DNA from: Sinohyriopsis cumingii
Lineage: Eukaryota > Mollusca > Bivalvia > Unionida > Unionidae
DNA: 64,000 bases
Assembly: GCA_028554795.2 (NCBI GenBank)
Contig: CM068828.1
Coordinates: 18,364,436-18,428,435, forward strand
Direction of reading: 5' to 3'
Position 1 is the first letter of the stretch. Each line of letters starts with the position of its first letter. The notes beneath the pieces are model-generated. The model made no database searches and was not told the origin of the DNA. It saw nothing but the letters and a program-made list of their open reading frames with translations. A program made the position numbers and the translations under genes. Positions 1 to 64,000 of this stretch are shown piece by piece.

Positions 1-871
1 CCTGTGTCGGTTGACTTTCCGTATCCTTGGAAATGCATTTAGCTTCTATTTCTTCGACATGATATAGTCAATAATGTTTTAAAGGTGCAGGTAAAACGCA
101 CAAAACTATAACTATTCCACTATTATTTAAAGCTCGCCTCACAAAATTTAAGTCCACAGTGTGTTAAGCGCATTCCCCAGTCTGTACTTGGAGATATATC
201 TTGTATTATTATATAATTGTATATTATAATATAAGTACATACTGGACGTGAACAAGATACAACATTTTCACATCATTTTAAGAACAAATAATTTTTAGGT
301 GGTTATTATGATTATAATGTTTATCTGGAACGTATCTATGTAAACAGCACTGTAGACATCCAAGTTCCATTGTACCAAAATTATTTATGTACAATACAAA
401 CACGCATGTGCTATATGAATATACAACAATCTGTAAACTATATTCAACACTGTACAAAATATTCAGCGAAAAGTCTCCAGATAACAGCTTCCATTGAAAC
501 TCACGAACATTGTAAGCAATCATGTTCCCAAATACCAAATTCCATATTACAGACAACACATATAAGACATAAGTATAACTTAACCTGCATGCAACAGTAC
601 AATAGGACCTATGTATTTATCAAATTTGAATAGTCAGCTTGCCAAGCTTGCTGGAAAATTTAGCATGCCTTTGGAGTGTTAAGTTGACCTAAAAATACAG
701 CAACATCATATCTCAACTAAAATAAGAAATGGGATCTAATAATATGTACGATGCTATAAGGAAATCGCATTATAATTTTATAATTGTTTTACACATAAAG
801 AACTTTTGTTTTCTTTTTGTCTTTCGTTGCACCTTTAAACTATATGTTGATATTAACGATATGTTATTTTT

Positions 872-1096
872 GTTGTTACGCGATTAACGCCATCTCTCAA
901 CGATGGATAAGCTACAGATGGCGGCCTGTATAACTGGTGGAGGAAGAACCTGAGAAAACCACCGGCCTACGGGAAGCCACTGGCAAGTTTTCTCGCATAC
1001 CCACGTTGGCCGAGCCTGAGACTCTAACCTACGAGGACAGTTTTGAGATGGCAGCAATAGGTAGAAGCGAGCTCTTTAGGCGACTCGGCCGTCCAT
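872..1096 (-). mobile_element. tRNA-derived SINE relic
   Basis: On the minus strand a degenerate tRNA-like head (GCCGAGTCGCCTAAAGAGCT) is followed by a body about 200 bp long and a tail with TTAACGCC-type sequence. The same body recurs at 32158-32395, 32487-32650 and 34434-34612, so it is an interspersed repeat. The style resembles tRNA-headed SINEs common in molluscs; the exact family name is not established from the sequence. Confidence 0.6.
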
Positions 1097-3660
1097 GACT
1101 CCGATGTTAACGTTATCAGAAAAGATATATTCAAACATATACATGTCTAAACAGTAGCTGTAGATAGAAATGTAGATGAGACCAAAGGAAGGGTTAGGAT
1201 GCATGTGCAGTTAGGAGAGCAAGACAGACCTGTATGTATGTAGATGACATAAATTGATAGGTACATGAAGGTAGTGAAAATATCTAGATTTGTAAAGGAG
1301 AGAGAGAGAGAGAAAAAAATGTTAAGACAAAATACCTGAGCATACAAACCAAGAACAATATCAATGTATCATAAAATGTTTCTTTGTCTATGTTCCACTT
1401 AAATTACAATTGCATATTTAAGTATTAATCCATAAAAAGATAAAAGTAAAACCGAATCCCTCCTTGAAATGCTACAATATCAATAAATTCACTCTGCTTT
1501 TCTTCTTGAGTTTGTTGTGTCACTCGCATGTCTTTGACACATGTTCATTACACTTATTTGTGGAAATTTCATCAAGTTTTAATTTTCATTAATTATTTAT
1601 TCATTATTTTGTATTGCTTTATTTGGGGAGGAGGGGCTACACATGCTAGCAGACTAATATCGTCAGCTATATCAACAACAATTAAAGGTATACTTTCTGC
1701 AATGATTCATTTATATTTGCAAGTGAATTATTTGAGAACATCTATTTTATACATTTGCTTAATAAGTATTACCTCGCGACTTTGAAATTGGTGTCATCCC
1801 TTAAAACGAATCCTTCGTAAGCTGACTTTTGAGAATCATTTGACAACACTTATTTGTATCCATATAATTATTGGCCTAGCAGCAAGTACGTATCGGCCAC
1901 TGTAATTATCACGTAAGCCAGATAAACACGGGGTATAGGCGTTTTTGTTGCTGTCTTGGCTGTCGCTATGCACGTACCAAAACCACTGACTGCACTGTGC
2001 TATAAACAGCACACGTGTTATCGTAATGAGTCTATTTGAACATGCCTGCATGAAAAATTCAGAGCTATGTTGTATATAGAAGTTGAACATAAAACATAAC
2101 CATTTTAACCATTTTGTACATAGTTGTTATCCATAGTTCGTTAAGAGTAAAATCTTACCTTTGTGGCTGTATCATTACTTTTCACCGACGAAAATGTTGT
2201 TTTATAATTATTCACCGTCAAGTCAAAGATACTGTGTAACCAACATTATATGATCTTGATCAACCTCTAAATCGAATAGCTCATTGTCGATATATGGATC
2301 ACCAAACCATACGAATTTGATAAATTATCAAACTCATTGGTGCCTATATCAACATCGGAGTTTATATCTGACAAGCTGAAGGCTTCATAATCGTATTTAT
2401 AATGGTCAAACTCAATATATAAAAAACTGGTAAAAGTCCGCGACCTCCATTTTGGATAAGGGACAAACCGACTCGGTTATTTTAAATAGCAGATAAAGAT
2501 CATATCTTCCATAGTCAATAGTTTCTAATAGGGTGTTTTGCCCGAAGGTAATGATATGAAAACCAGCTCAAAATGGCTATGATTACTGTAGGCGTCAAAA
2601 CAATCATCTATGCACAGGCGTTCATATGTGCTTACATGCGAATCGGACCGAGTTGTCAAAACATGATTCTGTTGCTCATATCAGAGTAACTATTCACAGC
2701 ATCATATCTGCAAACTTAAACGCGACACTAACCTTGATATGGACTACAAGATGGAAACTACATACACTTTTGACAGTGTAACATATACAGCAGAAACGAT
2801 TTAACGATATATCGATGAACAAATAATTGTCATAGCGGTGACATATCGATACAAGACGTGAAGGTTCTATACAAAACGATACTTAGAATATACAAATTAC
2901 TTTAATCTTCATTGTCATGGATAATTATTAGTCATTTGCCTTTGATTCTTCAAATTGAAAATTCATCAAAGACGGTCGTCGCGGGAACAGGCACTCGATT
3001 CTATCACTAAAATATAAAAAATATTGACATCTACTCCCTTTCTACAAGTTAATACAAACTGTTTAACTCGCTTAGTCCGAAATCTGCACTCTCACCGTAT
3101 TACCTTCCTCATATTTAAGTGAAGACATGACATTGGTAATAAGACATTTATAAAGTATTCATGCAATGCAAAATAAGGGGCGTGGTTTACTAAGATACGT
3201 CATGCTTACGATACGGATCTGATTAAAATCACTGACGATTAGTGGGTAGGTTGTCTGTACGCATGTTTGTTATCTTGTCGAGAATAAGAATGGCACGTGA
3301 ACAAATGGCAGCTGTCTGATCTGTACTCTGCACATTGGAAATACGAAGAAAGCATTGACAAACAAGAAACGGCACTATCCTACCATTGACAATATGTATA
3401 AAGATGACTACTTTCAAGTTGATAAATGCATCGATAATTTATCATATGGTAGATTGTTTATCGCAATATGTATCGATACGCGGCATAGGTGTATCGTTTC
3501 ATCCCTTACATCGTGTGAAATAAGGACGGACAGATGACAGAAAATGTTGGCACTTTATCATAGAAGACACAAAAGCCCAAGAAAGACAATGATGCATGTC
3601 CTGTGGCGAAATAGCAGAATAATAAACTTGCAGAAAAGAAAGCATTATGAACTGAAAGCT

Positions 3661-3683
3661 AGCTCTCTCTCTCTCTCTCTCTC
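3661..3683. repeat. (CT)n microsatellite
   Basis: An uninterrupted CT dinucleotide run in host DNA about 170 bp left of element A. Confidence 0.9.
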
Positions 3684-3848
3684 CGATTAGCCCACTGGAA
3701 AGTGCATTGCAAACTTGAAATGGTCTGAGCAGAATTTAAGCTTGTCCCGGACATCGGGCAAGTGGATTTGTAAAGCCCTGTGGTTATAGCATAAAGTGTA
3801 AACAGGATACAATACATGTTGCGATATATACTAAGTTCCCACATTGCA

Positions 3849-3854
3849 TACGAT
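3849..3854. other. Left target-site duplication of element A (TACGAT)
   Basis: The six bases TACGAT directly precede the left TIR and recur directly after the right TIR at 22824-22829. Six-base target duplications are the Polinton/Maverick norm, so this pair fixes both ends of the element. Confidence 0.93.
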
Positions 3855-4167
3855 AGTAGTTAAGTGGGATACTTTAGCGACAATGGGAATTAGCATTAAA
3901 AACCACCCTGGGACACTTTGGCGACAATGGGAAATTTAACATTACGAAAACCCCTGGGACACTTTGGCGACAAGGGAAATTAACATGGGGAATATATTTT
4001 GGGTCTGTTGAGCGACAAGGGAAATTAACATGGGGGAATATATTTTGGGTCTGTTGAGCGACAAGGGAAATTAACATGGGGAATAAATCTTGGGTCTGTT
4101 GAGCGACAAGGGAAAATGGAACAGGGTCGGGACCCTATTTTAATACGTCCCGACCTGATGGTTCTCT
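3855..4167 (+). repeat. Left TIR of element A, built of 45-46 bp tandem units
   Basis: The TIR consists of about six tandem units of 45-46 bp. Three outer units contain CACTTT(G/A)GCGAC and three inner units contain CTGTTGAGCGAC. The inner edge carries a small inverted repeat (GTCGGGAC and GTCCCGAC). The right TIR has the same length but two outer and four inner units, so units have been exchanged between types at one end. Confidence 0.93.
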
Positions 4168-4232
4168 ATTTTTTTTTTGTGTTTTTGTTTAAAAAATAAA
4201 AAAATAAAAAAATGGGGTAGGCAATTGAAAGT

Positions 4233-4273
4233 CTATCTCTTTTCGAGAGATTGGAGTGGCCCTGAAAAGGGTT
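4233..4273 (-). promoter_or_regulatory. Histone-type 3' stem-loop and downstream element, gene A1
   Basis: On the minus strand a 16-nt element (4273-4258) reads AACCCTTTTCAGGGCC. The TTTC loop closed by T-A and the CCC/GGG stem match the histone mRNA 3' stem-loop consensus, although the two outermost pairs are lost. After 14 nt comes AAAAGAGATAG (4243-4233), which resembles the purine-rich histone downstream element recognised by U7 snRNA. It lies about 160 nt after the A1 stop codon. One of four such signals in element A. Confidence 0.72.
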
Positions 4274-4435
4274 TTTGGTTTTCTTCTTCTTCTAACTTCT
4301 CCACTTCTTCCACCATCCCCTTATCTTTCCCAAAATTCCTTTCTTCTTCCTCTTCTTCTCCTCCTCTGTTATCCAGTCAGGATGGCCCATCTCTCTAAAT
4401 TTCTGTTGGATCTTCATCCAGTTGTTATTTAATCT

Positions 4436-4876
4436 TTAAAACTCTAATTTCTTCTTCTTATTCTCTTCTTCCTTTCTCTCTTTGCTCGATTTTTCTTTTA
4501 TCTTCATCACTTCTACTTTCATTACCTCTCTAATTAGTTCTTCTGCTTTTATCAACTGGTTACAACCCCACTTTACGTACCACCAGTCAGTCCAATGAAA
4601 GCTATTTTCTAGGAAACTCCTGACTTCTATGATATGATCCAATGCTTCCTTTAAAGTACCTACTCTCACGTAAGGTGGGTCAATGAATCCTCTGATTCTT
4701 TCTACTTCTTCCTCAATCATTCCCCCTATTTGATCTTTTGCTACTCCAAGACTCTTCACATTGTTCAGGCCACCTTCAAATCTTCCTTCCTTATTCAATC
4801 TTTCTACTACATAAGTCCCATCCATGATCCAAAAATAGCTATGTCTCAAATCGTTAAATAATTTTGTCACCTCCAT
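4436..4876 (-). CDS. Accessory protein A1, unknown function
   Basis: A 146-residue ORF. I chose the ATG at 4876 because a TATA box (minus TATAAG, 4931-4926) lies about 50 nt upstream and is itself preceded by a regulatory module shared with A2 and A3. The frame is open further upstream, but only by reading through that module. The C-terminus is highly charged (Lys/Glu, probably coiled coil). No family is recognised. It is the leftmost of three tandem genes sharing promoter and terminator modules, and its mRNA is predicted to end at a histone-type stem-loop at 4258-4273. An early or host-interaction role is possible, but the sequence does not show it. Confidence 0.6.
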   Translation of the reverse strand: MEVTKLFNDLRHSYFWIMDGTYVVERLNKEGRFEGGLNNVKSLGVAKDQIGGMIEEEVERIRGFIDPPYVRVGTLKEALDHIIEVRSFLENSFHWTDWWYVKWGCNQLIKAEELIREVMKVEVMKIKEKSSKERKEEENKKKKLEF

Positions 4877-4933
4877 CTTCTTTGTGTATTCCTTAGAATG
4901 GTGCGAACGACTAATACTGCGGTTTCTTATAGT

Positions 4934-5030
4934 GAAAGCGCGGACGTGATGGAAAACATCCCCTAAAACAAAATTTATATTACCTAGATCATAACCAAAC
5001 AACGCGCGGACGTGAAGGAAAACATCCCCT
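4934..5030 (-). promoter_or_regulatory. Duplicated promoter module upstream of gene A1
   Basis: Two copies (4934-4963 and 5002-5030) of a block reading on the minus strand GGGGATGTTTTCC, then TCACGTCCGCGC, lie just upstream of the A1 TATA box. The same block sits directly upstream of the TATA region of A2 (5757-5785, with a degenerate second copy from 5825) and A3 (6622-6650). The ACGT core resembles a CRE half-site. Position and repetition argue for an upstream activating element; the factor is unknown. Confidence 0.6.
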
Positions 5031-5167
5031 ACTTTTCTCATTTCATATGATCTACTATCCACACACGCAAAGCATTAAAATGAAACCCTAATCTACTATT
5101 CACACGAACCAACTTAAGCTCTTACATAACCCAATAATCTACTATCCACACAAACGTACGTGAGCGC

Positions 5168-5168
<1 letters not shown>

Positions 5169-5200
<32 letters not shown>
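5169..5200. repeat. (AC)n microsatellite in element A
   Basis: A CA dinucleotide run with further CACA-rich sequence to about 5220, in the spacer between A1 and A2. A related CA-rich stretch occurs near 6025-6060 between A2 and A3, so it belongs to the duplicated intergenic unit. Confidence 0.85.
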
Positions 5201-5202
<2 letters not shown>

Positions 5203-5282
5203 AAAACACACACTCACACAAATAAAAAGAGTCAGTGTTTATATTCACACTACTCTACATACACACATTGGCAAATCGATTA

Positions 5283-5323
5283 CTATTTCTTTTCTAGAGT
5301 ATTGGTTAGCCCTGAAAAGGGCT
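5283..5323 (-). promoter_or_regulatory. Histone-type 3' stem-loop and downstream element, gene A2
   Basis: Minus-strand AGCCCTTTTCAGGGCT (5323-5308) forms a perfect 6-bp stem with a TTTC loop and fits the histone stem-loop consensus. It is flanked by AAACA on the 5' side and AACCA on the 3' side. Exactly 14 nt downstream is AAAAGAAATAG (5293-5283), a U7-type purine-rich element. The signal lies about 85 nt after the A2 stop codon. Confidence 0.8.
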
Positions 5324-5411
5324 GTTTGTTTTTGAACTCCAGTGACACCTGGATAATGATGGCACCTTCCAGGCCTGGCACCACACACACATCTTCTTCC
5401 CCAGTCTCTTT

Positions 5412-5693
5412 TCACTGTTTTTGGGGGGAGAGCAGAGGCGGGATAAGTGGCTTCAGAACCCCAATCTTCTGTCTCTGGGATTCTGAAATTTCCTCTCTCC
5501 TTTTTTCCTCTTCTTTGTTTCTTCTCTCCTCCTCTTCTTTGTTTCTTCTCTCCTCCTCTTCTTTGCTTCTTCTCTCCTCCTCTTTCATTCTTCCCTCTTC
5601 TACGATGGTCTCTGCAGCCAGCTCATTCACTATACGCCTGGCATATTCCAGGTGTACATGAAGTTCAAGCAGTTTAGCTAGTCTGGTGTTCAT
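5412..5693 (-). CDS. Accessory protein A2, coiled-coil, paralogue of A3
   Basis: A 93-residue ORF starting at the ATG at 5693; a TATA box (TATAAAT, 5753-5747) lies about 55 nt upstream, behind the shared module at 5757-5785. The N-terminus (RLAKLLELHVHLEYAR) matches the pattern of A3 (KLAKLNEAYVNLHRVR), so the two are paralogues. The middle is an EEERRNKE-type repeat, predicted to be a long charged coiled coil. The intergenic DNA on both sides is duplicated with a period of about 0.83 kb, which shows tandem gene duplication. Function unknown. Confidence 0.6.
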   Translation of the reverse strand: MNTRLAKLLELHVHLEYARRIVNELAAETIVEEGRMKEEERRSKEEEERRNKEEEERRNKEEEKRREEISESQRQKIGVLKPLIPPLLSPQKQ

Positions 5694-5756
5694 TCTGGTG
5701 GTGTTGATCAATCAACAAGGGTAGCTAGACTGCCGAACGATTTTTAATTTATACTG

Positions 5757-5785
5757 AAAGCGCGGACGTGATGGAAAACATCCCC
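5757..5785 (-). promoter_or_regulatory. Promoter module upstream of gene A2
   Basis: The same GGGGATGTTTTCC...TCACGTCCGCGC block as upstream of A1, located directly upstream of the A2 TATA box. A second, degenerate copy follows from about 5825. Confidence 0.58.
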
Positions 5786-6126
5786 TAAAACAAAATTGAT
5801 CCTACCTAGATCATAACCAAACAAACGCGCGGACCTAAAAGAAACACTCACTCACTTTTTATACTACCCATCACTATTCTAAAAAATTTTATTAAACAAA
5901 TAATATACTATCCACATACGCAAAGTAATCCAATCAAACCCCAAAACTATTCTCCCCACACGTCAAACAGCAAAAACAACATGATCATAATCTACTATCC
6001 ACATCAACGTACGTGAGCACTTACAAACACACAATCATATACACAAACACATACACTCACACTATAAAAAAAGAGTCAGTGTTTATATTCACACTACTCT
6101 ACCTACACACATTGGCAAATGGATTG

Positions 6127-6167
6127 CTATTTCTTTTCTAGAGTATTTGGTAGCCCTGAAAAGGGCG
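6127..6167 (-). promoter_or_regulatory. Histone-type 3' stem-loop and downstream element, gene A3
   Basis: Minus-strand CGCCCTTTTCAGGGCT (6167-6152) has a 5-bp perfect stem and the TTTC loop, followed by ACCAAA. The purine-rich element AAAAGAAATAG (6137-6127) follows after 14 nt, as in the other three copies. It starts about 35 nt after the A3 stop codon, the spacing normal for histone mRNAs. Confidence 0.78.
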
Positions 6168-6203
6168 GCTTTTTTTGTTTGTTTTTTTTGCTATGGCAAT
6201 CTT

Positions 6204-6560
6204 TTAGCTTCTAAGAATGCGATGTCCTCTGACGATAGACTTTCTGACGATATGTCTGCTTCTTCGGAAAGAGAAGAAGAACTCTTTGGTGTCGATACGA
6301 CAATCGACAAAGCCTCTGTCAGGTTCAGGTTGCTGCTGCTGCTGCTGTTGCTGCTCTCTCTGCTGTTTCTGAAGTCTGTACTTCTCTGTCCATTCTTCTT
6401 TCTCCCCGTTCACTTCTTCTCTGAAGAGCTCTTCTATCAGGTCTTCAGTGACTTTTAGCATTCTCACATTCTCTATCTCTTCTGGCTTCGGTATCAAACT
6501 GTGTCTGACCCTGTGCAAATTCACGTAGGCTTCGTTTAGCTTAGCTAGTTTGGAGCACAT
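6204..6560 (-). CDS. Accessory protein A3, Gln-rich coiled coil
   Basis: A 118-residue ORF from the ATG at 6560. The N-terminus is homologous to A2, the middle is acidic and helical, and a poly-Gln tract (about nine residues) precedes a basic, Arg-rich C-terminus. The shared promoter module lies at 6622-6650. The TATA box is weak (minus CTTTAAAG near 6614-6621). The gene ends close to a histone-type stem-loop. The basic tail could bind nucleic acid, but that is inference. Function unknown. Confidence 0.6.
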   Translation of the reverse strand: MCSKLAKLNEAYVNLHRVRHSLIPKPEEIENVRMLKVTEDLIEELFREEVNGEKEEWTEKYRLQKQQREQQQQQQQQPEPDRGFVDCRIDTKEFFFSFRRSRHIVRKSIVRGHRILRS

Positions 6561-6894
6561 CTTCGTAGGAGGATGAGTCGACAATGGATGGTTAAACTGG
6601 AGGCTACCCCGGCTTTAAAGTCAAAGCGCGGACGAGAGGGAAAACATCCCTCCACGGTTTTCGAGCCGGAACGTTCAATGAATGCCATGAGAGGGATAGT
6701 AACAAGTCAAAGAGCATGAATCAAGATTTCTATAGTCAAACAAACCACAAAGGCATTTTTATTCAAAACACAACATTTTTTATTCAAAATCACTTAACAC
6801 TAACAAACAACTCTAACATTTTTAACAATAATCCAACAATGTAACATCAAACATTTTGTTTCAAATGACGAACATTTTTTTTCCAACTCACACA
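6561..6894. other. AT-rich spacer with the A3 promoter module
   Basis: Holds the promoter module (6622-6650: minus GGGATGTTTTCCC, then TCGTCCGCGC) and then about 230 bp of AT-rich sequence with AACATTTTT-like repeats. No ORF or RNA gene is apparent. It separates the accessory cluster from the conserved morphogenesis genes. Confidence 0.6.
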
Positions 6895-7455
6895 TTATTT
6901 TGGACAAGGCTGACAACGTTGTGAATGAAATTGTGATTTCCACTGTTGGAAGTCATTAGACCATTGATGAACACTACGTTTCCTAGCTTGAGACAAAAGA
7001 TAAGCATAATGGTCACAAAACCATTGATCTACTTTCACATCGTTTCTAGAAGAAGAACGAGGATCAAAATGAGTCACTAAATGTTCTAAGGAATATCCCA
7101 GACTGCGATGATGCAGAAAATACACACAGTACTGTCCACACACCAAGGAATCTGTGCCTTGTAATTTCACATTATTGAATCGGGTGGTCTGAGCATTTCT
7201 TCTCATAAAGGCAATGATATCGTCTTCCAAAGGGGGCAATCCATACGAATCAAAAAATTCCACACATCCTTCTTGAGGAAAGTAGACGGCTACCCAGTGG
7301 GTTCCTGGGAGATGACTGTTGTCCGTGTTGATAACATAAGCTAGATGGTCTTGAGGTTTGCGATGAGGGAGTTCATCTTTTGCACATACGACAGGATTCC
7401 AAGAAGCCGTGTACGAACTGTGGTTCAAAAGGTAATAAAGTTCCCAGGTATCCAT
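6895..7455 (-). CDS. Adenain-like maturation cysteine protease
   Basis: A 186-residue intact ORF with the catalytic arrangement of adenovirus-type (C5) proteases: His53 in GTHWVAVYF, Asp69 in FFDSYG, Gln99, and Cys106 in VCGQYC, with a Gln-Cys spacing of seven. In Polintons this enzyme is thought to process capsid proteins during virion maturation. The ATG at 7455 is clear and the length is typical. It lies among the capsid genes, 25 nt after the stop of the next gene. No lesion is visible. Confidence 0.93.
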   Translation of the reverse strand: MDTWELYYLLNHSSYTASWNPVVCAKDELPHRKPQDHLAYVINTDNSHLPGTHWVAVYFPQEGCVEFFDSYGLPPLEDDIIAFMRRNAQTTRFNNVKLQGTDSLVCGQYCVYFLHHRSLGYSLEHLVTHFDPRSSSRNDVKVDQWFCDHYAYLLSQARKRSVHQWSNDFQQWKSQFHSQRCQPCPK

Positions 7456-7480
7456 GTTTTGTGTGGTTTTTTTTTCTTCT

Positions 7481-7882
7481 TCACAGGTAATAATAAGTCA
7501 TCAATTCGATCCTGACTTTTTGCTTGAAAATGTCTGACAAATAACCGTTTCTTCGCTTCGTCTCCCCACTCTGATTCAGGAGAGCTTCGATACGATGGAT
7601 CTCTTGAGTGGTTAATGGTGGACAAGAATGTTCACGCAAGTCTTTATACCACTGATGCAACACGACTTCGTCCGAGATGAGACTCCAAGCTTCGTCCAGA
7701 TACTCGTTCAATTTTTCTTCTTGACTCAACATTAGGCATTTATCGAGTTGAATTTGACTGGGATGATCGTTTTGACATCCATAGCAATCTTTCTTGATCA
7801 ATTCCGTCATTTTTTCGACCAAGTGTTTGGCAAAACAGGAGACTAAATGGGCTTCTTGTTCTGGCCATCTTGACTTCATCAT
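7481..7882 (-). CDS. Conserved Polinton small protein with CYGC and HPSQ motifs
   Basis: A 133-residue ORF beginning with two Met codons. It contains CYGCQNDHPSQ followed by a Cys further on, a possible zinc site, then acidic helical sequence. I recognise the motif arrangement as recurring in Polintons between protease and capsid genes, but know no function. The same frame continues upstream from an ATG at 7984, interrupted by a TAA at 7889-7891. The gene may therefore have lost a 31-residue N-terminal part to a nonsense change, or a separate short ORF may exist there. Confidence 0.72.
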   Translation of the reverse strand: MMKSRWPEQEAHLVSCFAKHLVEKMTELIKKDCYGCQNDHPSQIQLDKCLMLSQEEKLNEYLDEAWSLISDEVVLHQWYKDLREHSCPPLTTQEIHRIEALLNQSGETKRRNGYLSDIFKQKVRIELMTYYYL

Positions 7883-7989
7883 GACAACTTATTCGTCTTT
7901 GTCTTGAGATTCTTCTTCCCCGGTCTCCTCACATTCCATCTTCAAAGCTTCTCCACTAGGCAAAGAGGGATAACGGTCTTCCATGGCTT

Positions 7990-9311
7990 CTAATAGTCTA
8001 GAATGACTTCTCTCAAACTGTTGATTTCTATGGTATTGTCAAATTCTGCATACAGGAGGACGTTCACTGTGTGATCTGGAGGTGGATTTGCAAACTGAAG
8101 TTCCACACGAATTTGACCGATTTTATAGGGTGGAAATGTCCCTCGTCGCTGCTTTGGTCTGGAGTGAAATCAAAACCCCACAAAGCGTAGCCTCCTGCAT
8201 AATCGTCGTACGAAATACCGTGACTGGTGTTGGTTCCTAACTGTCCGGTGGCTTCGTACAGGGACAAGTACGATCTCAAATAATTCTTCGCGACACCAAA
8301 GTTGGGCTCAAAGTGTCGGGTACACAAGGTCTTGCCGTCGCGACTGACTTCGATCTTGGACACATTGTAATGTTGAAACTCAAAAGGATTTTGATCGTGG
8401 GTTCCGTTGAAGCCTGAATTCCTGACGATACCAACAATCAAACGCTTGGGTAACTGTCCTTGGAACAGATGATCTTCGATCATAGATCGCTGTCCAGCGG
8501 GAATGGTGAACGTTTTCACTTCTACGCGTCGTATCGGATACTTGGCGGTCGTTCTGCTCAACGTCTGACTGACGTCGTTTCCCACTTTAGGTAACACTTC
8601 CACACGACGCACGTAAAGTCGGGCTTCCTGAATGATGGTTTTGTATTCATTGGCATGGGCCATCAAATGGAAAGCGGCGCTGCTACGATTCAGTCTCAGA
8701 CGGATATCCACCCCGTTCAGCAAATACTTTTCTTGGAACCACATGTCCAAATGCAAACGATCCATCAGTTCTAAACTTCGCCCTTGCAGAATTTTCTTAC
8801 GACGGTCGTTAAACCCCACATTGTGAGGATTGTCATCTTCTGTCAGGACTGTGTCGCTAAACGTGCCTACACCTGCCGTGTCAGGTTTCCATACCACGCA
8901 AGCATCCAGATGAGTATTCTTGGCTTCTTTTCCGTACATCAAGAGATTTTCCAGGTAGGCACGATATGGGTAAGTATCCATGCTGCTGCTGACCAGTTTG
9001 TTATTCAAGTACAAGTCCACTTCGCTGAACAAGGAATGCATGAAATTGTTGACAGGAGCTACTCTAGCATCGCCTCCTGGATCGGTGTTGTCCGTTTTGA
9101 TCACTTTCACTTTCAAATACAGGTAACTGCTATTCAGATGGATGTAATCTTCGGGTTGTCCTTTGATTTCAAACTCGATGGGAGCGGAATCCGTCAAAGA
9201 GGAGACGGGATGAAATTCCACCCACTGGGATTCTTGCATGGTCATCATGGTGGGGGGCATGGCAAACAGATCCAGTTCCGACTTGGAACAGGCGCAAGAC
9301 TCTCGGTGCAT
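7990..9311 (-). pseudogene. Major capsid protein (double jelly-roll), frameshifted near 3' end
   Basis: The ORF starts at the ATG at 9311; an apparent earlier start at 9329 is TTG. The sequence shows the Polinton/adintovirus hexon-like major capsid protein, forming the pseudo-hexameric shell, with an N-terminal strand region around EFHPVSSLTDSAPIEFEI. The main frame stops at 8064. The conserved C-terminal strand continues in another frame to a stop at 7990, so a one-base frameshift lies at about 8129-8134. A sequencing indel cannot be excluded. An AT-rich GATAAAAAAG abuts the ATG. Confidence 0.9.
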
Positions 9312-9325
9312 CTTTTTTATCTTTC

Positions 9326-9751
9326 TCAATAATCGAAAACGTCTAAGTCTCGAACGGTTCTTCTTTTCTTGGCCTTTCTAGCTTTAGACGTGTGAAGTCT
9401 GGTGAAAGGATGTTTTCTTCGTCGTCTCTTTCTGCCTTGTCCTTGCTGAATGCTTGACTCGGTAGCATGCAGGGCATTTATAGGTGTGTCTCGTCGGCCC
9501 AAAAGGTCTTTGCCCGTTTGCAGCAAGACACTTTTGCCTGCCCTCATGAAGGCTTCTTTAGGATTTTGTTTGTCGATGATGACATTTTGGAGAAATTATT
9601 TGCCTTGTGTCAGTGCCGCATCTTTCAAGGCGTGCAATCCGCGTGTCACCATCGGTTTCAACACCGGGGCCACCGAACGAAAGGCCGATTTTAACATATC
9701 TCCTAAACCGTGTCCTCGCTGTCGAGCAACCCCTCGGTACACTGGATACAT
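9326..9751 (-). pseudogene. pVI-like minor capsid protein, one in-frame stop
   Basis: The frame runs from the ATG at 9751 to 9326 with a single TAA at 9596-9598. The N-terminus is YRGVARQRGHGLGDM, with a Gly-Leu-Gly-Asp motif and amphipathic helix resembling adenovirus pVI-like proteins of Polintons. The C-terminus is very basic (RKRRRRK and KKRR). It lies between the major and minor capsid genes, overlapping neither. A TATA box (9849-9842) is about 90 nt upstream, within the minor capsid gene. Confidence 0.75.
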
Positions 9752-9754
9752 GAC

Positions 9755-10687
9755 TTACGAATCGTGAGAGAACCGTTTCCGAAAATGGAGTTTCACCGTG
9801 ACTTTTCCTTTGGTGAATGGAATATTTTGTCCCAGATCTCCTTTTATAGCAATGTTGATCGTGTCCAAATACGACTTGCTGACAGGAAAATAGTGAGGAT
9901 GTACAAATTCGCGGTGAACGTGGTAAGTGTTTCCACCTTCCTCGTCAGTGACCGTGGCAGAATCCACTTTGAAAGGAATGACACGCAGTAACGGCACAGA
10001 GGTGTGTCCCACCACGTTGTACTCCACCACATCGGAGTACACAAACATCAAATTCAGTCCTTGGTTCAGTTCTACTGGGGCACGAAATAACTTGCTAAAA
10101 GACCCGTTGTCGTAAATGATTGGTAATTCGTTTTTCTTGAGCATGGCCATTCTCATGTCCATGTCTCCGCCCAACATGTCAAACAATTCTCGACAAAATA
10201 AAATGGACACGATTTTACTCCCGTCAAATTTCATCAAGAAGCGACGAGCTACTTTGTGGTATTCCATGGTGACACTTTTTTTGACACTTTCCAAAGCTTT
10301 CAGAAACACGACATTAAATCTGGAGGTAATGGTGCTGACCAAATGTTGACCACTAAAATAATAGCCTGGGGGAACGAACAAGTGATAGGTGGTATACTTT
10401 TGATTTTTTGTGCCAGGGGTTTTCTTGTCATATTTGCCATAGGTATCCAAGTAATGTTGCAATTGTTCGTCATGAACTTCCACATCAAAAAAGTTTTGAT
10501 TGGGAAGGACATTGAGGAACTGGGTCGGGTGAATGATTTCTACTAAAGCCACTTCCCAATGGGCTTCGTGATCTAATGGGATGGTCTGAGGTAATTTGGC
10601 CGTGTAACAGCACAACGTGTTCTTGGGAAACACCTCCATGGAACTGTCACTGGGTAAGGTTAAGTAAAATTGGTTTTGGTGACTCAT
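9755..10687 (-). CDS. Minor capsid (penton-type) protein
   Basis: A 310-residue intact ORF from a clear ATG at 10687. It matches the Polinton minor capsid/penton-like protein, with an N-terminal FYLTLPSDSSMEVFPKN segment and the phrase WEVALVEIIHPTQF typical of this family. A single jelly-roll penton at the capsid vertices is the known role. It overlaps no neighbour; the stop lies three bases from the pVI-like start. No lesion is visible. Confidence 0.88.
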   Translation of the reverse strand: MSHQNQFYLTLPSDSSMEVFPKNTLCCYTAKLPQTIPLDHEAHWEVALVEIIHPTQFLNVLPNQNFFDVEVHDEQLQHYLDTYGKYDKKTPGTKNQKYTTYHLFVPPGYYFSGQHLVSTITSRFNVVFLKALESVKKSVTMEYHKVARRFLMKFDGSKIVSILFCRELFDMLGGDMDMRMAMLKKNELPIIYDNGSFSKLFRAPVELNQGLNLMFVYSDVVEYNVVGHTSVPLLRVIPFKVDSATVTDEEGGNTYHVHREFVHPHYFPVSKSYLDTINIAIKGDLGQNIPFTKGKVTVKLHFRKRFSHDS

Positions 10688-10710
10688 AATTCCAGAGTTC
10701 TGTGGCTGTC

Positions 10711-11094
10711 CTAGGGGTTACTGGACGTCAGAGGCGTGTCTCCGCTCAAAATGGGGTTATTGTTGTTGTTGGAGTGGTGACTGGCACTGACACTGGACAC
10801 AAGGTTCCCGTGGTTCCCGTTCGAGGAGAATTTCAGGGAGGAATTGGGAAGCAGGTAACCGATGCAACTGCTCAATAAAATGGTCCACAATTGTTTGTCT
10901 CCTTGTTGCAAACTCAAATTGGCAATGGCTGCCCCAATGACACAATACACCACGAAGATTTGGCAGAAGAAGACGATTTGCGTTTTAGGCACACGTTCTC
11001 CACACCACACCCACAAGGGTTGTTTTTGTAAATCTTGCAGAGAAGAACTAGGTGAAGGAGTGGTCGACGTAGCTGCGTCTGTGTGAAAGGGCAT
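10711..11094 (-). CDS. Small membrane protein with two hydrophobic segments
   Basis: A 127-residue ORF from the ATG at 11094 (the GTG at 11103 is discounted). It has a Ser/Thr-rich N-terminus, then two predicted transmembrane segments (around VFFCQIFVVYCVIGAAIA and LWTILLSSCIGYLLP), and a Ser/Asn-rich tail. The pattern recurs in Polintons next to the minor capsid gene. Its TATA box (CTATAAAAAG, 11115-11106) lies inside the last codons of the upstream integrase. Role unknown, probably virion membrane or entry related. Confidence 0.75.
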   Translation of the reverse strand: MPFHTDAATSTTPSPSSSLQDLQKQPLWVWCGERVPKTQIVFFCQIFVVYCVIGAAIANLSLQQGDKQLWTILLSSCIGYLLPNSSLKFSSNGNHGNLVSSVSASHHSNNNNNPILSGDTPLTSSNP

Positions 11095-11099
11095 GATGG

Positions 11100-12204
11100 T
11101 CACTTCTTTTTATAGTCGATGACTTGCGAAGCGTCGATCCAAGAATCAAAACTGGGTGGATATCCTTTCCAACGTACTTTGACTTCTTTGACTCGTCGTT
11201 TGCCCACTTTACGGGTTCTGCGTTCGAGAATGCTTTCGATGTCGTACACGTCGTCTTCTTTTTTGGTTACACGTTGTAACTCGGGTAATTAAAACGTTCC
11301 TTTGAGCACTTCTCCATTCATGTCTTCCAATTTATAGACGGCAGGATGACGGCCATGCACTCGTCCAGTGACATGAAACAATTCGGTCGTTCAGTTAGGT
11401 AAGTAACCTTTGTCGAAAGTGCGTTTGGTTTTGCCAATGCGTACCCAATCTCCTACGGTCAACACTCCACTTTTCTTGGGGGCAGCCCTCGTCGGGGACG
11501 TACCAAACAGGCGCTCAAACACCAGCACTTCGTTTTCGGGAGTCACTTCTTGCGGGGAACGTCCGATGCTTCGATGGTAAGATTGCTTGTACGCTTGCAC
11601 CAGGTGCGGTAAGATGTCGATGTACTTCAGAGTGATGCGTAAAATATTTCCACATGCGTTCTTTCAAAGTGCGTTGAAAACGTTCCACGATGCTGGCTTT
11701 GGTTTCGGGATTCTCGGTGGTAAAAAAATGAATGTCACGTTTCTTTAATTCTTTTTGGAAAGCTTGGTTCAGAAATTCGGTGCCTTTGTCCGTTTGCCAT
11801 CGAAGAGGGTTACGACCGCTTTGTTTCAACACTCGTTGCAGGGCTCGCACTAACTCGCTGCTCGATTTAGAAGTCAAGGGTACGACCCAGGCAAATTTGG
11901 AAAAGACGTCGATGACACAAAACAAATATTTGTAGCCGCGATTGTAGCTGGCCAAATGAGAGACATCGGCTAAATCGGCTTGCCATTGATGATCGATGCC
12001 TTCCACTCGGGTGCGACTTCTGGAAAACTTGCGTCGAATGCGTTTGTGTAAAGTGTAGGTAGCTTGTTCTTGTAACCATCGTTGCACTTGAGGTAAACGG
12101 AGACTTTTCAGTCGAGTTTTGGCAGCACGATACAATTTTTGAACTCCTGCGTAACCTGCAGGATGCGAGGGATCGTAGTAAATGCTGGCTAAGACTTTTT
12201 CCAT
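11100..12204 (-). pseudogene. rve (DDE) integrase with C-terminal chromodomain, broken
   Basis: The core has D,D35E geometry: Asp in WQADLAD, Asp in QTDKGTEF, and Glu in VERFQRTL 35 residues later. An N-terminal zinc-binding-like region precedes it and a chromodomain ends it (RWKGYPPSFDSWIDASQ). The best start is the ATG at 12204. The gene is broken three times: a frameshift at about 11628, a TGA at 11391-11393 and a TAA at 11289-11291. The terminal stop is at 11100-11102. In Polintons the integrase inserts the element, giving the 6-bp duplication, so this copy cannot supply it. Confidence 0.92.
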
Positions 12205-12218
12205 TTTGTGTTTGTGTG

Positions 12219-12836
12219 TTAATAAGTCATCCACTCTTGGAAGATGCTACTCTTTTTCTCTTGGGGTACTTTCTTGGATTGCAATGCTTTGCGTGTGCGA
12301 CCAGCAATAGGCGTCGCAGAGGAGGATGTCGGAACAGGGGATATCGGTTCTTGTTTCACTTCTGTCTTCACTTTCTTTTTCTCTTGTGATGAAGAAGGGG
12401 TGGTCATCATCTTTTTAATCCATCCAATTCTGGAGGTAGGTGGTGTTCTTAACTTGCGTACTTTTTCTGGTGGAGTTTGAAACCCTTCTTCTTCTTCTCC
12501 TTTTTCTGTCTTGGTCACTGGTAGTGGTGGTGGTGGTACTGGTGATGGTGCTGGACTTTTGATCAAGGTCTTAAAACCTTTCAGAGTGGGTAGAGCTGTT
12601 TCGTCTAAAGCTTTCTGGTGAATGAGTTGTAGTCGTTGCAAGAGTTGACCGTACTTTTGCGATTTTTCTGTTTCGGACAAATCTTGGCGATCCATCAAGG
12701 ACTGCAATTCGTGTTGTAACTGGGACATTTCGCTCAAATGGGGATTAGGAGGTAAATGCGGGGTGCGTTGTTCTTGTCAACGATGGTATTCCATCCATCG
12801 TTTGTAAGGCACTAAAGCTAGTTTTCGTCCTTCCAT
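12219..12836 (-). pseudogene. Polinton structural/accessory protein with ALVPYKRW motif, one in-frame stop
   Basis: The frame from the ATG at 12836 to 12219 contains one TGA at 12777-12779. The N-terminus GRKLALVPYKRWMEY is a motif I recognise from Polinton proteins of unknown role. It is followed by a coiled-coil region (about residues 40-80), a proline-rich linker and a basic tail. The 3' end overlaps the integrase 5' region by a few bases. A TATA-like box (GATAAAAAG) lies at about 12892-12883. Confidence 0.68.
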
Positions 12837-12885
12837 GGGGTTGTCAAGGGCCGATTCTGAGATCGTAGGACTTCAGAGGGCCTTT

Positions 12886-13290
12886 TTATCTTGCTCCCAT
12901 CAGTCCTCCCAACATGGTTCCCAAGACTCCTTTCAGCAATGGGCCTAACAAGAGGGGTAAAATGCCTCCACGTTGGACCAACATCTTCTTCTTTTGACGA
13001 AGGGGGATTTTCTTTTGAACCATTTGGCGAAGAACGTGACGACGTTTGCCTAAGCATTGTTTCTGGTGTTTGGACAAAGGGATCGTACCTTTCAAGACGT
13101 TCAAACAACATTCGCACACGGTATCAATGACCTCTTTGGAAGCTGATTGAATGAGTTTTTTTCGTAGGGGTGGAGAAGCTTTGGACAGGACAGATAACAT
13201 GTCCCCATGTTTGACTAAACGTGGTGGCAGTCCTTTCCTTTTCTTTCCTTGGGGTTGTTTAGAAGAGGGATGTTTTCTGGAGGGTGACAT
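12886..13290 (-). CDS. Basic core-like protein with C-terminal glycine/leucine tail
   Basis: A 134-residue ORF. A TATA box (13343-13335) is adjacent to an earlier ATG at 13335, which would put transcription start beyond that ATG; the ATG at 13290 is therefore preferred. The N-terminus is Lys-rich, the middle has DTVCECCLNVLKG, then basic KHQKQCLGKRR, and the end is hydrophobic (LLLGPLLKGVLGTMLGGLMG). This layout recurs in Polintons and is reminiscent of an adenoviral pX-like or membrane-active virion peptide. Function unproven. Confidence 0.75.
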   Translation of the reverse strand: MSPSRKHPSSKQPQGKKRKGLPPRLVKHGDMLSVLSKASPPLRKKLIQSASKEVIDTVCECCLNVLKGTIPLSKHQKQCLGKRRHVLRQMVQKKIPLRQKKKMLVQRGGILPLLLGPLLKGVLGTMLGGLMGAR

Positions 13291-13338
13291 CTTCAGGAGC
13301 ACCAAAACACTGATACCCAACTTGGTCACACACATTTT

Positions 13339-14280
13339 TTATACTGGAACGCGTCGCCACTGATTGTCTTTACGTCGTATCAACTTCAGGACAGGCAAGA
13401 CACGTCGTGCAGGGGTACGTAACGGACTAAATCGAGCCAGTTCTTGCTTGGACAAATCCAGTAAACTTTGTAACATGCCCGATCTTTCTCGGACTTTGAT
13501 TTTGGGAGAAGGTACTTTGTGATCAGCAGCCACTGCCACTAAATTGGAGGGTCCTGCCACTGGGGAAGTTCTTGGGGTCATCAACGGAGTTCTTGGTGTG
13601 ATCAACGTCTCCAAGTACTCTTCAGTTCTTGGTGTCATCAACGGAGAAGTGGATGAACTTGAGGCTGCCGGAGACGCAGTCACCGCCGTGGCAGGTCGTG
13701 GTTTGCGAGTGTAAGGTTGCGTCCTGGCCGAAGTGCCTCTCTTGCGACTAGTTTTCTTCTGTGGACTTTTCTTTTTCTGGGGACTTTTTCTCTGTCTCTT
13801 TTTCTGGGGGCTTCTTTTCTTTTTCCGGGGTGGTGTCTGGTAAGAGGAGGGTCCCGCCCCTGGAGAAGTTCTCCTTGGGGACCTGGTCTTTTTCTTCTTC
13901 TTGGAGCTTCGTTTGACCTTTTTCTTGGGGAGAACTTTGGGGGCATTAGGATCCCATCTTAAGAGAGAGCGAATGATGACCCCTCCTAGAGTACCGCTCC
14001 CTCCAGGTTTCAAAATGATTTGGTTTTTGGTTTGAGTGTCGATGCGGGGATCGGCCAGTTGGGTCAAAGCGACTTTGTTTCGATCAAAAAAGCGTTTGGT
14101 TTGATGAGGAATCTGAATGATCCCTTGGAGTAATTGACGTGCTGTCACCGTGAACCATCGTAAGACTTCTTTGAGACTAGCTTCTAAGACACGAGCTCGT
14201 GTTTGTGGATTTTTTTCTCGACTGATGCCATACAAGGCACGAATCAATTTGACGGGAAGATGCGACTGAAGGGACGTCAT
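13339..14280 (-). CDS. Lys/Arg/Ser-Pro-rich DNA-binding core protein
   Basis: A 313-residue ORF from the ATG at 14280, chosen because a TATA box (CTATAAAAACC, 14326-14316) lies 36 nt upstream. Residues 1-110 form a helical domain. The middle is packed with SPQKK/RSPR motifs like the SPKK minor-groove motifs of histone H1 tails and sperm histones. The C-terminal third has TPRT repeats (LMTPRT, LITPRT) and another basic patch. It probably condenses virion DNA, by analogy with adenovirus core proteins. No known family is assigned with certainty. Confidence 0.7.
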   Translation of the reverse strand: MTSLQSHLPVKLIRALYGISREKNPQTRARVLEASLKEVLRWFTVTARQLLQGIIQIPHQTKRFFDRNKVALTQLADPRIDTQTKNQIILKPGGSGTLGGVIIRSLLRWDPNAPKVLPKKKVKRSSKKKKKTRSPRRTSPGAGPSSYQTPPRKKKRSPQKKRQRKSPQKKKSPQKKTSRKRGTSARTQPYTRKPRPATAVTASPAASSSSTSPLMTPRTEEYLETLITPRTPLMTPRTSPVAGPSNLVAVAADHKVPSPKIKVRERSGMLQSLLDLSKQELARFSPLRTPARRVLPVLKLIRRKDNQWRRVPV

Positions 14281-14345
14281 GCTGACGTTGTGTGAGACAG
14301 ACGAAAAGGGTCTGAGGTTTTTATAGATTTTTTTGTGGAATGAAG

Positions 14346-15074
14346 TTAAGTCGAGGACGGACACGTGTACAGGACAGGCCCTCCGTCTTGGCACCAGTGG
14401 TGAAACAAGTGGGTACGAAATCGCAAATCATCGGGGGTCGTAGGTTTCAAATCGACGAGTAAATAGGCGTGTGGAGTTTGAGTGGCATCGTCGTACGCCT
14501 GAGTCAGCCAAGGCGTTCCTAACTGTTTGGCTAAGACTTGCACTTGCGATTTATCTCGAGGGCTTTTAAACAAGACCACGTAATGCGCATTGAGACTGAT
14601 GGTGCGATGGGCTTTACTTTGTTGAAACAAATTTTGAGTGATGTAAACGACACTGGCATTACGATGATGCCCTTTGCGCGTGAACCACAGTTTAATTTCT
14701 TCTTCGTCTTCTTCTAACATGTCGTCGAAAATGACCAAATGGGTTTGACGGGAGTCAGAAACGATGCCGTCGTCTTCTTTAGGAATGCCTTCCACAAACA
14801 CGATGGAATCGTCTTGACTTTCTCGCAAGAGGCTGTACGCCGATTGCCACTCTTTGTAACACCACACGATGCGCTGAGGTGGTCGATCGATCAAATGATG
14901 TTTATGTTCGATCAAACGTTTGACGAATTCGGTTTTGCCTGAACCGCTGGGTCCAACAATGAGCATGTTAAAGGGATGGCGAAGATACAAAGCCTCCCAA
15001 CTGGCACGATCTAAGTGTTCGTCGATGACTTTGACAGTAGAAGAAGAGGGAGCAGAGACAGCAGAGGTAGCCAT
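14346..15074 (-). CDS. FtsK/HerA-type genome packaging ATPase
   Basis: A 242-residue intact ORF from the ATG at 15074. Walker A is GPSGSGKT (residues 41-48), Walker B is HLVIFDDML, followed by an A32-like region with VVYITQNLFQQ. This is the ATPase that pumps DNA into the capsid in Polintons and related viruses. A TATA box (TATATAAAC, 15128-15120) is about 50 nt upstream. Its 3' end overlaps the open 5' extension of the next gene but not its chosen start. Confidence 0.95.
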   Translation of the reverse strand: MATSAVSAPSSSTVKVIDEHLDRASWEALYLRHPFNMLIVGPSGSGKTEFVKRLIEHKHHLIDRPPQRIVWCYKEWQSAYSLLRESQDDSIVFVEGIPKEDDGIVSDSRQTHLVIFDDMLEEDEEEIKLWFTRKGHHRNASVVYITQNLFQQSKAHRTISLNAHYVVLFKSPRDKSQVQVLAKQLGTPWLTQAYDDATQTPHAYLLVDLKPTTPDDLRFRTHLFHHWCQDGGPVLYTCPSST

Positions 15075-15157
15075 AGTGTCAGGAATGTCACTTGTGACAC
15101 GAAAACAAACAAGACGAGAGTTTATATACTTTTTTCAGGACACGTTTATTGAATGTT

Positions 15158-15490
15158 TCAAATATGAACAACACGAAAGACAAAAATACATAAAAGCCAA
15201 ATAGTTATGTACAGGAATAAAAAACACATCAAAACAATCAAAGTGGAATATAAACAAGTCTCTGTACAACATGTTTTGGGTAACCAAGATGTCCTAGGGA
15301 CAGTGTGTAATGTTCTTACAGTCTCTACATGAGGTATTGTCACACAAGTGTCCTCCCGGAATGACCTTTCAGGAATGTCCATGACAGTCCTGTCCTGAAG
15401 CGAGTGGTTGTTCTCGGTGACGGGTTCTTCTGGCACTGTCACTAACACAGGTTGAAAAGTAACTTTTTTCCTTGAACAATTCTCGTGCAT
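15158..15490 (-). CDS. Single-pass membrane protein, unknown
   Basis: A 110-residue ORF from the ATG at 15490, with a polar Thr/Val-rich N-terminal part and a strongly hydrophobic C-terminal segment (STLIVLMCFLFLYITIWLL), so it is predicted to be tail-anchored. It overlaps the 3' part of the next gene in another frame by about 120 nt, and I am less sure of its start. No family recognised. Confidence 0.5.
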   Translation of the reverse strand: MHENCSRKKVTFQPVLVTVPEEPVTENNHSLQDRTVMDIPERSFREDTCVTIPHVETVRTLHTVPRTSWLPKTCCTETCLYSTLIVLMCFLFLYITIWLLCIFVFRVVHI

Positions 15491-15710
15491 ACTGGGCCAC
15501 TTCTTGGGTCCAAGCCTCAAAACCCCCCTTTTTCCAGTCATGAACATCTGTCCAGTGGGGGTGTAAGTCACAAGCTACACACACATCGTCATACACGTCT
15601 TCGGTAGCTAAAAGTTGACGAATCTTTTTTTCCCGTTGAGGTCGAGAAGTATCCAGATGAAAACGCAAGGCTTTGAGCAAAAGGAGTCTTTCGTGACCAT
15701 TTAAGGCCAT
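15369..15710 (-). CDS. Small protein with Cys-containing helical region, unknown
   Basis: A 113-residue ORF whose ATG at 15710 overlaps the stop codon of the preceding gene (stop 15701-15703), suggesting coupled expression. It starts MALNGHERLLLLKALRFHL and has a mid-segment with CVACDLHPHW. Residues after about 88 overlap the membrane-protein ORF in another frame, so the true C-terminus may be shorter. Function unknown. Confidence 0.55.
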   Translation of the reverse strand: MALNGHERLLLLKALRFHLDTSRPQREKKIRQLLATEDVYDDVCVACDLHPHWTDVHDWKKGGFEAWTQEVAQYARELFKEKSYFSTCVSDSARRTRHREQPLASGQDCHGHS

Positions 15711-15913
15711 TGAGGTGGTAAGTACTGATCGTAAAGAGTCCACAAGGAATCGGCTGGTAAACGAAATCCCAGAAAACAAGTCACTAAGACACACACCACT
15801 TGTCGACCCAAATTGAATGGATACAGTTCTTGTAATAATCGATGGTAATGATCCACGGTTTGAATATGGTCATTGAGTTCCTTCCACGGAATCTGTTCAG
15901 TTACATGTGACAT
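15701..15913 (-). CDS. Small protein upstream of the overlapping pair, unknown
   Basis: A 70-residue ORF. The first ATG is at 15925, but the TATA box (CTATAAAAAC, 15943-15934) places transcription start near 15910-15915. I therefore mark the second ATG at 15913, with low certainty. It contains a hydrophobic stretch (VVCVLVTCFLGF). It ends in a four-base-class overlap with the next gene. No family recognised. Confidence 0.5.
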   Translation of the reverse strand: MSHVTEQIPWKELNDHIQTVDHYHRLLQELYPFNLGRQVVCVLVTCFLGFRLPADSLWTLYDQYLPPQWP

Positions 15914-16061
15914 AAGTCGTGGCATGGCAGCCTGTTTTTATAGTCTCTTTGTTTCGGAAACAATACACGTACTTTCTAGCCAGAGATCTTCGTTCTCGGT
16001 GATGTCCAACATTTCACTCCTAGCCAGTCTGGTTTCTTCTTCAACGACATGGTAAGTTACT

Positions 16062-16697
16062 TTAATGTCTCGGTCCCACTAAGGGTAAGTAATGACAATT
16101 CGGTGACCATCGAGCATGTTCTAGGTAGGCCGAATCTTGCGGTTCCCAGTGGTGAAGTGACACACCGCAACTGAAGCACTTGATTTTATCCCCTTCACAC
16201 AAGTAGTAAAATCCGGCTCTGGCTAATTCTTCGGGGGTCGGTCCTCCCAGATACTTAGGCCATTTTCCTTCGAACGATTGAAGACGATTTTCAAAGTCGC
16301 AGTATTCCGACAAACGCACAGGGAACGAATATTCGTCTTTCACAGGTTCGTTTCGATGAGGGATGAGTGACATGGATAGGAGTTTGCTCAGGGCTGGATG
16401 ACATCCGTAGGGAGGTAGACGTGAAGGTAGACATTCACCTTTAAAACGAAACCCAGTAAAGTGTCCAAGAGGACGAGTGGCATCGCTTTCGCATCCCTCA
16501 GGTTTGACACGCACAGCATCACTTTCCATGATAGGGGCAGGGAGAACAAAGTTCCCATGATGCGTTACGGAATCGCTAAGGTCACAGCGTACAGCATCGT
16601 TCCCATCGCAAGGCTCACAATCGCATTCCACTTCAGCGCCCCCAAACTTGAATTGTGCCCTTCTGAACTTGTTGTGTGTTTCTCTGAAAGTATTCAT
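16062..16697 (-). CDS. BIR-domain (inhibitor-of-apoptosis-like) protein
   Basis: A 211-residue ORF from the ATG at 16697, with a TATA box (TATATAAAAAGG, 16762-16751) about 55 nt upstream. Residues about 133-204 form one BIR zinc domain: CFSC, then His in the YLEHARWSPNC segment and its final Cys. BIR proteins bind caspases or IAP antagonists and block apoptosis, or regulate the cell cycle. The N-terminal 120 residues are unlike known IAPs and contain Cys-rich, Asp-rich stretches. There is no RING. After the stop, another frame stays open for about 40 codons to a stop inside the next TATA box, so a 3' frameshift is possible. Probably captured from a host IAP. Confidence 0.88.
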   Translation of the reverse strand: MNTFRETHNKFRRAQFKFGGAEVECDCEPCDGNDAVRCDLSDSVTHHGNFVLPAPIMESDAVRVKPEGCESDATRPLGHFTGFRFKGECLPSRLPPYGCHPALSKLLSMSLIPHRNEPVKDEYSFPVRLSEYCDFENRLQSFEGKWPKYLGGPTPEELARAGFYYLCEGDKIKCFSCGVSLHHWEPQDSAYLEHARWSPNCHYLPLVGPRH

Positions 16698-16729
16698 CTT
16701 GTTCGCTTGGTCTTGGTAGTCACAATGAA

Positions 16730-19700
16730 CTATCGATCTTGCCTAGGGTTCCTTTTTATATACAGACCAACACCGACTTGTCCATACGGTAAGGTGAAAT
16801 GATTGGGAAGTCGCACTCGCTTCTGGTACACGATTTGATAGACTTTTTCCAAGGGTCGACTGACGATGTGGTGAGTGGGTAAACGTACAATTTTGTTGGG
16901 TTGATAGGTGGTGACTTTAAAGTGTTCATCCTCTTCAGATTGCAAGGCTTCTTTCAATACCCCAAAGTTGACCACACGACTGGTACGATAATTCAGAGTC
17001 AATCCTTTCACTTTACACTTCGAGTGCACTTCTCCTTGTGGGTCCCGGTATTCGTAGCCGTAATTTTTTGGACCGCCAAAGACGAAACTGAGAATCTTGT
17101 CGTCGGGATGCTCGTCTGTCCAGGCTCCTAAACGGTCTCCTTCGATGTCAGGGTGCTGTTGACTCGGGTGATGGATGTAAATGCAACTGTCCGTGTCAAA
17201 GTACAGGACGCGTTCCCCTAACAGTTCTAAAGCTTCGTACAATTTTAAGCGAGCATGAACTGTCACATAAGCCGCAATGATGATATTTCCAAAAGGGTCG
17301 TCTTGTACAAAGTCCAGATCTTCTTCGTAATTGACTAAGATCAAATCCTCGCGAACGACGTCCACGTGTTTCATGAATTTGGTTTTGTCGTGAATCATCT
17401 GGAAGTAACGGGAAGGTTCTGTCAAATACTCCGTCCTGGGTAAACACGGACGTTGTGCCATTTTACCCCACAAGCAACTTAACATCACTTTGGCAAACGA
17501 TCGCCTGCCTTCGTTTTTCTCGATGTGATCTAAAGAGATGTCTTCTTGTGCCCGGTATTTCTCTTTGAATTTTATTTGGTCTTCGGGAGTGTGACACCAG
17601 GAAGGATAGCCACTGGCTTCTTGTTTCCGTTTCAAAAAGGCATCCACGTAGTCGGCGAAAATGCCTTTCTGCGTGGGGTCACCCTTGTGGTATTGTTGTG
17701 TCTTGGGAAAGTGACAAATTTCGTACACTTCTAACAGTTGATATCCCATGTCCAGAGCTTTGAGCAATTCTACGCTGACCCGTTCTTCCTGGGTGTGCTG
17801 ACAAGGTTGGTCTTGGTTGCACGTTTCGGCACAAGTACAGCACAAAGGAAACATCAGTTTGCCTTGGCAATGGTGAGGTAACACGGGATGGTACAAGTCC
17901 TTTGGAGGCAAAACTTTGCACTTGATCAAGCCTTCGTATTGTCGAATGTTTTTCAGGTCGATGTGTTCTGTGAACAATTCTGGGTGCCCTGCAGGAAAGC
18001 GACAATATTTGCACACGTAGGGATACAGCGAACACACGTCCAAGTATTTGATTTCTTCTCCTTTCTCTTCGTCGGCTTGGTACAGCAAACAGGTGGCATT
18101 GGTCCTTCCTCCGTACAAACTATCCCTCGGGTTCAGCGGGTCCATGAACTGGTAACTTTCCACGAGGCGTTTAAACTCGGGATCGGTTTTCAAACGGTGA
18201 TCGTACTCGTGTTCCCACATTTCCACCACTTGGTATCCTTCCTGTTCTAACTTTAGGCGTCGCTGACAAGTGGCCTGGTACAAGTCTTCCATGGTTCGTT
18301 GTAAAAACTGATTTTTAGTGTCACGGTCAGGGTAACAGACAGGACATCCGTGAAATAAGCAGCCGTTAAACTCGTACACGATCTTGGGGTTTTCTAAGTC
18401 CCAGCCATCGACCGAATGCGTTCCGATGGTCTTTTCGCCTCCTCCGTTGCGGGCATGCTGAATCCACTTGTCTTCCTTGTCGCACAAGTAATGTAACCAG
18501 CGTAGGGCTTTGACCGAGTATTGACGTTTGAAATAGTTGGTCGTTTGAGGACTGATGACAGCTACGGTGTTTTCAGGCATGACCCCTCCGTGTTCCATGA
18601 ACAGTTCTCGAAATTTTCCACAGCAACGTCGTAAAATGTCCACGTCGTAACGACAATACTTTAACATTTCTTCCCGAAAGTCGAAAGGGTCGAAGGCGTG
18701 AGCCTGGTACCAAGCGTAGAAAGCTTCTCGTTGTTCGGTACGCATGTTGTCAGGGTGGTAATAGTGAGCCTCAGGCAAATGGGGTAGAACGGCGTGTTGA
18801 TTGGCTTCCGTATTGAAAAAGTGTGGAAAGTATCCTTTAGCCATTTCTGTCATTCCAAATGTTTTAGGTATTCGACTCAAAGGCATGGCTAAGTAACTCA
18901 TCGAATCTTTAAACTGCACTTGTCCCACTTGCATGAAAATGATTTTGGCTCCGTTCAAAGTGACTTTAGGACGTTCGGTGCCTTGTTCCGTATAGTATCT
19001 GAGAAGAAACTGTCCATCGTATCCGGAGAAATTGTGAGCCATCACTGTAGCATGACGATGACAATCTCCGTAACGTTCGATGTCCTCTTGGCTCCACGTC
19101 TTGTCGATGGGGTCTAAGACCCATTGGGCAAAATCGGCTAGCGTGTTCGGTCCCCGAAAGATTTTTTCACGTCCTTCAGGAATCTTGCTGCAGTGAGGGC
19201 AATGACTGAAGATAGGTTCCTGAATGCACTTCTCGCACGCTCGATGAGCCACGCAGAAATTAGGAACGTGAATGCCAGTCTCTTGCATGCATTCGGTGAC
19301 AAATGTGACATTTTTTCTTTCCTGAACATACGTGTGCCTTGGCATTATTGGTACGTATGCCTTGTCCACACGTAGGGCACAATCTCAGCAGTTGACAAGC
19401 ACATTTCTGCTGTGAACCTTGCGTCTTCAAATGTTGTTGGTAACAGGTAGGGCTGACAAACGTGCGCAGACAAGTTGAACAATGCACTGGCTCTTCGCTC
19501 AGACAGGGTGGAGAGGCCAAACATCCTGAGCATTTCGATCCACAATGCTTGTGTTGCTCTCGATTGTTATAACCATAGTCACATTTCTCACAGTAATAGC
19601 CGTATCCCAGGAATGCAGTGATACTGGTAATGGTATCGAAATGGTCATCGTGATAATAGACATGAATGTATTTTCCATCCTTAAAGTCTTTCCCTCGAAA

Positions 19701-20139
19701 CAACAGAGGCCCGCGCATTTCTTGAGGGTGCACTTTCAAGGTGTAGCGTGGAGCTAGGACATCTTGCAATGTTTGCATTTCAGGAATGCCACAGGGTGTG
19801 TCTGTGGACAGGCCGGCTTGTTGCAACAGGAGTTCTTCTTCACTTTGTTGTTTGGCTCGGTCGGATCGTTGAATAGTTTTCCAGGCTCTTTTCCATTCTA
19901 CCGTGTCATTCTTGTTAGCAATGGTTCGTCCCACCATGATGGCCCTGGCTAAACACATCTGGTCTTGAGGGTTGTGAAATCGGACGACTCTTTTTGGTAC
20001 TGCGAAGGTCGTTCACCAATAAGACATTTTTGCGGCCAGTCCCTTGAGGAGGAGAGACGTGGGTCATGTCCAGTGTAGCTTTTCCATCGGTGATGTCAAA
20101 CTGGTCATTGGATTGTTGTACGTGTTGAATCTTGTCCAT
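16730..20139 (-). pseudogene. Protein-primed family B DNA polymerase, two frameshifts
   Basis: The large frame 19369-16730 holds the exonuclease motif AHNFSGYDGQF, ExoIII YCRYDVDIL, polymerase motif DVCSLYP, the B motif near CLWGKMAQRP, and YFDTDS with the catalytic Asp pair. The upstream part lies in two other frames: 19260-19958 has a Cys/His zinc-finger-rich region, and the first part runs from the ATG at 20139. Frameshifts therefore lie near 20001-20010 and 19310-19335. In the second region, the expected ExoI Asp before the Glu reads Val. The enzyme replicates Polinton DNA from a terminal protein. The shifts could be mutations or homopolymer errors (an A6 run is present). Confidence 0.93.
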
Positions 20140-20157
20140 GACTTTGGAAGCAGTCAA

Positions 20158-20592
20158 TTATGCAGGGCTGCTAAACTCGATCCAAACAGGGGATTTCAAA
20201 CCGTTGTGTTGTATGGAAGGTCTCAAGCGATCGTCTTCTTTGGGTTGACATTGTCGTTTGAGTGTGGTGAGCAAAGAATCCCACACCCCGGTGATGAACC
20301 CTTTTGCTTTCTCTAACGGTACTTCAGCCTTGAAATCTTTAAACTTCACCGTGTATTTGTAAGCCGTGGTAGAGGAGCGCTTTTCCGTCTCTCGAATGGA
20401 ATAGTACTTTTCTGGGTTGACTGAGGGTGGTGAACTTTGTTTAGAGGGTTCGGATTCTGGTTCACTCATGTCCTCTTCAAAATCACTGGCATGAATTTGT
20501 GCCAAGACTTCAGCCCTGGTACGAGGCGATAGATCACGTTTCTGCCTCTTACTTTCTTCGTCTTTCTTCTCAAATGAATGGGATCGTTTCAT
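20158..20592 (-). CDS. Charged protein preceding the polymerase, unknown
   Basis: A 144-residue intact ORF from the ATG at 20592, with a TATA box (TATAAATT, 20646-20639) about 50 nt upstream. The N-terminus is a basic, bipartite NLS-like KKDEESKRQKR, followed by an acidic Ser/Pro-rich region and a C-terminal folded part (KYTVKFKDFKAEVPLEKAK). The stop is about 20 nt before the polymerase ATG, so the two may be co-transcribed. Not recognised; a nuclear replication accessory role is possible. Confidence 0.65.
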   Translation of the reverse strand: MKRSHSFEKKDEESKRQKRDLSPRTRAEVLAQIHASDFEEDMSEPESEPSKQSSPPSVNPEKYYSIRETEKRSSTTAYKYTVKFKDFKAEVPLEKAKGFITGVWDSLLTTLKRQCQPKEDDRLRPSIQHNGLKSPVWIEFSSPA

Positions 20593-20638
20593 CTTGAGTG
20601 TAAAACGTCAAATGACTCAAGTTTAAACAGCATGGACT

Positions 20639-20673
20639 AATTTATAGTCATGGCAGACCAGCGTATATAAAAG
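20639..20673. promoter_or_regulatory. Back-to-back TATA boxes of a divergent promoter
   Basis: A minus-strand TATAAATT (20646-20639) serves the 20592 gene and a plus-strand TATATAAAAG (20664-20673) serves the CCHC gene. Only 17 bp separate them, so the two transcription units share one compact bidirectional promoter. Confidence 0.75.
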
Positions 20674-20726
20674 GGTGTGTGTCTTGTCCTTTCACTATTC
20701 ATTTCACTCTCAAACCGAGCACAACG

Positions 20727-21191
20727 ATGGAAGAGACTACCCAGATGGAACGTTTCATCAGAGCTTTGCGAGGGGTCATTAGAAAATTCTCTTCAGACCA
20801 GCCGACGGACTACTCTCCTTCCTTTCGAGATAAAAGTCAAGATATTTGCTATATCTGTCAGAAGAAAGGGCATTGGTCTTCAGAGTGTCCAGACCGTCAA
20901 AATAGAAAAAAGAGGTTAGAAAAGACAAAAGTCAAGATACCTGTTATTATTGTCAAGAAAAAGGACATTGGTCTCCAGATTGCCCTAAGAAACAAGGAGC
21001 AAGAAGAGAGGGATTCTGGAGAGGAAGAAGAAAAGGAAGAAAGTAGACAATTCTATTTACAAGAGGCAAAGAAAAAGAAACAGGAGAAGAAAAGAAGAAG
21101 GGAAGAAAGTGAGGAGGAAGAGGAGGTAAAGACTGTGACGGTGAAGAAATTGAAAAAACAGAGCAAACAAAGAAACAGAAGAAGTCTATAA
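20727..21191 (+). CDS. CCHC zinc-knuckle protein with charged tail
   Basis: A 154-residue ORF from the ATG at 20727, about 55 nt after a TATA box. One CCHC knuckle (CYICQKKGHWSSECP) lies at about residues 42-56. A second, nearly identical knuckle (CYYCQEKGHWSPDCP) is encoded about 75 nt further on in a different frame. The two were evidently tandem duplicates, now separated by a frameshift in an A-rich run near 20907-20920. The annotated frame then runs into a long Glu/Lys-rich tail. Zinc knuckles bind single-stranded nucleic acid. A poly(A) signal AATAAA follows at about 21249. Confidence 0.7.
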   Translation: MEETTQMERFIRALRGVIRKFSSDQPTDYSPSFRDKSQDICYICQKKGHWSSECPDRQNRKKRLEKTKVKIPVIIVKKKDIGLQIALRNKEQEERDSGEEEEKEESRQFYLQEAKKKKQEKKRRREESEEEEEVKTVTVKKLKKQSKQRNRRSL

Positions 21192-21248
21192 ACTTTTTAA
21201 AGTGCTCTGTTGTGAATTGTGAATTGGATTGTAACTACTGATAAAAGA

Positions 21249-21254
21249 ATAAAT
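21249..21254 (+). terminator. Poly(A) signal of the CCHC gene
   Basis: AATAAA about 60 nt after the CCHC stop codon. It contrasts with the histone-type ends of four minus-strand genes of the same element. Confidence 0.55.
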
Positions 21255-21381
21255 TAGGTATAAAAAGGTAAGTGTCTTTGAGTTTTGATTTTAAATAAGA
21301 AATTACACTCACGCACTCATATACACGTACAATAGGGGTAAAATGGTTTGGGTTTTTTTTGAGTTATTGGCAATTGAAAGT

Positions 21382-21422
21382 CTATCTCTTTTCGAGAGAA
21401 GTGGGTGACCCTGAAAAGGGCC
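21382..21422 (-). promoter_or_regulatory. Histone-type 3' stem-loop and downstream element, gene A4
   Basis: Minus-strand GGCCCTTTTCAGGGTC (21422-21407) is flanked by CCAAA and ACCCA, a near-perfect metazoan histone stem-loop with its normal flanks. Exactly 14 nt downstream is AAAAGAGATAG (21392-21382), whose AAAAGAG is complementary to the CUCUUUU of U7 snRNA. It begins about 25 nt after the A4 stop codon. This is the best of the four copies, and it lies 15 kb from the other three. Confidence 0.85.
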
Positions 21423-21447
21423 TTTGGTTTTTGGTGTAGGGGTGAGT

Positions 21448-22002
21448 TTAAGCAATCAACTTTAACTGCCTTAAGCCTTTGCCACGGCCGATGCCTACTT
21501 CTGATGATGATGATTGGGTTGAAATCACTAAGGGTGGTACGGTAGGCTTTGTCACAGGGTTGGCGTGTTTAGCTCGGGAAGGTCGTATTCTCTTCGGTCG
21601 TGATAAAGAAGTCTGATACATTTGTTTCAGACTTCTTAACTCCGCTAAAATGTCTAACAGTACCGTGACCGTTTGATTTTCACCCTCTTGTTTCTTTGCT
21701 GCTGCTGCTTCTTCTTGCTGTTGTTGTTTTTTTCTTACCTCTTCTTGCTGTTGTTGCTGTAAAAGAAAAGCTTGTTCCGCTTCCTTTTGTCGTTGTATAA
21801 ATTTCTCCAATTCTTCTTTCTATCTCCGTCTAAAATTCTCCACGTGTGGTAATCAAGGTGACGAAGGTTCCGGAACAAATTCTTGCGAGGTAAGAAAATC
21901 CACAAAATCCCAGTTCACCTCTTCTGAAAGTAAGTCCGGGTTCCCTTGGGTGGTCTCCACTGCTGCTGCACCCCAATGGATCGTTTTCTGAGTTTCCGTC
22001 AT
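21448..22002 (-). pseudogene. Accessory protein A4, Gln-rich, two in-frame stops
   Basis: One frame runs from the ATG at 22002 to 21448, interrupted by a TGA and a TAG at about 21820-21855. The upstream part is acidic. The downstream part is Gln/Glu-rich coiled coil (FLLQQQQQEEVRKKQQQQ) followed by a basic region. A TATA box (TATATATA, 22056-22049) lies about 50 nt upstream and a histone-type 3' signal follows the stop. The composition resembles A3. Alternatively, the downstream part alone could be expressed, but it has no good ATG. Function unknown. Confidence 0.6.
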
Positions 22003-22048
22003 GTTGAATCACTGTCGCATGGATTGACAGCGCACAGGCACTATCGAA

Positions 22049-22177
22049 TATATATAGACCACGTGACGTCACAGACTGTTCTCTTCGGATTGGATGCAAG
22101 CTGACTGAATTTTGTAACGCGTGTTTGGATTGGTCAATGAACTCAATCCGTTTCAATCCTTCCTCTACCTATAAATA
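22049..22177. promoter_or_regulatory. Bidirectional promoter with E-box/CRE and CCAAT boxes
   Basis: Minus TATA (22056-22049) and plus TATAAATA (22170-22177) flank a 113-bp segment. It contains CACGTG (22060-22065) overlapping TGACGTCA (22064-22071), a perfect CRE, plus ATTGG (inverted CCAAT) near 22089 and 22129. This is standard host RNA polymerase II promoter architecture, with CREB/ATF and bHLH sites as likely inputs. Confidence 0.65.
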
Positions 22178-22221
22178 AGCGCAGTTCACTGCACTGATTC
22201 ACCTGTTCTCGGCGCCTCAAC

Positions 22222-22461
22222 ATGTGGACCGACGTTCAATCTTCTACGCTTGTGTCTTCGATGATGTTCAGGGCGGACATACCCATGTATGTCCGGTCCA
22301 AATGGACAGTTATCCATAGGACAGACACCAGTCTGTGGATACGTAGGATTTACGTGGAGAGGCAAGGATGCCTGAAAAGAGTGTTAGTCTATGGACCTAC
22401 CATTAGGCGAAGCCTAAGACGAAAGATGTTGCAGATGCCCTTTATGTTAAGGGCATATTAA
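22222..22461 (+). CDS. Small basic ORF coinciding with a hairpin chain
   Basis: A 79-residue ORF starting about 50 nt after a TATA box (22170-22177), Arg/Tyr-rich with no recognised domain. Most of it (22275-22456) is made of consecutive short inverted repeats, so the sequence may function as a structured RNA or DNA rather than as protein. The ORF is open from the first ATG after the promoter, which favours translation, but codon constraints cannot be judged here. Confidence 0.4.
   Translation: MWTDVQSSTLVSSMMFRADIPMYVRSKWTVIHRTDTSLWIRRIYVERQGCLKRVLVYGPTIRRSLRRKMLQMPFMLRAY
22275..22456 (+). repeat. Chain of eight adjacent hairpins beside the right TIR
   Basis: Consecutive stem-loops: 22275-22294 (8-bp arms, GGACATAC), 22296-22307, 22312-22340 (ACAGAC core plus outer ATCC/GGAT), 22341-22355 (ACGTA), 22360-22373 (AGGCA), about 22385-22399 (bulged), 22403-22417 (TTAGGC), and 22435-22456 (8-bp arms, ATGCCCTT). 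Loops are 2-6 nt and gaps between hairpins are mostly short. The sequences of the arms all differ. Confidence 0.8.
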
Positions 22462-22510
22462 CATAAACCCATTGTTTTATTTTTTTTTTAAAAAAAAGCA
22501 AAAAAAAAAA

Positions 22511-22823
22511 GAGAACCATCAGGTCGGGACCGTATTAAAATAGGGCCCCGACCCTGTTCCATTTTCCCTTGTCGCTCAACAGACCCAAGATTTATTCCCC
22601 ATGTTAATTTCCCTTGTCGCTCAACAGACCCAAAATATATTCCCCATGTTAATTTCCCTTGTCGCTCAACAGACCCAAAATATATTCCCCATGTTAATTT
22701 CCCTTGTCGCTCAACAGACCCAAAATATATTCCCCATGTTAATTTCCCTTGTCGCCAAAGTGTCCCAGGGGTTTTCGTAATGTTAAATTTCCCATTGTCG
22801 CCAAAGTGTCCCACTTAACTACT
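22511..22823 (-). repeat. Right TIR of element A
   Basis: A 313-bp inverted copy of the left TIR. It contains four inner units of 45 bp (GTCGCTCAACAGACCC) and two outer units of about 46 bp (GTCGCCAAAGTGTCCC), ending CTTAACTACT. Equal length but different unit mix compared with the left end. Confidence 0.93.
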
Positions 22824-22829
22824 TACGAT
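22824..22829. other. Right target-site duplication of element A (TACGAT)
   Basis: Identical to the six bases before the left TIR at 3849-3854, with no mismatch. Confidence 0.93.
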
Positions 22830-23740
22830 GCATACTCTCATATACTAAACAGGTTCCTGTAAACAACACACTCCAAGTTCCCACATTTTCGACACAATTT
22901 CTCACCATTTTTAGAGAAGTGTAAATATAAATGTTTCGCTGCAATCTAATACACTGGATGAAAAGTAGAACCTGTTGGATTCGACCAATACCTTACACCT
23001 TTAAAGCACCAAATACAAAATATTTCGCTGTTTCTTAGTACATAAACTGTAAGTAGGTCGAACTTGCACTTCAAACGGTTTTTGTTCATCAAGTCCGTAT
23101 TTAAATGTTGCTTATTACTTACTTACTTTTATGTGCCAGTAAGTAGTATGTATGTAAATATACAGATAATAGACAACCGCGATAAGGATTAGTTCCATCA
23201 AGTCGTGTCACTCTCTTTAAATAAGGTCGCTAGTACTAATATTAGTAGCATATACGAAATTCCATTATTGCATGTTATGGAAACAAATAGTTCATAGATA
23301 TATCTAGTCTTGTATTGCGTTTAACCTGTAAACAGAACATCGGATGCACCCCGTTTCTCTAAAATGAGCAAGATAGGAGAATGTGTTACATTTTGGATGA
23401 AACTATCACTTTGGGGTGGGAAATTTTCCCTTGGGTAGTTCAATGCGCAACACCAGATATAATGCTATATGTAAACAACATACAACCCTACAAAGACACA
23501 ATTCCATATTCTAAGTCCCTTTATTACAAACAATATAAACGGGAATAAATGAAGAACATTTTTGCTGAAATACATCATGTTGAATTTTTAAACGTTCTTT
23601 TCTCTTTGGATTTTTGGGTTTATTTTTTTTTTTTTTTTTTTGGTGTGGATATTTCTATTGTTTACATTTCGAATTCAGCAAGCATTTGTCTTATTTTACA
23701 GTCGAATGATCACCCGGCTGAATAATTCGGGGGTGGGGGG
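22830..23740. other. Host intergenic DNA, no gene seen
   Basis: AT-rich sequence with short runs of T (23621-23640) and no supported ORF or RNA gene. Confidence 0.55.
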
Positions 23741-23744
23741 GAGG

Positions 23745-25400
23745 ACAATTCACAGGAGATGCCGTTTGCGTTTACTTGATCAAGAGGACGTGCAGCTTTT
23801 GAGATTTCCGGCTACCACTGCCATTCTCTTCCTTTCCAAGTCTGTAGATCCAGTATGGATGAGATCCCGTAGGGTGGAGCGATCCTGTGTGTGATCTTCG
23901 CAAGACTCAAGGTCAATATTTAAATGTTTAAGGGACGATTTGAGGTGTTTCTTCTGACCACCCCGAGATCGCTTTCGCTCTTTCAGCTCGCCGTAGATCT
24001 TTGGTAGTCACTCGTCTGACACTCTGGTGACGTGGCCTGCTCATCTCAACTGTGATTTCATCAGCATAGTGTAGATGCTTGAGATGCCTGACCGTGTGAG
24101 AAAGTCAGTGTCTGTATCCCTATCCTGCCATAAAACCTTCATCAGATTTCTGGCACAACATGTGAAAATAATTTAGTTTCCAAGTATTATGTCTCTATCC
24201 TGTCCAAGGTTTACAACCATACAGCAGGGTTGGACAACGGCTTTGTATGAATTAAGTCTTGTGTGTAGGCTGAATCCTCTGCACTCCCACACATTTGCAC
24301 ATTTTCTTTAGCAATTCTGGTGTTGGTTTCATCATCGATGTGGACTGCACATGACAGTGTGCTGCCGAGATAAGCCACGGCCACAAGGGCATGGACATTT
24401 ACAATGATGGTAAGCTCTATATAAGGTTTGTCAGATGCAGGTTAGTGCACCAACTCTGTTTTTTATCTTGATTGTGAGCCCAAAATTGTCACAAGCTGAA
24501 GAGAAATGGTCCATAATGTGTTGCAAGTCAGAATCAGGTTTGGCATTCACGAAACGGTCGTCTGCAAATAGCAGTCACTTCCTGTAACTTTGTCTTCGCC
24601 TGTAAACTCCTCAGATTGAAAAATCTGTCATTAATCTGCTATCAAATGTCTATCCTAGTATCATGGTCACGAAAGACATCAGTAAGCAGGGCAAGGATCA
24701 GTATGCTGAAGTGGGTTGGGGCCAACACACAGCCCTGCTTGACTCCATTGGTGACAGGAAATGGTTCAGATGACTCGCCGTCGTCCACAGTAAGAGCGAG
24801 CATGCAATCATGGAATTGCCGAGTCATCATGATGAATTTCTCTGGGCAATCAAATTTTGTCATGGTCTTCCAAAAGCCACAGTGGCTGAGTGTGGCAAAA
24901 GCTTCTGTCAGGTCAAAGAATGTCATGTACAGGATGGAGTTCTATTCCTAGCATTTCTCCTAGAGTTGACAAGCTGCAAACACCATGTCTGTGCTCCCTA
25001 GTCCTTTCCTGAAGCCACACTGACTCTCTGGCAGGAGCCCTTGATCGATGTAATATATAGGTCGATTCAGCCGAATTCAGGCAAGTATTCTGCCGATTCT
25101 TCACAACAAAGAGATCCCCCGATTGTTGTCGCAGAATCTATTTGCCTTTCACTGGTACAAGTGTACAATGGATGCATCTTTTTACCCCTGTGGTATAATT
25201 CCCCAAGTCCACAATGACTGGAAGAATTCAGTAAGTTTCTGTGCCATGTGCGACTCTCTGGCCTTGTAAACTTCTGCTGGTATAGCATCTGCCGCAGGTA
25301 CTTTGCCATTTGACAGCAGGTCAGCTGCTTTTCGCAGTTTCAGTCAACAATGCAGGATCAGAAATTTTTATGTTGTTTTCCACTTCAGGAAGTCGATCAG
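23745..25400 (-). pseudogene. Decayed LINE (non-LTR reverse transcriptase)
   Basis: On the minus strand, fragments of a reverse transcriptase occur in several frames. One open piece (24926-24642) has FDLTEAF, PFPVTNGVKQGCVLAPT and ALLTDVFRD. A FADD catalytic box follows near 24570. The 3' part (about 24050-23750) has AGHVTRVSDE and GELKERKRSRGGQKK, typical of the region after the RT domain in RTE- or Jockey-like LINEs. Multiple stops and frameshifts show it is dead. Family assignment beyond non-LTR is uncertain. Confidence 0.82.
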
Positions 25401-25429
25401 TTGCCGAAACGATTATACTGTGATCTCCA

Positions 25430-28400
25430 TATGCCTACTATCATACCATATGCATGATACTAGAATAGAATGAGATATCAAGATAAACGGTTCCAGTATG
25501 TTTGAAAGATGTTCTGAGAAATTATTGAATAATAATTAGTAATGTCAGTGGAGAGAATTTGCAAATAAAATTATGGCTGGAATAGTTCTGATATTAACAT
25601 TTCACCTGTAAAATTCTTTTAAATTCTTGATGCATTACAAAGAATTTAACTGAAAAACCAAAATGAATAAACTTTATTTATGACATTTTTTTTAAAACAG
25701 GAGAAAAACAAAAAGCTCTCAAAGACATTATACGATAAATACAATCAACAATTATTTTAAAAGCTAGAAACATGCATGATTCAATCATAATGTACAATAA
25801 ACTTCATTATTTCAACAAAATCAGGAACAATTTTATTCTGTGATGTGTCCCAAAATATTTCCTTCTTTTCAATATTGAACTTTATATGGCAAAAAATTAA
25901 TTTAAGATAAAAAATTGTGAAAATATGAACTAATTACCTTGATAGTAACCAGTTATCTTCTGAGACACCCTAGTTTACTCACTTGTACATGGTAGTGCAA
26001 AACTCGTGGCATTCATGTCACCACAAAGTTATCAAGAGTCATCTCCTTTATGCTTGACTTCCTTCACACTGCTGGTAACAATCTAGACTACATTAGAGCA
26101 ATGAGACATTTTATTTACTGAACAGTTGCCACTCAGAGCAATTTTGTTCGCTGTTATATAATTTGTTCATTAATTGTTTTATTAATATAGTTTTCAACAG
26201 AAAAATGCTATGCCTGGACAGTAAGAAAGAGAAATAAACATTGTAAATCAATGCAGCAGAGCAGAAAACAGTCAGTTTACACTGTAACTTACATTCCAAC
26301 ACAAACTGACATTCAAAGAAAAGTGGTCAAAACCTTCCAGGAAATGGCAATACAAAGCATCTGAACTGCATACTAATGACAGTCTGGGCAATGATATAAT
26401 TATGATCAAGAGAAAAATTAAAATCCAGTCTCATCCCTAAAATAAACTAAAACAGACAACAAATGGCATTGTCCTCAACTCCAATCCAAACTGGTTTCCA
26501 TCCATAAATGTAGGAAAATCAATTTTTAAAGAAATGATAATGACAGTGGCTTTTTGACTCTAAACCATGCATGATCAACTGCCACTAGGGCAAGGGCTGG
26601 ATAAATTATTTTTAAAGCCACACCCTATCAAGTAAATTAATAGATAAAACCAGGTCACTGGCCAAATACGGCCCATTGGCCCTATTTTGCCCATCCTTGT
26701 TTTAAACTGTACTAAAATCTGTGTGGAGGTATGTACATCTATCATATCAAAAAGTACTCCCTGCAGCACACATACAATTGCCACACCTTCAAGGCTTTAA
26801 TGTATTGCAATTAATGTTATCTTGATTTTGATGGAAAAATACTCAAGTGATCATGAGATTGTATGCCAGATTTTGTGCACTATGATCATGTGATAATGAC
26901 TGAGCATCTCTACTGTTGTTCTGCACTGGGAAACAAAACATGATCATGCATAGAAAGGAATGTGACAAAGAAACACTTTAAGTTCACTTGGCAATGTCAA
27001 TGGTGAAAGTAATCTCTTGGTTTTGTGTCCATATTTAACACTGGAAAATTACCATTAGGCACATATTTAACATAGCTTGACCTTCTGTTTCTTTCATTGT
27101 TTTTCTTGTGTCACATTTACTGGAGTCTTGCTTAAGTGAGTCTATCATTTCCCAAGTATTCTATCTCCACCTCTTTGAGAAGCAGTAGAGTGACTGTATT
27201 ATTGTTCAAGTGACAAACTGGCACACAAATAAAAGTTGAAGGCAATTTATTTGTACAATAGGAGTACACTACTGAATATGGGTATTAATAGGTTCTTACT
27301 GTCGTTTCTTTATCCAGATCTTCATCAAATGACTCTCAAATGCTGCTCTGTCCATTGTAAAGGTAACTCATCAAATGTATTTTAAAAAAATGTCAACAAT
27401 ATTTTGAGATAAAAATAGAAAAGTACTTGTCAAAGTACAAAATAAATTAATTCCATCTCAAACTATTATGAAATTTGCTATTTATGGGATACCAGTCAGC
27501 ATAGATTTCATGATCACTTAAAAGTCAGACATTTCAAGCCCCAATTGTATACAAAAAGTATCACTCCTTCTACAATCTAAGAGTAGAGTTCTCAACAAAA
27601 ATGTCAGTTTTATGAAAACAAAGTAAACTGATATCCACAAAATCCTGAAAAATCATAGTATTAGCTGAGCTGATGAATCAGGTGCAAACTAGAGTGCTGA
27701 TAAATTGACCCACTTTGAACACCTTCAGTTCAATTTGGACATGATAAAAGTACCCAACTGGCTGTAATGCCTAAATGTACAGTGCTGTACATTGTATAAA
27801 TTTGCTGGACATATTTTCTTGATCATCAATACCTGCCTTAAATTCATAACATTCTATACTATGCCTACATGAACAGTGCTGTACATAGTATAAATCTGAT
27901 GGACATATTTTATAAGCTTCTAAACAAGATCCTCAATCGTCTGTAGGACCAGTGGATGAACCACACAGACAGATCAAGTACAGTAAATCATCTGTAGGAC
28001 CAGTGGATGAACCACACACACAGATCAAGTACAGTAAATCATCATGGCATACAGCGCCTTTTGATAGAGGTCAAAAAGTGGCATGTGTACCAATTAACCG
28101 AGATGAGATTATTTTTTAAAAAAAAACAGTAAACATGAACATTATAAACATTCTATTTTTTAAAACATTTAATAAATAAATACCATGCCAAGTGTACACA
28201 CATTATGCAGGGTTGAAAAATACAAACATCATAACATTTAAATGATAATTCACACTGAAGCTATACAAACGAAGCTTAGTTATACTTACAGAATAATAAC
28301 ACCAGAAAAATCCTCCACCAGGGAGACCAAATAATACTGGATGGATGTGCATGTAAGATAACAATATCTGACTGTACTAAAAATGGCAGCTAATGAATAT

Positions 28401-31400
28401 CTTATACCATGTGAAAAAATAGAACAGTGGTCCCCATCCTTTTTAGTAATAGGGCACCTTTCTAACTTAAAACATTTTGCAGACCCAAACATGCTAACAG
28501 CTGTACTTTCTGGCTATGTTATGACATTGCAATATTAAAAATGCTGAGAAATTATTTTTTGTTGCTTTTCTATGAGCAGGGTATGTTATTCATGTTCAAG
28601 GGATAACTTATTTGGAGAATTTAAAAACTGCACATTGCTTGGTGAACTTTTGCAACCTTTGACCAAAACAGGTGCTTTAACCTTTAACCTTTCACATTAA
28701 TGTATGCCATATAATGAAAAGTTTCATGTCTTTTTAATGACAAAGATGAACTGTAAAATTGTATCATCAAAAATCTGCCTGCTCATAGAAAAGCAACAAA
28801 CAAATTTCACAATCATCAAGTACAGTTTGCCCACCAAAATAATGCAGATGGATAAGTAATTAAAATTTGCAGTAAGTAATAAGATTTCTCAGTTTATTTT
28901 TTTTAAAAATCTGTTAACCTCTCATAATTTTGAGAGCTGCATGGCATCAATAAATCAATGTACCCCTGTCAAGAGCTATTCAGCCTGCAATAGTCAGTAC
29001 ATCACATATGTTCAAACACACTAAGCATTACTAATGGTAACTACAGCTACACTGAACTCAAGTTTTATAATGCAATTCAACCTCATTTTCTAATTTTAAG
29101 AAGGATATGGCTCAACAGTTTTGTGATCATTTGCAATATTTAGTAATTTCAGCATTTGTCGATTTTCTAAATTATAAATTGGTTTTTTATTTAAATGCAT
29201 GATTTTTTTCCATAAAAGACAAACTTACACTATTCTGATTTCTGAACCCACACTAAACAGTTGTGACCCTAATTATCTAAAAATATTCCACTCTGATGTT
29301 ACTCGTGAAAAAAGGCAAACATCCTCTTACAAAAGTAGGAAGCATAAAAATAAAAACAAAATGAAATGCCACTATTATGTTGAATATATGCAAGGAATTC
29401 GGTCTGAACTGACACATTTTGGGCCAACAGTTCTTCCATTATTTTGAGGTGGGGAAATAGTAGTCTCAATAAGTTATGTTTTTATTTATACTGGTAGTGT
29501 TAGGACGATAAAACAAGCCTAGGCCATCATGCAGATGAAACCAATATAAATTAGTGCATATATTTTAACGATGCTAATGGGACTATCATATATGATAATT
29601 CTGCAAAGTTAGCCAGGTTACAGAGTAGATCAGGTTAAAGAAGAGCAAGGTTACAAAGTGGGGACTAGTTGTGGTAAGTTTCATGTCAAATATGGAATGT
29701 CATAAACTTCTTGGCACTCTTACTGATAATTAACTTGTGTCTGCAACATGCTGACTTTTAAACTTACATAGCAAAGTATACCTATCACAAACTGCAAATT
29801 CTAAGAAACTTTCACTTTGTACATCATTGAGTGGGTCCAAGCATACAAAAATATGCATATAATCGACTTCAGTAGTGTGAAACTTCAATTCATTTTAAAA
29901 CAGTTTACATTAGATCATCATACCTGGCTCAGTAAGAGGGACCTTGCATAAATTATTATTATTGTTACATAGTTTATTCAGACATTCAAGCTTACCTGTC
30001 ATTTATAATATTGTATAAAATAACAGCTTAATACTGTTATGAAATCTAACACTGCTCTGTATTAATATATTTTAATAACTTTACACCTAATAAACCAAAT
30101 ATGTAATAAACAGTGTTAAGTCATCGAATATCTCCTCAATCTCAAAAATTTTATAGCACATCTTTAATATTCTGCACACTTTTGAAGATATTAAGAATTA
30201 TTTTGTATACAAGATATTTTATGTATTTTACAGTTTTATAAGAAATCTCATAAAACTGATGAGATATCATACAAAGTTGATATGATATCTTGTATAATGA
30301 ATGAGATATCAAGATTTTAGAATAACTAGCTTGCTATACACTACTGCTACAGGAAACCTGTTTACCACCCTTTACCAGCTTGGTTGTGACAGCAGGGTTT
30401 AAAAGGGCTAACAAAAAGAAATCAAACAAAATGTACCTAAGCATGTTAATACATGAAACGTTATAAGGCACACAATAATAAAGTGAGATCTCAGAAGTTT
30501 CTCTTTCTTTTTGACTTTTGTCATGGTTTTTGTGGGTTTTACTTGCATGTTGACTAGTGTCATCATCTATACAGTCACACTGATTGCTTCCATGCCCTTA
30601 GTATGAAAGTGAAGCAAAGAAATAGTCAATACATTGTTTTGAGGGGGCATAATGGAGAAATCCTACTAGTCATTAAATATTCATATATTCAGATATGCAA
30701 ATGTACCCGCTCAAACAATGGCTTTGATTGGTTGTACTGTACAATACATTCTCTCAGAAACAATCCCATAAATCACCAATTCTACTTCCTGCTTCCGCTT
30801 GAACCAAAATTCGTGTGGATACCATTCAGATTTGAGCAATAACAATTATTAATTGCTGCATCTTAGCTACAATTTTCTTCATTTATATATTTTTAAAATT
30901 TATCAGACACACAGGTAATTATAACTGCTGACGCTTTCATTTATTTGACAGTTTATGTAAGTGCAAATTTAACTAGTTTGTATTGACCATAGTCACCTTA
31001 CCAACTGCTAGACCAATTTGAATTTTCGCTTCATTCTTTTATCAATTTGACTTTATTTTGTCTTTTTGTGAATATTGTTTGAATTTATTTGATATTGTAC
31101 TTACATTGCTAAGTTTTTTGTTCATTTATATGTCTTATCGTTTGATTGCTTCGTAAGAAGTTTAGCTTGCTTAGTTATTCACATACTACTATAGTCTGAC
31201 TCTACATCCCCATTTGTTTGTACCCCCCTACCGATTTCAAAAACTAGAACGTTTAATGTGATAAAAAGTGCATAGAACTGAGTCAATTGAATCAATGATT
31301 TATAATTTATAACCTGACTGTGACCAGAATGGCCCTAATACTGGCATCCCCTGCACCATTTCATGCTTAATGGACTTCCCATACTAGCACGGCGCCATAT

Positions 31401-32060
31401 TGTATGCACAGTAGGCTAGTTTATTTCCATCAGACAACATAATGACGTAGTTCATCCTGTTCGGTAACTGCTGAATAATTGCATAAGTTACATAACGTTG
31501 AGAATTTGGAATTATATCCCTCTGCATATTTGAACATAGAAATTAAACTGCTTGTTAAATCCACATGAAAAGCAAATTTGTAGTTGTCATTATTTTCCTT
31601 TGCTTGATTTGATACTGTAAATATTGGAAGCAGACGACTTATGTATGTACATCTGTAGTTGTGATACACCCCTTTGCTGAAAATGGACTTGTCCAGAAAC
31701 TGGAAATGGATCCGAGCATGTCTGTCTATTACACTGAAAACTTCCGTTCAGCATGAGATGTGCATATGATGACGAAGTTATTTCCACTCTACTCAGAGTC
31801 AGGTTAGAAACAATAAATCAATGAATGAATTGACTAAGTTCCTTGCATTTTTTATCACATTAAAGGTTTCCCATTATTTAAATCGGTTTGGGGGTACAAA
31901 CAAACGGGTTTGTATTATCAGACTATAGTTAAGGCATTATTAGAACTGCTAGCGTGAAAAATATACTAGAAAGTATTTTATTAGTTATATTCATTTGATA
32001 AGTGTTTACGCGTTTCTACCCCAAGATAGTAGTTTGTTTTCTGAAGTGTTTATGATTAAC
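25430..32060. other. Host intergenic region with small tandem duplications
   Basis: No gene is supported. Visible structure: a possible degenerate hAT-like MITE at about 26589-26705 (CAAGGGCTGG and inverted CCATCCTTG); a roughly 105-bp duplication at 27770-27905 (CAGTGCTGTACAT units); a 53-bp tandem duplication at 27938-28040 (CTGTAGGACCAGTGGATG); a further hAT-like start at about 28424; and a palindrome-rich AGATATC stretch at 30180-30315. Confidence 0.5.
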
Positions 32061-32157
32061 TTCATTTTGATTACACTTGATATAGGTTGAAAACTTCATA
32101 TAATTTCATGTTTATGTCATTGCTATTTTCTTTTTAAAAAGACAGTTACTTCTTTTA

Positions 32158-32395
32158 AAGGGGCTGAGTGGTCTAAAGTGCTCTTTGTTATTGATCACTG
32201 CCATTTCACCTCTGTCTGCGTGGCTTTGAGACTAGGATTCGGCTAACGTGGGTATGTGAGAAAGCTTGCTAGTAGCTTCTCATGGGTTGGTGGTTCTTCC
32301 AGGGGTTTTTCCGGTTTCTTCCTCCACCGTTAATACTGGCCGCCATGTGAAGCCTATCGTGTGCTGAAATATGGCATTAAACCCCACAACAACAA
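32158..32395 (+). mobile_element. tRNA-derived SINE, near full length
   Basis: Head GGGGCTGAGTGGTCTAAAG (box A-like), box B-like region near GGATTCGGCT, a body shared with copies at 872, 32487 and 34434, and a tail ending GGCATTAAACCCC followed by ACAACAACAA. Confidence 0.75.
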
Positions 32396-32486
32396 TTACA
32401 CTTGATATAGGGTGAAAAGGTCGTATAATTTCATTGTTTATGTCATTGCTATTTTCTTTTTAGAAAGACAGTTACTTCTTTTAAAG

Positions 32487-32650
32487 GGGCTGAGTGGTCT
32501 AAAGTGCTCTCTGTTACTGATCACTGCCATTTCACCTCTGTCTGCGTGGCTTTGAGACTAGGATTCGGCTAACATGGGTATGTGAGAAAGCTTGCCAGTA
32601 GCTTCTCATGGGTTGGTGGTTCTTCCAGGGATTTTCCATTTTTTTCCTGC
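32487..32650 (+). mobile_element. tRNA-derived SINE, 3'-truncated copy
   Basis: The second copy in the tandem duplication, nearly identical to 32158-32330, diverging after the GATTTTCC stretch. Confidence 0.72.
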
Positions 32651-33774
32651 ACTATTAATTTAATTTATTATATTGATCTTACAGAGTAGAACTGGCTAGT
32701 GACGAATTCCAAATAATTTCTCTAATTAGAATAAGACCATCATAATTTTCACGAATATTTTTGCATGTTTAGCATCCATATTGTCTAGTCGTCCTACACT
32801 CTAAGACATGGACCCTAATTGTTATGTTTTGGGGTCGAGGTCTTACTGTCGAATTAATGGTGCTTGTATAGCATGTTTTGGTGTCACCTAGCATCATAAT
32901 GAGAAGTCAGATTTCAGAAATATCTCATTTTTACAGCCCATATCAACATTATCTACAAATTAAAGTCATAATGTTTAAGCGAGATTATTCTTACTCTGAT
33001 GCTCTTTTTCTAATAAATTCAAATTCTCCCACAATCATGTGGACCTGTTTTCAAGTTATGTTGGCCTACACTTCATTTGCCTGGAATGTTATTTATGTCG
33101 GGAACGACGTAATTGGATTAAGTTGAAGTATGTTTCTTTAACAAAATGAATAAAACATACAAATATAGAAGAAAGTGTTTCAATAGCTTTATTTCATTCA
33201 AGATTCTTGTCATCCTTTTAACCAATTTTGGTATTCTCGGCTTCCAACAAGCTACGTTTATTAACTAACAACCCACCAAATAAACAGGCTTAACATCACG
33301 AGGAGGATAACATTAATTAGGTAATATATACATGACTTTATGAGAAAATTTGTACCACTGCATATGATTTTTACATTGCTACAACAAAATTTAAGTGTGC
33401 AATGTTCCTAAATCTTGCCATATGATGTCAAAATGGGATAGTTATTTTTGCTTAGAGCTTGAGAGGTGAACAAATTAACCCTGGTAGCAGATGTTTCTAT
33501 GTTTGGATCATTTTGTTTATATTTCCAAATACCAGCAGTTACCACGGTGATTTTCTGAAATTTTCACAGATTTATTAGTCACATTTTAGTTTAGTTAATT
33601 CTTTTGGTGCATTTCTTTCAGTTGTTAGAGAGACTTTATTCATCAGCTGCTGGAAACGAATCCCATGATGTTGGTCAATGTTTGGAATTCTGCCTCGAAC
33701 CACCATTAACTTTAAATCATTGCATTGAAACTCAACTGTTTTACCAGACTTACAAAGAGGATGTGCTGCACTAA

Positions 33775-34041
33775 ATGATGGCATTTTTAAGCCGAGAATG
33801 TGATAAGTGCCATTTTATTGACTATAACCCATTGTTTGATCGAAGTATGCATTTGGCACTTGATGGACTCCATGTAAAAAGAAATGGTGCATATGTATTG
33901 AAAACAGTATTGGAGTCATTTGTTGTTTGTGTGGATATGGTGCAGATAAATAGCGCTGAATTTTTTTTATCCTCGGACCTGTGCCACCCGTATGTCTTAT
34001 GCAGATGTAGTAAAGTAGTTTCCACCCAGAGAGAAACTTAA
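33775..34041 (+). pseudogene. Possible fragment of an SGNH/GDSL hydrolase domain
   Basis: An open frame of 88 codons has FIDYNPLFDR, then HLALDGLHVKRNGAYVL. That DGLHxxxxG pattern is typical of the C-terminal Asp-His catalytic block of SGNH hydrolases in invertebrate transposon-associated proteins. No upstream GDS block is visible and the frame starts abruptly, so it is at best a fragment. Confidence 0.3.
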
Positions 34042-34433
34042 TTCGATGGATTACAAGGATAAGGTGATTAACATAAATTATAGTTTTTACTTAAAACTTG
34101 CTTTTAACATGAATAAGGTCACATAGTCATATCAGTCTATATTCTTTAAAGTTCTTTGGCAATTATTTCATTTTAAAATTTTCTTTGAATGGCATCTCCA
34201 TTACGGCAATAGGTCCATGTTAAATCATAATATTGTGCCCCTACTTGTTTTTTAAAAAGTCCAAACTCATGTTTGTCTTTTTAAAGAGACGGGTAAAATT
34301 ATTAATGTACTTATTATTTACTTAAGAGTAATTGGACTGATCAAAGTACAGATAATTTGTTTACGTATATTGATAATGTTTTATAATTATGATATCCATG
34401 TTCCACTTTATGGTTGATGTTGTTGTTGTTGTT

Positions 34434-34612
34434 GTTGTAGGGTTTAACGCCATTTTTCAGCACAAGATAGGCTATACATGGCGGCCAGTATAATTGGTGG
34501 AGGAAGAACCCTGGAAAACCCATGGAAGAACCACCGACCCATGAGAAGCTACTGGCAGGCTTTCTCACGTACCAATGTTAGCCGAGGCTGAGACTCGAAC
34601 TCACGCAGTTTA
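34434..34612 (-). mobile_element. tRNA-derived SINE, minus orientation
   Basis: Reads on the plus strand from a (GTT)n tail and GGGTTTAACGCC to a box B complement (GAGACTCGAACTC). Same body as the copies at 872 and 32158. The (GTT)n run at 34419-34437 is its tail. Confidence 0.75.
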
Positions 34613-34918
34613 TGGTTGATAGTCATAGGTTAGGTTAGGCCTACCGCAGGCTTGTCCAGGCTCCGACTTTTGAATGATGTCTGGGTTTTCACAAAGATTT
34701 CATGGAATTATTCATATGAAACATGATTTATATGATCATGTCATATCTACACCCACCCAGAAATTGTGAAAGTCATTGACACATCTTTTGTTCATAGAAC
34801 AAAATTATTATACTCTAGCTTTATCTGTGCAGTAACATTCTTTGCTATAGCTATCTAATGCCTAATAGTTGTGCACTAAAATAATATGTCTTTGGCATGT
34901 GTTAGACATCACTGTAGA

Positions 34919-35108
34919 CCAAGGGTGCACAACCCCTGGCCAGATGGCCGAATCTGGCCCATAAACTTGTTCTGTCTGGCCTTCAGGACAAATTAAAAGA
35001 ACACAGAAATCTGGCCGGTGAACAGTAATAATATTAAAGAAATGTGTCTGTGGCCCTCAAGTGGTCTTAGAAAATGCAATCTGGCCCTTGGCCAAAAATG
35101 GCTGTGCA
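34919..35108. mobile_element. hAT-like MITE with 8-bp target duplication
   Basis: Ends are CAAGGGTGCACAACC and the inverted GGCTGTGCACCCCTG. Flanks are CTGTAGAC and CTATAGAC, an 8-bp duplication with one mismatch, as expected for hAT transposition. There is no coding capacity, and the interior repeats TGGCC/GGCCA motifs. Confidence 0.72.
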
Positions 35109-36100
35109 CCCCTGCTATAGACTATGACAAGGAAACCTTATAGTTATGTAACTGATACATTGGTAAAGCTTCATTAAAAATCAAATAAAACAAGTAAACG
35201 TCTTTCTCCGATGGCTCGAATGATGATATAAATCATGCCACTTTTTAATGTAAATGTAATCTCAGAATGTGCATGTTAATTTACAGTAGAATTATGCTTG
35301 TCAGAATGTGCATCTTAATTTACCATTAAATTATCCTTTCATCAGCATATAATAAAATCATTAAGTGTGGCATATCTTTATTCACAGTACAAAAGCTCAG
35401 TATGTTCCTTACCTTCTATAATGGTATTATTTCTAAAATTACTATTTATTATTCAGTCATAACAAAATGTGTTCATTATGAACCAGATTGGTTTCTTTTT
35501 TATTTCAATTCATTTGAAGAATGTACACACGTTAGAAAAGAAATTTGTTATATTGTTACTACTAACAATATTTTTTGTAATTAAAAAAAAAACATTTGCC
35601 TGGCCTGCAAAAGTCTAAAACAACTAAAAAGAATATAAACAACACTCATGCAATGGGAATTTTCTATTTCTAACAAAGGTATACAAATCATATTGGGGTT
35701 CCTGTGGGTATTTATGAAAGCCAGTGGGTTTCAAAATTTTGTGAGTACTTAACTTATTTTTACTTCATTTGTACATATAATATTCAAACAATGTTGTTTA
35801 CTGCTCTAATAACTGATTTATATTTTGCCCAAAATTTACATGAAACCTAAAAATTACAATATTTGGCCATCTTAGAAATTAAGGTTTGGTACTGTACATC
35901 TAATCCATTATGCAAGGCCATGCCTGCTATATTTTCCAAACATAGAGTATATAATCAATCTTGCAGCTTAGTTAAAACATATATTAACTTATTCTGTAGA
36001 TGACAAAACTGAATCTGTTCTCTCATACAAAAACAAAATGTGCCCACTGATTATGTATTTGATTCTAGTTTATCCAATGTGCATGTGTTCATTAATACAT

Positions 36101-36101
36101 A

Positions 36102-36133
<32 letters not shown>
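36101..36133. repeat. (TG)n microsatellite
   Basis: About 14-16 TG repeats in host DNA. Confidence 0.92.
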
Positions 36134-36137
<4 letters not shown>

Positions 36138-36234
36138 ACAGAATATTGGAACCTGGGTAAATGCAACTTAAGTTTACATACTTAAAGTTGTTACTGTTTA
36201 ATATTGTTATTTTTCTTGTCTTTTCCCTTTTTCC

Positions 36235-39010
36235 TAGTGATATTTTTACATGAGCGGAAAAATAATCATCAGTGATGCTATTGTTGGCAAATAGTAATTT
36301 ACTGACATCTGTATAGCTACTTTGCTATGTTATGATTACTAAGTCATCTGAGAATTGTTAACTGTTAGCGATTATTTACTGAACATAGATGGAGAATGGC
36401 CTACTCATTTCTGTATGTGAAAAACTGACATTGCCAGCAATATGAATCTATCTTACACTTTTTACATGAACTGCATATTTGCAAAATGTTAATAATAATG
36501 GAAATTACATTTTTATGCATCTTTATTTCACAATAATTTTTTGATATTAGAATGAATATTCTTCACCAGATTCCACCCCTTTCAGCCCATGTGTGCAGCC
36601 ATCATTATAATATTGTTCTCATATTCTACTTTTTTTCTTTCCCATGAAAGGCATGCACTTAATTTTACAGTTATAATTCCAGTGACACATTTACATGGTC
36701 TTTTATTTAACTGTAGCAGGTTTCCTTTTCTTATGTGTCAAGAGTTATTGCTGATACTTTGAGAAATTTGTTTCTATTAAAAAATAATTCTCAGGAAGAT
36801 AACCATTTAAATGTTTTTGCAGATATATACTTTGTTATGCAGGTTAGAGCAGCATGAGATATTAGTGAATGTCAGTGAGGATGTTGCTGTAATTTTGTTG
36901 ATTTTTAAGAAGCATTTTTAAGGTTTTTGTATTTGTCTACATTGAAAAGTGTGACTCAATTACTGTCAGATATTTCTTTTCTCATTCATGTATCTTTGAA
37001 CATAATAACAGTGCACTGAAACTTTAGAAAATGTGAATCACATGCTACTGTCAGCACAAATTGGTGAAATCACAAAAAAAAATTAAACAAGTTAGGCTAT
37101 GAAAATATTTTGTCTAGAAAAATCTACTGTGGCAGATAACAGTATTTTGGTCCTTATGAAGACCTTAATCATGATTATAGTAACTTTGTAATGACAGTAT
37201 TAACTGATTACAGTTGCACTTATTTGGCTGAAATATATTATTCACTGGGTAACATTTTAAAATAATCTTGTGCATAGTAACAGTGACAACAAGTTATGTT
37301 TGTTGGTTGCTAACCACTATTGAAGAAATGTATTTCAGCAGTGGCATGTGAAGCTGGAAGAGGAACTCTCAAAACCACCTACTGCATTAGTCATAAATAA
37401 AAAACAATTATTTCTGGTAACCTAACCATGTTAATGGTTACTTACCATGAATTTCTTCATGTTTAAGTTGTGAAAACCTGACCATTGGTGAATGATAACC
37501 CAACCCCTCTATTATATACCCAGTTTTCTGTATTCACAGTTACATTTTTAAGGCCATCTTGATTATCATATGAGTAATTTGTGGAGAACAATTGAATGTT
37601 CAGAATATATTTTGTTTTCCACTTCTTTATTTACTGTTCTCTGGAACATACATGATATTTAAGGTTTAGTAGCAATGAAAATAATTACTTATTTAAACAT
37701 TTTAATTTTTTATATTTTATCACTTTTGCAGGAACAGTTTTCTTTCCATTTTATTGAAGAATGGGAACAAGCTTTACCTCTAGGACAGTTATCAAAAATA
37801 ACTGCTGATCTGCATTTTTATGTCCAGTGCCATTGGTGAGATATTACAATAACTGTCATTAGAAATGCGCCTTGAAATTAACAGATACATGTTTTTGGTT
37901 CACTGATAGTTCTATCTATGGCCTAACTTCCATGATCCATATTTTATGGTATAGTTAAACTTATGATTTTCTTATTTTTCTGTGATTTAGTTTTACCTTT
38001 ATTAAACAAGATATTTTCCATTGGTATACCAGCCTTGTATCACACTTCTGGACTTTTAAAATGCATATTTTCGAGATTGACAATAGCAGAACATTATTTT
38101 TTATTACATCTTACTGAAAACTGACCTAACTTATGGAAAAAATCAACTATGATACTGACACCTTGTTAGGGTTGGCAGGTCTGCTTCCTCGATGTATCCA
38201 TTTTACTTCCCCACCATTAAGACTGTCAGCCATATACAACCATTTAAGTGTCAACATTGGTATTAAAACCTCAATTCCACCACCATTACATGATTGCCTT
38301 GGTACCTAGGAAAAGTTTTTAATATTGTCAATACTAACATTAACTCAGTTTATGTATATAAAAAAAAAAAAAAAAATTGGTCCAAAGCCATGGCCAACGA
38401 AAGTCCCTGTGATTTTACTTGAGTAGGAAAATAATGAAAAATTATGCCAATGTTGGCTGATAGTAATTTACTAATGGCTGTGAAGCTGCTTTGTTACAAC
38501 ATGATTACTAAGTCGTTGAGAACCATTAAGGCTTATTGATTATATACTGAATATAGATACCAACATACACTGATAATGGTTTATTCATTTCTGCTAGGAG
38601 AAAACTGAAAGTGCCAGTAATATCAGTGTATATTATTGTTTGCAAAATGTTTATAATAATGGAAAGTACATTTGTATGCATATTTGTTAAAAATCAATTT
38701 CTTTTATAGATCAACATAAATATTCTCCAAATTCCACCCATTACAGCCCATGGTGTATCCTTATCATATTGTTAGCATTTTCTTAGTTTTCAATTGTTTT
38801 TTCTTTCTTGAAAGACATGTTTATTTTGACATTTATAATTCCACCAGAGACACGTTTATATGGACTCTTTTTAACAGGTGTCTTTTTCTTTTGTATCAGG
38901 TTTGCTGATACTTTGAGTAATTTCATTCTGTTCGGGTTTTTTTGTAAGGAAGATATCTTTTTAAATGTGTGCACTGATGTATATCTTTTTATGCTGATTC
39001 GATCAATATG
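36235..39010. repeat. Diverged segmental duplication (two copies about 2.2 kb apart)
   Basis: About 600 bp at 36235-36860 is clearly similar to 38415-39010, sharing many stretches such as TAGTAATTTACT, GATTACTAAGTC, TTGCAAAATGTT and GCTGATACTTTGAG. Similarity is patchy after 37000. Both copies contain a decayed coding-looking piece (ED..LN pattern near 36800 and 38950). Confidence 0.7.
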
Positions 39011-39775
39011 AGATAATAGTGAATATTGTGTTTATCCCTGTAATATCACAAACAGCTATTCATAACATATACAAGGGAATTGTTCAGTGTCAGTGTATGA
39101 TTGTATCAGTCAGAAAGTTATTTTTTGAATCTTTAAGAAAAGACTTGATTATAATTGGGGTATTATAGTTTATTGTTGCAACTACTGTGAAAGTAATGTC
39201 TGTTCTGAAAATGAAATTAAGGATAATGTGGTAATTAAAATGGTAGTTAATAAAAAAAATTATTTGGATGTATTAAACTTTTACATCTGACCATATTAAT
39301 GTTGACATTATTTTTTGTTGTTACCGGTTGCCATCATTTCTTGCCATCATATAATTTTTTTTAAGGATCAACACATTCATGCTGCCTTTACGAACCAGTA
39401 GCCAAAAATGAAAGATTATTCCAGAGAATTGCCCCTGCAAAGGTACGTAGAAAATATAAAGTTTGATCTGTATTTCCATATCCTATACTGTTTTGTGACT
39501 ACTGCTTTTACAGTTGACCAGTAAAGGTAAACTCTTATCTTTAGACGTGATCAATTTTTCAGTCACTATTCTAGAAATATAGTAAATAATAAACTGTTAT
39601 TTAAAATAATGCATCTTGGTTATCATTTATGTCCTTTTCCTTTTGCAGTAACATTATAACTGTTGAAACTGCTCTTTCATTGTAGGTATTCAGCTGTTCT
39701 GAGTGTCCTGTGAAATTCACTAAGGAAGACTTCTTTCGAACCATTACCTGTGCAGACATGTTCCTCATATAAGGG
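37732..39775 (+). pseudogene. Decaying multi-exon gene fragment, zinc-finger-like
   Basis: Candidate exons have consensus splice sites: 37732-37835 (TTTTGCAG before, GTGAG after; encodes EEWEQALPLGQLSKITADLH), 39366-39442 (TTAAG before, GTACG after) and from 39686 (TGTAG before; encodes FSCSECPVKFTKEDFFR). The first two join in phase but reach a stop. The tail of the second joins the third only in another frame. The CSECP piece suggests a zinc finger. I do not recognise the gene with confidence. Confidence 0.4.
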
Positions 39776-39779
39776 AAAT

Positions 39780-42700
39780 GGAGAAGATCATGTGCATGTT
39801 TCTTAAGCATTTATGCCAAACTCTGAAATACCTGTTCAGAATTTAACCCAGTTAATTTTCTTATTGGCAACATAAATGCATTAAAATTTATGTATTATAT
39901 ATTTGGTGTTTTTAACTTGGAAATATGTGATATGAAGTTGTATTGGTTGCATTTTCCAGTATAGGTTTACAGGTATTGTTTTTTCCTAGAGTACTGTATT
40001 AGCTCTTTTTTTGTCCTTAGGTTATGGCAGTCATCACCACTTTTGAATGAGAAAAACTTCTACCTTTTTTTTCCCCTTGAACATAACTACATCACATTGT
40101 ACATTTTTAAAATTAAGTTATAAGACATGTGCTGGTTACAGACACAATTCACGTTATTTCTCTGTCTATAGTGATCCAAACTGTATTTGCATTTATGAGA
40201 TGAAATTTCAAAATGCCACCAGTGTCCATACACTGCTTATGAATGCTATACAAATGCAGTGCTCAGGATTTTGAGTAACAAACTGCAGAATTTATTTCAA
40301 AGATACAGCTTCTATGAGAAAACTGGATACAAGATGACAACACAGAAGTTATATCTCCCATGTCCAATTCTTTACTGCAGGAAACCTCATTACATCCACC
40401 AGTTGTTAGCAATACAATTGTGAAAGAAAATGCGATTTATCAGAAGTTACCATTGCAAAAACTGTGTTTACAACCAATTTGGAAAAATCACATAAAGCCA
40501 TTTGCATTGAACATGACATGATCACTCACTTGATAGAGTGCCATTTCATGGATTCAAAAAAAAAGCAGCTTCAACTGTTTGAGGATGCTGCTATCAATGT
40601 ATCCACTTTTCCAAATTGTTTAGTGTAGAGGGGGACTTTTCATATTTACATTACTTAAAATAGAAGTGGACAGCAGTGAAGTACCTATTTATTATATATG
40701 AAATAATAATTGGAAGATGAAGAAAATGCGTCAAATTTTTTTGTTTTTTTTAAATTTTAGTTAACGCAACATTTTTAAACTCTGATAATCATGTATACAG
40801 TGTACATTAAATACCTTCTTATCATCCTATATTTGAAATTGTATTTGTGCACATATAAGGATCCCTTGCTAAAGTTATTATGTTAACCAAAAATTTCTGG
40901 ATTTAGATAAGATTTATTTGTGATTGTGATAATATCTTCCTTATGTGTATAGTATACAAGTTTTTTTGGTTTTAACACTGTAGCCCAGGGGTGGGCAAAC
41001 TACGGCCTGAGGCCCACCAAGGGTTTTCGTGCGGCCTAGGAACAAGTCATCATTCGCACTGACTCTGTTTATGTTACTCTGTTTATGAAATAAATGTGCT
41101 TGTTTTGAAGTTTAAGTTTAAGTTTTCAAATATTAACAACATATTAACAACTGAAAATTAATTATGATGTTATTTAGACCTCCCGCATCCGAGGCGGATG
41201 CTCTAACCACTAGGCCACCAAAGCGGTTTGTTTATTGACTGGAAGGCATTTTAGTATTAAATGATACTAAATCATCACTATGAATATCCCACCCAATAAA
41301 GATTAAAATTAATACTGCACATAATAATACAATACATGTGCAATAACTTATATTTATATGTAAACAATTCAAAGTGAAATATCTAAGACATAATGGAATT
41401 AATGTGCTTAATCTAGAAAAATTATTAATTATTGCTCACAGAAGGGTAAACCATTTAGTATATTGAAGTAATCACAAAAATATTGCACATTTTTCATGTT
41501 AATGTTAAAAATAATACATAATTCAAAATGCCGATCCATAGCTTAAGGAACAGAAAATGTACCATTTTTTTATGACAAATTAAAATGTTCCCACTCTATT
41601 ACAAAATAAATAATATTTCCCTTTCACACATTAATGTATAGCATATATGTTATGAGATGTGGCAGACAACTTTAGATAGCTTTTTATGTCTCATGCAGAA
41701 TATGGGATAGTCAGTCACACCCATACTTTTAGTATGGATGCTTATATGAGTCATCTATGATATATCAAATGGAAAATATACCTTTGTAGCATCATATTTC
41801 TCAGCCTGTCCTTAGCCGCTGACTCATCTACACACCTTTATCAGAGGAATGGTCATGTGAACATCTTTTCGACTATCAGGTGACAAGGCCCATTTGTAAA
41901 AGTCCATATAATTACCAAAATCAGCCGAAATCTACACTAATCTGCAAACAAAGTTAACAAAAAAAAGAGAAAAAAGTTACAATGAAGAATTATATTTCAA
42001 GCACAAATGAACTATAATGACATTATGGTCAGCTGTTAAAACATTTCATCGATCCAACTACTTTACCCATGAACAGTTATGCTGGTAATAATATTCTGAT
42101 AATGATGTTAAGGGTTGTCTATAAAGCACGTATGCAAACAATTGGTGATTTTTTTACCCCCTTTCCCATTACTCATTGCAAATCATACATTTTGAATCCA
42201 CCCTTGTGTAAGTACATTGCTGAGTCACCACCCCCTTTCCAAGAATAGATGGGACAATTGAATTTTAAAAGATGAAGTTATTAGTAGTCATTAAAAATAA
42301 GCAACAGTTTAAATTAATACCATGTAAAACAAACTTTGAAAATGAAAGTAGGAAAGTATTAACAATAATTATAATAGTGATACAAAGGTTGAATTTTACA
42401 GAAATCGTAACCAATGCTTTTCTACAGCAAATGTAAATATTTATCTCTAATAATAGTTTTAAACAAGTGACAGCAGCTAATATTTAGTTGACCTTAACTT
42501 TAATAGTCAAATATCAGACAGTGACTAAAAATTTTATATCAACTTTGGAAAATTGGAATATTATCATCCTTATCACCAGTGGAATGACTGGACCTCAAAT
42601 TTTTATCATCAGCTTCGATATCATCAAAATCATGAACCATAACAGTTCTTTTCTCAGGTGACAATTTTTCTAAGGTGTGTGCGATCATGTGACATTTCAT

Positions 42701-43321
42701 GATGGCTTAGGATGAGTAATTAACTTAAGACACGCTTCTGAATCTCACTTTTATAAAAGTAAAGGACAATAGGTGTCAAAAAGGCAATCAATGTGTCTAT
42801 CCAAGTACAATACTGTACCAGTCTGTCAAGGTATGGCTTCACAAATTCGCATGAGGCACCAGGGTCTGGAATGCATAATCTGTCGGTAGCATGAGATAAA
42901 ATAACTGGTTATGCCAGAAAATGAAGAGGAAAAAATGTCTTCTGCAAAGTGCACCATCTGCAATAAAACTACAACATATCACACTTCATAATTCTAAGCA
43001 GATATTGACTCTGCCTGACATGGCATACCAGCCACTTTGCATCTAACTCATCTGTTAGTTATGTTTCTGACTTGACTAGTCTTCATAAACATTACAGTTA
43101 TCAAGGAATATTGACCCCTATCGCTGCAGAACATACTTAGCAGTTACCCTGCCACATACACAGGCTAATGCTTTTTGAATTTTTTCAACACCTCCCACCT
43201 CCACTCAATGAATACATACTTTATGCTCGACCTATTAGTGTCACAGAAAAAATAAAGTGACAGAATGAACTAATCATGTCACTATCACAAAATTTACCAG
43301 TACATACATTATATAATATAC
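39780..43321. other. Host intergenic region
   Basis: No supported gene. A hAT-like left end (CAGGGGTGGGCAAACTACGG) occurs at 40987 without a clear partner, and an inverted tRNA-headed SINE fragment occurs at 41175-41227. Confidence 0.5.
41175..41227 (-). mobile_element. tRNA-like SINE head fragment
   Basis: Reverse complement carries GGTGGCCTAGTGGTTAGAGC, the same box A as the copy at 43322. Only the tRNA-like head is recognisable. Confidence 0.6.
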
Positions 43322-43605
43322 AGGTGACCGCGCCGGTGGCCTAGTGGTTAGAGCATCCGCCTCAGATGTGGAAGGTCGTGGATTCAAACCACAATTGAGT
43401 CATACCAAAGACATCAAAAAATGGTAATAACAGCTGCCTTGCTTGGTGCTCAGTATCAAGAGGTTATTGTTAGGACTGGTCGGCCTGGTGTCAGGATAAT
43501 GTGACTGGGTCGAAGATGATGCTGCATGTCTGGGGAATGATAAACCAGTGCTAGAAATCACTATAGGCTGCCACTGCAGACATTATAGTGATACGACTTA
43601 AATTG
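43322..43605 (+). mobile_element. tRNA-derived SINE (second family)
   Basis: The head is GGTGGCCTAGTGGTTAGAGC with box B GGATTCAAACC. It is followed by a body with TGCTTGGTGCTCAG, GGACTGGTCGGCC and ATGTGACTGGGTCG, a layout I associate with common molluscan SINEs. It is not a functional tRNA: the 3' half does not fold as an acceptor. Confidence 0.7.
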
Positions 43606-45129
43606 TTTTAAAGCTATGTTAAAAATCTAAATCACATACTATAATATACAGGCAAATGTACATTTATATGGACATGTTATTCGTAAAACTCGAACAGTAC
43701 TGATTGTTATTGTCACCAGATATGGATATGCACTGACAAAGTTATCATTTAACTTAATGCATCTGTTGAACAGACTTCTGATGTTAATGATCAGCTGACT
43801 GTAAAATATCAATATGATTACCATCAAGGTTGTAAAATGTTTGTTTTAGGAGATTTTTGGATGGATTTTGGTACGCATAGGATATGGGCAGATATGGACC
43901 AGTATATAGACCCAGCAAAGTCCTAAGGTAACATACATTTGAGTGATGAAGCTGTATAATGTATACTTATCATTTAAGCAGACCAAAATTGGTCTTAAAA
44001 CTTGTGTAGTTATGTCACAAAATGTATGAGACTCAGTCAATTCAGTTTTTAATTTAAACTGATTCAAATTCGAATTATGTTTTCCTTTTGTTTTGATTTT
44101 CTGTTATCAACTATACATGAGTGCTTTGATATTTCAGGTCATAAAGTTTGCAATCAGCAAATAAGTTAATAAAAACAATGACCCTCAAGATATAATTTAA
44201 GTCTGTTGTTGTCTGTATTAAAATGAATTAATTTCCACTATAAATCAGATGGCTGTGGGAAACAAACAATAAACAGACGTTATGTACAGCCCTAGTTGTG
44301 AAAGGGGAGTTACTCTGATATTGCAGTAAGACCAGCAACAAAACAATAATCTGATAATGGCATATACTTGTATTAATGTTGGAAATTTAATGTATCATTG
44401 TGTTGCACAAAGTGTAATCAACTTGAAAAATGGATGCTACTTCTATGGCACTCATTATGCCACCTGTGCCCTACAGCAACAGAAACTTAGAAGAAAGAAT
44501 TAAAGAAATGCATTTGTAAATAACCACCCACGATGACTGGAGTTGCTCTGTGATTGTTGCTGAGAATGAACAATCAATATGAGGATGAAAGTACATATCA
44601 ACCTAAGACTGTTTGAACAACAACCGGTGTTCCAATGAAAAGTAATAAATCGTGTACAATGCAGCTTTCAAGTCAACGCCTGTTAAATGTGAAAGCCACC
44701 AAAAAACGACATTAACATACTTCACATTTTGATTCTTATTTGCTACTATAGATTTAATTTCCTAGCCCTTAACCATCACAGTAATCATATGATCTAACTC
44801 TTGTATAACATTATCAGACAACAAACAGGCTAAACATTTTGTTAAAGTGATAGAAATTTTAAGAAGATATTGATTCTATCTGAGAACATAAGTTAAGGAT
44901 ATTATTTTGAAACAGTAGTATTCATGGGTTTACTTATCAAATAGTGTATGCGTCAGCAATCCTGACATTTTCCCAAAATAAACTGGTGATTTAGAACTAG
45001 TAACCTATGGTCATGTGGTATATATAAGTACACAATATGTGGTACAATAGATAAAATAAATACCGAAAAGTTCAAATATCGAGATACCACAGAACCAGTA
45101 TCGTCGGAAGCTAGGCCACATCATATTGG

Positions 45130-45335
45130 TTTTTCCACAGGGGCTCGTATCGTTACTTAGAACTGACCTGTCATACATGTACTATTTATACGATATTTAT
45201 GTTGTCCAAATATCAAAAATGGGGAGGCAAGGGTCAGAGGAAACTCTGACTAATGTACTATATAATAACTACAATATAGCACATGCATGACAGGTCCATT
45301 GTAAACAACGATACGAGCCCTTGTGGGTTTTTCAA
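45130..45335. mobile_element. Palindromic MITE
   Basis: Arms of about 60 bp are inverted: left TTTTTCCACAGGGGCTCGTA..., right ending ...TACGAGCCCTTGTGGG. Both arms also share CCTGTCAT(A/G)CATGT. No clear target duplication was found. Confidence 0.6.
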
Positions 45336-46469
45336 TGATTTTTTTTACCCGTCCTCGAAAATTAATAACGGTAATAAACTTTGAAGTGTTTTAATCGGAA
45401 AGAAATGTAATTGCCAGTACCCAAATAAAATGTAACTTATTTCTTAGTAACGCTCTCAGTATACATACTACTACGAGTCCTGCCGTGCAGATAAAATAAT
45501 GCGATCTTATTACTAAACCACGAAAACTGATAACGGTCATAAATGGGTATGAGGCGTACTGTTTCGTTTAATTTCAGGTCTAATTTAAAAACGTGTCTAT
45601 TGAAAAATATAAACGTACAAAGAATTCATAGATACGGTTATAATAATAATAATAATAAAAAACTAAAACTACTAGCGAAATAACCATGTAATTCAACCAA
45701 TCCACGAAAATTGATAACGCCACCAATGGCGGTCTAATTTCAAATAGTACTTAAAAATTGTAATAGTAAACAAAATAAAATGCAATTACCAGCTCTGAAA
45801 TGAAACGTACAATGAATTATTAGTAACGGTTAAAGTATATACACTACCGATCTGATAACATAATACTAAATTTCTAGCAGTACAAGTCTCAACGTTAATG
45901 TTATTTTCTAAAAACCACAATGTCCAATGAAAACCATCGTTTCAACAAAGTCATTTGCATATTTGCATAAATGAATATTTAATAACTGGTAGGATTTCTC
46001 CATTATCCCAAGTGTTTATAACAATCTCTTATTGAAACACAGCTGATGTTATAACTGCAAATCGCACAACATCAAGGTCAGTTATAAAAATTGTGGAGTA
46101 CAACATTTTTTCTTCAGCCAAACATATTAATAAGAGAATGGTGGAATTTACCATAACACTTTAGTTTGGATGTATGCCAAGCTTATTATCATCCAAGAAA
46201 TATGATGTGACCTAGTGACAAAATGATCATTTCTGAGCAATCCCAGGTCTGCCTATATTACAGAATTGTGGAAATTTAGGAAAATAGACAGGTCAAGCAT
46301 AGTGGCTGGTGCAACTGGAAAAGATTGATTGGTGGATTTTCTTCCATTTTATAAGAATTAGAAAATGACAAGGAGTAATTTTGATATCTAATCATCTGTT
46401 AGTTCATCTGTACCAGATTATATGTAAAAAGTGTGCATGTTCATTTTATTTGCACCACAACACTTTCAT

Positions 46470-46521
46470 AGCCAATAAATAACACTTGCATAGCCAATAA
46501 ATAACACTCGCATGGCCAATA
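46470..46521. repeat. Short tandem repeat, about 24 bp x 2-3
   Basis: Repeats of AGCCAATAAATAACACTTGC with minor changes. Confidence 0.7.
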
Positions 46522-46634
46522 AAAAAACCACTTGCATGATAATGTTTCAAAGTTTTTCTATAAATTGTGAATTCTGGTTGGATTTCTGGTGCTTTTCTTT
46601 CAGTAGAGCCACAACAATCTGCTCATTGTGTCTA

Positions 46635-46736
<102 letters not shown>

Positions 46737-46866
46737 GCAGCTGGAGGTAGGTTCTACTAAAAACGTTTGCATAATGTGATCAGATAATTTGTTAGATGGA
46801 GAAATGATGCTGCTCAAATTTTTTTTTTTACAATAAACAAACTATTGTTTGGATGTTATAGTCATA

Positions 46867-47063
46867 TTATGATAGGTATGTCTTCAAAGAGGCATGTATC
46901 TTAGCTCTACAGATCGGACAGAACCCGAGGGACTGCCCACAAACTTCACAGCACACTAAATGACCGCAGGGCAAAAATGTCAACTCTACATTCCTCTCCA
47001 TGCAGACCTTACATTTATTCTGATCTCGTAGCTGCATATACTCCTCTCTTAGTGACTCAGCAT
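46867..47063 (-). CDS. Host IAP-like gene, last coding exon (RING finger)
   Basis: The exon starts after an acceptor TTTTTCTTCCAG and ends at TAA (46869-46867). It encodes a C3HC4 RING finger: CKVC, then PCGHLVCC, then FCPICRAKI, finishing KTYLS, the typical C-terminus of cIAP/XIAP-type ubiquitin ligases. It begins in phase 1, matching the donor phase at 49928. The RING would mediate ubiquitination of apoptosis and immune signalling proteins. It is intact. Confidence 0.85.
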
Positions 47064-49927
47064 CTGGAAGAAAAAAAACCCAGGAGTTCTGAACTTGTTT
47101 TCACTAGTAATGGCATACCTGGCAACCCCTAGTTAGGTACATGACATGTAATACAAGTGGACAAAAAGCATCATCTGAGCATAAAATGGCATCTACATAT
47201 GATAATAAACTGTATGAAAAAATGTTCATTTGTTTTCTTTGCTAACCTGAATCTGCTTTTGGCTAAAATTCTTTTCAGAAATAGACAAATTCACAAATCC
47301 AAGTGGATCAGTATCAGCATACAAAACCTATTTACAGTCTGTACAACACAAATTATCTGGTCTATTTCTAACTTTCCACTGCAATTAATCAAAAAGTTGA
47401 CTCAACAAATGATGCAACAAATCATGCATGGTGATGTCCTAAACTTGAGCTCTGCATTACATCTCTTACATATTCTGCTGTTAAATTTCTGAAGTGCTTT
47501 CATTTTGCTCTTTTCTGGTCCAACATGTTCAGAAAGTGCCCTATCCTCTTACATTCTTCATTTGTGTAACATTCACAAGTCACATAAACATCAGTCAAGT
47601 CCCCATCACCTAATGTCTTGTTCCTTTATATTAAAGATACATATCTAGTTTTCGAAACGTTATCAATTTGTTATAAGGTGTGCCAATTTGGGTCAAAGTG
47701 AATTGATGTGTTCATTCCTCAAAAACTTTGAATGACCCTTAATGACCATGTTGACCCTGTTAGATTAAATCCGTAAAATTGTAACACTAAAGAAGTTTGA
47801 TAATGGCACTGTTAGCTAAGATTGTTTTAGTAAATCTTCGTGGTTTTTTCTGCCTTTTCCATGACTAGAAACTGCTTGCTCTCCCACTTAAGCTACTTCA
47901 AATCTTTTCTTCTTTCATTCCCACTGGGATCTTTTTCGACAACATTTTGAAGTCTGACTACTCAACCTTTTTGGCATGAAAAGAACATTTTCATGGCATT
48001 ACCAGAGTGATAGAAGTCTAAAATATTTGACAAAGAGACAACTTACATATCCAAGGATCAATTCTGCATGATAATAACATTCTAATAACTCTAAAACAGT
48101 GAAAAATCTGCACCAAAAAGTGTTTTTGAAAGATGAATCAGACACACATGCATGATCCTTCAAATTTCCATTTCACAAGTTCCTTCTCTTTGTTCACAAA
48201 GACAGATGGCAGAAGCTGTCATACCATTATTTTAAATTAAGATTTATTTTCTTAATGGAGTGAAAACAATACACGAAAAAGAAAAAGTGAACTCTCAAAT
48301 CCCTCAAAATTCACCAACTTTCACAAACCTGTCAAGAAAAGTTATTTTTCATGAACTTTCATGTATATGAAATGACTACCTGAAATTACACAAACTTTTA
48401 TGGCCTGTGTTAACATAATTTATCTTAAAGAATGGGTTTTCCAATTGAAGAAGTGTTTGTTTTCTTGCCAATTCATCATATCCAGCTGCCTTAAATATAA
48501 CACTTGGAAAATACATGTATGAACATGCATTTGAATATGAATGTTTAGTGCAGGAGCACATTAATTCTAGAATTTACTGGCACATAAAAGATGATTCAGG
48601 AAAATATCAGTTCAATATGAGTTCCTTAAAGGAGCTGACACCATACTATCTGAAAAGAATTTCCATGAGTCCAGGACAAGACTGCTTCATCTTTTAACTG
48701 TAGAACACTGATATCCAAATAAAAAGATTTTCTACATTATTACTCAGAACTGTATCATTTTCATATTATAAATGATCTGACTTTCCATCCATTAAGTAAG
48801 TCTACATGGATACTGCGGTTGCAATACTGGAAATCAGACTGGCACCATTTCATCTAGGACCAAATGAACATCATAAGAAGTCTCCTGGAGAAAACCACAA
48901 TCAATATGACTTAACATTTAGGACATGTGATAAAAAGTTTGTTAAGATGGCTGTTTTGGTGGCCATGCTGGATGTCTGAAAGGCATCAATTCAATTTAGG
49001 ACCAACTATACCATGGGACGAATCTATGTGTAAAGTTTCATGGCAACCACCTAAGTGGTTTAGAAAGAGTAGAACTTGTGATAATGAATGAATATACAAT
49101 GAAAAACAGACCATCTCATATGCTCATCTAGTCTATAACCAGTACAGTTAAACAGGACAAGCAGCTTTTTATTGCTTTATTTCATTTGGATTAATTTACT
49201 TAAAAGCATATGCTATACACAGGTGAGCATAAGGCATATTTCATCATATAAAGTATTAATGATTATGCCCAGATCATAATGGTTGGCAGGCTTTTAATGA
49301 CATCTTTATCATGATATGTAAAGCATATTTGATCATTTAAAGTTATAATAATTATGCCCAGACCATAATGGTTGGCAGGCTTTTAATGACATCTTTATCA
49401 TGATATGTAAGGCATGATTTTATAGCAATATATTTTGAAAAACTTATAAGGCTAAGATATACTTCAAAAATTGTGAAAATATCACACAATTGCTGTAAAG
49501 AACAAGCAAGAATGAATTATAGTTATATTTCATAGACATGGTGCCTATTTTTGTCAGACATGATAATTTGTTTCTAAATTAAACATTGGTGGGTAAACAG
49601 GCCAAAGTTGATTTTTGAAAGCTGACATTCTAAATAAATACAAATATGATTTCAGTTTCTAATGAAAGATCTCTTGAAAACACACAGTATATTTAACTTC
49701 ATTTTGGGTTTCCAGCTAAAACAAAGTTTAACTTCTAAAGAATGATTTAATTCCAAGTTTGAAACAGCATGACATGAACAAAAAAGAAATCAACATTAGT
49801 CCAACTGCATTAATTCCTTACCTGAATATATTTTGATATATGATATCATCCCATATCAGTTCAAACAAAAACAAAGGTTGACTTATGTAGAAACTGTATT
49901 GAGACTAAAAAACATGAAACTTCTTAC
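47064..49927 (-). other. Intron of the IAP-like gene
   Basis: About 2.86 kb between donor (GTAAGAA on minus from 49927) and acceptor at 47064. It contains a tandem duplication of about 93 bp at 49226-49412 (ATTATGCCCAGA and GGTTGGCAGGCTTTTAATG twice). No nested gene is seen. Confidence 0.7.
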
Positions 49928-50269
49928 CAATAACTGGAGGAGGGGTTGATTCCAGTAGGGGTTGGGATGATGGTCTGTTAGATGCTGCTGAGTTGTTGCT
50001 TTGAAGTTCCTCTCGATTACCAAATGCTGATGAGGATGATGGAACATCAACAGCAACACTCATGGGACCTATTGGTGGTGGAATTGGTGGGGCTGGTTTT
50101 GGTGTTGGTATTGCATGGGGTGGATTGATGTCACGAAGGGTCAATCGCCCACCGTCTTGAATCAATTCCTCAACAGTAGTAGCTTCATTCTGCCTGCCAG
50201 CTCTTGCCTTCCTTTCTTCATCAGCAATCAATAACTCTATTACATGCTCAACAGCAATTTCTTGTTGTC
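49928..50269 (-). CDS. Host IAP-like gene, penultimate exon (linker)
   Basis: The exon of 342 nt has an acceptor TACTCTCTTTACAG and donor ATTG/GTAAGAA. It starts and ends in phase 1. It encodes 114 residues: a short helical, UBA-like start (EIAVEHVIELLIADEERKAR), then a Pro/Ser-rich linker (PPIPPPIGP). It splices in phase to the RING exon. Upstream exons carrying BIR domains are not visible before element B begins at about 51.4 kb. Confidence 0.72.
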
Positions 50270-51379
50270 CTGTAAAGAGAGTACAACCATAAACCTCTGA
50301 GTTAACAATATCCTGATCACTCCAATATTGTAACTTACTCAAGAAAACTCATGAAATTGACATCTGTAATATAAATATCCATTTTTTCAAGTACATATAA
50401 CATACACATTTTCATTTACGACACAAAATCCTAATATTTTGAAAATGATGACACCCACAACCCCTCATGCATAAATAACATCAAACTTATGTTGCAATAT
50501 TTCAAACCACTTGGTCAAACAAGTGAACTAGATTGCATTTCATATAACAAAATCAATACACAGTCAAATCTGTTCTAGCAACTACTGGTTTAATACATGT
50601 ACATGTGGAGCAACCAGTGGCTTTTTATCTCGATATACTTGTAGTTTGACAGAATATCAGAACTACATGTCTAACACAACCAGTGACGGCTATTAGATGA
50701 TTCTGAGATAGCATATTCAAAGATTCCTCCATTCTGACAAAGTTTCAAAATGTACGCATCATGGATCACAGAAAACACTTTGAATTCAGTCATCTAAAGA
50801 TCCATAATATAGGTCTTGAGTAATTTTGTTCAGGATTCAAAATAAAAGTTAAATGAATGTAGATGATATGTTTCCACATTTATTTTCAAACTTAGTATGA
50901 CCATAAATGTTCATATGGTACTGAAGATGGGCTGTAAGAAAAGAATGCAGGGTATATCTAAAAAATTGGTCTGGACTAATTTGCTCCTAAACAGAAAAAA
51001 GACAAGTGGCCAATTTATTTTCATTTCATTTGGACATGTTAACTCCTTACTTAGAAACATAATGGCAATGTTGACTTATACTGTGTCCTTCAATGAATCA
51101 GCATATTACATGTCATCTTTTCAAGAGAGCTTCAATGACAATGACCAGACATGGAAATGTTGTAAGCAATGTGATTAAATTAAATGCAGTACTCAGGCCA
51201 GATGTCAACATAAGCGGATTATGATAAACAATGCACTATTACGATGGCTTGTCAATATGAATAAATGATTTGTTTATGTAAAAATGGTTAGTTCCAGTGC
51301 ATTTTACATTGTTTGTGGCTTTCTTTCATGGTGTCTTTGAATTTCTCCACTCTAAACCCAAGATTATATAAACAGCCAA
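50270..51379. other. Host DNA upstream of the IAP exons
   Basis: No BIR exon or other gene seen. Probably intron of the IAP-like gene. Confidence 0.5.
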
Positions 51380-51381
51380 CA

Positions 51382-51625
51382 AGCAGCAGGGAAGGCGAAC
51401 CCACCTTTTTGTAGAAGCGTCCAAAATCGAAAATAAACCCTTCTATATTGATATTATATTCTTAAGCAAATATATTTGAAACAAAAATATTAACCAACTC
51501 GAGGAAGCCTCGAATTGGTTAAATAAATTGTTTTTATAATTTTATCCGGTGATATCATTGTTGATAGCGATCATATTACAAAAAATCGACTCAACTTGAG
51601 GTCGCACCTTCCCTGCTGCTATTAA
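51382..51625. repeat. AGCAGCAGGG inverted repeats at the left edge of element B
   Basis: AGCAGCAGGGAAGG at 51382 and its inverted copy CCTTCCCTGCTGCT at about 51612 enclose about 215 bp. The interior has a 33-nt hairpin (51490-51522; 14 of 15 pairs). The ATPase stop codon lies 6-9 bp past the right arm. A structure with the same arms is at 54577-54842. It could be a MITE or the true end of the element. Confidence 0.6.
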
Positions 51626-51633
51626 TTTATCCA

Positions 51634-52281
51634 AATATTTTATCAAGACCCACATGATATCGGGATCTAGAATCGTGTAAATTTATTGTTATAAATCCGT
51701 GCGGAGTAGCTTGCGCTCGTGAAAAGAAGTTTTTAAATTTATTTATATCCATATGTCAGCTACACCAAGTTTGATGAATATTTCGCAACGTATGTGTATC
51801 AACTCCATTAAACACAACTAAAATATTACAGTTGTTTCTAATTACTTTTGGTATTTGTGTATACCGTTGAGTAACATATATCACATCAGTGTTTTTATGT
51901 CTTCCTCGAGAAAATATTCTAGCTGGATTTGATTGTTTGTCCAGCATCACATCATCGTATACAACCAAATTATTAATAAATTCGTGGACGGAGCTTCATC
52001 AACGGACGCAGCTTCATCAATGTTAGTTATAAATTCAATCACATTGTCGTCATGTTTCCATTAAAATCTTTAAGTATATCATAACATCTCTGATCATCAA
52101 TTGATGGCGCCACCAAATATAACTTATCCCATTTTAGCCATCTCATTATAAGATTAAGTAACAATTGTGTCTTACCCGATCGAAATGGTCCTATTATTAT
52201 GATTCTGATCGAATTTGGCAACGCAGGATGGTGTTTAACTGGCTCTTGTTTTCGAGTCGCTGAGAAATCAATTATATCCAT
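51634..52281 (-). pseudogene. Packaging ATPase of element B, broken
   Basis: Starts at the ATG at 52281. Walker A is GPFRSGKT, and Walker B VVYDDVML is in another frame, followed by DVIYVTQRYTQIPK and a C-terminal HGFITINLHDSRSRY. At least two frameshifts (about 52045 and 51975) and one in-frame TGA (51756-51758) interrupt it. The end at about 51634 is almost in contact with the AGCAGCAGGG arm. The family role is DNA packaging. A second, separate copy of its last 25 codons lies at 54872-54960. Confidence 0.85.
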
Positions 52282-52294
52282 ATTATATAAATAC
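52282..52294. promoter_or_regulatory. 13-bp shared divergent start region
   Basis: Only 13 bp (ATTATATAAATAC region) separate the ATPase start codon (52281, minus) from the zinc-ribbon/PLA2 start codon (52295, plus). Both genes must be transcribed with almost no leader, or each must start inside the other. The A/T motif resembles that in front of other element B genes. Confidence 0.55.
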
Positions 52295-52794
52295 ATGAAT
52301 CTATATTGTTTACGCTGTAGAACTAAAACCCCAACTAATGATCTATCCACGGTTACAACAAAAATGCGAGAATAGCATATGGTGGAAGAAGTGCAGTGTG
52401 TAACAGAAAAAAGTTTTCTTTTTTACCTAAAAAAGATGGTGGTGATATTGCTGAATTAATGTCAAAGTTCCCAGGAACTCCCTGGGCTAAATACCAAGGA
52501 GAAAAACATCTACCAGGATATAATTATTGCGGTCCTGGTACTCGACTTGATATCAGACTTGATAATCAGGATCAACCAAAACCAGGTGAGTATCCAATTA
52601 ACGCTATTGATAAAGCGTGTCATGTTCATGATGTAGCGTATAAAAGTGAAAATCTACAAGACAGACATATTGCAGATGTGAAATTAATTGATGCGTTAAA
52701 TTCTATAAAAAATAAAAATATAAGAGAATCACTAGCTAACTGGTTAGTAAGATCCGTGATGAAAGGTACATTAGCGCTAAGTGCTGGTAATTAA
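52295..52794 (+). pseudogene. Zinc-ribbon plus parvoviral-type phospholipase A2, frameshifted
   Basis: From the ATG at 52295, a short zinc ribbon (CLRC, then VCNR; like DUF5679) is followed, after a one-base frameshift in an A run at about 52361, by a PLA2-like domain. That domain has the calcium loop region NYCGPGT and catalytic dyad ACHVHDVAY. Capsid-associated PLA2 helps parvoviruses breach endosomal membranes, and such domains recur in Polintons. The rest of the ORF to 52794 is intact. The shift may be a homopolymer error. Confidence 0.78.
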
Positions 52795-52800
52795 TTATAA

Positions 52801-53744
52801 ATGGAAACGATTTATTGTTCCCCAAGAGGATACTGGAAAGGTAACGCAGTGATTAGTAAACTCGCTGAGGCAGCAAAAGTTACACGTGTTACTGCTAAAC
52901 AATGGTTATCCAAACAGGCAATATGGCAAATTTACCTACCACCACCGAAACAAATTCAGTACGCGTATTTCGATGTCAGCGTCCCTAATAAAGTTCATCA
53001 AGCTAATATTCTGTTTTTACCACATGATACTGTACGTAGAAAAACATACAAATACGCGCTAACCGTTGTTGATGTTGCAAGTAGATATAAAGAAGCAGAA
53101 CCATTATTGACAAAGACAGCTGCTGAAGTAGCTTCTGCGTTTAAACGAATTTATCAACGAGGACCCGGACCACAAGGTGGTCTACAATGGCCACATCTGC
53201 TACAGGTTGATCCTGGCAAAGAATTTCTGGGTCCAGTATCATCGCTGATGAAGCAACATAATGTCACCATCAGACGAGGACACACTGCAATTCGTCGTGA
53301 TCAGGCAATTGTTGAACGATTTAATCGAACACTTGCTGAGCGGTTATTTGGATATCAATACGCGAAGGAATTTATTCAAGACAAGAGATCTCGTAAATGG
53401 GTTGCAAGATTACCAAGTGTGATAACTGCGTTAAATAATGAAGTAACACGAACGACCAACATGAACCCTATTAATGCAATTACAAAAAAAAATATATCTA
53501 CACAACGACGTTAATGTTACTGTAAGGTATTTATATGAACCCGGTGAACTCGAAGGTGGTAAAAAAAAGAGCGACTGATCCTATTTGGAGTGTTACCACA
53601 CATAAGATATCTAACGTAACAAGATCCTCAGGTAGACCCGCAATCTACAGATTAGATTCAACTGCTCCTCAACGTGGATTTACACGTGAACAATTACAGG
53701 TGATTCCTGAGGATACGCAATTACCACCGCGATCACTTAACTAG
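52801..53744 (+). pseudogene. rve integrase of element B, first catalytic Asp replaced and 3' end frameshifted
   Basis: The main frame 52801-53514 has Asp137 in QVDPGKEF and Glu172 in VERFNRTL (35 apart). The first catalytic position, in the stretch KVHQANILF, is Asn69 instead of Asp. The C-terminal part continues in other frames to 53744, with shifts at A-runs near 53487 and 53560. It starts at an ATG six bases after the PLA2 stop. With Asn69 it is expected to be inactive even without the frameshifts. Confidence 0.88.
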
Positions 53745-54577
53745 CACCCCTACGTCGATTACACTCAAGACAGGTCAACATTACATTTTCTCGTGTATGA
53801 CCGCGACGGTTATCTTTTCTATCCACGGTAAATTGTCTTGGATTATTATTTGAATATCTGCATAACATCACACAATTACAACTTGCACAGTGATTATTCT
53901 GTTGTTGTTTCAAGGTGCTGATAAATTCAACATCAAGTTCAAAATCGCGTTTATTTTTTTTATCAGATTGTTTATAACCAGCTAAAATTTTTCTTATTAT
54001 ATCATTGTCAATATCATCACTAGTCACTGACTAAACTAAGTTTGACCACTCGATACGATCATCTATAATCCAAACAACTGTATCAAAAATAATTAATCCC
54101 TGAGATGAGTGAATCGTCATTGCATATCCTAGTCTCCACGGAGATTTGTTCAACGATAATGCATCTTCAACAGCGTTGATATCAACTGTGATAATATCAT
54201 TTAATACTAAATTCTGTTTCTCGGTCTGTCCCGGTATATCAACGTCAACATTTTGCCGCCGTGTATCAGCTGGTCGATAACATAACGGAACTGGCAATGT
54301 TGGAAATTTTTCTTTATGTAACTGAAACAATTCCCGTTGAAGTGTATCACGAACTATTTTTCTACTTGCCACTATCAAATCATTTGGTCGTCACGTTTGT
54401 AGAAAGTTGTTCATTGAAGTTTCTGAAATTATTCCACGCATTACTTCACATTGAATTTTATTCAGCTGTAGTCTGATTAAGTTTTTAAACTGTTTTAATT
54501 CTTCATCAAGCGCTCTATGATCATCATTTATTTCTTCGTAATAATCAACGAATTCTTTTAACAAATTATGTGGAGAT
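53737..54577 (-). pseudogene. SF1 helicase C-terminal half plus HNH nuclease, truncated with stops
   Basis: A single minus-strand frame from 54577 to 53737 contains helicase C-terminal sequence (GYAMTIHSSQGLIIFDTVVW, helicase motif VI region) followed by an HNH nuclease (CASCN, QFTVDRKDN, TCLECNRRRG). A TGA near 54390 and a TAG at 54031 interrupt it. Upstream it stops dead at the AGCAGCAGGG repeat at 54577, so the N-terminal half with Walker motifs is missing. Known relatives join SF1 helicase and HNH in one protein, which supports one gene. Confidence 0.7.
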
Positions 54578-54842
54578 AGAGCAGCAGGGGGGGGGGGGGG
54601 AATCCTACAAAATACTTTTCCGAAATACCCCCTCCGCGGAAACTATTCCCGATAGAGGGCTTATTTCGACGAAATAACACTTTTATTCAGAAAACGAGAC
54701 AAAAAAAAATGTCCTTGAAAATGCTTTGTATTTCCGCTGATATAACGCGAGTTACTTCAATAAATCCGACTCGTATCCGACATAATTTCCACGGTGAGGT
54801 ATCATCGAAAATCAGGTGTAGTTTGCGCCCCCCTGCTGCTCT
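54577..54842. repeat. Second AGCAGCAGGG inverted-repeat unit inside element B
   Basis: Arms TAGAGCAGCAGGGGGG (54575-) and inverted CCCCCCTGCTGCTCTA (to 54842) enclose about 230 bp. The interior is unlike the first unit, with a short TATTTCGACGAAATA hairpin. A G run of about 14 follows the left arm. It lies exactly at the break between truncated helicase and duplicated ATPase tail. Confidence 0.65.
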
Positions 54843-54871
54843 ACGAAGTCGAAGATTTCAAAGGAAAAACA

Positions 54872-54960
54872 TTTTTATGTTAACCATACAATGTATCAAG
54901 GCCGACGCGGTATCTTGTTCTGGGATCGTGTAAATTTATTGTCACAAATCCATGCGGGGG
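54872..54960 (-). pseudogene. Duplicate 3' end of packaging ATPase
   Basis: Encodes HGFVTINLHDPRTRYRVGLD on the minus strand, aligning with the C-terminus of the ATPase at 51634-51705 (HGFITINLHDSRSRYHVGLD). The rest of this second ATPase is absent; the next gene starts 25 bp away. The DNA matches are about 80 percent by eye, so it is not a recent duplication. Confidence 0.75.
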
Positions 54961-54984
54961 AATTAAATCATGGACAAATAAATA

Positions 54985-56310
54985 ATGGCAAATATCGGAG
55001 AAGCACTCACAACTAGATTGGCACGACAACGACTAGCCGCGATTAAAAAATTTATTCCGGTCCATGATTCCGTTAAAGAAAAATTACGAGCAAGACAAGA
55101 AGCGCGAGTTGAGTTTGCAACATCTGCGGAGGAATTATTTAAGCCTATTACAGCAGCTACTGGTGAAGTTAAAACTGCAATTGTAGGAAAACCTGATCCT
55201 GCTGACCCTACCAAAACAAAACGAGGGTTACTTCAAGCAATAGAAGAACTTAAACAGCAACAGGCAGATGAAGGTGCTGTAGTTGATCCAGGTGCCGCCG
55301 GAGTAGTGACAGTTGCTAAGGAAACATTTATTAATAAATTTACCGAAGATGGTATTACTGAGATAAAAAATATTCCACTTACTAGCGTGGATGAACTTAA
55401 GGAGTTTTCTACTTGGATTGTCTTAAATTATCCTAACCGGCAAGAATTTCTAAAACCAGGAGCTGCCTCGGGTATAACCCAGGCTGATTGGAGGGATTAT
55501 GTTTACAAAGTAAACCGAGGTATTTCTCGAATATCTAGCACTGATGATACCTATAATTTTATAAAAACTGGCGTAATTGGGGTTAATAAGGAACTAAGAG
55601 ACCAACAAATGAAGGCAAAGGAAAGGGAAAGGCAGGCAAAAATACAGGAAATGGAAATGAAAAGGCAGGAAAGGGAGGAAGAAAAGAAGAAAAAAATACA
55701 GGAAAAGGAAATGAAAAAACAGTCGAGACTACAGGAGAAGAAACCACCAGCTCTAAAAATAGACCCCGCAATAACACTGCCTGATCCAGTGCCTGAAATT
55801 TCATCACCTGAACAAATGGGGGCTAGCGCTCCTGATGATGATTTTACCACTCCTGTTTCGTTGCCCATCCCCCCCGATATATCAGAAGAGGAAATACTGA
55901 AAGAGAAACTAAAAGAATTAAAAAATGAATTAAAAAATTTAATTGATGAAAAAGAAAAATTACAAGAAGGAATACCGAAAAAGGGTACCGACTCTAAGGT
56001 AAAAAAGATAGAAAAGAGGGAAAGATCTGTAACTGATGAAATTGTTAAAACATCAGCAAAACTAAAGAAAAAAATGGGAAAAGGATACACCGGTCGCGGA
56101 TATAACAACCACATCTGTCTTGACAATATCGTCAATGACGTATCACGGTTAGAAGTTCTCATAGGAGGAAGACGCGCCGGAAACAACTCTCCGGAAATTA
56201 TAAATGAAGCCGCAGATATCTGTCAGAGACTATTTCAGCGTGGCATTATGGATATCGGCGTTTACCGGGGACTCATTGATGAACTCGCAGACGGTTACCA
56301 CAGCGACTAG
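54985..56310 (+). CDS. Scaffold-like coiled-coil protein of element B
   Basis: A 441-residue intact ORF from an ATG in AATAAATAATGGC. It has a helical N-terminus and a long Lys/Glu coiled coil (about residues 205-250) made of repeated EMKRQEREEEKKKK-type units. A proline-rich linker, a second coiled coil (about 300-340), and a C-terminal conserved block RLEVLIGGRRAGNNSPEI (about 395-412) follow. The last block is one I recognise from proteins of related Polinton-like elements. First gene of the structural module; role unknown. Confidence 0.75.
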   Translation: MANIGEALTTRLARQRLAAIKKFIPVHDSVKEKLRARQEARVEFATSAEELFKPITAATGEVKTAIVGKPDPADPTKTKRGLLQAIEELKQQQADEGAVVDPGAAGVVTVAKETFINKFTEDGITEIKNIPLTSVDELKEFSTWIVLNYPNRQEFLKPGAASGITQADWRDYVYKVNRGISRISSTDDTYNFIKTGVIGVNKELRDQQMKAKERERQAKIQEMEMKRQEREEEKKKKIQEKEMKKQSRLQEKKPPALKIDPAITLPDPVPEISSPEQMGASAPDDDFTTPVSLPIPPDISEEEILKEKLKELKNELKNLIDEKEKLQEGIPKKGTDSKVKKIEKRERSVTDEIVKTSAKLKKKMGKGYTGRGYNNHICLDNIVNDVSRLEVLIGGRRAGNNSPEIINEAADICQRLFQRGIMDIGVYRGLIDELADGYHSD

Positions 56311-56343
56311 CAAATTTAGTTAGAGAAACAATAATTAAATAAA

Positions 56344-56796
56344 ATGATCGTGCACAATTCTCAACCTAGACACGCTAGCGTGTTACCAGTCCGCGTAGTG
56401 AACTCGCGATTACCAGTCTACAGAGCAACCTACGGAGATGGTCTCGGTGATACAGTTACTGGTTTGTTTTCAAGAATAGCCCCTAAGGTGTTACCGATTG
56501 CAAAACAATTGTCGATGAAAGCTATTGATGTTGTCAAGGATAAAGCCCTTGGATCTGTTGGTGATCTCGCCGGGAAGGCATTCGCGTCAATCAAGGATAG
56601 ACTGTTACGGTTAACTCGTAGATCAAAAAAACCGCCACCGGTGAAACTGGCCAGTACTGAACTTATGCCCGCGGACGTCAGTAAAGTAATAAATCAGGCT
56701 GCCAATCAAAAACTTGCAGAGCTTGTAACCCAAACACCCGAACAAATAAATACAAGCCTGATATCAGGAAGCGGATTTCGTTTTAGAAGACAATAA
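56344..56796 (+). CDS. pVI-like minor capsid protein of element B
   Basis: A 150-residue intact ORF. YGDGLGDTVTGLFSRIAP (about 36-53) has the Gly-Leu-Gly-Asp plus amphipathic-helix layout of Polinton pVI-like proteins; the rest is basic and helical. A perfect 14-bp palindrome (ACACGCTAGCGTGT, 56370-56383) lies in the tenth to fifteenth codons. It lies 33 bp after the previous stop and 10 bp before the capsid gene. Confidence 0.75.
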   Translation: MIVHNSQPRHASVLPVRVVNSRLPVYRATYGDGLGDTVTGLFSRIAPKVLPIAKQLSMKAIDVVKDKALGSVGDLAGKAFASIKDRLLRLTRRSKKPPPVKLASTELMPADVSKVINQAANQKLAELVTQTPEQINTSLISGSGFRFRRQ

Positions 56797-56805
56797 TTTT
56801 ATATA

Positions 56806-58224
56806 ATGTTCAAACCTATATCTGATCCAGCGTTCGACATGGATGCACCAACACTAAAAGATGAGTCCGTGCGCGATTATCAGTATTATTCTTATGATGC
56901 AACAGTACCTAATCAACGCGGACGAATTGAATTACGAGTCCAGGATACAAGTAGATATTTCCTGCCCGCTGAAGCATTTCTTGAAGTCACGGGTGAACTT
57001 GTAACAGATGTTGCCGCTGATACAGCATACGGAGCTAATGTTCGAGTTGGTTTTGTTAACAACGGTATCATGGCGCTGTTCAAAAGTGCTTCATACAGCA
57101 TTGACGGAAGAGAAATTGAAATAATTCAGGATAATGTTGACGTTGCTACAACAATCCTGGGATTAGCGAGATACTCAGATGATTACACTAGATCAGCTGG
57201 TCCGACTATGATGTTCGCTAAGGATAATTCTGATCATCCTGAACACAGATCTACTATTCAAGTACAAACAGCACGAGGCACTGCTTTAGACCCACAACCG
57301 GCTGGATTTGCGGCCAGGCCAGGTGATAATTTTTCAATATTAAGGCCTAGTCCAGATTACAATTTAGGTTTTGCTACGCGTAAATTAATGTTATCAGGTG
57401 AACGTAGGAGATTTTCATGCGCAATTCCACTGTCTCACATCTTTGGATTTTGCAGACATGTCAGAAAGGTTATTTTTGGAGCCAATCATACAGTTGTACT
57501 TAACCGAAAAAGTGATGACGTTGACGCTATCTGGCGAGAAGACGGTGTTGCTGGCGGTAAAGTAATATTATTCAAGCTTGCTTTGTGGATGCCAGTGATG
57601 TCCCCATCGATCACTGAAGAGCAACGATTACTCTCTTTCATGGACACAGGCGGTAAATCACTGATATCGTGGTTAACAACATCAACAGATTCCATTCAAG
57701 GTGCCGGGGCAGGGCAGTTTACGTGGCACATAGCATCACAACAGGGAATATCAGCGCCGCGACATATTTTTGTTGCACTCCAGCAAAATGCGAGGTTGTC
57801 TTCCCAACTACAGAGTAATATGATATTTGACAAACTTGCTGTCTCTGAGGTTTCGCTGCGGATAAACGGGCATCAGGAACCGTCCGAGGATATATTAATA
57901 AATTATGAGCGAAATGAAGTTGCACGTGCGTATCATCGTTTGATGACATTTATGGGACGTGATCAAAATATTGATACCGGGTTGCAGATATCACAACTGG
58001 ATTTTACAACGCTGTATCCGATTTATTACTTTTCGCTGGAACATTTGGATCTAACAAAACAATCTGTCGTTGATATACACTTCAAAGCTCGTGTAGGTGA
58101 GTTTCCCCTCGGCCCGCCTGCTGGTTTTAGAGCTGTCGCGGTTATACTCTCCGATAAAGCAATGCTGCTTGAAGGTGTTGGCGGACGAATGAGAGTTATT
58201 GACGCTCCAATCGAGAATATGTAA
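56806..58224 (+). CDS. Major capsid protein of element B (double jelly-roll)
   Basis: A 472-residue intact ORF, start in TATATAATG. The N-terminal VRDYQYYSYDATVP and NNGIMALFKSASYSIDGREI with later ILGLARYSDDYTRS identify the capsid family of the cnidarian/arthropod-type Polinton-like lineage. It shares no obvious sequence with the element A capsid protein. No stop, frameshift or truncation is seen. It forms the icosahedral shell. Confidence 0.9.
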   Translation: MFKPISDPAFDMDAPTLKDESVRDYQYYSYDATVPNQRGRIELRVQDTSRYFLPAEAFLEVTGELVTDVAADTAYGANVRVGFVNNGIMALFKSASYSIDGREIEIIQDNVDVATTILGLARYSDDYTRSAGPTMMFAKDNSDHPEHRSTIQVQTARGTALDPQPAGFAARPGDNFSILRPSPDYNLGFATRKLMLSGERRRFSCAIPLSHIFGFCRHVRKVIFGANHTVVLNRKSDDVDAIWREDGVAGGKVILFKLALWMPVMSPSITEEQRLLSFMDTGGKSLISWLTTSTDSIQGAGAGQFTWHIASQQGISAPRHIFVALQQNARLSSQLQSNMIFDKLAVSEVSLRINGHQEPSEDILINYERNEVARAYHRLMTFMGRDQNIDTGLQISQLDFTTLYPIYYFSLEHLDLTKQSVVDIHFKARVGEFPLGPPAGFRAVAVILSDKAMLLEGVGGRMRVIDAPIENM

Positions 58225-58251
58225 CGCAATTAAAATCAAACTTAGGATATA

Positions 58252-58710
58252 ATGTCATACAGTCACGTTAATGTCACCTTGACTTCCGGTCAAACAAGGA
58301 AATTGCAATCGAAGAACGCAGGCACGTGCGGGACATCAATAACGTTAAAACGAGATCAACTTGTTGGTGGTCCAAACAAGCTGTCGTTGACTAATACTCA
58401 GATTAAACATTTTAATAAGGCACTAACAGCAAAAACCGGTGTCCGACTTAATTTCTCTGCTGCAGCTATCAAGGACATGACCAAAACCGGTGGAATATTT
58501 CCTCTTCTCGCAGCAATACCGGCGTTGATTGCCGCGGCAGCACCAGCCGTAGCAAAGGCAGCAGCACTTGGTGCAGTTGGAACCGCAGCTGGAATGGCAC
58601 TAAAGAAAGCAACCGGACACGGGTATAAGAAAAAAAAGGGAAGATCCGCTCGCGGATCAGGGCTAAGACTACCAGGAACTCCCGCATCATGGTATCCAAA
58701 AAAATTCTAA
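58252..58710 (+). CDS. Basic/hydrophobic virion protein
   Basis: A 152-residue intact ORF, start in GATATAATG. N-terminal LTNTQIKHFNKALTAKTGVR is a motif I recognise from the same lineage. An Ala-rich hydrophobic segment (about 85-115) and a Lys/Arg-rich tail follow. It may be membrane-active or DNA-binding, like adenoviral pX/pV, but that is inference. It overlaps the protease start by 22 nt. Confidence 0.75.
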   Translation: MSYSHVNVTLTSGQTRKLQSKNAGTCGTSITLKRDQLVGGPNKLSLTNTQIKHFNKALTAKTGVRLNFSAAAIKDMTKTGGIFPLLAAIPALIAAAAPAVAKAAALGAVGTAAGMALKKATGHGYKKKKGRSARGSGLRLPGTPASWYPKKF

Positions 58711-59213
58711 CGCCGTTGACGCTTCCAGCTTCTAATTTTGATTTACTCGATGCTGTTAAAAAATTGCGCATAAAACATTTCAGAGGTGTATTCATGCGAG
58801 ATCAATTACCGCAACAACCGAATAATCCAGAAACTGGCATTATCAATCTCGACAACAAAGATGGTCCGGGAACTCACTGGGTTGTTTACGCGATCGATCC
58901 ACGTGGAATTATCTATTTTGATTCGTACGGTTTAGCACCGCCAGTTGAGTTTCTCAGGTATGTCCGCGGAGTGCCTCGCACTCTCAACAGCAGATTCTCC
59001 AAGAAATCCTTCGGATTTCCAATTCCAGTGTGGCAGTCGACGCTACCAACACAAACATTAGTTGATCCGCCCATTTGTGGAAACGAGGTTTTAAATGTTC
59101 TTGATGCAATCTCAAGAAATCCAGCAACGTCTCCGCATCGAGTAGTGCATGAATATACCGCATCGAGAAACGCTAGCGTTTCCAATGCTAGGCATTTTCA
59201 TGCTCGCATTTGA
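58689..59213 (+). CDS. Adenain-like protease of element B
   Basis: A 174-residue ORF with His in GPGTHWVVYAI, Asp in IYFDSYGL and a Cys in PPICGNE, the C5-type order. The Cys region is atypical: the usual second Cys-containing helix is replaced. The last 20 residues are encoded by palindromes (GAAACGCTAGCGTTTC at 59167-59182, AATGC-TAG-GCATT at 59184-59196). Either the protease has lost its normal C-terminus or the palindromes replaced it. This gene does not have the AATAATG start context, as it begins inside the previous gene. Confidence 0.8.
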   Translation: MVSKKILTPLTLPASNFDLLDAVKKLRIKHFRGVFMRDQLPQQPNNPETGIINLDNKDGPGTHWVVYAIDPRGIIYFDSYGLAPPVEFLRYVRGVPRTLNSRFSKKSFGFPIPVWQSTLPTQTLVDPPICGNEVLNVLDAISRNPATSPHRVVHEYTASRNASVSNARHFHARI

Positions 59214-59231
59214 AAAACAGCAATAAGAATA

Positions 59232-60497
59232 ATGGTGGATATTTACGGAAGATCTTTCACAGGAAAAGTAAAACCAGGCACAGATGTTGATCTCTCAAAA
59301 TATGCGACCCGAGATGAAGTCGATAATCTTTTGAATATAGCTGGAGTTGACCCAGATGAAGTTGCTATTTTTCAGGACAAGCAGGGAAAACTAAGAACGA
59401 GCAACATTAAGTTCAATGACATAATTCGCAGAGTTCTTGGAGCTACCAAGGATAACTTCGTTGCATTTAGTGATGGCGGCCGGATCAAGGACTCGAACAT
59501 ATCAATCGCAAGCATCAAAGACAGTATTGATAAAGGTGTTGATAAATGTGTGAAAAAAGCCGGTGACACGATGACAGGAGAACTCAGCATGAATGGAAAC
59601 AAAATAACCGTTCTAAAAAATCCGGAAGGTCTCGAAGATGCCGCAAATAAACAATACGTCGACACGCAGTACCAACACGTTGCTGGCCTAATCATCGACA
59701 GAGTAACAAAATCCGGCGACGTAATGACAGGAGAACTCAGCATGAATGGAAACAAAATAACCGCGTTAGCGAATCCCGAATCCGACCAGGATGCGTCAAA
59801 CAAACAATACGTGGACATCGTCAACGGTAAACTAAATACGCTGCGGTCAGAGTATGATGTTCACGTGAACGGGTTTAAAAGACTCCAAAGAAACTTCGCA
59901 AAAACTGATGAGACCGTGGATAAGTTCTTTGGAACTCCTCCAGTCGTCGACACGAAACTTTCTGAAATCATACCAAATCTTACTAATAACGCCAACGATA
60001 TCAATAAGATTAATACCCGGTTAGGTGTAGTCAGAACGGAAAAAAGTTTTTCAGATCAAGTTCAGATAATAGAAAATAACATTAACACGATCAAACAAAC
60101 ACAGCAGAATATCGTAGCGGGAATTCCTGAGATCGTTAACAAAACCAGTTTGATTAAAGTCCCCGTTACAGTTACTCCCGGGCATATCGCCAACATCGTA
60201 TTCACGGTATCATCGGGATTCGCAACATGGTCACAACAAAATAACAACACTATCAAATATACAGCAACAGCCACCGGTGTTTACAGGTTGTCTGTGTTTT
60301 CATCCGCTAAATTTGAAATCTTCACAACATATCCTTGGAGATATTCCACCGATAAGTATTCGGGGGTTTGCACTGTAATACTAAACAGCGGAACCGAGGA
60401 AACATTTATGCTTGAAGCCGAAGACGAGACATTAACCGCAACATCTTACTGGTGGTGTTTGGAATTCGTCGCTGCAACGCCTCAATTGGTTACGTAA
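59232..60497 (+). CDS. Tail-fibre-like spike protein
   Basis: A 421-residue intact ORF. The middle (about residues 110-200) has two copies of a repeat containing MTGELSMNGNKIT and a following NKQYVD. These repeats resemble those in bacteriophage tail fibres and trimeric adhesins. A helical coiled-coil stretch and a beta-rich C-terminal head, the likely receptor-binding part, follow. The 40 bp coding the repeat core are identical at 59571-59610 and 59725-59764. The likely role is vertex fibre for attachment. Confidence 0.78.
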   Translation: MVDIYGRSFTGKVKPGTDVDLSKYATRDEVDNLLNIAGVDPDEVAIFQDKQGKLRTSNIKFNDIIRRVLGATKDNFVAFSDGGRIKDSNISIASIKDSIDKGVDKCVKKAGDTMTGELSMNGNKITVLKNPEGLEDAANKQYVDTQYQHVAGLIIDRVTKSGDVMTGELSMNGNKITALANPESDQDASNKQYVDIVNGKLNTLRSEYDVHVNGFKRLQRNFAKTDETVDKFFGTPPVVDTKLSEIIPNLTNNANDINKINTRLGVVRTEKSFSDQVQIIENNINTIKQTQQNIVAGIPEIVNKTSLIKVPVTVTPGHIANIVFTVSSGFATWSQQNNNTIKYTATATGVYRLSVFSSAKFEIFTTYPWRYSTDKYSGVCTVILNSGTEETFMLEAEDETLTATSYWWCLEFVAATPQLVT

Positions 60498-60523
60498 TTG
60501 AAAATTACCAGTAATTTTAAATA

Positions 60524-61114
60524 ATGTCAACGACGCCAGATGCTCAACAATATCGATATAATCAAGTCCGTGAGTGGCAATCTGAGTTAAAAACTGTCAT
60601 CGACGCGACGTCCCAAAAAGTAAAAAAATACCGCAGACGCATAACAGTGTTAGACGTTATGGTTTATTCAGTATCCGCCGTTGTTGCATCCGCGGGAGTA
60701 ATACTATCAGCGGTCACTCCAGTGACTGCAGTAGTCGCTGCCACGATCTCTGTTTGTGCGACCACAACCACGGCAGGAGTTTTCGGCATCATAGCAAAAA
60801 AAATATCCTCGTGTGCTAACACAAAATTACACGATTACACGACAAAATTAAATACAGCCACGACCGCATATCAGAAATTATCATCGCTGATATCATCATC
60901 GTTAGACGCGCAATCCAGCGACGCCGCGTTGATATCAGATTCTGAATTCAAACTAATGTCAGATGCGTACAATGACTATTTGAAAACTAAACAAATAAAT
61001 AATGTCACTGATGGCAACGCCACAGGAACTGCTTCAGCAAATAGTCACAAACACAACACCGGTAAGGACCACAATGATCTCAGTGTCCTCGACGACACCA
61101 CAATTCGGTATTAA
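60524..61114 (+). CDS. Membrane protein with two hydrophobic helices
   Basis: A 196-residue intact ORF, start in TAAATAATG. Basic N-terminus, two adjacent hydrophobic segments (about 45-95, AVVASAGVILSAVTPV and a following Ala/Thr-rich one), then a soluble helical region with ISDSEFKLMSDAYNDYL. The layout matches a protein recurring in the same lineage. The last 37 codons overlap the next gene in another frame. Confidence 0.72.
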   Translation: MSTTPDAQQYRYNQVREWQSELKTVIDATSQKVKKYRRRITVLDVMVYSVSAVVASAGVILSAVTPVTAVVAATISVCATTTTAGVFGIIAKKISSCANTKLHDYTTKLNTATTAYQKLSSLISSSLDAQSSDAALISDSEFKLMSDAYNDYLKTKQINNVTDGNATGTASANSHKHNTGKDHNDLSVLDDTTIRY

Positions 61115-62477
61115 TTTTCGAACTCCAATTGCCGTGAATGAAATCGCGTTGTCGAAGCTCAGTGCGTATCACAGCTGGCCCAATATCAGGTCGGAATCAT
61201 TTGGTGGTCAGCAGCCAAATAATTCGTTTGTGTTTTCGTGGAAAACCAAAGCCGACTCTGACGAATTCGACTGGGATACAATTACGCTACCCACTGGGAG
61301 TTATCAGATCGAAGAAATCAACAATGAGATACAACGCCAAATAAAACGAATCACCGGCAAGGACGCCAAAATATCTATAACAGCTCATGAACCAACGCTG
61401 TCTGCGGTCATTGAAATCTCAACATCGGGATACGCTGTTGATATTTACAACAGCTCAATTCGAACAGTATTAGGATGGCCACGGTCACGACCCGAGGTCC
61501 CCCGGAGTCGGGAACCGCCATCGAAATCTGATTTCGAGACCACCAAGGAAGAAATACACGACCTCGTGTACAGCAATTATTTTTCCCTTGCAGATAGATT
61601 ACTAACAAAAAAAGGAAATCTTAGGACACCAAATGATATATTCAATTTTTGGAGTGTAGCAGTTCCACGTGATGATGGAACCAACATAGCAGATATTTAC
61701 AAATTTGATGATATAGAATCTAAATTTTTTATTCCGATCAAGACCGAACATCAGCAACAGCTACAATTGTTGCGGAAATATTTTCAGGATTATATTTCCG
61801 ATACGACAAGACCACGCGGTGACATTATCACAACCATAGAAAAACTAAACAAACTCGCATCCGCGATGGAAATCATAAATCTAAAAATAATTCAGTTGTT
61901 GTTGGATGCCGGGGATCCGGATGCGTTAAAGGAGGATCCTCGGAATGTCTTGGGGGAATATGGACAGCAAACTAGATTAGAATTTGCAACTAAATACGGT
62001 ATTCAAGTGAAGGATATTCCAAATTTTAAATTTCCTGGATATAACGCACCCGTGCTGCGAGAATCAGTCCAGGATCTCATCGCGGAATCTTTCGAAGATA
62101 TTCTTGCCGCGTACACGCGAACAAGACCAGAACCTGTTATTTTAAGACACGACAACAGTACAGCATCCGATGGCAGACACATCTCACCCGGGATCGTAAA
62201 TATCACAGATGTTATCGCGGTCAATCTTGTATGTGACGTCATCGACGGTAGCTACAGCGCTGACACAACGACGGCGACGCAGGGGTTTATCCTGTATACG
62301 TTCACACCAAAAGACCCCCCTGGTTTTCTGATTGTGCAAGAACCAATCAATGTGGTCTATCTGCGGTGTAATAATCCGTGGTTGTCAACGATAAATTTTA
62401 AACTCACCGACCAACGGGGGGATTTGTTGGACCTGCGTGGCGAGACAATCTCGGTGAACTTACTGGTGAAGTCCTAA
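61002..62477 (+). CDS. Minor capsid protein with large central insertion
   Basis: A 491-residue intact ORF. The N-terminal part (1-165) has ALSKLSAYHSWPNI and LPTGSYQIEEINNEI, and the C-terminal part (about 385-491) has GRHISPGIVNITDV and LTDQRGDLLDLRGE. Both match the minor capsid (penton-like) protein of this lineage. Between them, about residues 170-385, is a helical, charged segment that looks like an insertion. It overlaps the previous gene by 113 nt. Confidence 0.8.
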   Translation: MSLMATPQELLQQIVTNTTPVRTTMISVSSTTPQFGINFRTPIAVNEIALSKLSAYHSWPNIRSESFGGQQPNNSFVFSWKTKADSDEFDWDTITLPTGSYQIEEINNEIQRQIKRITGKDAKISITAHEPTLSAVIEISTSGYAVDIYNSSIRTVLGWPRSRPEVPRSREPPSKSDFETTKEEIHDLVYSNYFSLADRLLTKKGNLRTPNDIFNFWSVAVPRDDGTNIADIYKFDDIESKFFIPIKTEHQQQLQLLRKYFQDYISDTTRPRGDIITTIEKLNKLASAMEIINLKIIQLLLDAGDPDALKEDPRNVLGEYGQQTRLEFATKYGIQVKDIPNFKFPGYNAPVLRESVQDLIAESFEDILAAYTRTRPEPVILRHDNSTASDGRHISPGIVNITDVIAVNLVCDVIDGSYSADTTTATQGFILYTFTPKDPPGFLIVQEPINVVYLRCNNPWLSTINFKLTDQRGDLLDLRGETISVNLLVKS

Positions 62478-62654
62478 AATGCTCTGCATGAGAAACTCTT
62501 CGAGGACAAGGACAAGTCAACGGATCCATAATAATAGTTTTTTTTCTGCAGTGGTCCACTTTCGTCATCGCGTGCAAATACCCCATCAAAACCGGCATCG
62601 TTGGAAACTCGAAGAGTTTCTCGTGCGAGTGCTTAGCACGCAGGCGCGCATTTA
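62478..62654 (+). CDS. Possible 58-codon ORF built on palindromes
   Basis: An ATG one base past the minor capsid stop opens a frame to TAA at 62654. Much of it is palindromic sequence (62604-62620, 62629-62639), and a T8 run sits in the middle. No family. Low confidence that it is translated. Confidence 0.25.
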
Positions 62655-62805
62655 AAAAAAACGGTTGTGTATAATGTGTGAGTACATTCACGCACGAGTT
62701 CATATTCATGATAAGCAAATTCTTCACGAGGCAATAAAAACCGCATTTGGAAACGCTAGCGTTTCTGGAAACTCAAAGAGTTTCTCTGGAAGTCCAAGGG
62801 ACTTC
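62604..62805. repeat. Cluster of short palindromes, family GAAxxxC-spacer-GxxxTTC
   Basis: Members: GAAACTC-GAA-GAGTTTC (62604-62620), GAAACGC-TA-type (62750-62765), GAAACTC-AAA-GAGTTTC (62768-62784), GAAGTCC-AAG-GGACTTC (62789-62805). The last three are strictly tandem, spaced by 2-4 bases, inside a coding ORF. Further members: 59167-59182, 63065-63081, 63525-63537 (imperfect), 63541-63557, and the related 56370-56383. Confidence 0.85.
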
Positions 62806-63003
62806 TCGGGACAGTATTTCCCCGTTCGAATAATCGTTGACGTGTACGGCGACGAAGACTTCTTGTTGACGTCGTCACAATTAACACAGCTACAGCAAAA
62901 TCATATGATCACAGCTTGGTGTCAACGAGAACAGATTATGAACTATTCTCATTGTTGTATTGATGTTGAAACGCTCAAGCAAATCCTGAACACTCATCGA
63001 TGA
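62674..63003 (+). CDS. Small protein with palindrome-encoded insert, unknown
   Basis: A 109-residue ORF, start in TGTATAATG. Residues 28-45 (FGNASVSGNSKSFSGSPR and following) are encoded entirely by three tandem palindromes. The flanks (YFPVRIIVDVYGDEDFLL and TSSQLTQLQQNH) look like an ordinary folded protein, so the insert probably sits in a surface loop. No family is recognised. Confidence 0.55.
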   Translation: MCEYIHARVHIHDKQILHEAIKTAFGNASVSGNSKSFSGSPRDFSGQYFPVRIIVDVYGDEDFLLTSSQLTQLQQNHMITAWCQREQIMNYSHCCIDVETLKQILNTHR

Positions 63004-63011
63004 GAAACTCT

Positions 63012-63090
63012 TCGAGTTGAGAAATTCCAAGGCAAAAAAAATAATACACTTTTTTTTTACCCTGGAAATTCTTTGAATTTCTCAACTCGA
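63012..63090. terminator. Long hairpin between convergent genes
   Basis: A 16-bp perfect stem (TCGAGTTGAGAAATTC at 63012-63027, inverted at 63075-63090) encloses a run of eight or so A and one of nine T. It lies between the stop codons of two convergent ORFs (63003 and 63122), so a bidirectional transcription terminator or 3' processing signal is a natural reading. Confidence 0.55.
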
Positions 63091-63121
63091 CATTTCCACG
63101 CTGGCGTGCACGCGGTGGTAT

Positions 63122-63490
63122 TTATACTTCTTCTGGGTCCGCGTCTGAATTCTTTATATACCCTTTTAACAGTCTCACCCTGGTGTTAATTAATTTTCGA
63201 GTCTCATACTCGGATGACAATTCAAGCCTGATCTTCTCAACTGCAACGCACAGTGGAATAAATTCAGATACCTGATTGGACGTTATCGTGGCAAGCGATC
63301 TGTAAATGCGATCTTGCAAACCCTTAATGAACCTATATCTGGCAGGGAGATTGTTCTTCCCGGACCGTGATAGCTCATTCAAGGATTCAAAATCTGACAT
63401 AATTGTTTCAGTGTCTAGTAAAATATTAAAACCCCGCTGTTGCAATTTTTCGAGTTCAACAATTATGACATTTATGTTTTCGTGATTCAT
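63122..63490 (-). CDS. Small helical protein, unknown
   Basis: A 122-residue ORF from the ATG at 63490, in an A/T context (AATAATATGAA on minus). It is predicted all-helical, with a coiled-coil-like leucine pattern and an acidic C-terminus. No family is recognised. Convergent with the preceding plus-strand ORF. Confidence 0.55.
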   Translation of the reverse strand: MNHENINVIIVELEKLQQRGFNILLDTETIMSDFESLNELSRSGKNNLPARYRFIKGLQDRIYRSLATITSNQVSEFIPLCVAVEKIRLELSSEYETRKLINTRVRLLKGYIKNSDADPEEV

Positions 63491-63582
63491 ATTATTATAT
63501 ATTTTTATATTTTTAAATGCATGAGAAGTCCCTTGGACGAGAAATGCAAAGCATTTCCAGAGAAACTCTTCGTTTTTTTTTC

Positions 63583-64000
63583 TTATACTGAGTTATCGTT
63601 GTTGTCAATGATATAACAGAATGAAATCTTCTGTTTGAGCTTCTTTGAAAATGCTGTTTTGTAGATCCCGGTTGCGACATGCTGTACAACAGGTGAACAA
63701 ATACCGAAATACCTACTGGCGGCGTTTATTGACTGGAATACAATTTCTTCACCTGCGTTTATAGATTTAATAGCTCTTCTTGCAACTGTTTTACAACGCC
63801 CTGTGTTACCCAGTAGGCAGTTCTTGCTCTGAGTGACCACGCGAAGATTGTTTATAGAGTTATCAAGTATGTTACCGTTAATGTGATCAATGACAAAACC
63901 CTTAGGGATCACTCCATTAAAAACCTCATAGACGAAACGATGACATAAATACCTCTTTGAGCACGTGGCAGTAAATCTTAAATAACCAGCATTATCAACT
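63583..64000 (-). CDS. Phage-type HNH endonuclease, 5' end outside the window
   Basis: The frame is open to the window edge. KGFVIDHINGNILDNSINNL is the HNH core (His-Asn-His type, as in homing endonucleases), preceded by YLCHRFVYEVFNG and followed by a NUMOD1-like helical DNA-binding repeat (FQSINAASRYFG). Such free-standing nucleases are common in phages and giant viruses and may be selfish. At least 139 residues are visible, with the N-terminus missing. Confidence 0.82.
   Translation of the reverse strand, partial: VDNAGYLRFTATCSKRYLCHRFVYEVFNGVIPKGFVIDHINGNILDNSINNLRVVTQSKNCLLGNTGRCKTVARRAIKSINAGEEIVFQSINAASRYFGICSPVVQHVATGIYKTAFSKKLKQKISFCYIIDNNDNSV

Follow-up and report, generated by a model that had tools for sequence, protein, structure and literature searches.

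At least five terminal accessory genes in a family of Polinton elements from the bivalve Sinohyriopsis cumingii very probably end in working 3'-end signals of the host's replication-dependent histone type. Replication-dependent histone mRNAs end in a 3' stem-loop that is bound by SLBP, and a downstream element in their precursors pairs with U7 snRNA. To our knowledge, this stem-loop is used in animals by replication-dependent histone messages only. The occurrence of such ends on several non-histone genes suggests that the Polinton borrows the host histone-mRNA machinery.

Element A is a Polinton with two kinds of 3'-end signal

The window analyzed here, a 64,000-nt stretch of the host genome, contains a Polinton, element A, at 3855..22823 on the minus strand. 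It encodes a type B DNA polymerase, an rve integrase and an A32-like packaging ATPase, has a weak adenain-like protease match, and carries terminal inverted repeats (for example 3909-4035 and 22687-22813, 127 nt and 100% complementary in a repeat search) inside a 6-bp target-site duplication, TACGAT. In all these features element A resembles the Polintons, or Mavericks, that bivalves and other animals carry; it is unlike them in that its terminal accessory genes have histone-type 3' ends.

Four accessory genes lie on the minus strand: gene 1 (4436..4876; 146 aa in the window copy), gene 2 (5412..5693; 93 aa, charged), gene 3 (6204..6560; 118 aa, its stop codon 36 nt from the hairpin) and gene 4 (21448..22002; interrupted by two in-frame stops in the window copy). 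Gene 5 (22222..22461, plus strand; 79 aa, pI 11.4) is divergent from gene 4. By contrast, the CCHC zinc-knuckle gene (20679..21191, plus strand) is followed by an ordinary poly(A) signal, AATAAA at 21248 on the plus strand, just as the first-pass annotation of this DNA had stated. Outside the accessory genes, at least some genes of element A keep ordinary AATAAA signals.

Four hairpins in the window share one architecture

The sequence CCCTTTTCAGGG occurs four times, on the minus strand only (4260-4271, 5310-5321, 6154-6165 and 21409-21420), and allowing one mismatch returns the same four sites and no more, compared with a mean of 0.22 and a maximum of 1 in shuffled sequence. These sites form the 16-nt stem-loops at 4258..4273, 5308..5323, 6152..6167 and 21407..21422 (sites 1 to 4, minus strand). 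The earlier claim that each is followed exactly 14 nt further on by a purine-rich AAAAGA(G/A)ATAG holds at all four: AAAAGAGATAG at 4233..4243 (site 1) and 21382..21392 (site 4), and AAAAGAAATAG at 5283..5293 (site 2) and 6127..6137 (site 3), all on the minus strand. Two of the four stems have the full 6 pairs (sites 2 and 4, the former with an A-U closing pair), site 3 has 5 and the decayed site 1 has 4. Under a rule formulated after the motif was seen, a hairpin with AAAAG[AG] at 13-15 nt, element A contains four instances vs a mean of 0.013 and a maximum of 1 in 1000 dinucleotide shuffles. Hairpins counted without the purine element are not unusual in element A (6 observed, shuffle mean 5.0).

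We searched bases 1-30000 of the window with the Rfam Histone3 model (RF00032, gathering score 34 bits). Scoring the four sites in this way, which the first-pass annotation had proposed as a check, favored its reading at two of them, site 4 (31.0 bits, 21382-21427, E 3e-5) and site 2 (29.2 bits, 5282-5328, E 1.4e-4). Site 3 scored 20.9 bits (6127-6172, E 0.18), which alone is not significant, and site 1 was absent from the matches at E<=10. None of the four sites reached the cut-off (best 31.0 bits). The four sites are not independent, since sites 2 and 3 lie inside a 109-nt block that is present twice, at 93% identity, and a 63-nt block is common to all four. Pair counts on a five-sequence alignment gave no covariation support, the observed value being reached in 391 of 500 shuffles.

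The element family carries the signal after at least five genes

A Histone3 search of the 2.9-Gb host genome yielded at least 75 matches above the gathering cut-off among those listed, of which 69 were examined; among 14 control genomes, one had a match below the cut-off and none had one above it. Each of the 69 examined matches is preceded by accessory-gene sequence from relatives of element A (gene 5 in 26 cases, gene 4 in 22 and gene 1 in 21), and none of these 69 follows a histone gene. Among the matches listed, element copies score up to 45.6 bits. The prediction that related Polintons carry the motif after accessory genes was therefore borne out, with every examined match above the Rfam cut-off. 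The ends of element A align to all 69 loci at a mean identity of 81.5%.

Spacing is regular in these copies. The hairpin begins 18-27 nt past the stop codon at 51 of 65 sites with an ORF of at least 35 aa and at 43 of 51 with an ORF of at least 70 aa; at four of the 69 main sites no ORF of 35 aa ends within 120 nt. The purine element stands at 14 nt in 66 of the 69 main sites, a figure to be read with the fact that these sites were picked by the Histone3 model, whose downstream part may favor this spacing. A further 74 neighboring hairpins were found in these loci: among the 56 that could be assigned to a gene the purine element is at 14 nt in 48, at 15 nt in 2 and absent in 6, and among the 18 without assignment it is at 14 nt in 8 and absent in 10. 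A 6-pair stem is present in 54 of 63 hairpins from the first 30 loci.

Sites were also located by their flanks only, with the motif masked (22 for gene 5, 26 for gene 4). At gene 5, a perfect GGCCCTTTTCAGGGCC is present in 21 of 22 sites and AAAAGA in 19 of 22, and hairpin identity is 1.00, vs 0.87 in the coding part and 0.76 at +41 to +80. At gene 4, 16 of 26 hairpins are perfect, two more are loop variants and 24 of 26 sites have AAAAGA; hairpin identity here (0.93) is barely above that of the coding part (0.89).

The copy of element A in the window is partly decayed, with weakened stems, the stops in gene 4 and a missing gene 5 site. In relatives, gene 4 is uninterrupted (182-194 aa) in 25 other copies and the histone-type end of gene 5 is present. 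The gene 1 ORF measures 182 aa in copy L051, with 21 nt between its end and the hairpin, and 204 aa in copy L064, with 18 nt. The first-pass annotation had counted four accessory genes with such ends. Each of its four sites does follow an ORF, but the number was too low: five or more genes of this family have an end of this type, and in the window the fifth site is gone and other sites are lost in part. The proteins of genes 4 and 5 are under purifying selection, with median dN/dS values of 0.39 (25 copies) and 0.12 (40 copies), respectively. Only two homologues of gene 5 were found in the protein collection. No Pfam histone match was obtained for genes 1-4 or for the ORF of the diverged Polinton contig L038 described below, nor was a histone motif found upstream of the Histone3 matches in any of the 69 regions. 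Genes 2 and 3 show no likeness detectable by BLASTP as proteins, though their flanks are duplicates.

The signals match those of host histone genes

The host genes for H3, H4, H2B, H2A and H1 are arranged in tandem units, each about 8.3 kb long. Their 16-nt hairpin reads GGCCCTTTT(T/C/A)AGGGCC (GGTCCTTTTCAGGACC in H1), stands 27-38 nt past the stop codon, scores 35.0-39.4 bits with Histone3 and is followed by a purine element, 14 nt on for H3, H4 and H2B and 15 nt on for H2A and H1. The element genes thus share with replication-dependent histone genes (RF00032 and the host units) the type of 16-nt stem-loop, the purine element at 14-15 nt, a short distance from stop codon to hairpin and an uninterrupted ORF. 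They differ in that their proteins are not histones and in that they sit in a mobile element, other genes of which have AATAAA signals.

The Rfam U7 model (RF00066) had no match in the host genome, and it also found none in the control genomes. Mammalian U7 pairs through CUCUUU with an AAAGAG core, according to PMC7026596. This core occurs at window sites 1 and 4 and in many copies of genes 1, 4 and 5.

A diverged Polinton and viral contigs

A search of genome contigs returned 10 loci (L038-L047), and the Rfam search covered seven of these (L038-L044). The motif was found in one, L038, a Polinton contig whose pPolB is 36% identical to that of element A. Its Histone3 match (35.8 bits, above the cut-off) lies 28 nt past the stop of a C2H2 zinc-finger ORF, has AAAAGAGAT at 14 nt from the hairpin and aligns without gaps to the window sites over 65 columns; an AATAAA follows 70 nt past the hairpin. 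This one contig points to a second Polinton lineage with a histone-type end. No Histone3 match was found in L039-L044, six pPolB contigs that are all short or cut, or in the second Polinton of the window. A custom model, R1, recovered only its five training sites in the window and L032-L047, the next best score being 17 bits.

Among IMG/VR viral contigs, a single pPolB query and a capsid alignment each returned no relatives, and a pPolB alignment returned six distant loci (L032-L037). The pattern CCCTTTTCAGGGN{8,22}AAAAGA matched 31 stretches, about the number estimated for chance, and 23 of these form 5-6 pairs. As a control for spacing, the 14-nt position of the purine element is seen in none of the 31 (L003 comes nearest, at 13 nt), whereas 66 of the 69 main sites of the element family have it. 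The most histone-like hairpin among the 31, in L006, was rejected, as its purine element lies at 6 nt and it gave no match to Histone3. GGCYCTTWTCAGRGCCAC had no match in IMG/VR.

Proposed processing of the element transcripts and alternative readings

If the element pre-mRNA follows the known route of histone mRNA maturation, its hairpin would be recognized by SLBP, its purine element would base-pair with the U7 snRNP, and CPSF73 would cleave in the interval, leaving an intronless message that lacks poly(A). The pre-mRNA features predicted to direct this are the 16-nt stem-loop, usually 18-27 nt past the stop, and AAAAGA 14 nt beyond. Histone-type processing of element genes by SLBP and U7, as proposed in the first-pass annotation, is thus supported by the sequence data. 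It could benefit the element by limiting expression to S phase, or making it peak then, at a time that permits replication of the element, and by aiding export of intronless nuclear transcripts. On balance, we lean towards the broader view that terminal accessory genes give rise to pseudo-histone mRNAs, tied to host S phase via SLBP and U7, in two or more deeply diverged lineages of animal Polintons.

The most serious alternative, a variant of the reading above and not its opposite, is that the ends are dual or conditional, the histone signal acting in dividing cells only and a downstream AATAAA otherwise giving a polyadenylated mRNA. AATAAA or ATTAAA occurs within 300 nt downstream of 31 of the 69 main sites, L038 has its AATAAA nearby, and misprocessed histone pre-mRNA is itself polyadenylated downstream, as PMC6303110 describes. 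Against this stand the 38 main sites with no such signal within 300 nt, and window sites 2 and 4, which have no downstream AATAAA up to 4433 and 17576, respectively. We regard conditional ends as possible, if doubtful. A missing poly(A) signal is in any case not special to the hairpin genes, because the polymerase and capsid ORFs of element A also have no AATAAA or ATTAAA soon after their stops.

It is improbable that the motif is a passive relic, a histone 3' end captured with a gene by an ancestor, spread by duplication and copying and now functionless. The duplicated blocks around the window sites and the decay of the window copy are what such a history would leave; however, the gene 5 hairpin is perfect in nearly all flank-located sites while silent sites of gene 5 vary widely (median dS 0.99; third-position differences with a median of 0.34 among 17 equally long copies), the DNA farther downstream is much less conserved, and the Polinton with the 36% identical pPolB has the motif after an unrelated gene. 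A DNA-level element for recombination, replication or packaging that resembles the histone hairpin by chance is less credible still: hairpin sites do lie near both ends of element A, but the motif is strand-specific, keeps its usual distance from stop codons, and matches the histone genes of the same host in both hairpin and purine element at 14 nt. Chance hairpins are the least plausible source of all, for although loose hairpins are about as common in shuffled sequence, those with a downstream element far exceed expectation and are conserved across copies.

Implications and prior reports

If the broader view above holds, the accessory transcripts would be the first non-histone mRNAs of any metazoan to end naturally in a histone stem-loop, and no other mobile element is known to exploit the histone 3'-end system. 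Conserved histone-type ends on non-histone genes of a mobile element would break the rule that the stem-loop is for histones only. Such genes would allow the role of the 3' end by itself in S-phase timing, export and decay to be tested in a natural setting, and would reveal by what means a DNA transposon or virus links its genes to replication of the host.

A literature search joining the histone stem-loop with Polintons found no paper within its coverage, which includes few subscription journals, and the words histone, stem-loop and polyadenylation are absent from one Maverick survey (PMC8097293) by word search. A review on histone genes in DNA viruses (PMC9145170) has no "stem-loop", "SLBP" or "polyadenyl" by the same kind of search. 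The viruses described there resemble element A as mobile or viral genomes that use histone-related sequence; they take the histone protein, whereas element A takes only the RNA 3'-end signal. As poly(A)-selected RNA-seq would miss transcripts of this kind, the activity of such elements may be underestimated.

Histone-type 3' ends in element A

Element A (3855-22823) is a Polinton. Inverted repeats of 127 nt (100%) and 115 nt (99%) lie at its ends, flanked by the 6-bp direct repeat TACGAT, and its genes include an rve integrase, an A32-like packaging ATPase and a DNA polymerase of type B (PF03175, E 2.5e-37). It also carries a BIR-domain (inhibitor-of-apoptosis) gene (16062-16697, minus strand; PF00653, E 3.9e-22) and an adenain-like ORF with a weak match, below the Pfam cut-off. 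The closest species-named animal proteins are from bivalves, with Ostrea, Saccostrea and Crassostrea matching the polymerase and Mercenaria and oysters the probable capsid protein, which points to a bivalve as the probable host.

As the first-pass annotation claimed, four minus-strand hairpins (sites 1-4) are present in this element, and at all four AAAAGA(G/A)ATAG begins 14 nt past the 16-nt hairpin. Their shared sequence CCCTTTTCAGGG, at 4260, 5310, 6154 and 21409, is confined to these four places in the 64 kb; allowing one mismatch adds none (shuffle mean 0.22). Loose hairpins are common by chance when no purine element is required (6 observed vs a shuffle mean of 5.0); significance therefore rests on hairpin and purine element together, which occur four times in element A against an average of 0.013 and a maximum of 1 in 1000 shuffles, under a rule drawn up once the motif had been seen. 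Sites 1-4 form 4, 6, 5 and 6 base pairs respectively, and a 109-nt duplicated block (93%) contains sites 2 and 3. In the covariance-model check proposed for these hairpins, the Rfam model Histone3 (RF00032) listed three of the four, at 31.0, 29.2 and 20.9 bits (E 3e-5, 1.4e-4 and 0.18), and none of the four reached the gathering score of 34.

Hairpin genes occupy both ends of the element: gene 4 lies close to the right repeat, and genes 1-3 adjoin the left one. Gene 5 (22222-22461, plus strand), divergent from gene 4, has no hairpin in the window copy. The AATAAA noted for the CCHC gene is present at 21248 on the plus strand; others follow the protease ORF (6784 and 6763) or lie beside an ORF ending at 15158 (15150). 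No AATAAA occurs soon after the stops of the polymerase and capsid ORFs, so the contrast between hairpin and poly(A)-signal genes is incomplete. Within 4927-6658 (minus strand), genes 1-3 are each preceded by a shared repeat, GGGATGTTTTCC..CGTCCGCGCTTT, and some of its copies have TATA-like boxes nearby, so each cassette seems to have been duplicated together with its promoter and 3' end. A CRE-like site, TGACGTCA, lies upstream of gene 4 (22064-22071, minus strand).

Related elements in the host genome

A Histone3 search of the 2.9-Gb host genome gave at least 75 matches, all above the cut-off and the best at 45.6 bits among the matches listed; just 75 of 589,472 first-look candidates were scored, so the list gives no full count of sites and no unbiased order among them. 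Only 1 of 14 control genomes had a match, below the cut-off. We examined 69 of the 75, leaving out the six weakest (34.5-36.5 bits); host histone genes also match the model, yet lie outside these 69 loci. The first-pass annotation proposed a search for the motif after accessory ORFs of related Polintons; all 69 loci align to the ends of element A (mean identity 81.5%). Judged by protein motifs within 700 nt upstream, the preceding gene is gene 5 in 26 loci, gene 4 in 22 and gene 1 in 21, with no histone motif at any of the 69. The gene 1 motifs are loose; all 21 of its loci align to the left end of element A over 1410-2010 bases. At 65 sites an ORF of 35 aa or more stops no further than 120 nt from the hairpin (no such ORF at the other 4), and in 51 of the 65 the stop lies 18-27 nt before it. 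Neither AATAAA nor ATTAAA occurs in the 300 nt after 38 of the 69 sites.

AAAAG[AG] stands at 14 nt in 66 of these 69 sites, which were chosen by a model that itself spans the purine-element stretch. Among neighbouring hairpins in the same loci, 48 of the 56 assigned to a gene have it at 14 nt, 2 at 15 nt and 6 lack it; of the 18 unassigned ones, 8 have it at 14 nt and 10 lack it. As a control we took 31 viral-contig stretches in which the hairpin core is followed 8-22 nt later by AAAAGA; 23 had 5-6 pairs, and in none of these did the purine element stand at 14 nt.

Conservation at sites not chosen by the motif

Because the loci had been chosen by the motif, conservation was measured at the neighbouring site, found via its flanks with the hairpin masked. 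In loci fetched for gene 4, the gene 5 hairpin is GGCCCTTTTCAGGGCC in 21 of 22 and AAAAGA is intact in 19; identity is 1.00 in the hairpin, 0.97 in the preceding 15 nt, 0.87 in the coding region and 0.76 from +41 to +80. Among the 26 gene 5 loci, the gene 4 hairpin is perfect in 16, carries the host's H3/H4 loop in 2 and is wholly or largely lost in 2, with AAAAGA intact in 24. Its identity is 0.93 vs 0.89 for coding sequence, so the excess of conservation is small. Median dN/dS indicates strong purifying selection on gene 5 (0.12, 40 copies) and moderate selection on gene 4 (0.39, 25 copies). In copies from the same set of loci (L048-L077, L100-L138) gene 5 has a median dS of about 0.99 vs 0.10 for gene 4, a gap for which sub-families, recombination and the choice of intact copies are candidate causes.

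Within the first 30 loci, the closing pair is A-U in 7/7 copies of genes 2 and 3 and G-C in 41/44 copies of genes 1, 4 and 5 (7 unassigned sites left out), probably a single event in which a double change preserved pairing. Covariation statistics on a five-sequence alignment gave nothing above shuffles.

Comparison with host histone genes

An H4 query of the host genome gave 114 matches, most of which lie in tandem units about 8.3 kb long, and histone 3' ends were taken from one fully read unit with five histone genes (L098). Its hairpins are GGCCCTTTTTAGGGCC (H3 and H4), GGCCCTTTTCAGGGCC (H2B), GGCCCTTTTAAGGGCC (H2A) and GGTCCTTTTCAGGACC (H1), 27-38 nt past the stop. AAAAGA follows at 14 nt (H3, H4, H2B) or 15 nt (H1), and AAAAGG at 15 nt (H2A); for H4 the script placed the first AAAAG at 3 nt, and TAGAAAAGAT at 14 nt was read by eye. 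Genes 2 and 3 of the element have the same CTAGAAAAGA as H3, H4, H2B and H1. In hairpin, purine element and spacing alike, the element's signal thus closely resembles that of its host. Complete host histone matches to Histone3 score 35.0-39.4 bits, under the best element copies.

As described in PMC7026596, CUCUUU of U7 pairs with an AAAGAG core in histone pre-mRNA, and CPSF73 cuts between the hairpin and the downstream element. The histone-type arrangement, taken with this established processing, predicts SLBP- and U7-dependent cleavage of element transcripts, which would yield mRNAs without poly(A). The element might thereby gain S-phase-linked expression and a means of exporting its intronless transcripts from the nucleus. 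Rfam gave no U7 match in the host genome, nor did the same search in any control genome. A full-text search of open-licence papers for the histone stem-loop together with Polintons found no paper, and broader searches of such papers turned up nothing we recognised as relevant; we therefore judge the RNA signal itself to be known and its biological setting to be new.

Other Polintons

The family evidence above comes from one host genome, and that for a second lineage from one contig. Ten genome contigs related by pPolB were found; of the seven searched with Rfam, one (L038) gave a Histone3 match, which at 35.8 bits exceeds the cut-off, and the other six have none. Nor is there any in window bases 30001-64000, which hold a second Polinton-like element of another lineage (52801-63003, plus strand) with a double jelly-roll (56806-58224, PF21738) and an rve match below the cut-off (52801-53514). 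L038 is an 8.9 kb contig within a bacterial MAG, evidently a contamination, and no other Histone3 match occurs in that MAG. The hairpin lies 28 nt past the stop of an 89-aa C2H2 zinc-finger ORF, close to the contig end and its CCCATTGTC-rich repeats. This gene is unrelated, and the polymerases of L038 and the window are 36% identical over the best segment; the site aligns gap-free with the window sites over 65 columns, with its purine element at 14 nt. TGACGTCA also occurs upstream of the zinc-finger ORF (about 7870-7960, plus strand). An unexpected cargo of L038, not far from this zinc-finger gene and its histone-type 3' end, is a TATA-binding-protein-like ORF (7189-7695, minus strand; PF00352, E 1.2e-27).
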